Source: Hypomesus transpacificus
Taxonomy: Eukaryota > Chordata > Actinopteri > Osmeriformes > Osmeridae
Assembly: GCF_021917145.1 (NCBI RefSeq)
Contig: NC_061082.1
Coordinates: 21,302,596-21,366,595, forward strand
Direction: 5' to 3'
Length of the DNA stretch: 64,000 nucleotides
This document shows positions 1 through 64,000 of this stretch, piece after piece. The notes below the pieces were generated by a model that was not told where the DNA came from, did not search any database, and was given only the letters and a program-made list of their open reading frames with translations. Position 1 is the stretch's first letter; every line of letters starts with the position of its first letter. The position numbers were made by a program, and so were the translations under genes.

Positions 1-780
1 CTTTTAAATCAGTTTGATAGTTCTCGACAAGGCTCGGATTCTCTTTTCACTTCAATCATTTAGTTCTAAATGTAGATGTAAATGTAGATGTGCAACAATT
101 ATATTTTAGAATGTTTTACTTATCATAAGTCTTTGCAGTTAGGCCATTTTTTCCTGACTTTTTCTTTTGGCTTTTTCCTGACTTTTTCTATTGAGCTTAT
201 TATATTTTTGTTGTTGTCCAAAACAACATTTGTGGGTAGGGCAGCCAATTACTTCTCAATAATGTCAGTAAGCTTAGCTAGTTTCAAGACAGCTACTGTA
301 GCCAAATCACGTTTCTGGTTTACAGTTGACTCTGACACGACCTTTCAAACGGCGGAGCTGTCTACACTCTCTGGTGCTGATATTATTGTTTTGATTTTGT
401 GTTGGCTTTACCGACCCTACTTTAAAACACTCTGAACATAACAGTGGTTCATTAATTTGATCAGTGTGGGTATTTCACTGTGTGAAAATGTCACGGGCCA
501 GTATGAGTGCCCAGATGGCGATGTTAAACTATTTTGAATGGTACAGCAAGTCTATTCCATGGCAAGTGACGACTACAGAAGACGTCATCAAGATTTAGGA
601 CACAACGCCTAGGCTACGCCACCTCAGCTGTGCCGCGTGGAGGCTCGACATGAATTTTGCAAGGCGGAAGAGAATGGCTGCGATCGAACAGCATATCGAC
701 ACCAGTCTACAGATGTGAAGACAACCATTTTAAGTAAATAGAAACGATTCCAATTTATTTTGCACTATAATCATTCTATC
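1..780. other. Noncoding upstream region of Pcdh exon A, copy 1
   Basis: AT-rich sequence without a credible gene. An open frame of about 115 codons starts at 88, but the matching region at 49428-50214 carries a 7-base insertion that breaks the frame, so it is not conserved coding. No clear CGCT-type Pcdh promoter element is visible. A reverse-strand CTCF-like core (GAGGTGGCG read on the minus strand) lies at about 611-630, just upstream of the presumed 5' UTR. This matches mammalian C-type Pcdh promoters, some of which lack the standard element. Confidence 0.6.
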
Positions 781-3216
781 ATGGCGCGAATTATGTCGTT
801 CAAACGGTCAGGGTGGGTCGCGGCTCTCTTTGTGTTCTGTGGGATGTGGGGGGCTGCTTTGTCCGTCACTCGGTACTCCATTCCAGAGGAAATGCAAGAG
901 GGTTCCGTTGTTGCGAACTTGGCTACAGATTTGGGACTTGATGTTCGCAGTCTGGTAAGACGCAAGGCAAAGCTTGATATCATCCACAGTAAAAAATACC
1001 TTGATATCAACAAAGAAACTGGCGATCTGTACATTATAGAGAGGATAGACAGAGAAAACATATGTACGAGCAAGACAACATCTTGCTTTTTGAAAATGGA
1101 TGTCATATTTGAAAACCCTATTCGCATTTTTAATGTTGAACTGGAAATTATGGACATAAATGACAACGCGCCGATTTTTCGAAGGGAGACCATGCAATTG
1201 GACATATCAGAATCCACTGCTCCCGGAGAGAGGTTCTCGTTGACAAATGCAGTGGATGCAGATGTTGGTGCAAATTCTATAAAAACGTATTATCTAAGCG
1301 AAAGCAAATCTTTTACAATCGATATACAGACAGGAAGCGGTGGCTCAAAATACGTAGATTTAGTTCTCAATAGCCATTTAGACCGAGAAGAACAGGGAAT
1401 TCACAATCTGATATTAACCGCTGTAGATGGAGGAGTCCCTGCGCGCTCAGGCACAGCCAGCATAATTATTAGGGTTCTGGATATCAATGACAACGCCCCC
1501 TTCTTTAATCAGGAGGTATACGCAGTTAATATAAAAGAGAACTCCCCTATTGGAACAGTAGTCATTAAGTTGAACGCAACAGACTTTGACGAAGGCATAA
1601 ACGCAGAGATAACGTATTCCTACACATTGTACACATCGGAGAAAACGCAAGAAATGTTCTCTCTCAATCCTGACACTGGAGAGATCAAGGTGAAGGGCGT
1701 GATTGATTTTGAGGAAAGTCAAAGTTTTGAAATGCACATACAGGCCAAAGACAAAGGCCCAAATGCATTAACAGGAGAATGCAGAGTGATGGTATCTGTT
1801 ACCGACATGAATGACAACCATCCCGAGGTAACCGTCAAATCTTTCAAAAGTACAGTCAAAGAAGATGTCACCGTAGGAACGATAATAGCCGTTATCAGCA
1901 CCCGCGACAGAGACTCCGGGAGAAACGGAGAAGTTGAACTTACTTTTAATCAACAAGCACATCTACCCTTTGTTCTCAACAAATCCTCAGATGAGTTCTT
2001 TGCACTCCTCGTTTCAAAGCCCCTGGACAGAGAAATGATCTCCCGATACGACATCACTTTTAAAGTCACAGACAAGGGCACACCTCCTCTTTCTGATAAT
2101 GAAACCATCACCTTGGAGATTCTTGACGTCAACGACAACGTACCAGTGTTTCCACAGTCCCTCTACACCATCCACGTCATGGAGAACAACGTCCCTGGTG
2201 CGCTGTTGACCACCCTCACCGCCTTTGACCCAGACCTCCACGAGAACCAGTATCTGGTCTATTTCATCATGGAGAAAGAGATCCAAAACACCTCCATATC
2301 GATGCTGTTCTCCATCAACCCAGAGAACGGGAACCTTTACGCTCTGAAGACCTTCGACTTTGAGAGAGAGAGGGAGTTCCTGTTTCACATCGAGGCCCGG
2401 GACTCAGGCGTTCCCGCTCTCAGCAGCAACGTCACGGTCCACATCGTCATCCTGGACCAAAACGACAACACGCCCGCCATCGTGGCGCCGTGGCGCGCCC
2501 AGGGTTCCGTCATCGAGGAGGTGATCCCGAGGTCCACCGACAAAGGTCACCTGGTCGCCAAAGTCATCGCCATCGACTCGGACTCGGAGCAGAACGCACG
2601 TGTCACCTACCAGCTCCTGCAGGTCAGCGACCCGACGCTCTTTAGTCTGGACCAGTACAACGGCGAGATCCGCACCACCCGTATGTTCAGTTACAGGGAC
2701 CCTCGCCACCAGCGCCTGGTCGTCGTCGCCAAGGACAACGGAGAGCCGTCCCTCTCTGCCACGGTGACCATCAAGATCACGACGGTGGAGCACATGGTGA
2801 CGTCGTTCTCCGAGACGACGGAGGAACCCTTCGAGTATGACATGTTCTCCGACCTCAACCTGTACCTGGTCATCGGCCTGGGCTCCGTCTCTTTCCTGCT
2901 GCTCATCACCATCCTGGTGATCATCGTGATCAAATGCCAGAAGCCCAAACCCAAGCCCATGAAAATCCCCCCGCCCAACAGGAACAGCTACGTTAGCAGG
3001 AACAGCTACGTTAGCCAGAGAAGCTCCACCATAGCAGACTCCACCCTGATCTCCAGCGACGCCTACTGGTACAGCCTGTTTTTGGCTGAGACCCGGAAAG
3101 GGAAGGTGGTGGTGAGGCAGCCCATCGTGCCCAAAGGAGCCGGGTACTTTGTCTCCAGTATACCCAGGAGCATAGGCCCCACAGAGACCAGCGACTCCAG
3201 GGCATCCACACTACAG
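781..3216 (+). CDS. Divergent clustered protocadherin, large exon A (copy 1)
   Basis: Encodes 812 codons of a type-I membrane cell-adhesion protein. The start is the ATG at 781 (Met-Ala-Arg-Ile); the frame opens further upstream but without an ATG. There is a signal peptide (about residues 1-29, ending before VTRYSIPEEM), six cadherin repeats with DINDN/DVNDN/DMNDN calcium linkers, a membrane helix at about residues 695-720 and a proline/lysine-rich tail (KPKPKPMKIPPP) followed by YWYSLFLAETRKGKVVV. EC1 has a Cys-x6-Cys pair (CTSKTTSC) where the other Pcdhs here have Cys-x5-Cys. The exon ends after CTACAG at a GTAGGC donor in phase 0. It sits between the alpha constant exons and the gamma array, so it could be the first gamma-type exon, a separate fish class (delta-like), or a stand-alone gene using the acceptor at 5550. 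The clustered-Pcdh family is certain; the subclass is not. Confidence 0.93.
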
Positions 3217-5041
3217 GTAGGCTGACTCCACTCTGGCAGACAGTTTTGTCTTTTATTTCCAAACTTAGCAGTGACTTGTTTCTGCCTGTACCTGTGATGC
3301 TGCAGGATTGATTTGACAAATGTTGGGGTGGTCTGGTGTTACTTTAGTTTTTAGTTTTTTTTTAAGAGATGAAGGAAGCTATACCTTGTTTAAATATGTT
3401 CTACAGAACACCACATTCCTCAGTCCTCACCTCTGTCAGTCGGATTAGATGGCAACATGGCTTGACCATTTGTGTCCTAAGCAATACAAATGTGGGATCT
3501 GGAGGAATGTGGCAGTATGCTGTAGATGGTGTATGATCTTCATTTTCCCCTAATATATAAACTGGTGATGTGACAGTGTGACTTTACAATGTCTGCCATC
3601 CCTCAAGATCACTGACCTTCCATTTCCTTATGGAAAAATTCTGCCGGTCATATCAGCGAGGTCAATACTGGGTAAAACCATAGGCATTATAACATAAAGA
3701 AACATCAGACTGTGATGTTAACCTAGTCACTTTGTGTGTTATGGCTGGGAATCACTGTGTGGTTATTGAAGACACCTAGAGCATAAAAACTGTTTGTGTT
3801 TCATTTGCCTTGGAGTCATTCACGGAGTGGGGACTCGTGTAGCCTGGCTGTATTAAATAATCAAGTGAATTCACAGGCGGCTAGATGCCACTAAGACTCT
3901 CACAGTGTAATAACATGTAATATTGATGACAAAGTGGTTTTTCTAAGAAAGTATGTTTTCATTTGTTATGGATATTACTTCACTAGCTAAATTATCTTCA
4001 ACATCCAAGGTGATCTGAGGACAGCAATCCTGAATAATTCTACTACTTGACTTTTCTACCACAAGGCCTTTTTTGGGCCTGATATTTGCTTTTGTCTTTT
4101 TTCTTTTAGGATGCCGTTTCCAAATAAGGATTGATGTTTCTGATGTACCTTATGTCAATGTTTATGTTCCGTTTTTGGGATAGGGGTTATTTAAAAAAAG
4201 TTAAATTAATAATTAATATCATTTCAAAGGTGGGTGTATGTGTGTGTGTTTGTATCTGTGTGTGTGTGGGTTGGTGGGTGTGAAATGACCATTGAATCTG
4301 TCTTTTCTTTATTCTTAAGTACTCAAAATGAAAGGAAGTCCATTCTACAACTGGAGGTATGCTGGTTGCTGAATACATGTTATAGGACCGGTGTGATTTG
4401 TGTAAAAGAGACTAGAGTTTCTCCTGTTTTTGGTCCAGTTCTATTTGTCCTGCTCAAAACATTGGATGTTGAAATACAAAACACAAAAGAAACGAGACCT
4501 TTGCTCACCATGCCTGTGATGATTAGTTCTAACCCCTTTCTAAGAGAGACTCTTTGCAAGGAGCCCTTATGCAATGGAAGGAGATGCAGAGAGAAAAAAA
4601 AAGCATAATTCCCAAGCTCTCTCTCTTCTCTCTCAATCCCTCAGTTTCCTCCCCTGACACAAACTGCTCACCCTCTGACCTTCACCACTGCACTCCTGTG
4701 AGCTATGAATATTAGATTGGCAAATCTTTCCACAGAGAGGAAACCAATCTCTCTCCGACAGTTGAGATTAGGCCCGGAGTGTCTGCCAGGTCAGAACAGT
4801 AATTGTGACACAGGGTTTGCCTGGGTAGAGGAACAGGGCAAAGACCTGGCACAGATGAAAGAGAGGATTATAGCTAGTCCTGGCTGGCCTTCAGTTTGAT
4901 CACCTGCTGAAAACAGCAGCTCTCACTGTCAGAAGCACACATGAGTTCATTTTAGACTCGTCATTGGTTAGGGAGAGCGGAGGGAGAAATTAATGACAAT
5001 AGACATACTATGGAGATCAGTACTCAGGTACATACACGCAT

Positions 5042-5113
<72 letters not shown>

Positions 5114-5549
5114 CTACCAACTACACACTGCGATGTGCATGTCTCCTATCTCCTATTTTTTTTTTACCCTGTTCTTGTCACTTTTTTGGTTTTATTCAAA
5201 TTTCAATTGCTTGCTTTTCAATCTGGCCTCAATTCAGGCGATTGAAGCTCTGTGATTCGGCCTACTTACAGTCTTACTGTGGAGAACATTTTAAAAGGTT
5301 CCGAAAGTTCAATCGAATTCACAAAGCAAACCTCCTTTTCATAAAACCGAGGCTTGGAATTTACTTACTGTAGAAAGTAAGCAAACCAGCTGAAATCCAT
5401 CTCTGTTTGACTGATGGGGACAGTAACCAGTCAGGCCCCGGTTGAGAAAACTCTGTCACTGCATGAGTCGTGGCATTGTGGCTGTCAGTCAGGTTCACCT
5501 TCCACATTAATGATGCTAACGTTCTATTCTTGTTTCTGTCCATACACAG
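3217..5549 (+). other. Noncoding, likely intron after Pcdh exon A (copy 1)
   Basis: AT-rich sequence starting at the GTAGGC donor and ending in a good acceptor (pyrimidine-rich, ending CATACACAG at 5549). It contains a TG-rich patch at about 4230-4280 and a (CA)n array at 5044-5111. Several open frames exist but none resembles a protein family and they are altered in the second copy. I see no Pcdh constant exon here (no DW-containing exon 1). Confidence 0.5.
5044..5111. repeat. (CA)n microsatellite
   Basis: About 34 uninterrupted AC dinucleotides. The matching site in the second copy (54480-54504) has only about 12, so the array is length-variable between the copies. Confidence 0.97.
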
Positions 5550-7045
5550 GAGTCCAGCAGTGACCTGCCATGACTTCTCGGACGGGTTGAGAACTTTCTA
5601 CAAATTCCACATGACATCGAAGACGTTCAAAGACACAACCACAGCCCCCTACCTCCCACCCCCTACCCCCACCCCCCAGCTCTCTATCAATAAGATCCAA
5701 CAGTGAGCTCCCTCCGCGGGCATCTCTTGGACCCTTCTTTCCAAACACCAACCTCACACCAGTGACCTCTTCTGCTGTAAACTACCTTCAACTCCATCAA
5801 TCAAGCATGAATCTGCATGGCCACACTACCAGGTGCTTGAGCTTTATCTTCACGGAGAAGGAGGAGCCTCCGCCGAGGATGCTGGGACTGAATAGGAGTG
5901 CTGTCGTTTTTGGGGGATGTTGCTGATGACTTTGAACCTAACGGCAGGTATGGACATTCCATTTCCTGTTCCTCCAGAAAGGATGCGATGCAGGAGATGA
6001 AAGTGTTCCACATGTTCTACTTAGGGGTTTTCTGTCATGCTTTGCCATGTCATCACAGGCTTGTTGTATAGTGTGTTAAGATGTTTTTATTTGCTAGTCC
6101 AAATATACTTTTTTTTTAACTAAAAACACTCTCCGAAAAGAAAAGAAAAAGCGTGCATTTTGAGTTTGTCATTTTTCATACAACTGTTCAGGAGCTATGA
6201 TAAACATAAGGCATAGATTTGAGAATTCTTAACTTTGCAATGATTCACCGTGAAGCATAACGCACAGATCAACTGCAATAGAGACAACATCCTTCTGTAT
6301 GTAGTGTCTCCCTGCCTGAGCAGAGTCTTCAGGTTGAAGCAGACTGGACCGTCTATGTAGCAGGCCTGCTCCCATGATCAGGACGCCCCGTAGTACCATA
6401 TCCTGTCTCCAGTCCGTCACAGCTCTCTTAAGCTAACCCTCACAGCCCGGTAACAGGGTCTCACTACCACGATCATCCACTCAGAAGGCCACTGTGAAAG
6501 CTAGGTCAAACGGGAATTCAAATATAAAACAAAACACACAAAAAAAACAGTTGGTGACAAAAGACCAGACAGTTGTATTCTGTAGAACGATTTACTATTT
6601 TCACTTTAAAGAATAGGACTGTTTATTTAAAAAAATATATATACAAATTATATTTATGTCAGGCATGGTGCAATTCAATACTCTGGCCATGTTTTAAAAG
6701 TTGAATTATGATGATTGAATTGAACTTTATGAGATAGTGTTTTTTTATTCAACTATTTGATATAACTACTCTTATTGCAGCTTTTTTGTGATTTCTTCAA
6801 GTGCATTTTGTGTTTTATGATATTCGTAGTGCAATACATGATTAGTTCTTTCTTTGATAGTGTACAGACATTCAGATCTAATTCAGCACTGAGTCCACTA
6901 TTAGATATGTAGCCAAATGGTCGACATCAACACCTCCTCATCCAGGTCTGCAGAGCTCAGATAACTAAACGTCAGGCATTATCTTTCAGAAATGAGAACA
7001 TAGAAAGACAAAGCCAAAATAGGGATGGGAAAGAAGAGAAGCCTC

Positions 7046-7084
<39 letters not shown>

Positions 7085-7092
7085 GAGAGAGA
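7046..7092. repeat. (AG)n microsatellite
   Basis: Short, interrupted AG array with GATA interruptions. The equivalent site in the second copy has grown to about 216 bases (56427-56642). Confidence 0.95.
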
Positions 7093-7372
7093 TATAACCA
7101 GATATTTTTTAATGACAGGTCGGCTCTTGATTGTATCAATCAATTCACTCAGTGTTCTAATTCCAAACAGACCATACCCCAAATTCTAACCTTCTCTCTA
7201 AAGACCTTCAACATGTAAAAGGGATAAGTAAAGAGGCCCAATCTGTTCTTTGTGTCTCTGCCAATGGATTCACTATTATTAGATCTATCTCCCTTGAAAC
7301 CCTCTCTCTCTTCGTGTTGCATGACCCTCTCTTCTCTCTCTGTGGTCTGATGAGGTTAGCCTTAGCTGCTCT

Positions 7373-7373
<1 letters not shown>

Positions 7374-7412
<39 letters not shown>

Positions 7413-7436
7413 CACGCACACACACGCACACACACA
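7374..7436. repeat. (CA)n microsatellite with CG interruptions
   Basis: AC array with several CACG units. The second copy (56922-56951) is about half as long. Confidence 0.95.
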
Positions 7437-8207
7437 GCTGTCTGTGCCACACCCATAATGACATTCGTGGAGGATATGCCACATGGTCATAGTGTGAGGC
7501 GAGCACTATATAATACTTAACCATATACATACTTAACTGTAGGATAATGGTGAAGGAGTGGTGCTTTGAGCGGTGCCATATGCATCACCACAAAGCATGT
7601 GACTTGGAAAAGAATGAGATAATGGTGCTTAATCCAGATTTCAAGTCATGATTATTACCATGGCTGAGATGCCATCTGGACTGACTTACTTCCCTGACTT
7701 TTGACCACCGGTGCCAATCATGGGGCCTGGTGATGTGACCCGGCGTCAAAGTATTACTAGTATTATTTGAACAGATGTGCTGTAAGAACTGTAAAAAAAT
7801 AAATAATAATGGGATGGGTTGAAACCAGGCTTGATATAACTACTTTTTACTTTGTTGTGTTTTGATACGATTCTGTACAATTTTGATATCAGTTGTATTC
7901 GCTGTGGTGTGTTGGAGAACACCTGGGAGAGTTCATGCTGCTTGCTTAGTAATGTGTGTTTGTCTGTTTTAGTGTGTAGTGCTTATTCCTGCATTTTACT
8001 TCTGCTTTTAGACTGTTTCTTGAGTCCCAGAGAGTGTCTCTGTGTGGCTTGTTACCTAACTGACATGGGATGCCCTGTCTTAAGCACCGTCCAGACAGAC
8101 CTGCCCCCTGGCTGTCAGCTCAGATACAAATGGAGTGAGAGAGAATGGTCTTGCAGATTTTTGTGTGTGTCTTTTTGCTCTCATGTTCTGCCAGAAGATG
8201 CAATCTG

Positions 8208-8213
8208 AATAAA
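8208..8213 (+). terminator. Poly(A) signal AATAAA (candidate for Pcdh A, copy 1)
   Basis: AATAAA followed within 30 bases by T/GT-rich sequence, at the end of the 2.6-kb candidate 3' UTR. Placement is suggestive only. Confidence 0.4.
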
Positions 8214-8619
8214 GTTTGGAGATCTGAGTTCCTGGTTTTAGCTCTGGCGTCTTTTGTGAATGGCTAAATATGTAGATATTATCACTGTTGATAGGATTTC
8301 TCCCCCTTTATCTCTGTCCTTCCCTCTCTATCTATCTCTGTCATTCTCTCTCTAAATCCACATGCAGACAAACACACACGGGTATGCATGCTGACCCAGT
8401 TTCCAAATCAACTGTTCCGTGCTAATGCAGGGTGATTGAGCTTTTGTAGAGAGTGGAGTCTGCAAATCACATCACATTGAGCTGGTCTAAACATTCTCCT
8501 CCAGGTGGTATTCTGATCTTGACTGCCTGGTGGCCAGTGATGGATGCCCCCCCCCCCCTCACCCCTGCACTCCGCAGCAGCAACGGGGGTGGGGTGGGGG
8601 GGGGACTCGGCCGACACAA

Positions 8620-8756
8620 AGTCCTCGGCGCCTAGGAAACGGTTGCCGCGGCAACCGCGCCACCTTTCCCGGCAAACGCGGAGGAGGGGATTACGGCGCG
8701 CGCTCTCACGTCTTTCACCTTGTTTCCCCGTTGCTCCCTCTCTCCTCAGCTCTGCG
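8620..8756 (+). promoter_or_regulatory. GC-rich promoter-like patch with RFX X-box (copy 1)
   Basis: A CpG-rich island in AT-rich surroundings contains GTTGCCGCGGCAAC at 8642-8655, a perfect inverted repeat that fits the RFX X-box (GTNRCC, short spacer, RGYAAC). X-boxes are typical of promoters of cilium genes. A strong GTGAGT donor follows at 8756, so a short noncoding first exon could run from about 8670 to 8755. It would pair with the acceptor at 9368 and the small ORF at 9414. Conserved in the second copy (58152-58165). Confidence 0.4.
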
Positions 8757-8939
8757 TGAGTCCTCTTCTTCTCCATCTCCCTCTACCCCCCTCTCTCTTT
8801 TTCCCTCTATGTCTCTGTCTCTGTCCCTCTACCAGTTCACTGCTGTGGGTGGGGATCCTGTATACAATCAATCTATCCGTATATTGTTGAAGGGCTTGAA
8901 TTTGGAATTATAAACGTTCAAGCGTGTTCGCATCCTCCT

Positions 8940-9028
8940 GTGTGTGTGTCAGTGTGTGTGTGTGTGTCAGAGTGTGTGTGTCAGAGTGTGTGTGTGTCAG
9001 TGTTTGTGTGTGTCAGTGTGTGTGTGGG
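8940..9028. repeat. (TG)n / TGTGTCAG simple repeat
   Basis: TG runs broken by TCAG units; nearly the same in the second copy (58449-58538). Confidence 0.9.
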
Positions 9029-9268
9029 AGAGACCGATAGCAGGATGTACATGTTTGGATGTGCCAAATAAAGGTATGTGTGGGAAGAACTACACAAACA
9101 GTCATAAGTGAAGATTCCTAATGTCTTGACAGATGAGAGTGTCAGTAGGGAGACTGCTGCAGTGTGCTCCAGTTTCACCAGTCTCAGCAACCTCTATTTG
9201 CAGAGACAACCCCCGCAACCCTCTCTTATCTCCTGCCCCTCCCTGCCTCATGCCCCTCTCTACCTCCC

Positions 9269-9274
9269 TGCCTA

Positions 9275-9332
<58 letters not shown>

Positions 9333-9362
9333 CCTCCCCCTCTCTCTTTCTCTATCTCTCTC
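9269..9362. repeat. (TC)n pyrimidine tract
   Basis: CT-rich simple sequence of about 90 bases, directly followed by CCGCCAG, so it can act as a very strong polypyrimidine tract for an acceptor at 9368. Confidence 0.9.
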
Positions 9363-9413
9363 CGCCAGCAGAACGTTTCTCATTGACTAAATCAGTTCTC
9401 ACTGTTAAGCACG

Positions 9414-9575
9414 ATGGACAGCGACTTGGCTCAGCGCTATATCGCCATGGAGACGGTCTCCTTCTCTGTAGGCTACTACAGTACTGCAGTGGAGAGAGTG
9501 AGACGACAATACCTGTATGGTCCACTAGAGGGGAGCTTTAATCCAAACCAGGGATTATTACGAGGATGGTTATAA
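9414..9575 (+). CDS. Candidate small protein, 53 residues (copy 1)
   Basis: ATG-started frame beginning MDSDLAQRYIAMETVSFSVG and ending LLRGWL then TAA. An in-frame TGA lies upstream, so this ATG is the first possible start. It lies 45 bases after an acceptor with a long pyrimidine tract and downstream of the X-box promoter patch and GTGAGT donor at 8756. The composition (aromatic residues, a GxFNPNxG-like end) looks more protein-like than the surrounding frames, but I do not recognise the family. The second copy has Tyr9 changed to Cys. It could be a spurious short frame; no membrane segment or signal peptide is seen. Confidence 0.25.
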   Translation: MDSDLAQRYIAMETVSFSVGYYSTAVERVRRQYLYGPLEGSFNPNQGLLRGWL

Positions 9576-9579
9576 TAGA

Positions 9580-9771
9580 GTCAGATGGCTGAGTGGTTAG
9601 GGAATCGGGCTAGTAATCAGAAGGTCACCAGTTCAATTCCTGGCTGGGCCAAAATGATGATGTGTCCTTGGGCAAGGCACTTCACCCTACTTGCCTCGGG
9701 GGGAATGTCCCTGTATTTACTGTAAATTGCTCCGGATAAGAGCGTCTGCCAAATGACTAAATGTAAATGTA
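9580..9771 (+). mobile_element. tRNA-derived SINE with L2-like tail (copy 1)
   Basis: The head resembles a Leu/Ser-type tRNA (GTCAGATGGCTGAGTGGTTA as box A region; AGTTCAATTCC as box B). A body with TTGGGCAAGGCACTTCACCC follows, and the tail GGATAAGAGCGTCTGCCAAA ends in ATGTAAATGT units. That tail is shared by many fish SINEs and L2-type LINEs. Present at the same site in the second copy, so it predates the split of the copies. No convincing target duplication found. Confidence 0.85.
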
Positions 9772-9894
9772 ATACCAGCATCAACATAATTTATTATCAT
9801 TATTTCACACAATTACTATTGCTTCATTGTCTTGTATTTTGGGATACCTAAGTAACGGAAATAGTACCATGTTATTTTATCCAAAGCAATAAAC

Positions 9895-9958
9895 GGGGGA
9901 TTTGAACCTGCAACCTCTTGATCTTCAGCCAAATGCTCCACCACTGATCTGGAACCAT
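9895..9958 (-). mobile_element. tRNA-Cys-like SINE head fragment (copy 1)
   Basis: Read on the minus strand this is a degenerate tRNA with CAGTGGTGGAGCATTTGGCTG, a GATCAAGAGGTTGCAGG arm and box B GGTTCAAATCC, closest to tRNA-Cys. The anticodon position reads GAA rather than GCA and the 5' acceptor arm is damaged, so it is not a working tRNA. The minus-strand downstream sequence has a TTTGGATAAAA relic of a SINE tail. Confidence 0.6.
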
Positions 9959-10482
9959 CTCTTAAATTATAATGAATTCTAAATTATTCTAAATATTTAA
10001 TGATATTTGGGGTAGTTGAGAATTACAGTTGCAGAAGTATTTAATTGAGTAAATCTCAGCATCTGGGAACCTCTCGTAGGCACTGAGTGGTTTACAGTGT
10101 TAGCAGTGAGGTCATGATCTCACCAAGCTAGACCACAGGGGAAAAGCAGTTGCACATTTTCAACACCACTCTCCTCTCTGCCTGTAAATTATTCACGTCA
10201 TCGTACCCTGGCATATGGCTCCTTCATCTGCATCCTCTCCTGTCATCATCAGAGCACTCGGCTGAGAATGCAGTCTGCACGTGGCAGTCTGGTTTGGAGA
10301 CGTCAACTAGGTTCAACCACCAGGAGGCGATCTGTAGCTGGACCACATGAGTGCCCACGGCTGTGCTGTTAATGCTGAACTTAATGTGAGCACATTTCCA
10401 GGCTCTCACGCAGGACATTGGGTTATTGAGTTAAATATCGAAGGGCAGTTCACTTAACGTTAATGGGTTGGTGTGAGTTAAA

Positions 10483-10499
10483 AGGGGGGGGGGGGGGGA
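10483..10499. repeat. Poly(G) run
   Basis: About 17 consecutive G, likely length-unstable; the second copy (60000-60017) has an A interruption. Confidence 0.85.
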
Positions 10500-10656
10500 C
10501 CTGCCTGTGGTTGATGTGTTGTTCTGGACTGACTTCCCCCTCCTCTGTCTCTATTGATGAGTCAGCTCATGACCTGGACGTGTGTCGTGTGGAACCCTGG
10601 GTGTTGGAAAGGGGCACTTGCGTCCACATTTATGTTGCATTTGCATTTGTCTAGAC

Positions 10657-10847
10657 CAGGGGTGTCGAACTCCGGTCCTCGAGGGCCGCTGTCCTGCATG
10701 TTTTAGATGTTTCCCTGCTCCAACACACCTGATTCAATTAAAAGGGTTGTTATAACGACCATTCATTCGAATCAGGTGAGCTGGATCAGGGAAACATCTA
10801 AAACATGCAGGACAGCGGCCCTCGAGGACCGGAGCTCGACACCCCTG
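10657..10847. mobile_element. hAT-type MITE, present only in copy 1
   Basis: A 191-bp near-palindrome. It starts CAGGGGTGTCGA and ends TCGACACCCCTG, with long inverted arms containing GGTCCTCGAGGGCCGCTGTC. It is flanked by the 8-bp direct repeat GTCTAGAC (10649-10656 and 10848-10855). CAGGGGTG ends plus an 8-bp target duplication are hAT hallmarks. The equivalent site in the second copy (60168-60175) has a single GTCTAGAC and no insert, a clean empty site. There is no coding capacity, so it is non-autonomous. Confidence 0.92.
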
Positions 10848-10855
10848 GTCTAGAC

Positions 10856-10879
10856 CATGTCTCTCTCTCTGCCTCTCTC

Positions 10880-10933
<54 letters not shown>

Positions 10934-11040
10934 CTCTCTATATTTATCTCCTCTCTCCTTTTCATCTGTCTCATCTCTTTCTCACTCATCTCTCTAACAT
11001 CTCTCTCCTCTTTCTTTCACATCTCCCTCTCTCTCAATTG
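10856..11040. repeat. (TC)n-rich simple sequence
   Basis: CT dinucleotide array with interruptions; counterpart at 60177-60345. Confidence 0.9.
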
Positions 11041-11786
11041 ACTCAAATGCCTTCTCGGTTTTTAGTTTTTCTTACTGCCTCTCTCTCTGTATCTATTGTT
11101 CTATTCTCTCAGTTTTAATATTCCATTTCAAGTGGCATGGTAAGAGATATGTCAAATGTTGCCAAAACAAACATACTGCTGCACAGTATCTATACATACA
11201 CATAGGCTACATGTGCATCTACGTATACTGTACATATGTATTCATAAACACGGATATACAGTATATACATACACATGCCGAACATACACACAGAAATATG
11301 CACGCACTGAACATTAAAATTGTCACTGCATTTTGCATGTTGTTTTCTAAGTTCTGTCTCCACCTCTCACTGTGGGCGGCGTGCGAGCAGCTTTTCTTCG
11401 TTACTGCCTCCCGCCCGCCCTCTCCCTGCCTACGCGGCTCCCTCTCCCTCCCTCTCTCCGTCTCTCTCTGTCTGTGTGCGGGGTTGCCGACTGGCGATGA
11501 CCTGCTCCGACCGGCAGAAAAGGGAGTTGTCCATGGTGCTGAAATACTGTTTTTTCTCTCTCCGTCTTCCATTGTGTGTTGAAACTGGAATTTCTGTTTC
11601 TACCGACATTAGCCACGTAGTTTTGTTTCCACCCACTATTTCACATATTAAATACATTTTCACGGTATAAACATTCGTCTCTTGTACCGAATATGTATTC
11701 AATTCAGAGCACGCTTATGATATCCGTGACGTACTAATACGTAGCGTCACAAAAAAATGAAGCTCTGTATCTGTTCGTGCTATTCT
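11041..11786. other. Noncoding DNA 5' of the first gamma exon (copy 1)
   Basis: Mixed AT-rich and pyrimidine-rich sequence; short frames on both strands are low-complexity and do not look like proteins. It leads into the gamma promoter at 11787. Confidence 0.5.
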
Positions 11787-11807
11787 CCACGAGGTGTCAC
11801 TGTGCAC
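11787..11807 (+). promoter_or_regulatory. Pcdh promoter CSE / CTCF-like element, gamma exon 1
   Basis: CCACGAGGTGTCACTGTGCA, 233 bp upstream of the ATG. It fits a CTCF core and is a variant of the CGCT-containing element found before the other gamma exons, with CACT in place of CGCT. Known role: CTCF binding at such sites drives promoter choice by looping to a distal enhancer. Confidence 0.6.
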
Positions 11808-12019
11808 TAACAATACAGGGATCTTGTTTTTATCTCCACCCATGAATATTTAGGCAGACTAAGGCATTCGTCACTGTACAATTGAGTAAACTGGGATTGG
11901 GTTGCGAACGGGACATGAGGATTATGTGTGTGTTTTCATAGAAGAAACATTGTGGATTGTTTTGCAGACGCATGTTATTTATGTCACAATGCGTGCATTC
12001 TAAAACGGACTACTGAACA

Positions 12020-14401
12020 ATGGGTGTGTTCGAGAAGCGCATTTGGATTGTAAATCTGTTTTGCCTGTCGCTTTGTCTCCAAGATGTTGCATTTGGACAA
12101 ATTACCTATTCCGTTTCAGAAGAGGTTCGCCCGGGAACGGTTGTTGGGAATTTAGCAAAGGATTTGAATCTTAAAGTGACTGAACTTGAGACGCGAATGT
12201 TCCACATCGAATCAGGATCGTCCAAGAAACATTTTGAGGTAAATTTAAGGACCGGAGCTATCTTCGTTAGCGAGGCTATAGATAGAGAAGAGCTTTGTCC
12301 CAACGGCTTGGTTTGCACCGAAAGCTTGGAAGCAATCGTTAATTATCCTTTGAGATTGTACAGTGTTGATATAACTATACTTGATGTGAACGACAATGCT
12401 CCAGTATTTTCTCAGAAATCACAGACTATTCCGATTTCTGAACTGACTTCCCCTGGAGCTAAATTCCCTATGCCCTCGGCAGATGATCCAGATGTAGGCA
12501 GCAATTCAGTTGATGCGTATAAACTGTCCCCAAATGCTTTCTTCAGACTGGACGCACATAGGCCTTCTGAGCCTGACCGTGGTCCTTCATCAGAGTTAGT
12601 GCTACAGAAGCCTTTAGACCGGGAAAAGCAGTCTGTGATCAAGCTTATTTTAACGGCAGTTGATGGAGGAAAGCCTCCAAGATCCGGTACGACTGAAATT
12701 ACTATTAACGTGCTGGATGCCAACGATAACGCCCCTGTGTTTTCCACTGCTCTATACAAAACTAAAGTCTCAGAGACTGCGCCGGTTGGCACTACGATAT
12801 TGAGGATTAACGCTACAGATCTAGATGACGGTCTAAACGCTGAAGTAATTTATTTGTTCAGCCAACAGGGCCAACGGGGAGCCTATGACATGTTTGCAAT
12901 AAATCAGAGTACGGGAGAAATAACGGTGGCAAGGCCGTTGGATTTTGAAACGACCAGTGCCTACGAGATCCGCGTAGAGGCCCTGGATCGAGGCAGCACG
13001 CCTTTAGCCTCCCATGCCAAGGTGCTGGTAGAGGTAATAGATGTAAATGACAACGCTCCTGAAATCAAACTGTCCTCTCTTTCAGAGAGCGTGAGAGAGG
13101 ACGCCAAAAAGGGCACCGCGATTGCACTGATCACTGTTCTTGACAAGGACGGAGGTAGAAACGGTCACGTGCGTTGCACCATATCCGAAGGGACGCCGTT
13201 TCTGCTGGAGTCATCTCAGGGCAAATATTACTCCCTCGTCCTTGAAGATATCCTCGACAGGGAAATCCACTCCGAGTATAATGTCACTATCATAGCTACT
13301 GACGATGGTAGTCCTCCCCTCTCCAGCACGAGCGTTTTTACTATTCACGTTTCCGACGTTAATGACAACGCGCCTCAGTTTCCGGAACCTATAGTCAACT
13401 TGTACCTAAAAGAAAACAGCCCCACGGGATCCTTGATATGTTCTCTGACCGCTTTAGATCCGGACCAGGAGGCAAACGCTCAAATATCATATTCTTTAGG
13501 GCCTATAACGACGGCTACACAGTCATCTGTTGCTGTCAATGTAAATTCTTTAACTGGAGAAATGTACAGTCTGCAGTCTTTTAACTTCGAGGAAACTAAG
13601 AGATTCCAGTTCCAAGTTCAGGCCACAGACGGTGGTGTTCCTCCTCTGAGCAGTAACGTGACTGTGAACGTTTTTATCCTGGATGAGAATGACAACACTC
13701 CTGTTATTCTCCCGCCCTATTCTGACCAAGGCTCTGTCAACTCTGAGAACATTCCCTACTCTGCTGAAGCGGGCTACTTTGTGGCCAAGATCAGGGCTGT
13801 AGACCTAGACTCTGGTTACAACGCGCTGCTCTCTTATCACATCTCTGAACCAAAGGGGCCAAATCTGTTCAAAATTGGAAGCAGCAATGGAGAGATCAGG
13901 ACTAAGAGACGCATGAGTGACAATGACTTAAAAACTCACCCGCTGGTCATAGTGGTGTCTGACAATGGAGACCCTTCCCTGTCTGCCACTGTGTCTATTG
14001 ATGTTGTGGTGGTTGAAAGTACAGGTGACATGCAGACAACTTTCAGACAGCTACCAGTAAAGGAGGAGAGTTTCTCAGATCTAAACCTGTATCTGCTGAT
14101 CTCCATAGCCTCAGTATCAGTGATATTTCTACTGAGCCTCATCAGTTTAATAGCGGTAAAATGCCACAAGACAGACGGCAGTTTCAGCAGGTACAGCGCC
14201 CCAATGATAACCACCCACCCTGACGGGAGCTGGTCTTACTCCAAATCTACTCAGCAGTATGACGTGTGTTTTAGCTCAGACACAATGAAGAGTGACGTGG
14301 TGGTTTTCCCCACGTCGTTTCCACCTGGTGACGGGGAGCTGATCAGTATCAATGGAGGAGACACTTTCAGTAGGACTCAAACTCTGCCCACCTGCGAAAA
14401 G
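12020..14401 (+). CDS. pcdhg: Protocadherin gamma-type variable exon 1 (copy 1)
   Basis: 794 codons, ATG at 12020 (MGVFEKRIW). The signal peptide ends near AFG before [12 protein letters not shown]1 carries the Cys-x5-Cys loop CPNGLVC; the EC1-EC2 linker DVNDNAP is at about residue 122. The membrane helix is at about residues 689-713. The tail carries [19 protein letters not shown], the Pcdh-gamma-like Y-x-V-C-x4-D-x2-KSD motif, and ends TLPTCEK at a phase-0 GTAAGG donor. Within the array it is the most divergent member in EC1-EC4 (EC2 has an arm of two extra residues around [11 protein letters not shown]), while EC6 onward is almost identical to the rest. It must splice to a gamma constant region not in the window. 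Calling it gamma rests on cluster position and tail motif. Confidence 0.93.
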
Positions 14402-14550
14402 GTAAGGAGATTTCACACTACTAAAAGGAAATTGCACAATGCAAAGTTGATGCCATTGGCTATTGTTTCTTTTCTACTTCATTTTTTACATGTGTTAAGG
14501 TGTATTCGTTTTGGTTGATTACACTGCATTGTATTATTATCAAGTTAGCG

Positions 14551-14575
14551 TTCAGCACCGCTGAACTGGACAGCG
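14551..14575 (+). promoter_or_regulatory. RE1/REST-like site with expanded spacing, after gamma exon 1
   Basis: TTCAGCACC, 8-base gap, GGACAGCG; 149 bp past the splice donor. The half-sites match the REST (NRSF) element, and the gap is 6 bases longer than canonical, within the known expanded class. It also contains the inverted repeat GTTCAG/CTGAAC. Confidence 0.5.
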
Positions 14576-14772
14576 AAACCGTAAAATTGGTAATCCTCTC
14601 TTTGTATTTACAATTATGTCTGGAATTGTAGTTTAAGAAAATCAAACCCTTTTCCTGGCACTTGTAGATCTTTAGGATTTCTCTATGAATATTAGGTGTA
14701 GTAGTGAGAGCTGTCAGGGACCATACTTTAAGTTCTAGAAACTGGATTGAAGAGTGCGCTCTTAATTCTGTA

Positions 14773-14795
14773 GACACAAGGCGTCGCTATAGACC
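14773..14795 (+). promoter_or_regulatory. Pcdh promoter CSE (CGCT box), gamma exon 2
   Basis: AAGGCGTCGCTATAGACC core, 241 bp upstream of the ATG and in the same orientation as the gene. Preceded by a conserved block with the palindrome GTTCTAGAA at about 14733. Confidence 0.75.
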
Positions 14796-15013
14796 GTGAT
14801 TTAAAACGCAGTCTGATCACTAATCTATTATTACAAACTCCTCCTTTCTCTCCTGGCCTCCATTGCGCGTATTGCTTTGTCAGTGTTGCACGATACTATA
14901 CCTCTGAGGAACACGTATTCAGAAGAGTATGCTTGCATTTGAAACAACTGTGCTTATTTTTTTTGAAGTAACTGATCTCCACAACCTAACGGATATTTAA
15001 TAATCCTTGGATA

Positions 15014-17356
15014 ATGATGGATGTTTCCGTGAGGATTCTGTTCCCTCTGCTTTGTTTATGGGAGGTATCATCCGGTCAGATTTCTTACTCCGTCTCAGAG
15101 GAGGTGAACAAGGGAACCGCTGTTGGAAATATCGCTAAAGACCTCAATCTCAATGTTCAGGAACTGGAGTCTCGTATGTTTCAGGTTGTATCTGAATCGA
15201 GCAAGAAGTATTTTGATGTGAATTTGAAGTCCGGTGGTTTGTTCGTCAATGAGAGAATCGACCGAGAGGAGCTTTGTGGGACCAGTGAGAAATGCTCTCT
15301 GAGTGTACAGGCTGTGGCGCACAATCCCACGAGCATCTTTCGTGTTGAAATTAAAATACTCGATATAAACGACAATGCACCATCGTTTTCCGTTGGTTCA
15401 CTAACATTAAATATAACGGAAAACGCAGTGGCAGGAGAACGATTTCTTCTGCCGGTTGCTGAAGACATTGACGTCGGCATTAACTCAGTAAAGACCTACA
15501 AGCTGAGTCCAAATGAACACTTCTCTCTGGATGTGCAGAGCGGTGGAGAACAGAGTGTGTCTGCTGAGTTGGTGCTACAGAAACCTTTAGACCGAGAAAA
15601 ACAGGCTGTGATTCAGCTCGTACTGACTGCTGTAGACGGAGGAAAACCTCCAAGATCCGGTACTTTAGATATTGTGATACATGTCATGGATATCAATGAC
15701 AATAATCCGGTGTTTAGTAAATCCTTATACAAAGTGAAAGTTGCAGAGAATATTAATATTGGATCTAAAATACTACGTGTCTCAGCAACAGATAAAGATG
15801 AAGGTATGAACGGCGAGATAATTTACTCTTTCGTTGGTCACGGAAATGCTAAAGGTTATGATATATTCTCTATCGATCCTCATTCAGGGGAAATATCAAT
15901 GATAGGTGAACTTGATTATGAGGCAAACGTTGGTATTGAGTTGCGAGTTCAGGCGGCCGATCAAGGACAGTATCCTAAAACTACCCATTGCAAAGTTTTA
16001 GTAGAAGTTCTTGATTTGAATGACAATGCGCCACAAATATCTACGACTTCTCTAATGAGCAATGTGAAAGAAAATGCAGAATCTGGTACTGGCATTGCTT
16101 TAATAATGCTGTCTGATAAAGATGGCGGAAAAAATGGAATTGTGAACGGTCACATCAGCGGAACTGTTCCGTTTAAACTGCAGTCGTCCTATAAAAACCA
16201 GTACTCTCTGGTAGTGGACGGACCTTTAGATAGAGAGCGTCACCCCCAGTACAACATCACCATCACAGCCGTAGATGAGGGAACCCCCCCTCTCTCTAGC
16301 ACCAGTGTTGTTACTGTGCATATTTCTGATGTGAACGACAACCCACCTCGCTTCCCAGAGCCCATTGTCAACGTGTATTTAAAAGAAAATAGCCCAGTTG
16401 GAGACATGGTAGTTAACGTGCATGCGCATGATACTGATGAAAACGACAACGCGCGTGTCTCATATTCTCTGAAAAGCACTTCATCGCTTATCAACATTAA
16501 TGATTTGACCGGTGAAATATCTACTCTGCAGTCGTTTAACCACGAAGAAACTAAACGATTCCAGTTCCAAGTTCAGGCCACAGACGGTGGTGTTCCTCCT
16601 CTGAGCAGCAACGTGACTGTGAACGTTTTTATCCTGGATGAGAATGACAACACTCCTGTTATTCTCCCGCCCTATTCTGACCAAGGCTCTGTCAACTCTG
16701 AGAACATTCCCTACGCTGCTGAAGCGGGCTACTTTGTGGCCAAGATTAGGGCTGTAGACGCAGACTCTGGTTACAATGCGCTGCTCTCTTATCACATCTC
16801 TGAACCAAAGGGACCGAATCTATTCAGAATTGGAAGCAGCAATGGAGAGATCAGGACTAAGAGACGCATGAGTGACAATGACTTAAAAACTCACCCGCTG
16901 GTCATAGTGGTGTCTGACAATGGAGACCCTTCCCTGTCTGCCACTGTGTCTATTGATGTTGTGGTGGTTGAAAGTACAGGTGACATGCAGACAAGTTTCA
17001 GACAACTACCAAAAAAGGAGGAGAGTTTCTCAGATCTAAACCTGTATCTGCTCATCTCCATAGTCTCAGTATCAGTGATATTTCTACTGAGCCTCATCAG
17101 TTTAATAGCGGTAAAGTGCCATAAGACAGACGGCAGTTTCAGCAAGTACAGCGCCCCAATGATAACCACCCACCCTGACGGGAGCTGGTCTTACTCCAAA
17201 TCTACTCAGCAGTATGACGTGTGTTTTAGTTCAGACACAATGAAGAGTGACGTGGTAGTTTTCCCCACGTCGTTTCCACCTGGTGACGGGGAGCTGATCA
17301 GTATCAACGGAGGAGACACTTACAATAGAACTCAAACTCTCCCCACCTGCGAGAAG
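15014..17356 (+). CDS. pcdhg: Protocadherin gamma-type variable exon 2
   Basis: 781 codons from ATG 15014; a second ATG follows at once ([10 protein letters not shown]), and the sister exons start at that second one, so 15017 is equally possible. It has a class A leader (MDVSV...[12 protein letters not shown]). EC1 has CGTSEKC. The EC2-EC3 linker is DINDNNP and EC3 contains [12 protein letters not shown]. The tail differs slightly from the other exons ([29 protein letters not shown]), so its 3' end has been homogenised less completely. Donor GTAAGG at 17357, phase 0. Confidence 0.94.
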
Positions 17357-17498
17357 GTAAGGATATAGCATACTTCTTAAAGAAAATTGCATAATGCAAC
17401 GTCAATGTTATAATTTATTTTTGACTTGTGGTTTTTAAATTATCAACAATTGTTTATAATGGTTGATTATGCTGCAATGCAATGGTATAAAGTTAATG

Positions 17499-17523
17499 GT
17501 CAGCACAACTGTGCTGGACAGCG
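17499..17523 (+). promoter_or_regulatory. RE1-like site, degraded left half, after gamma exon 2
   Basis: GTCAGCACA, 8-base gap, GGACAGCG; 142 bp past the donor. The left half has two mismatches to TTCAGCACC. Confidence 0.35.
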
Positions 17524-17704
17524 ACATTGCAAAGTTGGTACTTTGGAATTCACAAATATGTTTGGAATTGTAGTTTACTAAAATAAAATTAAATGCCGGC
17601 ACTTGTAGATCTTTAGGTTTCCTCTATGAATATGAGTGCTAGCAGTCAGGGACCATACTTTAAGTTTTAGAACCTGGATTTAAGAGTGCGCTCTCACTTC
17701 CATA

Positions 17705-17727
17705 GACACAAGGCGTCGCTATAGACC
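17705..17727 (+). promoter_or_regulatory. Pcdh promoter CSE (CGCT box), gamma exon 3
   Basis: AAGGCGTCGCTATAGACC core, 226 bp before the ATG. It belongs to promoter class B, with AAATGTGTTGGGAAGGTCTT between the CSE and the ATG. Confidence 0.75.
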
Positions 17728-17930
17728 ATGATTTGAAACGCGGTGCGTTCACTAATGTATTATTACAAACTCCTCCTTTCTCTACTGGCCTCCATTGTGC
17801 GTATAGTGCTTTGCCAGTGTCGCACAATATCAAATGTGTTGGGAAGGTCTTTGAAAGAAAGAGTTGGCGTATATTTTTCTATGCCGTCTTTCCTTGACGC
17901 CATCAAGGTTTTTACTATCTGTGGATAGCG

Positions 17931-20288
17931 ATGGGTCTCTCCATTCTCGGATGCTTCTGCTGTGCTACTCTGCTGTTGCTTTGTTTGGTGGATTTATCTT
18001 CCTGTCAGATCGTCTATTCCGTCTCAGAGGAGGTGAACAAGGGAACCGTAGTTGGAAATATCGCTAAAGATCTAAATGTTCAGCAACTGAGGTCCCGTAT
18101 GTTTCAGGTTGTATCTGAATCGAGCAAGAAGTATTTTGATGTAAATCTGAAATCCGGTGTTTTGTTTGTGAATGAGAGAATCGACCGAGAGGAGCTTTGT
18201 GGGACAAATGAGAAATGCTCTCTGAGTGTACAGGCTGTGGCGCACAATCCCATGAACATCTTTCGTGTTGATATAACAATTTTTGATATAAATGACAATG
18301 GTCCCGTTTTTTCTGTTAAATCCTTGACTTTGAATGTTTCTGAAAATGCGGCGGCGGGTGAGCGTTTTCTTCTACCTTTAGCTAAGGACGCGGATGTGGG
18401 CAGTAACTCAGTGAAAGCCTATAAACTGAGTTCAAATGAACACTTCTCTCTGGATGTGCAGAGCGGAGGAGAGCAGAGTGTGTCTGCTGAGTTGGTGCTA
18501 CAAAAACCTTTAGACCGAGAGAAACAGGCTGTGATTCAGCTCGTACTGACTGCTGTAGACGGAGGTAAACCACCTAGATCAGGGACGGTACAGATTGTGG
18601 TGAATGTATTAGATAACAATGACAATAACCCAATTTTCAGCAAACCTCTTTACAAAGTGAAAGTGGCAGAGAATGTTAAAATGGGTACCAAAATAATATC
18701 TCTAACGGCAACAGATATAGATGAAGGGGTGAACAGTAAAATTATTTACTCGTTTGTTGGACATGATCATTCAAAAGAATACGAACTATTCTCTATTGAT
18801 CCTGAATCTGGGGAAATATCAGTGACAGGTGATTTGGACTATGAAGAAAATGTCGGAGTAGAATTGCGCGTGAAGGCTGCTGATCAAGGACATCCTCCGA
18901 AAACTACAAACTGCAAAGTTTTGGTAGAAATAATCGATATAAATGATAATGCGCCACAAATATCAATTATGTCACTTATGAGCACAGTGAGAGAAGATTC
19001 TGAATCAGGTGCAGCGGTTGCATTGATAGGACTCTCTGATAAAGACGGTGGTAAAAATGGAGTTGTGAACGGCCACATCAGTGGAACTGTTCCGTTTAAA
19101 CTGCAGTCGTCTTATAAAAACCAGTACTCTCTAGTAGTGGACGGACCTTTAGATAGAGAGCGTCACCCCCAGTACAACATCACCATCACAGCCGTAGATG
19201 AGGGAACCCCCCCTCTCTCTAGCACCAGTGTTGTTACCGTGCGCATTTCTGATGTGAACGACAACCCACCCCTCTTCCCAGAGCCCATTGTCAACGTGTA
19301 CTTAAAAGAAAATAGTCCAGTTGGAGACCTGGTAGTTAGCGTGCATGCACATGATACTGATGAAAACGACAATGCACATATATCATATTCTCTTAAAGGT
19401 AGTGCTATGGCTTCATCGCTAATCAACATTAATGATTTGACGGGTGAAATATACACTCTGCAGTCGTTTAACTACGAAGAAACTAAACGATTCCAGTTCC
19501 AAGTTCAGGCCACAGACGGTGGTGTTCCTCCTCTGAGCAGCAACGTGACTGTGAACGTTTTTATCCTGGATGAGAATGACAACACTCCTGTTATTCTCCC
19601 GCCCTATTCTGACCAAGGCTCTGTCAACTCTGAGAACATTCCCTACTCTGCTGAAGCGGGCTACTTTGTGGCCAAGATCAGGGCTGTAGACGCAGACTCT
19701 GGTTACAATGCGCTGCTCTCTTATCACATATCTGAACCAAAGGGACCGAATCTGTTCAGAATTGGAAGCAGCAATGGAGAGATCAGGACTAAGAGACGCA
19801 TGAGTGACAATGACTTGAAATCTCACCCGCTGGTCATAGTGGTGTCTGACAATGGAGACCCTTCCCTGTCTGCCACTGTGTCTATTGATGTTGTGGTGGT
19901 TGAAAGTACAGGTGACATGCAGACAACTTTCAGACAGCTACCAGTAAAGGAGGAGAGTTTCTCAGATCTAAACCTGTACCTGCTCATCTCCATAGCCTCA
20001 GTATCAGTGATATTTCTACTGAGCCTCATCAGTTTAATAGCGGTAAAATGCCACAAGACAGACGGCAGTTTCAGCAGGTACAGCGCCCCAATGATAACCA
20101 CCCACCCTGACGGGAGCTGGTCTTACTCCAAATCTACTCAGCAGTATGACGTGTGTTTTAGCTCAGACACAATGAAAAGTGACGTGGTAGTTTTCCCCAC
20201 GTCGTTTCCACCTGGTGACGGGGAGCTGATCAGTATCAATGGAGGAGACACTTTCAGTAGGACTCAAACTCTGCCCACCTGCGAGAAG
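17931..20288 (+). CDS. pcdhg: Protocadherin gamma-type variable exon 3 (mosaic)
   Basis: 786 codons, ATG 17931. The leader is class B ([17 protein letters not shown], ending SSCQIVYSV), as in exons 4 and 9. From about residue 44 onward EC1 is class A type ([20 protein letters not shown]), as in exons 2, 5-8 and 10. At the junction two residues are missing: [14 protein letters not shown] against [16 protein letters not shown], an in-frame 6-base deletion in EC1. The EC2-EC3 linker is DNNDNNP. It has three extra residues in EC5 (KGSAMASSL), shared with exon 7. Donor at 20289, phase 0. It looks like a recombinant of two subfamilies. Confidence 0.94.
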
Positions 20289-20430
20289 GTAAGGATATCG
20301 CATACTTCTTAAAGAAAATTGCATAATGCAACGTCAATGTTATAATTTATTTTTGACTTGTGGTTTTTACATTATTAACAATTGTTTATAATGGTTGATT
20401 ATGCTGCAATGCAATGGCATGAAGTTCATG

Positions 20431-20455
20431 TTCAGCACCACTGTGCTGGACAGCG
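20431..20455 (+). promoter_or_regulatory. RE1-like site after gamma exon 3
   Basis: TTCAGCACC, 8-base gap, GGACAGCG; both half-sites intact, 142 bp past the donor. Confidence 0.5.
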
Positions 20456-20636
20456 ACATTGCAAAGTTGGTACTTTTGAATTCACAACTATGTTTGTAAT
20501 TGTAGTTTACTAAAATAAAACTAAATGCCGGCAATTGTAGATCATTAGGATTCCTCTATGGATATCAGTGTGAGCTGTCAGGGACCTTACTTTAAGTTCT
20601 AGAACCTGGATTGAAGAGTGCGCTCTCACTTCTGTA

Positions 20637-20659
20637 GACACAAGGCGTCGCTGTAGACC
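20637..20659 (+). promoter_or_regulatory. Pcdh promoter CSE (CGCT box), gamma exon 4
   Basis: AAGGCGTCGCTGTAGACC, one change from the common form; 225 bp before the ATG; class B promoter. Confidence 0.75.
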
Positions 20660-20861
20660 GTGATTTCAAACGGTGTGATCACTAATGCATTATTACAAAC
20701 TCCTCCTTTCTCTCCTGGCCACCATTGCACGTATAGTGCTTTGTCAGTGTCCTACGATATCAAATGTGTTGGGAAGGTCTTTGAAAAAAAGAGGTTGCGT
20801 ATAGTTTTTTTAGGCCGTCTTTCATTGACGCCATCAAGGTTTTTACTATCTGTGGATAGCG

Positions 20862-23234
20862 ATGGGTCTCTCCATTCTCGAATGCTTCTGCTGTGCTACT
20901 CTGCTGTTGCTTTGTTTGGTGGATTTATCTTCCTGTCAGATCGTCTATTCCATCTCAGAGGAGGTGAACAAGGGAACCGTAGTTGGAAATATCGCCAAGG
21001 ATCTAAATCTCAATGTTCAGGAACTGGAGTCCCGTGTGTTTCAGATTGTGTCTGGATCCAAGACGAAATATTTCGAGGTAAATCGTAAAACAGGCGCCCT
21101 TTTTGTAAGTGAAAGAATAGACAGAGAGGAGATTTGTGGGACTAGCAAGAAATGTTCCTTAAATGTAGAGGCCATGGCACAAAATCCCCATAGTCTTTAT
21201 CGGATTGAAATAGATATATTAGACATAAACGATAATGCTCCGTTTTTCTCAGTGAATAAACTGACGCTGAATATAACAGAGATCGCTATTGCAGGAGACA
21301 AGTTTCTGTTGCCCATCGCCAAAGATCCGGATATGGGCAGTAACGCGGTTAAAGCCTACAAGCTGAGTTCAAATGAACACTTCTCTCTGGATGTGCAGAG
21401 TGGAGGAGAGCAGAGTGTGTCTGCTGAGTTGGTGCTACAGAAACCTTTAGACCGAGAGAAACAGGCTGTGATTCAGCTCGTACTGACTGCTGTGGACGGA
21501 GGAAAACCTCCCAGATCCGGTACCCTCCAGATCGTAGTGAATGTTATGGATTTTAATGACAATGATCCTGTTTTCAGTCAGACGCTATATAAAGTTAAAG
21601 TTAAAGAGAATGCGCCAAAAGACACTAAGATCCTTTCAGTTCTAGCAACCGATATAGATGAAGGAGTGAATGGTGAAATAACATATTTGTTAGTGGGAGA
21701 TGGCACTGAAGATGGGCAAAATGTATTAACTATTAATACCGAGACAGGAGTCATTGAGGTAACGGGACTTATTGATCATGAAGAAACTCCTGCAATTGAG
21801 TTAAGAGTCCAAGCCAAAGACAGAGGCATTCCTCCCAGAAGCACCAATTGTAAAGTTTTAGTTGAAGTTGTCGATGAAAATGATAACGCACCTGCCATCT
21901 CTGTAACTTCCCTTATAGACACAGTACAGGAGGACGAGAAAGCGGGCACCGCTGTAGCTTTGGTCACCGTGACCGATGGCGACGGAGGTAAAAACGGAGC
22001 AGTGCAGTGTGGCATTGCTACACCTGTTCCTTTCAAGCTGCAGCCCTCATATAAAAACTATTACTCGCTTGTGGTCGACGGGCCGTTGGACAGGGAGCTA
22101 GCATCCCAGTATAATGTGACAATTTTAGCCGTGGATGAAGGGACACCACCTCTCTCTAGCTCCAGTGTAATAACCGTTCTCATCTCTGATGTGAACGACA
22201 ATTCACCTCGTTTTTCAGATCGCGTCTTAGGCGTTTTTTTGAAAGAGAATAGTCCCGTGGGGTTTCCTATTGCCAAGCTGACTGCGCATGATTCTGACAT
22301 GAATGAAAATGCACAGATTTCTTATTCTTTGATTGAAGAAGGGAATACGACACCGGTATCCACAATGGTAAATATGAACTCTTTAACTGGAGAAATATAC
22401 ACCTTGCAGTCGTTTAACTACGAGGAGATGAAACGATTCCAGTTCCAAGTTCAGGCCACAGACGGTGGTGTTCCTCCTCTGAGCAGCAACGTGACTGTGA
22501 ACGTTTTCATCCTGGATGAGAATGACAACACTCCTGTTATTCTCCCGCCCTATTCTGACCAAGGCTCTGTCAACTTTGAGAACATTCCCTATGCTGCTGA
22601 AGCGGGCTACTTTGTGGCCAAGATCAGGGCTGTAGACGCAGACTCTGGTTACAATGCCTTGCTATCTTATCACATCTCTGAACCAAAGGGGACGAATCTG
22701 TTCAGAATTGGAAGCAGCAATGGAGAGATCAGGACTAAGAGACGCATGAGTGACAATGACTTAAAAACTCACCCGCTGGTCATAGTGGTGTCTGACAATG
22801 GAGACCCTTCCCTGTCTGCCACTGTGTCTATTGATGTTGCGGTGGTTGAAAGTACAGGTAACATGCAGACAACTTTCAGACAGCTACCAGTGAAGGAGGA
22901 GAGTTTCTCAGATCTAAACCTGTATCTGCTCATCTCCATAGCCTCAGTATCAGTGATATTTCTACTGAGCCTCATCAGTTTAATAGCGGTAAAATGCCAC
23001 AAGACAGACGGCAGTTTCAGCAGGTACAGCGCCCCAATGATAACCACCCACCCTGACGGGAGCTGGTCTTACTCCAAATCTACTCAGCAGTATGACGTGT
23101 GTTTTAGCTCAGACACAATGAAGAGTGACGTGGTAGTTTTCCCCACGTCGTTTCCACCTGGTGACGGGGAGCTGATCGGTATCAATGGAGGAGACACTTT
23201 CAGTAGGACTCAAACTCTGCCCACCTGCGAAAAG
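20862..23234 (+). CDS. pcdhg: Protocadherin gamma-type variable exon 4
   Basis: 791 codons, ATG 20862, class B leader. EC1 is a distinct type ([20 protein letters not shown], loop [21 protein letters not shown]) shared only with exon 9. The EC2-EC3 linker reads DFNDNDP. EC3-EC4 carry [20 protein letters not shown]. Small changes in the otherwise uniform 3' half ([34 protein letters not shown]) mark it. Its 3' end and downstream DNA are nearly identical to those of exon 1, so unspliced read-through would add a hydrophobic tail ([15 protein letters not shown]). Donor at 23235, phase 0. Confidence 0.94.
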
Positions 23235-23383
23235 GTAAGGGGATTTCACACTACTAAAAGGAAATTGCACAATGCAAAGTTGATGCCATTGGCTATTGTT
23301 TCTTTTCTACTTCATTTTTTACATTTGTTAAGGTGTATTCGTTTTGGTTGTTTACACTGCATTGTATTATCATCAAGTTAGCG

Positions 23384-23408
23384 TTCAGCACCGCTGAACT
23401 GGACAGCG
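23384..23408 (+). promoter_or_regulatory. RE1-like site after gamma exon 4
   Basis: TTCAGCACC, 8-base gap, GGACAGCG; 149 bp past the donor; identical to the site after exon 1. Confidence 0.5.
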
Positions 23409-23605
23409 AAACCGTAAAATTGGTAATCCTCTCTTTGTATTTACAATTATGTCTGGAATTGTAGTTTAATGAAATCAAACCCTTTTCCTGGCACTTGTAG
23501 ATCTTTAGGATTCCTCTATGAATATTAGGTATAGTAGTGAGAGCTATCAGGGACCATACTTTAAGTTCTAGAAACTGGATTGAAGAGTGCGCTCTCAATT
23601 CTGTA

Positions 23606-23628
23606 GACACAAGGCGTCGCTATAGACC
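23606..23628 (+). promoter_or_regulatory. Pcdh promoter CSE (CGCT box), gamma exon 5
   Basis: AAGGCGTCGCTATAGACC, 244 bp before the ATG; class A promoter almost identical to that of exon 2. Confidence 0.75.
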
Positions 23629-23849
23629 GTGATTTAAAACGCAGTCTGATCACTAATCTATTATTACAAACTCCTCCTTTCTCTCCTGGCCTCCATTGCG
23701 TGTATTGCTTTGTCAGTGTTGCACGATACTATACCTCTGAGGAACACGTATTCAGAAGAGTATGCTTGCATTTGAAACAACTGTGCTTATTTTTTTTGAA
23801 GTAACTGATCTCCACAACCTCACGGATATTTAATAATCCTTGGATAACG

Positions 23850-26189
23850 ATGGATGTTTCCGTGTGGATTCTTTTCCCTCTGCTTTGTTTATGGGAGGTA
23901 TCATCCGGTCAGATTTCTTACTCCGTCTCAGAGGAGGTGAACAAGGGAACCGCTGTTGGAAATATCGCTAAAGACCTCAATCTCAATGTTCAGGAACTGG
24001 AGTCTCGTATGTTTCAGGTTGTATCTGAATCGAGCAAGAAGTATTTTGATGTGAATCTTAAGTCCGGTGTTCTGTTTGTTAATGAGAGAATCGACCGAGA
24101 GGAGATTTGTGGGACCAGTGAGAAATGCTCTCTGAGTATAGAGGCAATTGCGCACAATCCCATGAGCATCTTTCGCGTTGAAATAACTATAATCGATATA
24201 AATGACAACGCGCCTTCTTTCTCTGTTAACGCTTTAACTTTAAATTTAACAGAAAACATAGTTACAGGAGAGCGATTTCTTCTGCCTGTGGCTAAGGACA
24301 CGGATGCGGGCAGTAACTCAGTGAAAGCCTACAAGCTGAGTCCAAATGAACACTTCTCTCTGGATGTGCAGAGCGGAGGAGAGCAGAGTGTGTCTGCTGA
24401 GTTGGTGCTACAGAAACATTTAGACCGAGAGAAACAGGCTGTGATTCAGCTCGTACTGACTGCTGTAGACGGAGGGAAACCTCCACGATCCGGTACATTA
24501 CAGATTGTCATCCATGTCATGGAAATCAATGACAACAGTCCAATTTTCAGCAAATCCTTGTACAAAGTAAAAGTTGCAGAGAATGTTAAAATTGGATATA
24601 AATTAATACGTGTCGAAGCAACCGATATAGATGAAGGTATGAATGGTGAAATTGTTTACTCTTTCGTTGGCCATGGTAATGCTAAAGAATATAATATATT
24701 TTTTATTGATCCTCATTCAGGGGAAATATCAGTGATAGGTGATCTTGATTATGAGGCAAATGTTGGCATTGAGTTGCGCGTGCAGGCGGCTGATCAAGGA
24801 CAATATCCCAAAACTACCCATTGCAAAGTTTTAGTAGAAGTTATCGACATGAATGACAATGCGCCACAGATATCCGTGACGTCACTTATAAGCACAGTTA
24901 GAGAGAATTCAGAGTCGGGTACTGCAGTTGCATTGATAAGACTTTCTGATAAAGATGGCGGTAAAAATGGAGTTGTGAATGTTGACGTCAGCGGAAATGT
25001 GCCGTTTAATCTGCAGTCGTCTTATAAAAACCAGTATTCTCTGGTAGTGGACGGACCTTTAGATAGAGAGCGGCACCCCCAGTACAACATCACCATCACA
25101 GCCGTAGATGAGGGAACCCCCCCTCTCTCTAGCACCAGTGTCGTTACTGTGCAAATTTCTGATGTGAACGACAACCCACCCCGCTTCCCAGAGCCCATTG
25201 TCAACGTGTATCTGAAAGAAAATAGTCCAGTTGGAGACGTGGTAGTTAGCGTGCATGCGCATGATACTGATGAAAACAATAACGCGCGTGTCTCATATTC
25301 TCTGAAAAGCACTTCATCGCTTATCAACATTAATGATTTGACGGGTGAAATATCCACTCTGCAGTCGTTTAACTACGAAGAAACGAAACGATTCCAGTTC
25401 CAAGTTCAGGCCACAGACGGCGGTGTTCCTCCTCTGAGCAGCAACGTGACTGTGAACGTTTTTATCCTGGATGAGAATGACAACACTCCTGTTATTCTCC
25501 CGCCCTATTCTGACCAAGGCTCTGTCAACTCTGAGAACATTCCCTACTCTGCTGAAGCGGGCTACTTTGTGGCCAAGATCAGGGCTGTAGACGCAGACTC
25601 TGGTTACAATGCGCTGCTCTCTTATCACATCTCTGAACCAAAGGGGCCGAATCTGTTCAGAATTGGAAGCAGCAATGGAGAGATCAGGACTAAGAGACGC
25701 ATGAGTGACAATGACTTAAAAACTCACCCGCTGGTCATAGTGGTGTCTGACAATGGAGACCCTTCCCTGTCTGCCACCGTGTCTATTGATGTTGTGGTGG
25801 TTGAAAGTACAGGTGACATGCAGACAACTTTCAGACAGCTACCAGTAAAGGAGGAGAGTTTCTCAGATCTAAACCTGTATCTGCTCATCTCCATAGCCTC
25901 AGTATCAGTGATATTTCTACTGAGCCTCATCGGTTTAATAGCGGTTAAGTGCCACAAGACAGACGGCAGTTTCAGCAGGTACAGCGCCCCAATGATAACC
26001 ACCCACCCAGACGGGAGCTGGTCTTACTCCAAATCTACACAGCAGTATGACGTGTGTTTTAGCTCAGACACAATGAAGAGTGACGTGGTAGTTTTCCCCA
26101 CGTCGTTTCCACCTGGTGACGGGGAGCTGATCAGTATCAATGGAGGAGACACTTTCAGTAGGACTCAAACTCTGCCCACTTGTGAAAAG
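23850..26189 (+). CDS. pcdhg: Protocadherin gamma-type variable exon 5
   Basis: 780 codons, ATG 23850, class A leader ([10 protein letters not shown]). The EC2-EC3 calcium linker is MEINDNSP: the first Asp of D-x-N-D-N is Glu, the only exon in the array with this change. EC5 has [12 protein letters not shown], where sisters have DENDNA. Also QKHLDREKQ (shared with exon 6) and a Gly in the membrane helix region (LIGLIAV). It is otherwise a standard six-cadherin exon ending TCEK at the phase-0 donor 26190. The following intergenic DNA is not of the common type and lacks the RE1-like site. Confidence 0.94.
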
Positions 26190-26646
26190 GTAAGGAGATC
26201 GCATACTTCTAAAAGATAATAGCAGAATGCAACGTCAATGATATTGGGTAAAGTTTATCTTTGACTTGTGGTGTCTAACGTTTGGTAGGGTGTGTTGGTG
26301 TCGTGATGAACGTATTTGGGACTGTTTGTTCAAAAAGTGGTTGTTTATTCTTTGCTGCATTGTGATCAACACTCTGTTGAATATATTAGAAAAAATATGA
26401 ACACGTGGTGTCGCTGCAGACCGTGGATATTTTCATCTGATTTCTCTTTATTGTAACTCCTCCTTCTTAAGCGTCTAATATTGTTTGACGGTATTGTCAG
26501 AAGGGCTGTGGTGAAGCAAGGAACGCAGACGATATAGGCCTCAGTAGAAACATTTATTTTGATATTATCTTTGGATAAATGTGCACATTTTTGGGAAGTA
26601 ACCGATCTCCACAACTTCACGGATATTAAGTGATCCTTGGATAACG
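26190..26646. other. Atypical intergenic unit between gamma exons 5 and 6
   Basis: Only the first 60 bases and the last 80 bases resemble other intergenic units. The middle (GGTAGGGTGTGTTGGTGTCG and onward) is unrelated, the RE1-like site and GTTCTAGAA block are absent, and only a divergent CSE remains at 26401. Confidence 0.7.
26401..26422 (+). promoter_or_regulatory. Divergent Pcdh CSE, gamma exon 6
   Basis: ACACGTGGTGTCGCTGCAGA, then CC; 246 bp before the ATG. It keeps the GTCGCT core and position but lies in otherwise unrelated promoter sequence, which argues the core is under selection. Confidence 0.7.
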
Positions 26647-28986
26647 ATGGATGTTTCCGTGAGGATTCTGTTCCCTCTGCTTTGTTTATGGGAGGTATCA
26701 TCCGGGCAGATTTCTTACTCCGTCTCAGAGGAGGTGAACAAGGGAACCGTAGTTGGAAATATCGCTAAAGATCTCAATCTTAACGTTCAGCAACTGGAGT
26801 CTCGTATGTTTCAGGTTGTATCTGAATCGAGCAAGAAGTATTTTGATGTCAATCTGAAGTCCGGTGTTTTGTTCGTGAATGAGAGAATTGACCGAGAAGA
26901 GATTTGTGGGACCAGTGAGAAATGCTCCCTGAGTGTACAGGCTGTGGCGCACAATCCCATGAATATCTTTCGTGTTGAAATAACTGTAATGGATATAAAT
27001 GACAATGGTCCTGTTTTTACAGCTAAATCCCTCACATTAAATGTTTATGAAAACGCGGCCGTGGGAGAACGTTTTCTTCTGCCGGTGGCTAAGGACGCGG
27101 ATGTGGGCAGTAACTCAGTAAAAGCCTACAAGCTGAGTCCAAACGAACTGTTCTCTCTGGATGTGCAGAGCGGAGGAGAGCAGAGTGAGTCCGCTGAGTT
27201 GGTGCTACAGAAACATTTAGACCGAGAGAAACAGGCTGTGATTCAGCTCGTACTGACTGCTGTAGATGGAGGGAAACCTCCCAGATCAGGGACGTTACAG
27301 ATAATTATACAAGTTATGGATATTAATGACAATAACCCCGTTTTCAGCAAGCCTCTTTACAAAGTGAAAGTTGCGGAGAATGTTAAGATAGGTACCAAAA
27401 TAATATCTCTAACGGCAACAGATATAGATGAAGGGGTGAACAGTAAAATTCTGTACTCGTTTGTTGGACATGATCATGCCAAAGAATTAGAGCTCTTCTC
27501 TATTGATCCTGAAATAGGTGAAATATCAATCATAAGTGACCTGGACTATGAAGAAAATGTCGGAGTTGAGTTGCGCGTGCAGGCAGCCGATCAAGGCCAT
27601 CCTCCAAAAACCACACACTGCAAAGTTTTGGTAGAAATAATTGATATAAATGATAATGCGCCACAAATATCAATTATGTCACTTATGAGCACAGTTAGAG
27701 AAGATTCTAAATCAGGTGCTGCAGTTGCATTGATAACATTTTCAGATAAAGATGGCGGTAAAAATGGAGTTGTAAACGGTCACATCAGCGGAACTGTCCC
27801 GTTTAAACTTCAGTCTTCTTATAAAAACCAGTACTCTCTGGTAGTGGACGGACCTTTAGATAGAGAGCGTCACCCCCAGTACAACATCACCATCACAGCC
27901 GTAGATGAGGGATCCCCCCCTCTCTCTAGCACCAGTGTTGTTACTGTGCATATTTCTGATGTGAACGACAACCCACCTCGCTTCCCAGAGCCCATTGTCA
28001 ACGTGTATTTAAAAGAAAACAGTCCAGTTGGAGACCTGGTAGTTAGCGTGCATGCTCAAGATACTGATGAAAACGACAACGCGCGTGTCTCATATTCTCT
28101 GAAAAGCACTTCATCGCTTATCAACATGAATGATTTGACGGGCGAAATACACAGTCTACAGTCGTTTGACTACGAGGAAACTAAACGATTCCAGTTCCAA
28201 GTTCAGGCCACAGACGTTGGTGTTCCTCCTCTGAGCAGCAACGTGACTGTGAACGTTTTTATCCTGGATGAGAATGACAACACTCCTGTTATTCTCCCGC
28301 CCTATTCTGACCAAGGCTCTGTCAACTCTGAGAACATTCCCTACTCTGCTGAAGCGGGCTACTTTGTGGCCAAGATCAGGGCTGTAGACGCAGACTCTGG
28401 TTACAATGCGCTGCTCTCTTATCACATCTCTGAACCAAAGGGGCCGAATCTGTTCAGAATTGGAAGCAGCAATGGAGAGATCAGGACTAAGAGACGCATG
28501 AGTGACAATGACTTAAAAACTCACCCGCTGGTCATAGTGGTGTCTGACAATGGAGACCCTTCCCTGTCTGCCACTGTGTCTATTGATGTTGTGGTGGTAG
28601 AAAGTACAGGTGACATGCAGACAACTTTCAGACAGCTACCAGTAAAGGAGGAGAGTTTCTCAGATCTAAACCTGTATCTGCTCATCTCCATAGCCTCAGT
28701 ATCTGTGATATTTCTACTGAGCCTCATCAGTTTAATAGCGGTAAAGTGCCACAAGACAGACGGCAGTTTCAGTAGGTACAGCGCCCCAATGATAACCACC
28801 CACCCTGACGGGAGCTGGTCTTACTCCAAATCTACTCAGCAGTATGACGTGTGTTTTAGCTCAGACACAATGAAGAGTGACGTGGTGGTTTTCCCCACGT
28901 CGTTTCCACCTGGTGACGGGGAGCTGATCAGTATCAATGGAGGAGACACTTTCAGTAGGACTCAAACTCTGCCCACCTGCGAGAAG
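26647..28986 (+). CDS. pcdhg: Protocadherin gamma-type variable exon 6
   Basis: 780 codons, ATG 26647, class A leader. EC1-EC2 linker DINDNGPVF, then [18 protein letters not shown]2 has [20 protein letters not shown], where sisters have NEHFSLD and QSVSAEL. EC3 has [19 protein letters not shown]. In the otherwise invariant 3' half it carries [13 protein letters not shown], Val for the conserved first Gly. Donor GTAAGA at 28987, phase 0. Confidence 0.94.
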
Positions 28987-29100
28987 GTAAGAAGATTGCT
29001 TACTTCTCAAAGAAAATTGCAGAATGCAACACCAGTGCTGTAATTTAATGTAATTTTATAATGTTTGATTACACTGCATTGCAATGGTATGAAGTTCGTG

Positions 29101-29125
29101 TTCAGCACCGCTGTGCTGGACAGCG
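29101..29125 (+). promoter_or_regulatory. RE1-like site after gamma exon 6
   Basis: TTCAGCACC, 8-base gap, GGACAGCG; 114 bp past the donor, the shortest distance in the array. Confidence 0.5.
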
Positions 29126-29140
29126 ACATCACAGAGTTAG

Positions 29141-29640
29141 CGCAAGGGGTCCCATTATCGTCCACCTAGTTCTCGACGCTCGTTAGCAATGTTACCAAAA
29201 TTTCGTTATAATACAAATTTAAATCGTTATGTCACAGCATTGTACTTTAATATATAGATACACACCTATTTCATAACAGTCCGGTTTTGAAATCCAATCC
29301 GGATATGCCTAGAAATGTTACTTTCCTGATTTTAGCAGTTAGCCAGGGGGTCCCATTATCGTCCACCCAACCACTTTCAATGGAGAATTGTCAGTTTGAC
29401 GCTGCGGAAGGCAGATGGTACACATATTCAATGTACACGATATGTACACATACTCAAATCTCGAAGTAAGAAGCTGTAATTTGGTGTGCAGCAATATAAG
29501 ATCTCTACATGTCGATGAGTTACTTTCTTTCGTTGCTGCTGCATATCTTCTTTAAGAAATTAACGGAAGAAACGGTTGTGGACGATAATGGGGCCCCGAA
29601 CGTTGGAGATTAAGAGTGGACGATAATAGGGCCCTTTACA
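29141..29640. mobile_element. Nested inverted-repeat DNA element
   Basis: Insertion of about 500 bp in the unit between gamma exons 6 and 7. The paralogous unit after exon 9 reads straight through (GAGTTAG then TACTCCC at about 38471). The outer ends are related inverted repeats: GGGGTCCCATTATCGTCCAC near 29146 and its reverse form GTGGACGATAATAGGGCCC at 29617. A second, inner pair lies at 29347 and 29578. This suggests one copy inside another, or a duplicated end. No transposase frame and no clear target duplication. Superfamily not determined; short-TSD cut-and-paste MITE is the best guess. Confidence 0.75.
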
Positions 29641-29810
29641 CCGGTACTCCCATTTTTGAATTCACAATTATGTCTGGAATTTTAGTTTAATACATAAAAT
29701 GCCGGCAATTGCAGATCTTTAGGTTTCATATATCAATATTAGTGAGAGCTGTCAGGGACCATACTTTAAGTTCTAGAAACTGGATTGAAGAGTGCGCTCT
29801 AAATTCTGTA

Positions 29811-29833
29811 GACACAAGGCGTCGCTATAGACC
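29811..29833 (+). promoter_or_regulatory. Pcdh promoter CSE (CGCT box), gamma exon 7
   Basis: AAGGCGTCGCTATAGACC, 245 bp before the ATG; class A promoter. Confidence 0.75.
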
Positions 29834-30055
29834 GTGATTTAAAACGCAGTTTGATCACTAATCTATTATTACAATCTCCTCCTTTCTCTCCTGGCCTCCA
29901 TTGCGCGTATTGCTTTGTCAGTGTCGCACGATACCATACGTCTGAGGAACACGTATTTTAGAAGATTATGTTTGCATTTGAAACAACTGTGCTTATTTTG
30001 TTTGAAGTAACTGATCTCCACAACCTCACGGATATTTAATAATCCTTGGATAACG

Positions 30056-32404
30056 ATGGATGTTTCCGTGTGGATTCTTTTCCCTCTGATTTGTTTATGG
30101 GAGGTATCATCCGGTCAGATTTCTTACTCCGTCTCAGAGGAGGTGAACAACGGAACCGCTGTTGGAAATATCGCTAAAGACCTCAATCTCAATGTTCAGG
30201 AACTGGAGTCTCGTATGTTACAGGTTGTATCTGAATCGAGCAAAAAGTATTTTGATGTGAATCTTAAGTCCGGTGTTCTGTTCGTGAATGAGAGAATCGA
30301 CCGAGAGGAGCTTTGTGGGACCAATGAGAAATGCTCTTTGAGTGTAGAAGCTTTGGCGCACAATCCCATGAGCATTTTTCGTGTTGAAATAACTATTATC
30401 GATATAAATGACAATAGTCCCATTTTTTCTGTCAAGTCACTTACATTGAATATTTCTGAAAATGCGGCGACTGGAGAACACTTTTTTCTACCAGTGGCCT
30501 CCGACTCGGATGTGGGCAGTAACTCAGTGAAATCCTACAAGCTGAGTCCAAATGAACATTTCTCTCTGGATGTGCAGAGCGGAGGAGAGCAGAGTGTGTC
30601 CGCTGAGTTGATGCTACAGAAACCTTTAGACCGAGAGAAACAGACTGTGATTCAGCTTGTACTGACTGCTGTGGACGGAGGGAAACCTCCTAGATCAGGG
30701 ACTTTGCCAATCGTGGTAAATGTATTGGACATCAATGATAATAACCCTGTTTTCAGCAAACCTCTTTACAAAGTCAAAGTAGCAGAAAATATAAAGATGG
30801 GTAGTAAGATAATATCTCTCACTGCAACGGATTTAGATGAAGGTATGAATAGTAACATTCTGTATTCTTTCGTGCGACATGGTAATTCTAAAGGATACGG
30901 TATGTTCTCTATCGATCCTCAGTCTGGTGAAATATCAGTTATAGGTCACCTGGATTATGAAGAAAATGTAGGTGTAGAACTGCGAGTTCAGGCTGCTGAT
31001 CAAGGCCATCCTCCAAAAACCACCCAGTGCAAAGTTTTAGTGGAAGTCATCGACATGAATGACAACGCGCCACAGATTTCAATTACCTCGCTTATAAGCA
31101 CAGTCAGAGAGGATTCTGAATCAGGTGCTGCGGTTGCATTGATAAGACTCTCTGATAAAGATGGCGGTAAAAATGGAATTGTGAACGGCGAGATCAGTGG
31201 AACTGTTCCGTTTAAACTTCAGTCGTCTTATAAAAACCAGTACTCTCTGGTAGTGGACGGACCTTTAGATAGAGAGCGTCACCCCGAGTACAACATCACC
31301 ATCATAGCCATAGATGAGGGAACGCCCCCTCTCTCTAGCACCAGTGTTGTTACTGTGCACATTTCTGATGTGAACGACAACCCACCCCGCTTCCCAGAGT
31401 CCATTGTCAACGTGTATTTAAAAGAAAATAGTCCAGTTGGAAACCTGGTAGTTATTGTAAATGCGCACGATGCGGATGAAAACGACAACGCGCATTTATC
31501 ATATTCTCTGAAAGGTAGTGCTATGGCTTCATCACTAATCAATATTAATGAGTTGACGGGCGAAATATACACTCTGCAGTCGTTTAACTATGAAGAAACT
31601 AAACGATTCCAGTTCCAAGTTCAGGCCACAGACGGTGGTGTTCCTCCTCTGAGCAGCAACGTGACTGTGAATGTTTTCATCCTGGATGAAAATGACAACA
31701 CTCCTGTTATTCTCCCGCCTTATTCTGACCAAGGCTCTGTCAACTCTGAGAACATTCCCTACTCTGCTGAAGCGGGCTACTTTGTGGCCAAGATCAGGGC
31801 TGTAGACGCAGACTCTGGTTACAATGCGCTGCTCTCTTATCACATTTCTGAACCAAAGGGGCCGAATCTGTTCAGAATTGGAAGCAGCAATGGAGAGATC
31901 AGGACTAAGAGACGCATGAGTGACAATGACTTGAAATCTCACCCGCTGGTCATAGTGGTGTCTGACAATGGAGACCCTTCCCTGTCTGCCACTGTGTCTA
32001 TTGATGTTGTGGTGGTTGAAAGTACAGGTGACATGCAGACAACTTTCAGACAGCTACCAGTACAAGAGGAGAGTTTCTCAGATCTAAACCTGTACCTGCT
32101 CATCTCCATAGCCTCAGTATCAGTGATATTTCTACTGAGCCTCATCAGTTTAATAGCGGTAAAGTGCCACAAGACAGACGGCAGTTTCAGCAGGTACAGC
32201 GCCCCAATGATAACCACCCACCCTGACGGGAGCTGGTCTTACTCCAAATCTACTCAGCAGTATGACGTGTGTTTTAGCTCAGACACAATGAAGAGTGACG
32301 TGGTAGTTTTCCCCACGTCGTTTCCACCTGGTGACGGGGAGCTGATCAGTATCAATGGAGGAGATACTTTCAGTAGGACTCAAACTCTGCCCACCTGCGA
32401 AAAG
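30056..32404 (+). CDS. pcdhg: Protocadherin gamma-type variable exon 7
   Basis: 783 codons, ATG 30056, class A leader ([15 protein letters not shown]). The mature N-terminus has [12 protein letters not shown]: Lys to Asn creates a potential N-glycosylation site, NGT, unique in the array. EC1-EC2 linker [11 protein letters not shown]3 has [19 protein letters not shown]5 has the KGSAMASSL arm shared with exon 3. The juxtamembrane segment reads LPVQEESFS. Donor GTAAGA at 32405, phase 0. Confidence 0.94.
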
Positions 32405-32549
32405 GTAAGAAGAATTCACACTAAAAGGAAATTGCACAATGCAACGTTGATGCCATTGGCTAATGTTTCTTTTCTACGTAATTTTTATAATTTTTAAGGT
32501 TTACTCGTTTTGGTTGATTACACTGCATTGTATTATTATCAAGTTAGCG

Positions 32550-32574
32550 TTCAGCACCGCTTCACTGGACAGCA
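32550..32574 (+). promoter_or_regulatory. RE1-like site after gamma exon 7
   Basis: TTCAGCACC, 8-base gap, GGACAGCA; the last base of the right half differs; 145 bp past the donor. Confidence 0.4.
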
Positions 32575-32771
32575 AAACCGCAAAATTGTTACTCCTCTCT
32601 TTGAATTTACAATTATGTCTGGAATTGCAGTTTAGTAAAATCAAACCCTTTTTCTGGCACTTGTAGATCTTTAGGATTCCTCTATGAATATTAGGTATAG
32701 TAGTGAGAGCTGTCAGGAACCATACTTTAAGTTCTAGAAACTGGATTGAAGAGTGCGCTCTCAATTCTGTA

Positions 32772-32794
32772 GACACAAGGCGTCGCTATAGACC
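32772..32794 (+). promoter_or_regulatory. Pcdh promoter CSE (CGCT box), gamma exon 8
   Basis: AAGGCGTCGCTATAGACC, 246 bp before the ATG; class A promoter. Confidence 0.75.
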
Positions 32795-33017
32795 ATGATT
32801 TAAAACGCAGTCGGATCATTAATCTATTATTACAAACTCCTCCTTTCTCTCCTGGCTTCCATTGCGCGTATTGCTTTGTCAGTGTTGCACGATACTATAC
32901 CTCTGTGGAACACGTATTCAGAAGAGTATGCTTGCATTTGAAACAATTGTGCTTATTCATTTTTTCGAGTAACTGATCTCCACAAACTCACGGATATTTA
33001 ATAATAATTGGATAACG

Positions 33018-35366
33018 ATGGATGTTTTTGTGTTGAATCTATTTCCCCTGCTTTGTCTATGGGAGGTATCATACGGTCAGATTTCTTACTCGGTATCAGA
33101 GGAGGTGAACAAGGGAACCGCTATTGGAAATATCGCTAAAGATCTCAATCTCAATGTTCAGGAACTGGAGTCTCGTATGTTTCAGGTTGTATCTGAATCG
33201 AGCAAGAAGTATTTTGATGTGAATCTGAAGTCCGGTGTTTTGTTCGTGAATGAGAGAATCGACCGAGAGGAGATTTGTGGGACCAATGAGAAATGTTCTC
33301 TGAGTGTACAGGCTGTGGCGCACAATCCTTTGAATATTTTTACCATTGAAATTTATATTCTTGACATTAATGACAATGAGCCTTTGTTCTCGGTTAGTTC
33401 ACTGACATTAAACATAACGGAAAACGCAGCAGCAGGAGATCGATTTCTTCTGCCAGTTGCTGAGGACACAGATGTGGGCATTAACTCTGTCAAGATCTAC
33501 AAGCTGAGTCCAAATGAACACTTCTCGTTGGATGTGCAGAGCGGAGGAGAGCAGAGTGTATCTGCTGAGTTGGTGCTACAGAAACCTTTAGACCGAGAGA
33601 AACAGGCTGTGATTCAGCTCGTACTGACTGCTGTAGACGGCGGAAAACCTCCCAGATCCGGTACTTTAGAGATAATGATACATGTTATGGATATCAATGA
33701 CAATAATCCAGTGTTTAGCAAATCACTGTATAAAGTGAAAGTTGCAGAAAATATTGATATTGGATCAAAAATACTACGTGTCTCAGCCACAGATAAAGAC
33801 GAAGGTATAAACGGTGATATAATGTACTCTTTCGTTGGACACGGGAATGCTAAAGGTTATGAAATGTTTTCTATAGATCCTTATTCTGGAGAAATATCAG
33901 TGAGAGGTGACCTTGATTATGAGGTAAACGTTGGTATTGAGCTGCGCGTGCAGGCGGCTGATCAAGGACAACATCCTAAAACTACCCATTGCAAAGTTTT
34001 AGTAGAAGTCATCGACATGAATGATAACGCGCCACAGATATCAGTGACGTCACTCATGAGCACAGTTAGGGAAGATTCTGAGTCTGGGGCTGCGGTGGCG
34101 TTAGTAATGCTGTCTGATAAAGATGGCGGTAAAAATGGAGTTGTAAACGGCCACATCAGCGGAACTGTTCCGTTTAAACTGCAGTCTTCTTATAAAAACA
34201 AGTACTCTCTGGTAGTGGACGGACCTTTAGATAGAGAGCGTCACCCCCAGTACAACATCACCATCACAGCCGTAGATGAGGGAACCCCCCCTCTCTCTAG
34301 CACCAGTGTTGTTACTGTGCACATTTCTGATGTGAACGACAACCCACCCCGCTTCCCAGAGCCCATTGTCAACGTGTATTTAAAAGAAAATAGTCCAGTT
34401 GGAGACATGGTGGTTAGTGTGAATGCATATGATGCTGATGAAAAAGAAAACGCGCATTTATCATACTCTATAAAAAGTAGTGGCATGTCCTCCTCGCTAT
34501 TCAACATTAATGATTTAACAGGCGAAATATACAGTCTCCAGTCGTTTAACTACGAAGAAATGAAACGATTCCAGTTCCAAGTTCAGGCCACAGACGGTGG
34601 TGTTCCTCCTCTGAGCAGCAACGTGACTGTGAACGTTTTTATCCTGGATGAGAATGACAACACTCCTGTTATTCTCCTGCCCTATTCTGACCAAGGCTCT
34701 GTCAACTCTGAGAACATTCCCTACTCTGCTGAAGCGGGCTACTTTGTGGCCAAGATCAGGGCTGTAGATGCAGACTCTGGTTACAATGCGCTGCTCTCTT
34801 ATCACATCTCTGAACCAAAGGGGCCAAATCTGTTCAGAATTGGAAGCAGCAATGGAGAGATCAGGACTAAGAGACGCATGAGTGACAATGACTTAAAAAC
34901 TCACCAGCTGGTCACAGTGGTGTCTGACAATGGAGACCCTTCCCTGTCTGCCACTGTGTCTATTGATGTTGTGGTGGTTGAAAGTACAGGTGACATGCAG
35001 ACAACTTTCAGACAGCTACCAGTAAAGGAGGAGAGTTTCTCAGATCTAAACCTGTATCTGCTCATCTCCATAGCCTCAGTATCAGTGATATTTCTACTGA
35101 GCCTCATCAGTTTAATTGCGGTAAAATGCCACAAGACAGACGGCAGTTTCAGCAGGTACAGCGCCCCAATGATAACCACCCACCCTGACGGGAGCTGGTC
35201 TTACTCCAAATCTACTCAGCAGTATGACGTGTGTTTTAGCTCAGACACAATGAAGAGTGACGTGGTAGTTTTCCCCACGTCGTTTCCACCTGGTGACGGG
35301 GAGCTGATCAGTATCAATGGAGGAGACACTTTCAGTAGGACTCAAACTCTGCCCACCTGCGAGAAG
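33018..35366 (+). CDS. pcdhg: Protocadherin gamma-type variable exon 8
   Basis: 783 codons, ATG 33018. A diverged class A leader ([20 protein letters not shown]). EC1 ends [20 protein letters not shown], different from all sisters. EC5 has [20 protein letters not shown]. In the 3' half, VILLPYSDQ replaces VILPPYSDQ and [11 protein letters not shown] replaces [11 protein letters not shown]. Donor GTAAGG at 35367, phase 0. The downstream DNA is class B promoter type, like that after exons 2 and 3. Confidence 0.94.
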
Positions 35367-35508
35367 GTAAGGATATCGCATACTTTTTAAAGAAAATTGC
35401 ATAATAACACGTCAAAGTTATAATTTATTTTTGACTTGTGGTTTTAAAATGATCAACAATTGTTTATAATGGTTGATTATGCTGCAATGCAATGGTATAA
35501 AGTTCATG

Positions 35509-35533
35509 GTCAGCACCACTGTGCTGGACAGCG
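35509..35533 (+). promoter_or_regulatory. RE1-like site after gamma exon 8
   Basis: GTCAGCACC, 8-base gap, GGACAGCG; one mismatch in the left half; 142 bp past the donor. Confidence 0.42.
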
Positions 35534-35714
35534 ACATTGCAAAGTTGGTACTTTGGAATTCACAAATACGTCTAGAATTGTAATTTATTAAAATAAAACT
35601 AAATGCCGGCACTTGTAGATCTTTAGGTTTTCTCTATGAAAATGAGTGCTAGCAGTCAGGGACCATACTTTAAGTTTTAGAACCTGGATTTAAGAGTTCG
35701 CTCTCACTTCCATA

Positions 35715-35737
35715 GACACAAGGCGTCGCTATAGACC
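35715..35737 (+). promoter_or_regulatory. Pcdh promoter CSE (CGCT box), gamma exon 9
   Basis: AAGGCGTCGCTATAGACC, 226 bp before the ATG; class B promoter nearly identical to that of exons 3 and 4. Confidence 0.75.
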
Positions 35738-35940
35738 GTGATTTGAAACGCAGTGCGTTTACTAATCTATTATTACAAACTCCTCCTTTCTCTCCTGGCC
35801 TCCATTGCACGTATATTGCTTTGTCAGTGTTGCACGATATCAAATGTGTTGGGAAGGTCTTTGAAAAAAAGAGGTGGCGTATATTTTTTTAGGCCGTCTT
35901 TCCTTGACGCCATCAAGGTTTTTACTATCTGTGGATAGCG

Positions 35941-38313
35941 ATGGGTCTCTCCATCCTCGGATGCTTCTGCTGTGCTACTCTGCTGTTGTTTTGTTTGGTG
36001 GATTTATCTTCCTGTCAGATCGTCTATTCCGTCTCAGAGGAGGTGAACAAGGGAACTGTAGTTGGAAATATCGCCAAGGATCTCAATCTTAATGTTCAGG
36101 AACTGGAATCCCGTATGTTTCAGATTGTGTCTGGATCCAAGACAAAATATTTCGAGGTAAATCGTAAAACAGGCGCCCTTTTTGTAAGTGAAAGAATCGA
36201 CAGAGATGAGATTTGTGGGACTAGCAAGAAATGTTCTATAAATGTAGAGGCCATGGCACAAAATCCCCATAGTCTTTATCGGATTGAAATAGATTTATTA
36301 GACATTAACGATAATGCTCCGTTTTTCTCAGTGAATAAACTGACGCTGAATATAACAGAGATCGCTATTGCAGGAGACAAGTTTCTGTTGCCCATCGCCA
36401 AAGATCCGGATGTGGGCAGTAACGCGGTTAAAGCCTACAAGCTGAGTCCAAATGAACACTTCTCTCTGGATGTGCAGAGTGGAGGAGAGCAGAGTGTTTC
36501 TGCTGAGTTGGTGCTACAGAAACCTTTAGACCGAGAGAAACAGGCTGTGATTCAGCTCGTACTGACTGCTGTAGACGGAGGAAAACCTCCCAGATCCGGT
36601 ACCCTCCAGATCGTAGTGAATGTTATGGATATAAATGACAATTTTCCCGTTTTCAGTCAGACTCTATACAAAGTCAAAGTTAACGAGAATACGGCAAAAG
36701 CGACTAAGATCGTTTCAGTTGTAGCAACGGATTTCGATGAAGGAGTGAACGGTGAAATAACGTATTCTTTAGTGCGAGATGGCACTGAAAATGGGCCAGA
36801 TTTATTCAACATTAATCCCGAGACAGGAGTCATTGAGGTAACAGGATTTATTGACCATGAAGAAACTCCTGCAATGGAGTTAAGAGTCCAAGCTAAAGAC
36901 AGAGGAGTTCCCCCCAGAAGCACTCATTGTAAAGTTTTAGTTGAAGTTGTCGATGAAAATGATAACGCACCTGCCATCTCGGTAACTTCCCTTATAGACA
37001 CAGTACAGGAGGACGTGAAAGCGGGCACCGCTGTAGCTTTGGTCACCGTGACCGATGGCGACGGAGGTAAAAACGGAGCGGTGCAGTGTAGCATTGCTAC
37101 ACCTGTTCCTTTCAAGCTGCAGCTCTCATATAAAAACTATTACTCGCTTGTGGTCGACGGGCCGTTGGACAGGGAGCTAGCATCCCAGTATAATGTGACA
37201 ATTTTAGCCGTGGATGAAGGGACTCCACCTCTCTCTAGCTCCAGTGTAATAACCGTTCTAATCTCTGATGTGAACGACAATTCACCTCGTTTTTCAGACC
37301 GCGTTTTAAGCGTTTATTTGAAAGAGAATAGTCCCGTGGGGTTTCCTATTGCCACGCTGACTGCGCATGATTCTGACATGAACGAAAATGCACAGATTTC
37401 TTATTCGTTGATTGAAGAAGGCAATACAACACCGGTATCCACAATGGTAAATATGAACTCTTTAACTGGAGAAATATGCACCTTGCAGTCATTTAACTAT
37501 GAGGAAATGAAACGATTCCAGTTCCAAGTTCAGGCCACAGACGGTGGTGTTCCTCCTCTGAGCAGCAACGTGACTGTGAACGTTTTTATGCTGGATGAGA
37601 ATGACAACACTCCTGTTATTCTCCCGCCCTATTCTGACCAAGGCTCTGTCAACTCTGAGAATATTCCCTACTCCGCTGAAGCGGGCTACTTTGTGGCCAA
37701 GATCAGGGCTGTAGACGCAGACTCTGGTTACAATGCCCTGCTATCTTATCACATCTCTGAACCAAAGGGGCCGAATCTGTTCAGAATTGGAAGCAGCAAT
37801 GGAGAGATCAGGACTAAGAGACGCATGAGTGACAATGACTTAAAAACTCACCCGCTGGTCATAGTGGTATCTGACAATGGAGACCCTTCCCTGTCTGCCA
37901 CTGTGTCTATTGATGTTGTGGTGGTTGAAAGTACAGGTGACATGCAGACAACTTTCAGACAGCTACCAGTAAAGGAGGAGAGTTTCTCAGATCTAAACCT
38001 GTATCTGCTCATCTCCATAGCCTCAGTATCAGTCATATTTCTACTGAGCCTCATCAGTTTAATAGCGGTAAAGTGCCATAAGACAGACGGCAGTTTCAGC
38101 AGGTACAGCGCCCCAATGATAACCACCCACCCTGACGGAAGCTGGTCTTACTCCAAATCTACTCAGCAGTATGACGTGTGTTTTAGCTCAGACACAATGA
38201 AGAGTGACGTAGTGGTTTTCCCCACGTCGTTTCCACCTGGTGACGGAGAGCTGATCAGTATCAATGGAGGAGACACTTTCAGTAGGACTCAAACTCTGCC
38301 CACCTGCGAAAAG
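35941..38313 (+). CDS. pcdhg: Protocadherin gamma-type variable exon 9
   Basis: 791 codons, ATG 35941, class B leader. It is the close sister of exon 4 across the whole ectodomain (EC1 type [20 protein letters not shown]4 [14 protein letters not shown]), with differences mainly in EC3 ([25 protein letters not shown]). [12 protein letters not shown] has Asp where others have Glu. LDENDN is preceded by Met (FMLDENDN). Its splice donor and read-through tail match exon 6 ([16 protein letters not shown]). So its 5' part is like exon 4 and its 3' flank like exon 6. Phase-0 donor GTAAGA at 38314. Confidence 0.94.
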
Positions 38314-38438
38314 GTAAGAAGATTGCTTACTTCTCAAAGAAAATTGCAAAATGCAACACCAGTGCTATAATTTATTATTGACTTGTGGATTTTTTATAAT
38401 GTTTGATTACAATGCATTGCAATGGTATGAAGTTCGTG

Positions 38439-38463
38439 TTCAGCACTGCTGTGCTGGACAGCA
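38439..38463 (+). promoter_or_regulatory. RE1-like site after gamma exon 9
   Basis: TTCAGCACT, 8-base gap, GGACAGCA; one change in each half; 125 bp past the donor. Confidence 0.35.
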
Positions 38464-38648
38464 ACATCACAGAGTTAGTACTCCCATTTATGAATTTACA
38501 ATTTCTTCTGGAATTGTAGTCTAATAAAATTAAATAAATGCCGGCAATTGTAGATCATAGGTTTCCTATATCAATATTAGTGAGAGCTGTCAGGGACAAT
38601 ACTTTTAGTTTTAGAAACTGGATTGAAGAGTGCGCTCTCAAGTCTGTC

Positions 38649-38671
38649 GACACAAGGCGTCGCTATAGACC
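38649..38671 (+). promoter_or_regulatory. Pcdh promoter CSE (CGCT box), gamma exon 10
   Basis: AAGGCGTCGCTATAGACC, 246 bp before the ATG; class A promoter. Confidence 0.75.
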
Positions 38672-38894
38672 GTGATTTAAAACGCAGTCTGATCACTAAT
38701 CTATTATTACAAACTCCTCCTTTCTCTCCTGGCCTCCATTGCGCGTATTGCTTTGTCAGTGTTGCACGATACTATACCTCTGAGGAACACGTATTCAGAA
38801 GAGTATGCTTGCATTCGAAACGACTGTGCTTTTTTTGTTGTTGAAGTAGCTGATCTCCACAAACTCACGGATTTTTAATAATCCTTGGATAACG

Positions 38895-39720
38895 ATGGAT
38901 GTTTCCGTGTGGATTCTGTTCCCTCTGCTTTGTTTATGGGAGGCATCATCCGGTCAGATTTCCTACTCGGTCTCGGAGGAGGTAAACAGGGGAACTGCTG
39001 TTGGAAATATCGTTAAAGATCTCAATCTCAATGTTCAGGAACTGGAGTCTCATATGTTTCAGGTTGTATCTGAATCGAGCAAGAAGTATTTTGATGTGAA
39101 TCTGAAGTCCGGTGTTTTGTTCGTGAATGAGAGAATCGACCGAGAAGAGCTTTGCGGGAAACATGAGAAATGCTCTCTGAGTGTAGAGGCTGTTGCGCAC
39201 AATCCAATGAGCATATTTCGCGGTGAAATAACTATTTTAGATATAAATGACAATGGTCCAATCTTTACTGTAAAAATCGTGACGTTGAATGTTTCTGAAA
39301 ACGCGGCGGTGGATGAGCGTTTTCTTCTACCTTTAGCTGAGGACGCGGATGTGGGCAGTAACTCAGTCAAGACCTACAAGCTGAGTGCAAATGAACACTT
39401 CTCTCTGGATGTGCAGAGCGGAGGAGAGCAGAGTTTGTCTGCTGAGTTAGTGCTACAGAAACCTTTAGACCGAGAGAAACAGACTGTGATTCAGATGGTA
39501 CTGACTGCTGTAGACGGAGGAAAACCTCCCATATCAGGGACGGTACAGATTATGGTGAACATTTTGGATATCAACGATAATAACCCCGTTTTCAGCAAAC
39601 CTCTTTATAAAGTGAAAGTGACAGAGAATGTTAAGATGGGTACCAAAATAATATCTCTAACTGCAACAGATTTAGATGAAGGTATGAATGGTAAAATTAT
39701 CTATTCTTTTGTGGGACACG
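38895..39720 (+). CDS. pcdhg: Protocadherin gamma-type variable exon 10, cut by gap
   Basis: ATG 38895, class A leader ([12 protein letters not shown]). Only the first 275 codons are present: signal peptide, EC1 (loop CGKHEKC), EC2 and the start of EC3, ending SFVGH at the N gap. Distinct residues include [28 protein letters not shown] and [13 protein letters not shown]. The sequence after the gap is unrelated, so the remainder of the exon is missing from the assembly. There is no sign that the gene itself is broken. Confidence 0.92.
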
Positions 39721-39820
39721 NNNNNNNNNNNNNNNNNNNNNNNNNNNNNNNNNNNNNNNNNNNNNNNNNNNNNNNNNNNNNNNNNNNNNNNNNNNNNNNN
39801 NNNNNNNNNNNNNNNNNNNN
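39721..39820. other. Assembly gap, 100 N
   Basis: Exactly 100 N, the usual placeholder for a gap of unknown size. It joins the middle of a gamma exon to DNA that precedes an alpha exon, an order not expected in a normal Pcdh cluster (alpha before gamma). Confidence 0.99.
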
Positions 39821-39939
39821 GTAAATATATTCTGCAGATGGTGTCACGGTGTAAATACAGTAGAACTTGTCGTGAAGGTCTTTTATCATGACTTACATCT
39901 TGTTGTCACACAGAACATATCTTAAGAGTTGCTATCTTC

Positions 39940-40109
39940 CTCCCTCCCTTTCTCCCTCCCTTTCTCTCTCCCTCTCTCACTTGCCCTCCTTCCCCCTCTC
40001 CCTCTCCCTCTCCCTCTCCCTCTCCCTCTCCCTCTCCCTCTCCCTCTCCCTCTCCCTCTCCCTCTCCCTCTCCCTCTCCCTCTCTCTCTCCCTCTCTCTC
40101 TCTCTCTGA
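39940..40109. repeat. (CCCTCT)n and (TC)n simple repeat
   Basis: A core of about 15 CCCTCT hexamers (about 39994-40084) flanked by CT-rich sequence. Confidence 0.95.
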
Positions 40110-40407
40110 CGCTCAGACAGTCAGACAAACAGTCTGTCTTGGCTCATCCTTTGCCTTTCCTGACTTTGAAAGCAGTTCAGACGTAATGTAAGACAGGTCC
40201 CCACCACAACAAAAGGCCTAACTTTGAGTTAGAATAAACAATGTATTTCTCTCCCAGGCTCCCACCCTTTCTGTCTGTCTCCCACTCCAATTTTTCCTCT
40301 CGCTTTATTATTTCACTCTTGGCGTGAGGAGAAGTATGTGCACTTGTTATGCGTTTTCCACCGTTGCCTTTTCTCTGGAATAGATTATCTGCTGGGAGTG
40401 TTGAACA

Positions 40408-40610
40408 AGTGAGAGAGAAAGAGAAAGAGAGAGGGACAGGGAGAGAGAGAGAGAACAAGAGAAAGGAAGAGAGAGGGAGAAAGAACAAGAGAAAGAGAGA
40501 GGGAGAGAGAACAAGAGAAAGGAAGAGAGAGAGGGAGCAAGAGAAAGGAAGAGAGAGAGGGGGAGCAATAGACTGTGTGTGAGAGAAAGACAGGGATAGA
40601 GAGCGAGACA

Positions 40611-40656
<46 letters not shown>

Positions 40657-40715
40657 CAAGGATAGAGTAAGTGAGAGGTGGAGAAAGAGAAGGAGAGAGA
40701 GGGACAGAGAGAGAG
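40408..40715. repeat. (AG)n-rich simple sequence with a (TG)n core
   Basis: Purine-rich array with irregular GAACAAGAGAAAG units and a TG tract at about 40612-40648. Confidence 0.92.
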
Positions 40716-41630
40716 ACATAATGAGGTTAAAGAGAGGGCTAGAAGAAGTTCACTGACTACTTGTAGTACAAGACACATTGTCCCTAAGCTGTAATAAAGA
40801 CTAAATTGGTTTAAAGGTTAAAGTTGTGTTGAAGGTAGAATCCACCTTTCCCCTAACTACAGACAGATGACATGTTGTTCCTGTGAGAGATATAAAACCT
40901 ACTGGTTTGGGTGAACTTCATGAGAACACGGACTGCCAGCGCATGTGCCTCTATATTAACTATTTGAAGGTTAGTAAACCACAAAGAGCTTGAAGAGATT
41001 TTTTAAAACAACAGAACCATATTTAGTGGAAAGACTTGACCTGAATATTGCTGTCATAGACTGTATTGGAGTAACTTTAGACTTAAACACAGTATTTGTA
41101 TGGGACACATCAGACAGCCATGGCCTTCTGCTTGAGCCTCCTGTCACTCATACCAGAGCTGCAATGTGATTGGAGGAAACCTACCCATTACAGGAAGTTG
41201 TCTCCCAGGATTGGCGGTTGTCAGGGACCTGAAGTATGAGGTCGTGTTGGAGGTCTGTGTCGTGGAACATGGTTTCCCTGGGCCTGTCAGACAGGGTGCT
41301 GGTGCCGAACCTGAGGCAGAAAGGCTGGAGGGATGCGCAGTTGTGTGACAAACATTCCAGTGTCATCACAGAAGTAAACAGAGCAAACGGCGAGAAGGAT
41401 TGACGATGGACTGAGAAGTGCATTGAAATGAGAGGACCAGATCGATCGCCACAATAACAAAGTTAATTACATGCATAAAGATTGTGGATGAAGAGTGTTA
41501 TAAGTAAATAACACTCATGTATTAATATAGTTTGAATTTTTAGCAGAGTAATGCCCCATTATCTGTGTCTTGAGGACTGAAGGAAAACAAAGTGGTTTCA
41601 GTGTGAATGTACATATTACTGTACTTCTTT
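40716..41630. other. Noncoding DNA upstream of the alpha exon
   Basis: Unique-looking sequence with short frames on both strands that do not resemble proteins. I see no promoter element or repeat here. Confidence 0.5.
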
Positions 41631-41635
41631 CTGTT

Positions 41636-41817
<182 letters not shown>

Positions 41818-42163
41818 AAGGTCATCTTCTGATCCTCTGCCACACTTAGCCAAAGGCAGAGAAAAAAAGAAAACAGTTGTGTGATGTGTTTGTCTGTGGT
41901 GCTCCAGGTGGCAGGCAGGTGTTTGTCCTTGGCACTGCTAGCTTGACTCACGCTCTTGTTATCCTCTTATTCACAGATATGTTCTGTATCTCTCGTGTTA
42001 TCAAGCTACACCTGCATGTGGGGCACCAGAACAAACTCAACTGATATGTTACGCAAATGACACAACATGAAACTGTTCGATGTGTCGTCGACAGTGCTGG
42101 CCCCATGTGGCTCATGGTGGAACTGCACACTGAGACTTGTTAAGATTCACATCTTGGAGACAG

Positions 42164-42235
42164 GTGGGTGTAGCTCAGTCGTACAACATTTGACTGCAAA
42201 CCAAGAGGTTGCATATTCAAAAAAATCCCCCCAGT
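42164..42235 (+). pseudogene. tRNA-Cys-like relic
   Basis: Reads GTGGGTGTAGCTCAGTCGTA, then CATTTGACTGCAAACCAAGAG, close to tRNA-Cys with GCA at the anticodon. Box B is ruined (TATTCAAAAAAATCC for GGTTCAAATCC) and the D-arm is altered, so it is not functional. It may be the head of an old SINE; no tail recognised. Confidence 0.65.
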
Positions 42236-42527
42236 TCCCATATATCACTGGATTAAAGTTCTGCTGAGGATTTAATTCATTCATTCACCTCTTCAGAGGT
42301 TTGTCCTTATTCTTCCAATGTTGTATTCATAGGTTGGTTTTATCTTCACGTCTGTGGTTTCTGTAGGTGTTTTTAAACCAACATATGTGCTGCGTCCAGG
42401 TGCAAGCCAGGACTCTTCACTGCAGCGTTTTCCTACTCGGGTTTGTGCTGCTTTTCCGAGGGAATTCTGATGTTTACTCAGCTGATTAACAGGTGCTGTA
42501 GCTGCTGCAGTAGATCTCCTTAGATCC

Positions 42528-42682
42528 CCTTTCTATCTCTCCCTCTCATTCCCTCTCCCACTCTATATGTTTCTCTTAATTGCTCATTACCTCTGTATTC
42601 TCACCCCCCCCCTCTATCTCTCTCTTCCTCTAGCTCACTCTCTTTTACTCCCTCTCTCCATCTCTCTCCCTCTCTCTATCCT
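42528..42682. repeat. (TC)n-rich simple sequence
   Basis: Pyrimidine-rich, with a C run at about 42604-42612. Confidence 0.88.
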
Positions 42683-42828
42683 TCCTGTTGCTCACACTGA
42701 GCATGTTTGATTAGTAGATTATCCCCCTGCCGTTGTTTCACCATTGCATAGATAGACTGGTTGAATCTGCCCTCATCCAGATTGATGGACGTTCCAGACA
42801 TGCACACAAGTTTTTGTGTATGCTGTGC

Positions 42829-42936
42829 TGGGAGGGAGAGATAGAGAGGGAGAAAGAGTGGGAGAGAGATAGAAAGAGAGAGAGAGAGGAGGAGAGATGG
42901 AAATAGAGAGAGAGGAGAGAATTGGAGAGAGAGAGC
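42829..42936. repeat. (AG)n-rich simple sequence
   Basis: GGGAGAGATAGAGAGG-type purine repeat. Confidence 0.88.
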
Positions 42937-42939
42937 GTT

Positions 42940-43970
42940 GAACACATTCCTGGCATTCTGTGTCTGTGGCACCCAGCACCATCTCTGGAACGGGAGGAGT
43001 GGTTGCGTGGTGGGTAGACAGGAGTTTTGGACAAATGGAGAGAGACAAATAGAGACCATAGTTGACTCAGGTAATTCAGGCTGATATTGAGGGTTTGCCT
43101 CCCTCTACTGGCACTGTGAAACACAGATAAAAGTTGGTTTGAATCATTTCTTGGCTTTCTTTTTTCATAAGGATGGTGGCGTCGTGTAACTTTCACATTT
43201 CGTAACGGTTAGCTGACTTAATAGGATACCTGAAATTGCCTCTGCACAAGCCAATGTGGCACGCGTAAGCTATCAAGCTATATCTGGAACCAGGTTAAAT
43301 CTGATAACTGCCCTATATAATCTACTGTGCCGTATGCACATCTGCCGTTTCACAGCTTTACTTTGGTCTGTAAATAAAACCACGTCCGAATGGATTATGG
43401 GGGACATTTATATAGACCTACAGTGAATGTGTGTGAGTGTTGTAATCTCTTTGTATTTTTTATCCGTTAATGTGTTTGTCTAGAAATGACCGGCCACTTA
43501 GCAGTCAAGTTATGTTTCCACTTTGGGTTAAATAACGTTGAGAATGCACTTAAGGCGGGTTTTAAGCAGGTCAATGTAACTACACCAGAGATAACAGCAC
43601 GTGCATCCCACGGATAGCCGCGGGATTATTTCTCACAAAATATCTTAATTCTTCTGTTCGCTATAATGATCCTGGATAAATGCCCTCTAATCCCTACTCC
43701 ATTAATTAAAAAGAGCACGAGCCCATGGAGAACCTCGCCATCTGTCGCGGTTTCATTCCTGTAGACAGATTGTGTTTTGATCTTATTTAAAACAAGGGGA
43801 TTGGACTGAATTTTACAGCGGTGGAGTCAGTGTGATGGAGGGATGAGAGAATAACCTCTCCCCGGTGAGAAGACGACATGTCGAAACCTCGGCCTCCTCC
43901 CATCTTCTTATAACGAAACCGTCTTAAACCGTGTTTAAATAAACCGTTTTTTCCCTCACAGACATGTTTT
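42940..43970. other. Noncoding DNA 5' of the alpha exon
   Basis: No gene-like frame. Sequence is moderately AT-rich and nonrepetitive; nothing recognisable. Confidence 0.5.
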
Positions 43971-43975
43971 AAAAG

Positions 43976-44075
43976 AAAGCTGGGTTTACTGAAACAGGAG
44001 AAAGCTGGGTTTACTGAAACAGGAGAAAGCTGGGTTTACTGAAACAGGAGAAAGCTGGGTTTACTGAAACAGGAG
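43976..44075. repeat. 25-bp minisatellite, four perfect copies
   Basis: Unit begins AAAGCTGGGTTTACTGAAAC and repeats four times without a mismatch, followed by a partial fifth. It lies about 550 bp upstream of the alpha exon ATG. Confidence 0.97.
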
Positions 44076-44622
44076 AAAGCTGTGCTGAAAGGAGCCTGTT
44101 CCTGTCAAATGAAATAAAAATGCATTTTATTTTCCACGTTGGATGATAATTTTGTTAATGTGTGGTTTTAGTCTCCTATTTGTAAACGTTGGGCGCTTGT
44201 GATGAGTTTGATTGGTGCTGAAGATTAATGTGTTGCAATTGAAATGGGTTTAAGAACAGATGTTGATTTTAGTTTTGGGATGCTGGGATTGAGCCAATAA
44301 ACACGCACGCACGCACACGCGCGCACACAGACAGAGCACAACAAAGCTAATCAGTGCGAGCCGCCTCCAAACACAAACCCTCCCTCCCTCTCTCCTCTCC
44401 TCTTCACTCACAATGTTCGCAGACATTCACTCGGATGGCACGAGACTGACCACTGCGTCAGCTTCAAGTTTTGGATGCAGTCCGTCCGTCAGATTAGATT
44501 CAGTTTAATGTTTGTGTTACATTTACTTTAAATGTATAAACTTCTACACGTGTTTAAAGAAACGTTATTTTATGGCACTATTGCCGCATTTGTTTAATTA
44601 ATCCGGACTTTGCTTTGTGCAA

Positions 44623-47142
44623 ATGGACCTACGGGGTGCGAAGAGACGACTGTCGCGAAAATGGCAGGTGACCTGTCTGGCACTAGCGTGCGTCCTGGAT
44701 TTAGTTTGGGGACAAATTCGCTACTCAATCCCCGAAGAGCTCGAGCACGGGGCTTTCGTTGGAAATATTGCGGAAGACCTGGGCTTAAATGTCGAGAGAC
44801 TTTCCGCTCGCAGGTTTCGAATTGTGTCAGGTGCAAAAAAACAGTATCTGGAGGTGAATTTAGAAAACGGAGTTTTGTTTGTTAATGAAAGAATAGATCG
44901 CGAGGAACTCTGTGAGCAAAGCATCTCGTGCTCCTTTCATCTGCAAGTGGTCATAGAAAACCCTTTAGAACTCTACAGAGTAGAGGTAGAGATTTTAGAC
45001 GTGAATGACTATTCTCCCAGTTTTCCGTGGGGCGAGTTTAATTTGGACATATCCGAGTCCGCGGTTACCGGATCCCGCTTTCCTTTGGAGAGCGCGCAGG
45101 ACCTGGATGTCGGGAGCAATTCTCTGCGCTCATATTTGTTAAGTGTGAACGAACATTTTGTTTTGGACATCCAGACGCGGAGTGATGGCAGCAAATTTGC
45201 AGAATTAGTCCTGCAGAACTCGCTGGACAGAGAGCAGCAGAAAACACACCAGATGGTTCTGACTGCTGTGGACGGAGGCTCGCCCGAGCGCTCTGGAACT
45301 GCACAGATCAACATAACAGTTTTGGATGCAAATGACAACGCTCCGGTGTTCGACCAGTCGTTTTACAGAGTGAGGCTTGTGGAAAATGCACCTAAAGGCA
45401 CAGTGGTGATTAAGCTAAATGCCTCAGATCTTGATGAGGGTCCAAACGCTGATATCACGTACTCATTCAGTGGGCATGCCCCCATGAAGGTGCGCGAGCT
45501 TTTCAGCGTTGACTCGGGCACCGGAGAGATCAAAGTCAAAGGACTAATTGATTATGAGAAGGCTCGGATGCACGAGATATATGTTCAAGCTAAAGATAAG
45601 GGTCCATCGGCCGTGGCTGTTCACTGTAAAGTGCTGGTTAATATCTTAGACGTGAATGATAACCTTCCTGAGGTGATTTTAACGTCCGTCTCCACACCTG
45701 TCCAAGAGGATGCGCCTCCAGGAACGGTCATAGCCGTTATCAGCGTAATGGACAAGGACTCCGGTGAAAATGGGAATGTTGACTGTGAAATTCCGCATCA
45801 CGTCCCTTTTCAGCTCCATTCCTCTTTTAAGAACTACTACACATTAGTCACTAGCGATTTTCTTGACAGAGAGAGAGTGCCCGAGTATAATATCACACTC
45901 ACCGCGAGAGACATGGGCGCGCCTCCTCTATTTACAAGGAAAACAATACTCGTCGAAGTGTCAGACATGAATGACAACGCACCCCGATTCAAGCAGCCTT
46001 CCTACACAGTGTATTTGACGGAGAATAACGCACCAGGAGCCTCTATTTGCTCCATAACGGCCATTGATCCTGATTCGGACCAAAACTCATATCTGTCCTA
46101 CTCTATCCTGGAGGGTGACATACAGGGGATGCCCGTGTCCACCTACGTGTCCATAAACTCTGACAACGGCAACATTTACGCACTGCGTTCATTCGACTAC
46201 GAGCAGCTAAGAAACTTTCAGATTTTAGTCCAAGCTCAAGATGCCGGCTTCCCTCCACTGAGCAGCAACGTTACTGTAAACGTGTTTATTCTGGACCAAA
46301 ATGACAATGTTCCTGTCATCCTATCACCTGTACCAGTAAACGGCACGGCGGCGACTGCAGTGGTGCCCAGAACAGTGGATGCTGGTTACCTAGTGACGAA
46401 AATCACTGCGACGGACTCAGACGCAGGTCAAAACTCGCGTCTTTTCTATCAGGTGCTGCAGGCTACAGACCCCAGTTTGTTCAGCGTTGCCCTGTATACG
46501 GGTGAAATCAGGACGATTCGCCGTTTGGTTGATAAAGACCCCATAAGGCAAAGGCTGGACATCCTGGTCAAGGACAACGGTCAGCCGCCGCTCTCGGCCA
46601 CAGTTTCCATCATCCTGTCAGTTGTTGACAGCGTGCCAGAATTGCAGCCTGATTTCGGTGACCTCGCGTTGAGCCCCCAGTACCGCTCTAACCTTACTTT
46701 GTACTTAATAGTAACCCTGGGCGCCATCTCGTTCACGTTTCTGGTGGCTATTATTGTCCTGGCAACGATAAAGGGTTACAGGGACAGACATTCCATTCGA
46801 GGTTACAGTTTCTCTGTCAGCGCTTGTTGCGGGTTTCCGTCAGAAGAGTCCGCCACGGACGTGTACAAGAAGTCCAACCTTAACGTGCAGATATCCACAG
46901 GCACCAAAGGAAGCACGAAGTGCGTGGAGCCTGGTAGCAGCGGCCCGCTGTCCCAGGCATACTGCTACAAGATGTGTCTGACCCCGGAATCCTCCAAGAG
47001 TGATTTCATGTTCCTGAAGCCATGCAGCCCGATAACTGAAGCGCCGCAGAATAACACCAAGACCAGCGAGTACCTCACCTCGGCATGGAACTTACACGAC
47101 AGCAGGCAGTTCGTCAACAACGGAGCTACAAGTCCAAACGAG
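44623..47142 (+). CDS. pcdha: Protocadherin alpha variable exon, C-type-like
   Basis: 840 codons from the ATG at 44623 (MDLRGAKRRL); the frame extends slightly upstream but only through a GTG. The signal peptide ends at VWG before QIRYSIPEEL. Six cadherin repeats follow; EC1 has CEQSISC (Cys-x5-Cys). The EC1-EC2 linker is DVNDYSP, with Tyr for the last Asn of D-x-N-D-N. The membrane helix is at about residues 692-717 (LTLYLIVTLGAISFTFLVAI). The tail contains YCYKMCLTPESSKSDFMFL, the alpha-type cytoplasmic motif. It ends SPNE at a phase-0 GTAAAT donor. It is the variable exon nearest the alpha constant exons and has no visible CGCT-type element upstream, like the mammalian alpha-C2 exon. With the three exons at 47730-48492 it would give a protein of about 984 residues. 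Confidence 0.93.
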
Positions 47143-47729
47143 GTAAATGTTACTTCAAGGGACCAACGTTTTCATATATGTTATTATATTTTAGATTATA
47201 ATAAAAAATGATAATGTAATTATAGTACAATGACTATCAAACTTGTGTTTGGTGCTCGGAATCAAATTAATGCATTTCACGCGCCATTACGCACGATCGT
47301 TTTGCATACAGGACGTCCTATATATACATAACTAAAACTAGGGTCACAAATATCAAATAAAATAAAATAACGATTTGAAATAATCGTTGAAATACAAATA
47401 TAACAGGTCAATGAACGGTATTTTCTCGCATTATATTATTTGTTTCTTAGTTTTTTTTACCTCATCCAAATAGGTGCAGCCTGTGCCGTATTCTGTTTGC
47501 GCGCCCAAATGCTAAATGATGTAGCCTAAATAATATGGGCTCAATTATTTAACTGTCTACATACTTACATACTTAAAGTGATGCATTCTTAATGTAGCGT
47601 TTAAAATGGTCCGTTACATCACGCCATATGCTGAATGACTAGGCTTCTGTGGTAGCGAGCTGTCCCTTACTCACTTATCTGCATTGCTATTCTATGTCTC
47701 ATAGTTTTGCCTCTATGCTATTTTTCCAG
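47143..47729 (+). other. Intron between alpha variable exon and constant exon 1
   Basis: AT-rich, starts GTAAAT and ends CTATTTTTCCAG. No other feature seen. Confidence 0.8.
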
Positions 47730-47791
47730 CTCAAGCAAGCAAACAAGGACTGGACATTGACAAAAAATCAACGGAATTCAGCACACAAGAG
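47730..47791 (+). CDS. pcdha: Protocadherin alpha constant exon 1
   Basis: 62 bp after acceptor TTTTTCCAG, read in phase 0 as LKQANKDWTLTKNQRNSAHK plus two bases. It matches the start of the vertebrate alpha constant region (QPNPDWRYSASLRAG), in particular the N-x-DW core. Donor GTGAAC at 47792, leaving phase 2. Confidence 0.88.
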
Positions 47792-47934
47792 GTGAACCCC
47801 ACCACCACCGCACACACACATACACACACACACGTACTCACACTTCCAGTCACACATTCACACACATGCACAAATACGAGGCCCCCTTGGTGTACATTTT
47901 GTAAATGTGTGACCTTTCCATTTCCTCTCCAAAG

Positions 47935-48047
47935 CTACAGCTCTGTGAACATGGAGCGGACCCTTCCACCGAGGCCCAGGCAGGATCCAGATGGCTTCTC
48001 CTGCCCTGCACCCCCTCAGTACTGGACTTGGGGAAGCCACGCCCGGG
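47935..48047 (+). CDS. pcdha: Protocadherin alpha constant exon 2
   Basis: 113 bp after acceptor CTCTCCAAAG. With the carried bases it reads SYSSVNMERTLPPRPRQDPD and on to PPQYWTWGSHAR. SSVNMER corresponds to SSVHLEE of the mammalian alpha constant region, which settles alpha over gamma. Donor GTACGT at 48048, phase 1. A (CA)n patch lies in the preceding intron (47812-47875). Confidence 0.87.
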
Positions 48048-48232
48048 GTACGTACCACACCACGGTCCACCTCCACGGTTTCCTGTCACATGACTGAAAC
48101 AAACAAATTAAAACGCACACAAATAGACAAACCATTGAAAGACACTGCCCCTTAAATTCATAAACATCATTGTAGAAAATCATCTAATAACATGATGTGC
48201 TATGGTAACAGAATACAAGATGTCCCATCAAG

Positions 48233-48492
48233 GAATCGGGGGGGTCCCAGACCATTCCTGGACCCCAAGGTACACACAACCCCCCTCAGCCCAGCCTCCA
48301 CCGGACTATCAGCACAACGTTTACATACCCGGCACGCCATCTGGGTACTGCACGCTAAAGCCAGCCCTGAGAGGGGAGCTGGACGTCTACAACTCCTTCT
48401 CCACCTTTGGGAAGAAGAGGAGGCTGGTGTCTCACTACGAGCAGGGTCTGGAGAGAGAGGATTCCCTGATCAACAACCACTTCTTCAAATGA
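48233..48492 (+). CDS. pcdha: Protocadherin alpha constant exon 3 (terminal)
   Basis: Reads IGGVPDHSWTPRYTQPP, then DYQHNVYIPGTPSGYCTLKP, YNSFSTFGKKRRLVSHYEQG and ends LINNHFFK, stop at 48490. SWTPRY, IPG and FSTFGKK align with SWTFKY, IPGSP and FITFGKK of the mammalian alpha constant region. The acceptor is uncertain: AG at 48231-48232 or the in-frame AG at 48210-48211 (seven more residues); neither has a strong pyrimidine tract. The long lysine-rich end of mammalian alpha is absent. The C-terminal domain is cytoplasmic, where alpha constant tails contact the WAVE complex and kinases in mammals. Confidence 0.86.
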
Positions 48493-48660
48493 GGGACATT
48501 GAATCTTGAGAGACTGAACACTGAAACATTCTAACGTTCAAGAACTACTTTGACTGTCAGTGGTGATTTATTGTTGTCTTCATTCAACTTTCCTGTTTTG
48601 TTTGTTTCATGTTTATTCATTCTGTGTTCTCGGTCCAAAATGATTGTACCATTAAAGCTG
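48493..48660 (+). terminator. pcdha: 3' UTR and poly(A) signal of Pcdh alpha
   Basis: Short 3' UTR; ATTAAA at 48651-48656, followed by T/GT-rich sequence (GGTGTTGTGTTAGATG at about 48684). This is the expected end of all alpha transcripts. Confidence 0.7.
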
Positions 48661-49135
48661 ATTATAAATCTATAATTCATGCTTTGGTGTTGTGTTAGAT
48701 GTTTTTCATCAACTTAAGTTCTTACAAGGTTTGATTTTTGGGGAGGCCAATTATGGCCTGTAGGCCTCATTAACCAGAACTCATATTTCTTTTTAAAATA
48801 GAAAATTTTATTTTCTGTTTTTAGATTTCTTGTGTGGACAAAGTCATGGAACATTATGACAATCAGACTAACAACATTTCAGAGAGAACATTTAATTAGT
48901 CTGATTTACCAGGAACATAACAAGAAGGTTTGATAGATTTTCAACCCAAAATAGTTGTATCACAGTCTATTTCAAAATACCTAATTTCCCTTCATTTAAC
49001 AGACATGAAGAGAAAGCTAAAACATAGCCTACCAATTTAACCTCATCTATACAGCAGTGTTTTAGATAATTTTGCATCAATCATATATTTTCATTTAATA
49101 ATTCTGGTAATGCTGCGAACAATAATAAGAGATGG

Positions 49136-49275
49136 ACAAAATACACACAAAAGTGTCTGTACTTGTACTTGAGTGAAGGATCCTTGAGTGAAAGATTACT
49201 CAAGTAGAAGTACAGATACATGTTTAAAAAGACTGATCAAAGTTGAAGTAGGCCTACTGACTTAAAGTAGGATAA
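49136..49275. mobile_element. Relic of a fish hAT-like MITE
   Basis: Contains TGTACTTGTACTTGAGTGAA and ATTACTCAAGTAGAAGTACA, the arms of a very common teleost MITE built on ACTTGAGTA/TACTCAAGT inverted motifs. Ends are not cleanly defined. The rest of 48661-49427 is AT-rich with no feature seen. Confidence 0.45.
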
Positions 49276-50214
49276 AGAAATATGGGCTCAGACATACAAA
49301 TGTAAAAACTAGTCATTCCTACTTGCTTTTTTAATATTTTAATACACGTGTCATATTAAAACAGTGTAATAATAGTAAGAACAGTAATCACAGTGTAATA
49401 ACATAATAACAGTGTAACAACAGCTTACTTTTAAATCAGTTTGATAGTTCTCGACAAGGCTTGGATTCTCTTTTCACTTCAATCATTTAGTTCTAAATGT
49501 AGATGTCAATGTAGATGTGCAACAATTATATTTTAGAATGTTTTACTTATCATAAGTCTTAGCAGTTAGGCCATTTTTTCCTGACTTTTTCTTTTGGCTT
49601 TTTCCTGACTTTTTCTATTGAGCTTATTATATTTTTGTTGTTGTCCAAAACAACATTTGTGGGTAGGGCAGCCAATTACTTCTCAATAATGTCAGAAAGC
49701 TTAGCTAGTTTCAAGACAGCTACTGTAGCCAAATCACGTTTCTGGTTTACAGTTGACTCTGACACGACTTTGCAAACGGCACTATGCGGAGCTGTCTACA
49801 TTCTCTGGTGCTGATATTATTGTTTTGATTTTGTGTTGGCTTTATCGACCCTACTTTAAAACACTCTGAACATAACAGTGGTTCATTAATTTGATCAGTG
49901 TGGGTATTTCACTGTGTGAAAATGTCACGGGCCAGTATACGTGCCCAGATGGCGATGTTAAACTATTTTGAATGGTACAGCAAGTCTATTCCATGGCAAG
50001 TGACGACTACAGAAGACGTCATCAAGATTTAGGACACAACGCCTAGGCTACGCTACCTCAGCTGTGCCGCGTGGAGGCTCGACATGAATTTTGCAAGGCG
50101 GAAGAGAATGGCTGCGATCGAACAGCATATCGACACCAGTCTACAGATGTGAAGACAACCATTTTAAGTAAATAGAAACGATTCCAATTTATTTTGCACT
50201 ATAATCATTCTATC

Positions 50215-52650
50215 ATGGCGCGAATTATGTCGTTCAAACGGTCAGGGTGGGTCGCGGCTCTCTTTGTGTTCTGTGGGATGTGGGGGGCTGCTTTGTCCGT
50301 CACTCGGTACTCCATTCCAGAGGAAATGCAAGAGGGTTCCGTTGTTGCGAACTTGGCTACAGATTTGGGACTTGATGTTCGCAGTCTGGTAAGACGCAAG
50401 GCAAAGCTTGATATCATCCACAGTAAAAAATACCTTGATATCAACAAAGAAACTGGCGATCTGTACATTATAGAGAGGATAGACAGAGAAAACATATGTA
50501 CGAGCAAGACAACATCTTGCTTTTTGAAAATGGATGTCATATTTGAAAACCCTATTCGCATTTTTAATGTTGAACTGGAAATTATGGACATAAATGACAA
50601 CGCGCCGATTTTTCGAAGGGAGACCATGCAATTGGACATATCAGAATCCACTGCTCCCGGAGAGAGGTTCTCGTTGACAAATGCAGTGGATGCAGATGTT
50701 GGTGCAAATTCTATAAAAACGTATTATCTAAGCGAAAGCAAATCTTTTACAATCGATATACAGACAGGAAGCGGTGGCTCAAAATACGTAGATTTAGTTC
50801 TCAATAGCCATTTAGACCGAGAAGAACAGGGAATTCACAATCTGATATTAACCGCTGTAGATGGAGGAGTCCCTGCGCGCTCAGGCACAGCCAGCATAAT
50901 TATTAGGGTTCTGGATATCAATGACAACGCCCCCTTCTTTAATCAGGAGGTATACGCAGTTAATATAAAAGAGAACTCCCCTATTGGAACAGTAGTCATT
51001 AAGTTGAACGCAACAGACTTTGACGAAGGCATAAACGCAGAGATAACGTATTCCTACACATTGTACACATCGGAGAAAACGCAAGAAATGTTCTCTCTCA
51101 ATCCTGACACTGGAGAGATCAAGGTGAAGGGCGTGATTGATTTTGAGGAAAGTCAAAGTTTTGAAATGCACATACAGGCCAAAGACAAAGGCCCAAATGC
51201 ATTAACAGGAGAATGCAGAGTGATGGTATCTGTTACCGACATGAATGACAACCATCCCGAGGTAACCGTCAAATCTTTCAAAAGTACAGTCAAAGAAGAT
51301 GTCACCGTAGGAACGATAATAGCCGTTATCAGCACCCGCGACAGAGACTCCGGGAGAAACGGAGAAGTTGAACTTACTTTTAATCAACAAGCACATCTAC
51401 CCTTTGTTCTCAACAAATCCTCAGATGAGTTCTTTGCACTCCTCGTTTCAAAGCCCCTGGACAGAGAAATGATCTCCCGATACGACATCACTTTTAAAGT
51501 CACAGACAAGGGCACACCTCCTCTTTCTGATAATGAAACCATCACCTTGGAGATTCTTGACGTCAACGACAACGTACCAGTGTTTCCACAGTCCCTCTAC
51601 ACCATCCACGTCATGGAGAACAACGTCCCTGGTGCGCTGTTGACCACCCTCACCGCCTTTGACCCAGACCTCCACGAGAACCAGTATCTGGTCTATTTCA
51701 TCATGGAGAAAGAGATCCAAAACACCTCCATATCGATGCTGTTCTCCATCAACCCAGAGAACGGGAACCTTTACGCTCTGAAGACCTTCGACTTTGAGAG
51801 AGAGAGGGAGTTCCTGTTTCACATCGAGGCCCGGGACTCAGGCGTTCCCGCTCTCAGCAGCAACGTCACGGTCCACATCGTCATCCTGGACCAAAACGAC
51901 AACACGCCCGCCATCGTGGCGCCGTGGCGCGCCCAGGGTTCCGTCATCGAGGAGGTGATCCCGAGGTCCACCGACAAAGGTCACCTGGTCGCCAAAGTCA
52001 TCGCCATCGACTCGGACTCGGAGCAGAACGCACGTGTCACCTACCAGCTCCTGCAGGTCAGCGACCCGACGCTCTTTAGTCTGGACCAGTACAACGGCGA
52101 GATCCGCACCACCCGTATGTTCAGTTACAGGGACCCTCGCCACCAGCGCCTGGTCGTCGTCGCCAAGGACAACGGAGAGCCGTCCCTTTCTGCCACGGTG
52201 ACCATCAAGATCACGACGGTGGAGCACATGGTGACGTCGTTCTCCGAGACGACGGAGGAACCCTTCGAGTATGACATGTTCTCCGACCTCAACCTGTACC
52301 TGGTCATCGGCCTGGGCTCCGTTTCTTTCCTGCTGCTCATCACCATCCTGGTGATCATCGTGATCAAATGCCAGAAGCCCAAACCCAAGCCCATGAAAAT
52401 CCCCCCGCCCAACAGGAACAGCTACGTTAGCAGGAACAGCTACGTTAGCCAGAGAAGCTCCACCATAGCAGACTCCACCCTGATCTCCAGCGACGCCTAC
52501 TGGTACAGCCTGTTCTTGGCTGAGACCCGGAAAGGGAAGGTGGTGGTGAGGCAGCCCATCGTGCCCAAAGGAGCCGGGTACTTTGTCTCCAGTATACCCA
52601 GAAGCATAGGCCCCACAGAGACCAGCGACTCCAGGGCATCCACACTACAG
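50215..52650 (+). CDS. Divergent clustered protocadherin, large exon A (copy 2)
   Basis: 812 codons, ATG 50215. Protein identical to the copy at 781-3216; four synonymous differences found, all in the last third. Same Cys-x6-Cys loop, proline-rich juxtamembrane segment, TLQ end and GTAGGC donor at 52651. Here it lies 1.7 kb after the alpha stop codon and 11 kb before the first gamma exon, which defines its place in the cluster. Confidence 0.93.
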
Positions 52651-54944
52651 GTAGGCTGACTCCACTCTGGCAGACAGTTTTGTCTTTTATTTCCAAACTT
52701 AGCAGTGACTTGTTTCTGCCTGTACCTGTGATGCTGCAGGATTGATTTGACAAATGTTGGGGTGGTCTGGTGTTACTTTAGTTTTTAGTTTTTTTTTAAG
52801 AGATGAAGGAAGCTATACCTTGTTTAAATATGTTCTACAGAACACCACATTCCTCAGTCCTCACCTCTGTCAGTCGGATTAGATGGCAACATGGCTTGAC
52901 CATTTGTTTCCTAAGCAATACAAATGCGGGATCTGGAGGAATGTGGCAGTATGCTGTAGATGGTGTATGATCTTCATTTTCCCCTAATATATAAACTGGT
53001 GATGTGACAGTGTGACTTTACAATGTCTGCCATCCCTCAAGATCACTGACCTTCCATTTCCTTATGGAAAAATTCTGCCGGTCATATCAGAGAGGTCAAT
53101 ACTGGGAAAAACCATAGGCATTATAACATAAAGAAACATCAGACTGTGATGTTAACCTAGTCACTTTGTGTGTTATGGCTGGGAATCACTGTGTGGTTAT
53201 TGAAGACACCTAGAGCATAAAAACTGTTTGTGTTTCATTTGCCTTGGAGTCATTCACGGAGTGGGGACTCGTGTAGCCTGGCTGTATTAAATAATCAAGT
53301 GAATTCACAGGCGGCTAGATGCCACTAAGACTCTCACAGTGTAATAACATGTAATATTGATGACAAAGTGGTTTTTCTAAGAAAGTATGTTTTCATTTGT
53401 TATGGATATTACTTCACTAGCTAAATTATCTTCAACATCCAAGGTGATCTGAGGACAGCAATCCTGAATAATTCTACTACTTGACTTTTCTACCACAAGG
53501 CCTTTTTTGGGCCTGATATTTGCTTTTGTCTTTTTTCTTTTAGGATGCCGTTTCCAAATAAGGATTCATGTTTCTGATGTACCTTATGTCAATGTTTATG
53601 TTCCGTTTTTGGGATAGGGGTTATTTAAAAAAAGTTAAATTAATAATTAATATCATTTCAAAAGTGGGTGTATGTGTGTGTGTTTGTATCTGTGTGTGTG
53701 TGGGTTGGTGGGTGTGAAATGACCATTGAATCTGTCTTTTCTTTATTCTTAAGTACTCAAAATGAAAGGAAGTCCATTCTACAACTGGAGGTATGCTGGT
53801 TGCTGAATACATGTTATAGGACCGGTGTGATTTGTGTAAAAGAGACTAGAGTTTCTCCTGTTTTTGGTCCAGTTCTATTTGTCCTGCTCTCAAAAAATTG
53901 GATGTTGAAATACAAAACACAAAAGAAACGAGACCTTTGCTCACCATGCCTGTGATAATTGGTTCTAACCCCTTTCTAAGAGAGACTCTTTGCAAGGAGC
54001 CCTTATGCAATGGAAGGAGATGCAGAGAGAAAAAAAAAGCATAATTCCCAAGCTCTCTCTCTTCTCTCTCAATCCCTCAGTTTCCTCCCCTGACACAAAC
54101 TGCTCACCCTCTGACCTTCACCACTGCACTCCTGTGAGCTATGAATATTAGATTGGCAAATCTTTCCACAGAGAGGAAACCAATCTCTCTCCGACAGTTG
54201 AGATTAGGCCCGGAGTGTCTGCCAGGTCAGAACAGTAATTGTGACACAGGGTTTGCCTGGGTAGAGTAACAGGGCAAAGACCTGGCACAGATGAAAGAGA
54301 GGATTATAGCTAGTCCTGGCTGGCCTTCAGTTTGATCACCTGCTTAAAACAGCAGCTCTCACTGTCAGAAGCACACATGAGTTCATTTTAGACTCGTCAT
54401 TGGTTAGGGAGAGCGGAGGGAGAAATTAATGACAATAGACATACTATGGAGATCAGTACTCAGGTACATACACGCATGTACACACACACACACACACACA
54501 CACAAACCTACCAACTACACACTGCGATGTGCATGTCTCCTATCTCCTATTTTCTTTGTTACCCTGTTCTTGTCACTTTTTTGGTTTTATTCAAATTTCA
54601 ATTGCTTGCTTTTCAATCTGGCCTCAATTCAGGCGATTGAAGCTCTGTGATTCGGCCTACTTACAGTCTTACTGTGGAGAACATTTTAAAAGGTTCCGAA
54701 AGTTCAATCGAATTCACAAAGCAAACCTCCTTTTCATAAAACCGAGGCTTGGAATTTACTTACTGTAGAAAGTAAGCAAACCAGCTGAAATCCATCTCTG
54801 TTTGACTGATGGGGACAGTAACCAGTCAGGCCCCGGTTGAGAAAACTCTGTCACTGCATGAGTCGTGGCATTGTGGCTGTCAGTCAGGTTCACCTTCCAC
54901 ATTAATGATGCTAACGTTCTATTCTTGTTTCTGTCCATCCACAG
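52651..54944 (+). other. Noncoding, likely intron after Pcdh exon A (copy 2)
   Basis: Counterpart of 3217-5549 with scattered substitutions. It contains the short (CA)n at 54480-54504. The one long frame kept in copy 1 at 4234-4608 is shifted here, supporting a noncoding reading. Confidence 0.5.
54480..54504. repeat. (CA)n microsatellite, short allele
   Basis: About 12 dinucleotides against about 34 in copy 1. Confidence 0.95.
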
Positions 54945-56423
54945 GAGTCCAGCAGTGACCTGCCATGACTTCTCAGACGGGTTGAGAACTTTCTACAAAT
55001 TCCACCTGACATCGAAGACGTTCAAAGACACAACCACAGCCCCCTACCCCCACCCCCCAGCTCTCTATCAATAAGATCCAACAGTGAGCTCCCTCCGCGG
55101 GCATCTCTTGGACCCTTCTTCCCAAACACCAACCTCACACCAGTGACCTCTTCTGCTGTAAACTACCTTCAACTCCATCAATCAAGCATGAATCTGCATG
55201 GCCACACTACCAGGTGCTTGAGCTTTATCGTCACGGAGAAGGAGGAGCCTCCGCCGAGGATGCTGGGACTGAATAGGAGTGCTGTCGTTTTTGGGGGATG
55301 TTGCTGATGACTTTGAACCTAACGGCAGGTATGGACATTCCATTTCCTGTTCCTCCAGGAAGGATGCGATGCAGGAGATGAAAGTGTTCCACATGTTCTA
55401 CTTAGGGGTTTTCTGTCATGCTTTGCCATGTCATCACAGGCTTGTTGTATAGTGTGTTAAGATGTTTTTATTTGCTAGTCCAAATATACTTTTTAAAAAA
55501 ACTAAAAACACTCTCCGAAAAGAAAAGAAAAAGCGTGCATTTTGAGTTTGTCATTTTTCATACAACTGTTCAGGAGCTATGATAAACATAAGGCATAGAT
55601 TTGAGAATTCTTAACTTTGCAATGATTCACCGTGAAGCATAACGCACAGATCAACTGCAATAGAGGCAACATCCTTCTGTATGTAGTGTCTCCCTGCCTG
55701 AGCAGAGTCTTCAGGTTGAAGCAGACTGGACCGTCTATGTAGCAGGCCTGCTCCCATGATCAGGACGCCCCGTAGTACCATATCCTGTCTCCAGTCCGTC
55801 ACAGCTCTCTCAAGCTAACCCTCACAGCCCGGTAACAGGGTCTCACTACCACGATCATCCACTCAGAAGGCCACTGTGAAAGCTAGGTCAAACGGGAATT
55901 CAAATATAAAACAAAACACACAAAAAAAACATTGGTGACAAAAGACCAGACAGTTGTATTCTGTAGAACGATTTACTATTTTCACTTTAAAGAATAGGAC
56001 TGTTTATTTAAAAAAAAATATATACAAATTATATTTATGTCAGGCATGGTGCAATTCAATACTCTGGCCATGTTTTAAAAGTTGAATTATGATGATTGAA
56101 TTGAACTTTATGAGGTAGTGTTTTTTTATTCAACTATTTGATATAACTACTCTTATTGCAGCTTTTTTGTGATTTCTTCAAGTGCATTTTGTGTTTTATG
56201 ATATTCGTAGTGCAATACATGATTTGTTCTTTCTTTGATAGTGTACAGACATTCAGATCTAATTCAGCACTGAGTCCACTATTAGATATGTAGCCAAATG
56301 GTCGACATCAACACCTCCTCATCCAGGTCTGAAGAGCTCAAATAACTAAACGTCAGGCATTATCTTTCAGAAATGAGAACATAGAAAGACAAAGCCAAAA
56401 TAGGGATGGAAAAGAAGAGAAGG

Positions 56424-56648
<225 letters not shown>

Positions 56649-56921
56649 AGATATTTTTTAATGACAGGTCGGCTCTTGATTGTATCAATCAATTCACTCA
56701 GTGTTTTAATTCCAAACAGACCATACCCCAAATTCTAACCTTCTCTCTAAAGACCTTCAACATGTAAAAGGGATAAGTAAAGAGGCCCAATCTGTTCTTT
56801 GTGTCTCTGCCAATGGATTCACTATTATTAGATCTATCTCCCTTGAAACCCTCTCTCTCTTCGTGTTGCATGACCTCTCTTCTCTCTCTGTGGTCGGATG
56901 AGGTTAGCCTTAGCTGCACTG

Positions 56922-56951
56922 ACACACACACACACACACGCACACACACAG
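56922..56951. repeat. (CA)n microsatellite
   Basis: Short form of the 7374-7436 array. Confidence 0.93.
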
Positions 56952-57721
56952 CTGTCTGTGCCACACCCATAATGACATTCGTGGAGGATATGCCACATGG
57001 TCATAGTGTGAGGCGAGCACTATATAATACTTAACCATATACATACTTAACTGTAGGATAATGGTGAAGGAGTGGTGCTTTGAGCGGTGCCATATGCATC
57101 ACCACAAAGCATGTGACTTGGAAAAGAATGAGATAATGGTGCTTAATCCAGATTTCAAGTCATGATTATTACCATGGCTGAGATGCCATCTGGACTGACT
57201 TACTTCCCTGACTTTTGACCACCGGTGCCAATCATGGGGCCTGGTGATGTGACCCGGCGTCAAAGTATTACTAGTATTATTTGAACAGATGTGCTGTAAG
57301 AACTGTAAAAAAATAAATAATAATGGGATGGGTTGAAACCAGGCTTGATATAACTACTTTTTACTTTGTTGTGTTTTGATACGATTCTGTACAATTTTGA
57401 TATCAGTTGTATTCGCTGTGGTGTGTTGGAGAACACCTGGGAGAGTTCATGCTGCTTGCTTAGTAATGTGTGTTTGTCTGTTTTAGTGTGTAGTGCTTAT
57501 TCCTGCATTTTACTTCTGCTTTTAGACTGTTTCTTGAGTCCCAGAGAGTGTCTCTGTGTGGCTTGTTACCTAACTGACATGGGATGCCCTGTCTTAAGCA
57601 CCGTCCAGACAGACCTGCCCCCTGGCTGTCAGCTCAGATACAAATGGAGTGAGAGAGAATGGCCTTGCAGATTTTTGTGTGTGTCTTTTTGCTCTCATGT
57701 TCTGCCAGAAGATGCAATCTG

Positions 57722-57727
57722 AATAAA
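57722..57727 (+). terminator. Poly(A) signal AATAAA (candidate for Pcdh A, copy 2)
   Basis: Same position relative to exon A as in copy 1, with the same GT-rich downstream sequence. Confidence 0.4.
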
Positions 57728-58127
57728 GTTTGGAGATCTGAGTTCCTGGTTTTAGCTCTGGCGTCTTTTGTGAATGGCTAAATATGTAGATATTATCACT
57801 GTTGATAGGATTTCTCCCCCTTTATCTCTGTCCTTCCCTCTCTATCTATCTCTGTCATTCTCTCTCTCTCAATCCACATGCAGACAAACACACACGGGTA
57901 TGCATGCTGACCCAGTTTCCAAATCAACTGTTCCGTGCTAATGCAGGGTGATTGAGCTTTTGTAGAGAGTGGAGTCTGCAAATCACATCACATTGAGCTG
58001 GTCTAAACATTTTCCTCCAGGTGGTATTCTGATCTTGACTGCCTGGTGGCCAGTGATGGATGCCCCCCCCCCCTCACCCCTGCACTCCGCAGCAGCAACG
58101 GGGGTGGGGGGGGGACTCGGCCGACAC

Positions 58128-58266
58128 AAAGTCCTCGGCGCCTAGGAAACGGTTGCCGCGGCAACCGCGCCACCTTTCCCGGCGAACGCGGAGGAGGGGA
58201 TTACGGCGCGCGCTCTCACGTCTTTCACCTTGTTTCCCCGTTGCTCCCTCTCTCCTCAGCTCTGCG
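58128..58266 (+). promoter_or_regulatory. GC-rich promoter-like patch with RFX X-box (copy 2)
   Basis: GTTGCCGCGGCAAC at 58152-58165 is unchanged, as is the GTGAGT donor at 58266. Nearby homopolymer runs (C and G) differ in length from copy 1, so the surrounding DNA is free to change. Confidence 0.4.
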
Positions 58267-58448
58267 TGAGTCCTCTTCTTCTCCATCTCCCTCTACCCCC
58301 CTCTCTCTCTTTCCCTCTATGTCTCTGTCTCTGTCCCTCTACCAGTTCACTGCTGTGGGTGGGGATCCTGTACACAATCAATCTATCCGTATATTGTTGA
58401 AGGGCTTGAATTTGGAATTATAAACGTTCAAGCGTGTTCGCATCCTCC

Positions 58449-58538
58449 TGTGTGTGTGTCAGTGTGTGTGTGTGTGTCAGAGTGTGTGTGTCAGAGTGTG
58501 TGTATGTCAGTGTTTGTGTGTGTCAGTGTGTGTGTGGG
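58449..58538. repeat. (TG)n / TGTGTCAG simple repeat
   Basis: Same as 8940-9028 with one substitution. Confidence 0.9.
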
Positions 58539-58779
58539 AGAGACCGATAGCAGGATGTACATGTTTGGATGTGCCAAATAAAGGTATGTGTGGGAAGAAC
58601 TACACAAACAGTCATAAGTGAAGATTCCTAATGTCTTGACAGATGAGAGTGTCAGTAGGGAGACTGCTGCAGTGTGCTCCAGTTTCACCAGTCTCAGCAA
58701 CCTCTATTTGCAGAGACAACCCCCGCAACCCTCTCTTATCTCCTGCCCCTCCCTGCCTCATGCCCCTCTCTACCTCCCT

Positions 58780-58793
58780 GCCTATCTCTCTCT

Positions 58794-58832
<39 letters not shown>

Positions 58833-58878
58833 TTCTCTCTCTCTCTCCCTCCCCCTCTCTCTTTCTCTATCTCTCTCC
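58780..58878. repeat. (TC)n pyrimidine tract
   Basis: Counterpart of 9269-9362, with a slightly different unit order. Confidence 0.9.
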
Positions 58879-58928
58879 GCCAGCAGAACGTTTCTCATTG
58901 ACTAAATCAGTTCTCACTGTTAAGCACG

Positions 58929-59090
58929 ATGGACAGCGACTTGGCTCAGCGCTGTATCGCCATGGAGACGGTCTCCTTCTCTGTAGGCTACTACAGTACT
59001 GCAGTGGAGAGAGTGAGACGACAATACCTGTATGGTCCACTAGAGGGGAGCTTTAATCCAAACCAGGGATTATTACGAGGATGGTTATAA
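58929..59090 (+). CDS. Candidate small protein, 53 residues (copy 2)
   Basis: Same frame as 9414-9575, length unchanged, one residue different (Tyr9 to Cys). Same upstream acceptor (CCGCCAG) and in-frame upstream stop. Not recognised; low confidence. Confidence 0.25.
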   Translation: MDSDLAQRCIAMETVSFSVGYYSTAVERVRRQYLYGPLEGSFNPNQGLLRGWL

Positions 59091-59094
59091 TAGA

Positions 59095-59286
59095 GTCAGA
59101 TGGCTGAGTGGTTAGGGAATCGGGCTAGTAATCAGAAGGTCACCAGTTCGATTCCTGGCTGGGCCAAAATGATGTTGTGTCCTTGGGCAAGGCACTTCAC
59201 CCTACTTGCCTCGGGGGGAATGTCCCTGTATTTACTGTAAATTGCTCTGGATAAGAGCGTCTGCCAAATGACTAAATGTAAATGTA
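59095..59286 (+). mobile_element. tRNA-derived SINE with L2-like tail (copy 2)
   Basis: Same insertion as 9580-9771; box B here is the intact AGTTCGATTCC. Confidence 0.85.
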
Positions 59287-59409
59287 ATACCAGCATCAAC
59301 ATGATTTATTATCATTATTTCACACAATTACTATTGCTTCATTGTCTTGTATTTTGGGATACCTAAGTAACGGAAATAGTACCATGTTATTTTATCCAAA
59401 GCAACAAAC

Positions 59410-59473
59410 GGGGGATTTGAACCTGCAACCTCTTGATCTTCAGCCAAATGCTCCACCACTGATCTGGAACCAT
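59410..59473 (-). mobile_element. tRNA-Cys-like SINE head fragment (copy 2)
   Basis: Same relic as 9895-9958. Confidence 0.6.
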
Positions 59474-60167
59474 CTGTTAAATTATAATGAATTCTAAATT
59501 ATTCTAAATATTTAATGATATTTGGGGTAGTTGAGAATTACAGTTGCAGAAGTATTTAATTGAGTAAATCTCAGCATCTGGGAACCTCTCGTAGGCACTG
59601 AGTGGTTTACAGTGTTAGCAGTGAGGTCATGATCTCACCAAGCTAGACCACAGGGGAAAAGCAGTTGCACATTTTCAACACCACTCTCCTCTCTGCCTGT
59701 AAATTATTCACGTCATCGTACCCTGGCATATGGCTCCTTCATCTGCATCCTCTCCTGTCATCATCAGAGCACTCGGCTGAGAATGCAGTCTGCACGTGGC
59801 AGTCTGCTTTGGAGACGTCAACTAGGTTCAACCACCAGGAGGCGATCTGTAGCTGGAACACATGAGTGCCCACGGCTGTGCTGTTAATGCTGAACTTAAT
59901 GTGAGCACATTTCCAGGCTCTCACGCAGGACATTGGGTTATTGAGTTAACTATCGAAGGGCAGTTCACTTAACGTTAATGGGTTGGTGTGAGTTAAAAGG
60001 GGGGGGGGGGGAGGGGGACCTGCCTGTGGTTGATGTGTTGTTCTGGACTGACTTCCCCCTCCTCTGTCTCTATTGATGAGTCAGCTCATGACCTGGACGT
60101 GTGTCGTGTGGAACCCTGGGTGTTGGAAAGGGGCACTCGCGTCCACATTTATGTTGCATTTGCATTT

Positions 60168-60175
60168 GTCTAGAC
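60168..60175. other. Empty target site of the copy-1 hAT MITE
   Basis: Single GTCTAGAC with both flanks matching those around the 191-bp insert at 10657-10847. Either never occupied or precisely lost; the former is far likelier. Confidence 0.9.
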
Positions 60176-60176
60176 C

Positions 60177-60187
60177 ATGTCTCTCTC

Positions 60188-60233
<46 letters not shown>

Positions 60234-60345
60234 CTCTCTCTATTTATCTCCTCTCTCCTTTTCATCTGTCTCATCTCTTTCTCACTCATCTCTCTAACAT
60301 CTCTCTCCTCTTTCTTTCACATCTCCCTCTCTCTCAATTCTCTCA
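60177..60345. repeat. (TC)n-rich simple sequence
   Basis: Counterpart of 10856-11040. Confidence 0.88.
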
Positions 60346-61082
60346 AATGCCTTCTCGGTTTGTATTTTTTCTTACTGCCTCTCTCTCTGTATCTATTGTT
60401 CTATTCTCTCAGTTTTAATATTCCATTTCAAGTGGCATGGTAAGAGATATGTCAAATGTTGCCAAAACAAACATACTGCTGCACAGTATCTATACATACA
60501 CATAGGCTACATGTGCATCTACGTATACTGTACATATGTATTCATAAACACGGACATACAGTATATACATACACATGCCGAACACACAGAAACATGCACG
60601 CACTGAACATTAAAATTGTCACTGCATTTTGCATGTCGTTTTCTAAGTTCTGTCTCCACCTCTCACTGTGGGCGGCGTGTGAGCAGCTTTTCTTCGTTAC
60701 TGCCTCCTGCCCGCCCTTTCCCTCCCTACGCGGCTCCCTCTCCCTCCCTCTCTCCGTCTCTCTCTGTCTGTGTGCGGGGTTGCCGACTGGCGATGACCTG
60801 CTCCGACCAGCAGAAAAGGGAGTTGTCCATGGTGCTGAAATACTGTTTTTCCTCTCTCCGTCTTCCATTGTGTGTTGAAACTGGAATTTCTGTTTCTACC
60901 GACATTAGCCACGTAGTTTTGTTTCCACCCACTATTTCACATATTAAATACATTTTCACGGTATAAACATTCGTCTCTTGTACCGAATATGTATTCAATT
61001 CAGAGCACGCTTATGATATCCGTGACGTACTAATACGTAGCGTCACAAAAAAATGAAGCTCTGTATCTGTTCGTGCTATTCT
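60346..61082. other. Noncoding DNA 5' of the first gamma exon (copy 2)
   Basis: Same as 11041-11786, with few substitutions; no gene seen. Confidence 0.5.
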
Positions 61083-61103
61083 CCACGAGGTGTCACTGTG
61101 CAC
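61083..61103 (+). promoter_or_regulatory. Pcdh promoter CSE / CTCF-like element, gamma exon 1 (copy 2)
   Basis: CCACGAGGTGTCACTGTGCA, unchanged from copy 1, 233 bp before the ATG. Confidence 0.6.
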
Positions 61104-61315
61104 TAACAATACAGGGATTCTGTTTTTATCTCCACCCATGAATATTTAGGCAGACTAAGGCATTCGTCACTGTACAATTGAGTAAACTGGGATTGGGTTG
61201 CGAACGGGACATGAGGATTATGTGTGTGTTTTCATAGAAGAAACATTGTGGATTGTTTTGCAGACGCATGTTATTTATGTCACAATGCGTGCATTCTAAA
61301 ACGGACTACTGAACA

Positions 61316-63697
61316 ATGGGTGTGTTCGAGAAGCGCATTTGGATTGTAAATCTGTTTTGCCTGTCGCTTTGTCTCCAAGATGTTGCATTTGGACAAATTA
61401 CCTATTCCGTTTCAGAAGAGGTTCGCCCGGGAACGGTTGTTGGGAATTTAGCAAAGGATTTGAATCTTAAAGTGACTGAACTTGAGACGCGAATGTTCCA
61501 CATCGAATCAGGATCGTCCAAGAAACATTTTGAGGTAAATTTAAGGACCGGAGCTATCTTCGTTAGCGAGGCTATAGATAGAGAAGAGCTTTGTCCCAAC
61601 GGCTTGGTTTGCACCCAAAACTTGGAAGCAATCGTTAATTATCCTTTGAGACTGTACAGTGTTGAGGTAACCATACTTGACGTGAACGACAACGCTCCCA
61701 TATTTTCTGAAAAATCACAGATCATTAGTATTGCTGAACATACATCCCCTGGAGCTAAATTCCCTATGCCCTCGGCAGATGATCCAGATGTAGGCAGCAA
61801 TTCAGTTGACGCGTATAAACTGTCCCCAAATGCTTTCTTCAGACTGGATGTACATAGGCCTTCTGAGCCTGACCGTGGTCCTTCATCAGAGTTAGTGCTA
61901 CAGAAGCCTTTAGACCGGGAAAAGCAGTCTGTGATCAAGCTTATTTTAACGGCAGTTGATGGAGGAAAGCCTCCAAGATCCGGTACGACTGAAATTACTA
62001 TTAACGTGCTGGATGCCAACGATAACGCCCCTGTGTTTTCCACTGTTCTATACAAAACTAAAGTCTCAGAGACTGCGCCGGTTGGCACTACGATATTGAG
62101 GATTAACGCTACAGATCTAGATGACGGTCTAAACGCTGAAGTAATTTATTTGTTCAGCCAACAGGGCCAACGGGGAGCCTATGACATGTTTGCAATAAAT
62201 CAGAGTACGGGAGAAATAACGGTGGCAAGACCGTTGGATTTTGAAACGACCAGTGCCTACGAGATCCGCGTAGAGGCCCTGGATCGAGGCAGCACGCCTT
62301 TAGCCTCCCATGCCAAGGTGCTGGTAGAGGTAATAGATGTAAATGACAACGCTCCTGAAATCAAACTGTCCTCTCTTTCAGAGAGCGTGAGAGAGGACGC
62401 CAAAAAGGGCACCGCGATTGCACTGATCACTGTTCTTGACAAGGACGGAGGTAGAAACGGTCACGTGCGTTGCACCATATCCGAAGGGACGCCGTTTTTG
62501 CTGGAGTCATCTCAGGGCAAATATTACTCCCTCGTCCTTGAAAATATGCTCGACAGGGAAATCCACTCCGAATATAATGTCACTATCATAGCTACTGACG
62601 ATGGTAGTCCTCCCCTCTCCAGCACGAGCGTTTTTACTATTTCCGTTTCTGACGTTAATGACAACGCGCCTCAGTTTCCGGAACCTATAGTCAACTTGTA
62701 CCTAAAAGAAAACAGCCCCACGGGTTCCTTGATATGTTCTCTGACCGCTTTAGATCCGGACCAGGAGGCAAACGCTCAAATATCATATTCTTTAGGGCCT
62801 ATAACGACGGCTACACAGTCATCTGTTGCTGTCAGTGTAAATTCTTTAACTGGAGAAATTTACAGTCTGCAGTCTTTTGACTACGAGGAAATGAAACGAT
62901 TCCAGTTCCAAGTGCAGGCCACAGACGGTGGTGTTCCTCCTCTGAGCAGCAACGTGACTGTGAACGTTTTTATCCTGGATGAGAATGACAACGCTCCTGT
63001 TATTCTCCCACCCTATTCTGACCAAGGCTCTGTCAACTCTGAGAACATTCCCTATGCTGCTGAAGCGGGCTACTTTGTGGCCAAGATCAGGGCTGTAGAC
63101 GCAGACTCTGGTTACAATGCGCTGCTCTCTTATCACATCTCTGAACCAAAGGGGCCGAATCTGTTCAGAATTGGAAGCAGCAATGGAGAGATCAGGACTA
63201 AGAGACGCATGAGTGACAATGACTTAAAAACTCACCCGCTGGTCATAGTGATTTCTGACAATGGAGACCCTTCCCTGTCTGCCACTGTGTCTATTGATGT
63301 TGTGGTGGTTGAAAGTACAGGTGACATTCAGACAACTTTCAGACAGCTACCAGTAAAAGAGGAGAGTTTCTCAGATCTAAACCTGTATCTGCTCATCTCC
63401 ATAGCCTCAGTATCAGTGATATTTCTACTGAGCCTCATCAGTTTAATAGCGGTAAAGTGCCATAAGACAGACGGCAGTTTCAGCAGGTACAGCGCCCCAA
63501 TGATAACCACCCACCCTGACGGGAGCTGGTCTTACTCCAAATCTACTCAGCAGTATGACGTGTGTTTTAGTTCAGACACAATGAAGAGTGACGTGGTGGT
63601 TTTCCCCACGGCGTTTCCACCTGGTGACGGGGAGCTGATCAGTATCAATGGAGGAGACACTTTCAGTAGGACTCAAACTCTGCCCACCTGCGAAAAG
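61316..63697 (+). CDS. pcdhg: Protocadherin gamma-type variable exon 1 (copy 2)
   Basis: 794 codons, ATG 61316, the counterpart of 12020-14401. The leader and first 98 residues are identical. A short patch at about residues 99-142 then differs strongly ([37 protein letters not shown] against [37 protein letters not shown]), and near-identity resumes until EC5. From about 62855 on, the differences become paralogue-like (SFDYEEMKR for [16 protein letters not shown] for [15 protein letters not shown]). So the exon has one divergent island and a replaced 3' half. Donor GTAAGG at 63698, phase 0. Confidence 0.93.
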
Positions 63698-63827
63698 GTA
63701 AGGAGATTTCATACTACTAATTGCGCAATGCAACGTAGATGCCATTTGACATTGTTTCTTGTCTTTTTTATGTAACGTTTATTCATTATGGTAGATTACA
63801 CTGCATTGTATTATTATCAAGTTTGCG

Positions 63828-63852
63828 TTCAGCACCGCTGAACTGGACAGCG
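63828..63852 (+). promoter_or_regulatory. RE1-like site after gamma exon 1 (copy 2)
   Basis: TTCAGCACC, 8-base gap, GGACAGCG, intact 130 bp past the donor, although the surrounding intergenic DNA has diverged from copy 1. Confidence 0.5.
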
Positions 63853-64000
63853 AAACGGTACTCCCCTTTATCAATTCACAATTATGTCTGGAATTATAGT
63901 TTGATAAAATACATGTATTTTTCTGGCACTTTTAGGATACCCTTTATGAATCTTAGTGACAGATGTCAGGGACCTAACTTCAAGTTCTAGAACCTGGATT
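63853..64000. other. Start of the next gamma promoter region
   Basis: Contains the conserved block GTCAGGGACC and the palindrome GTTCTAGAAC (about 63981) that precede the CSE in other units; the window ends just before the expected CSE, so another gamma exon should follow. Confidence 0.7.

Follow-up and report, generated by a model that had tools for sequence, protein, structure and literature searches.

The clustered protocadherins (Pcdh) give nerve cells surface identity tags, and REST keeps nerve genes off in other tissues. According to the available text of a review (PMC3601302, citing Tan et al. 2010), the Pcdh clusters of fugu, mouse and human contain both canonical and non-canonical NRSEs, those of fugu being promoter sites and those of the two mammals lying in coding sequence; the same text states that deletion of the NRSE changed the expression of a construct in Xenopus tadpoles from neural to ubiquitous. 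The original report (Tan et al. 2010, NAR 38:4985) is cited both there and in a second review (PMC7811963), the accessible part of which describes binding of REST to HS5-1 and to the alpha variable exons. In the human PCDH alpha and gamma clusters, as given in the available portions of Tang et al. 2021 (PMC8096226), there are one or two REST sites, denoted 'a', 'b' and 'c', per alternate variable exon, and the HS5-1 enhancer has a REST site with an 8-bp spacer. A literature search, in which Tan et al. 2010 was represented through reviews only, found no fish array with one expanded site per unit.

The fish locus described here has counterparts in each of these systems, so far as the available parts of the respective sources describe them. 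As in fugu, NRSE-like sites lie in the 5' region of Pcdh variable genes (here, in 41 of 54 exons), and the 8-bp spacer also occurs in human HS5-1 (PMC8096226). The sites differ in placement from those of human PCDH, which lie within the variable exons (PMC8096226), whereas the fish sites are upstream, with 1 of 108 exon interiors containing one. The human atypically spaced RE1 silencers (Mouri et al. 2022, PMC9903721) consist, as here, of half-sites with 8- or 9-bp spacers; those elements are spread genome-wide in human, whereas the fish sites form a tandem array.

RE1-like sites between the variable exons

The window is the whole 64-kb stretch of DNA that was analysed (C23:21302596-21366595), and 256.6 kb around it was read; positions are given in window coordinates unless another contig (C57 or C9) is named. 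The exons of the window and the assembly gap within it are as follows.

12017..14401, plus strand: alpha-type variable exon, with an open frame to the donor at 14402
14990, 17898, 20829, 23805, 26602, 30011, 32973, 35908, 38850 and 61313, plus strand: further alpha-type exons, of which the exon at 38850 is interrupted by an N gap
39721..39820, unstranded: assembly gap of 100 N at the joint of two duplicated blocks, just before the second copy

The earlier note, made from the letters of the window, had labelled these exons as gamma. Downstream of them are an exon reading KAPNADWRYSASLRAGM (113804) and a constant-region end at 120550-120616, which we take to be the alpha constant exons, and an exon reading KAPNDWRITQNQRPG, presumably a gamma-like constant exon, is first found at 216200. 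Since the first constant exons met downstream are those of alpha, and a gamma-like one follows only at 216200, the window exons are alpha, and these positions rule out the gamma assignment. The gamma exons occupy the region between about 124.8 and 214.7 kb.

A stretch of about 49.3 kb is present twice, with 93-99% identity, the two copies together spanning -9396 to 86450. The repeat is probably a second haplotype that was left uncollapsed, with a true recent duplication as the alternative. The near-identity of the two blocks rules them out as independent evidence, and the site at 63828, which had been counted along with the others, sits in this repeat and is not an independent copy. In the second copy, two units appear to have fused in the short frame at 69741-71498.

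Over the whole 64-kb window, the motif TTCAGCACC-N8-GGACAGCG has nine matches with at most three mismatches and no tenth match at this threshold, compared with a mean of 0.09 and a maximum of 1 in 100 dinucleotide shuffles. The positions reported previously, including those of the weaker forms, were all recovered (9 of 9, with 0-2 mismatches), and the distance from the splice donor to the site is 114-149 bases for all nine, again as reported. Several RE1-like forms had been missed, namely, antisense sites with a spacer of 2 at 11523 and 60819 and antisense sites with a spacer of 9 at 354 and 49788. The sites and related elements in the window are listed below.

354..381, minus strand: expanded RE1-like site, spacer 9, 2 mismatches, 399 bp upstream of the exon at 742
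11523..11543, minus strand: canonical RE1-like site, spacer 2, 476 bp upstream of the first alpha-type exon
14551..14575, plus strand: expanded RE1-like site, spacer 8, 0 mismatches, 436 bp before the next ATG
14774..14795, plus strand: CSE-like promoter box, 198 bp after the RE1-like site
17499..17523, plus strand: expanded RE1-like site, spacer 8, 2 mismatches (left positions 1 and 9)
20431..20455, plus strand: expanded RE1-like site, spacer 8, 0 mismatches
23384..23408, plus strand: expanded RE1-like site, spacer 8, 0 mismatches
26190..26646, plus strand: inter-exon unit of 457 bp without an RE1-like site, after the exon at 23805
29101..29125, plus strand: expanded RE1-like site, spacer 8, 0 mismatches, with the next ATG 928 bp on
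32550..32574, plus strand: expanded RE1-like site, spacer 8, 1 mismatch
35509..35533, plus strand: expanded RE1-like site, spacer 8, 1 mismatch
38439..38463, plus strand: expanded RE1-like site, spacer 8, 2 mismatches
49788..49815, minus strand: expanded RE1-like site, spacer 9, the duplicated-block copy of the site at 354
60819..60839, minus strand: canonical RE1-like site, spacer 2, the duplicated-block copy of the site at 11523
63828..63852, plus strand: expanded RE1-like site, spacer 8, 0 mismatches, in the duplicated block, the counterpart of the site at 14551

The unit after the fifth exon (23805) lacks the spacer-8 motif, as previously noted: the best match in this unit has 6 mismatches on the plus strand and 5 on either strand. 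In the alignment, this unit appears to join two inter-exon types in such a way that the site is left out. The box ACACAAGGCGTCGCTATAGACC at 14774..14795, which we take to be a match to the CSE, aligns with small changes across 16 aligned units. The distance from the site at 29101 to the CSE-like box that follows it is 686 bp, compared to the usual 173-203 bp. The name CSE is that used in the available text of a review (PMC3601302). Within most of the alpha exons, there is also a near-match with a spacer of 20 on the minus strand, which we set aside given that it lies in coding sequence nearly identical between the exons and that 20 is outside the REST range.

A second series of sites lies past the end of the window.

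127635-174459: gamma array of TTCAGCACC-N9-GGACAGCT or close forms, in 15 inter-exon units

All 15 units that follow the exons from 124796 to 171585 carry a spacer-9 site. The gamma array is a sister array parallel to that of alpha, with another spacer length (9 vs 8) and other flanks. A pattern search for the gamma donors found none.

Spacer spectrum and comparison with REST half-sites

Perfect pairs of half-sites separated by 0 to 30 bases occur at 113 places in the 437-Mb genome, and the reversed half-site pattern, searched over the same spacers genome-wide, occurs at none. The canonical spacer of 2 accounts for 65 of these places, spacers of 0 and 1 for one and three, respectively, and spacers of 17, 19 and 28 for one each; 41 places have expanded spacers, namely, 8 (17 places), 9 (14), 10 (7) and 11 (3), and no perfect pair with a spacer of 3-7 is found in the entire genome. 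Among the 43 places with spacers of 3-20, nine are in the C23 region and eight on contig C57, which contains a second protocadherin locus. When the C23 region and C57 are left out, spacers of 8, 9, 10 and 11 are found at 3, 12, 6 and 3 places, and the spacer sequences of these outside places, judged by eye, look unrelated. Only 2 of the 65 perfect canonical pairs are in the C23 region or on C57, both of them on C57.

The fish spectrum is close to the spacer rule of human REST as given in the available parts of the publications. In ChIP-nexus data, human REST sites have spacers of 2 or 7-9 but not 3-6 (PMC8096226), and an older map describes half-sites 'expanded by 7-11' (PMC2573930). Among the expanded spacers in a human reporter screen, only those of 8 and 9 bp silenced, with an effect weaker than that of the canonical spacer, and repression was weakened when the 8- or 9-bp spacer was scrambled (PMC9903721). 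The fish spectrum departs from the human rule in that perfect pairs are absent at a spacer of 7 and number ten at spacers of 10-11. The spacers of the two arrays, 8 in alpha and 9 in the main gamma group, are within the range permitted in human (7-9, and 8-9 for silencing).

The left half-site TTCAGCACC has 0-2 changes in the nine window sites; in the eight alpha units compared, all four departures fall on positions 1 and 9, and in gamma, 6 of the 8 departures do so. The available text on the human expanded sites describes the ninth base as barely conserved and not read by REST (PMC8096226). Compared to GGACAGCGCC, the first seven bases of the right half-site are unchanged in all eight alpha sites, with changes at position 8 in two sites, at position 9 in all eight and at position 10 in three. 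In the 15 gamma sites, position 8 is changed in all 15, position 9 in nine, and positions 2, 4 and 5 in one each. That the last bases of the right half are off the consensus in 8 of 8 alpha and 15 of 15 gamma sites is what would be expected if the motif were a site for another factor, with only an incidental likeness to the REST half-sites. We consider this explanation very improbable because the exact copies agree with both REST half-sites at 16 to 17 bases, the spacers found across the genome come close to the human REST rule, and one of the three spacer-8 loci outside Pcdh has a frame resembling a Kv2-type channel. The motif is best read as a non-canonical RE1/NRSE, that is, a putative REST binding site. 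The identification as RE1 with expanded spacing, already proposed in the earlier note, gains support from the spacer spectrum, from the published REST rules, and from the upstream enrichment and slower change of the half-sites described below.

With regard to the three spacer-8 loci outside Pcdh, each taken as 3 kb, one has a channel-like frame and the other two have no frame of at least 150 aa. In the former, a perfect spacer-8 RE1-like site is found near a potassium-channel-like frame (C9:1947594-1950618), presumably of the Kv2 type.

Position of the sites relative to the exons

An RE1-like site within 900 bp upstream of the ATG was identified for 41 of the 54 large cadherin-type exons of the region, compared with 2 of 324 shuffled sequences and 1 of 108 exon interiors; these counts allow at most 2 mismatches in 16, either strand, and spacers of 1, 2 and 8-11, which were chosen after the spectrum had been seen. 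At this threshold and distance, 13 of the 54 exons have no upstream site. If the first duplicated block is left out, the count becomes 32 of 42 exons. The spacer is 8 in 16 of the 41 exons with a site, 9 in 17, and 2 in the remaining eight, and six of these eight canonical sites are antisense. Antisense canonical sites precede the first exons of alpha and gamma, by 476 and 503 bp, respectively, and canonical sites are also found before the final exon of the alpha run and before four later gamma exons.

Of 15 alpha units, 13 have the site 173-203 bp before the CSE-like box and 406-443 bp before the ATG (about 170-205 and 404-443 bp when taken over most alpha units), and in the two remaining units, which are copies of each other, 686 bp separate the site from the box (2 of the 17 units drop out of these counts, having no box or ATG by the pattern used). 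The donor-to-site distance of 114-149 bp is likewise constant in 13 of the 15 units, and the constancy of distance is therefore undecisive as a guide to whether a site belongs with the preceding or the following exon. The earlier note had assigned the sites to the preceding exon, and the fixed distance past the donor, seen in 13 of the 15 units of alpha in which both distances were measurable, is compatible with sites that act mainly on that exon, for example, as an intronic silencer or a splicing element. Other observations make this assignment unlikely. The first exon of each run (12017 in alpha, 124796 in gamma) has an RE1-like site some 0.5 kb upstream and no exon of the same kind before it; conversely, a scan of both strands lists no site from 98837 to 124278, beyond the last exon of the tandem alpha run. 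Moreover, the upstream sites occur on both strands, which fits a DNA element rather than an RNA one. Given the first-exon cases, the lack of a listed site past the alpha run, and the known behaviour of REST, the best assignment of each site is to the promoter of the exon that follows it. The proposal that the layout is unlike that of mammals holds insofar as the sites are outside the exons; it is not a new idea, since promoter NRSEs of fugu are described in the available text of a review (PMC3601302).

Divergence of the half-sites and the proposed role of REST

We compared the divergence of the half-sites with that of the adjacent sequence among the units of each array; these are comparisons of paralogues within one genome, to which short-tract conversion may contribute. 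In the eight alpha units of one duplicated block (block A), the mean pairwise difference is 0.078 in the half-sites, 0.241 in the spacer and 0.251 in the flanks, the half-site value being biased towards conservation by the restriction to units with at most 2 mismatches (8 of the 9 block-A units with a donor). None of the 144 sliding windows of the same shape outside the element is as low as the half-sites, and randomly drawn flank columns are as low in 0.035% of 20,000 draws. With four further, partly duplicate units added, the corresponding values are 0.072, 0.214 and 0.294, and none of 85 windows is as low. For gamma, where all 15 units of the group were included, the differences are 0.085 in the half-sites, 0.293 in the spacer and 0.345 in the flanks, and 0 of 180 windows are as low. 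Overall, divergence between units is three to four times lower in the half-sites than in the flanks, and the spacers vary nearly as much as the flanks.

These values bear on the concern, raised when the array was first noticed, that the conservation could be passive. Under this explanation, the units would be recent tandem duplicates homogenised by gene conversion, in which a functionless ancestral RE1-like string was copied along. The units are indeed young: the last approximately 860 bp of the alpha exons (e.g., 13549-14406) are 95-98% alike among units, as expected from regional gene conversion, which has been reported for fugu Pcdh in the available literature. Furthermore, part of the array is a near-identical duplicate, and in one pair of units (38314 and 77107) the alike tract continues through the RE1-like site. 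In most of the listed pairs, the tract ends no more than about 45 bp past the donor, before the site. Because the half-sites vary three to four times less than the flanks (0.08-0.09 against 0.24-0.35 for flanks and spacer), the duplication does not appear to be purely passive. The same conclusion is favoured by the gamma array, with its different spacer length and flanks, and by the 8 of 41 exons with a site in which the spacer is canonical, six of these sites being antisense.

Additional evidence comes from the second locus. Five 10-kb stretches of C57 were read, picked for exact hits and leaving out three expanded and two canonical hits on the contig, and all five hold protocadherin exons. 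The best C23 matches of the C57 exons show 72-74% identity for the group ending AWTFESQQV and 70% for the exon at 742, with lower values for the others. Two pairs of sites were matched through the best exon hit: C57 22408 with C23 208616 (sense, spacer 8 in both, ATG 572 and 559 bp away, respectively) and C57 288400 with C23 354 (antisense, spacer 8 vs 9, ATG 436 and 399 bp away). In both pairs, the half-sites are retained, whereas the 150-bp flanks align no better than shuffled sequence. The cross-locus comparison comprises five rows, three of which set C57 sites against the single C23 site 208616, one of these being the best-hit pair. For one C57 exon with a sense spacer-8 site, the best match, at 205879, has an antisense canonical site, and therefore in this case the kind of site differs between the loci. 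In the C57 stretches, 6 of the 12 exons with 900 bp of upstream sequence have an RE1-like site, so that either the rule of one site per exon is weaker at C57 or the threshold is too strict.

Taken together, these observations make passive copying of a functionless string improbable. Within this genome, the concern is largely answered by the slower change of the half-sites and by two or three cross-locus pairs; the comparison of half-site and flank rates that had been suggested was made here on paralogues and gave slower half-sites.

In view of the nine sites, the spacer spectrum, the slow half-sites, the upstream enrichment and the cross-locus pairs, we favour the explanation that the sites are non-canonical RE1/NRSEs to which REST/NRSF binds, each in the proximal promoter of the Pcdh variable exon after it, and consider this likely. 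By analogy with the finger model of human REST, which the available text of PMC8096226 derives from EMSA and molecular dynamics, the two half-sites, 8 bp apart in alpha and 9 bp apart in gamma, would be read by REST zinc fingers 7-8 and 3-5, with finger 6 bridging the gap between them. REST would then recruit co-repressors that keep the promoter silent outside neurons, and as REST falls in maturing neurons, the promoters would open to stochastic choice. Binding and silencing by REST in this fish are what we infer from the sites themselves. One difference from the human screen concerns the spacer sequence, which mattered there, whereas here the spacers vary nearly as the flanks do.

The sites form a real, constrained array of non-canonical RE1s, best assigned to promoters in the Pcdh alpha cluster of a teleost. 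Control of the cluster by REST had been described before, and the fish array is mainly a clear new example; with the concept established, the interest lies in the regularity of the array and in the spacer class of each subcluster. The array suggests that per-gene REST control of the cluster has been kept across vertebrates despite the differing positions of the sites. More tentatively, it is possible that teleosts and mammals both have about one REST site per clustered Pcdh gene, attained through different placements (promoter vs exon), with the fish using mostly the weaker 8/9-bp class (33 of the 41 site-bearing exons) and a spacer fixed per subcluster. If so, per-gene silencing by REST would be a conserved demand met by turnover of the sites, and the weaker spacer class may be kept for easy release of the promoters as REST falls. 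The array also provides a sequence-level test of the two-mode spacer rule of REST outside mammals and a natural system for editing the silencing of clustered protocadherins unit by unit.

One further site is shared by the two loci. The antisense spacer-8 RE1-like sites at 187313 on C23 and at 34050 on C57, located about 1.2 and 1.3 kb, respectively, upstream of the following exon, are 83% identical over 58 bp, with some 30 bp of flank conserved, and this antisense site is a candidate for an old element.
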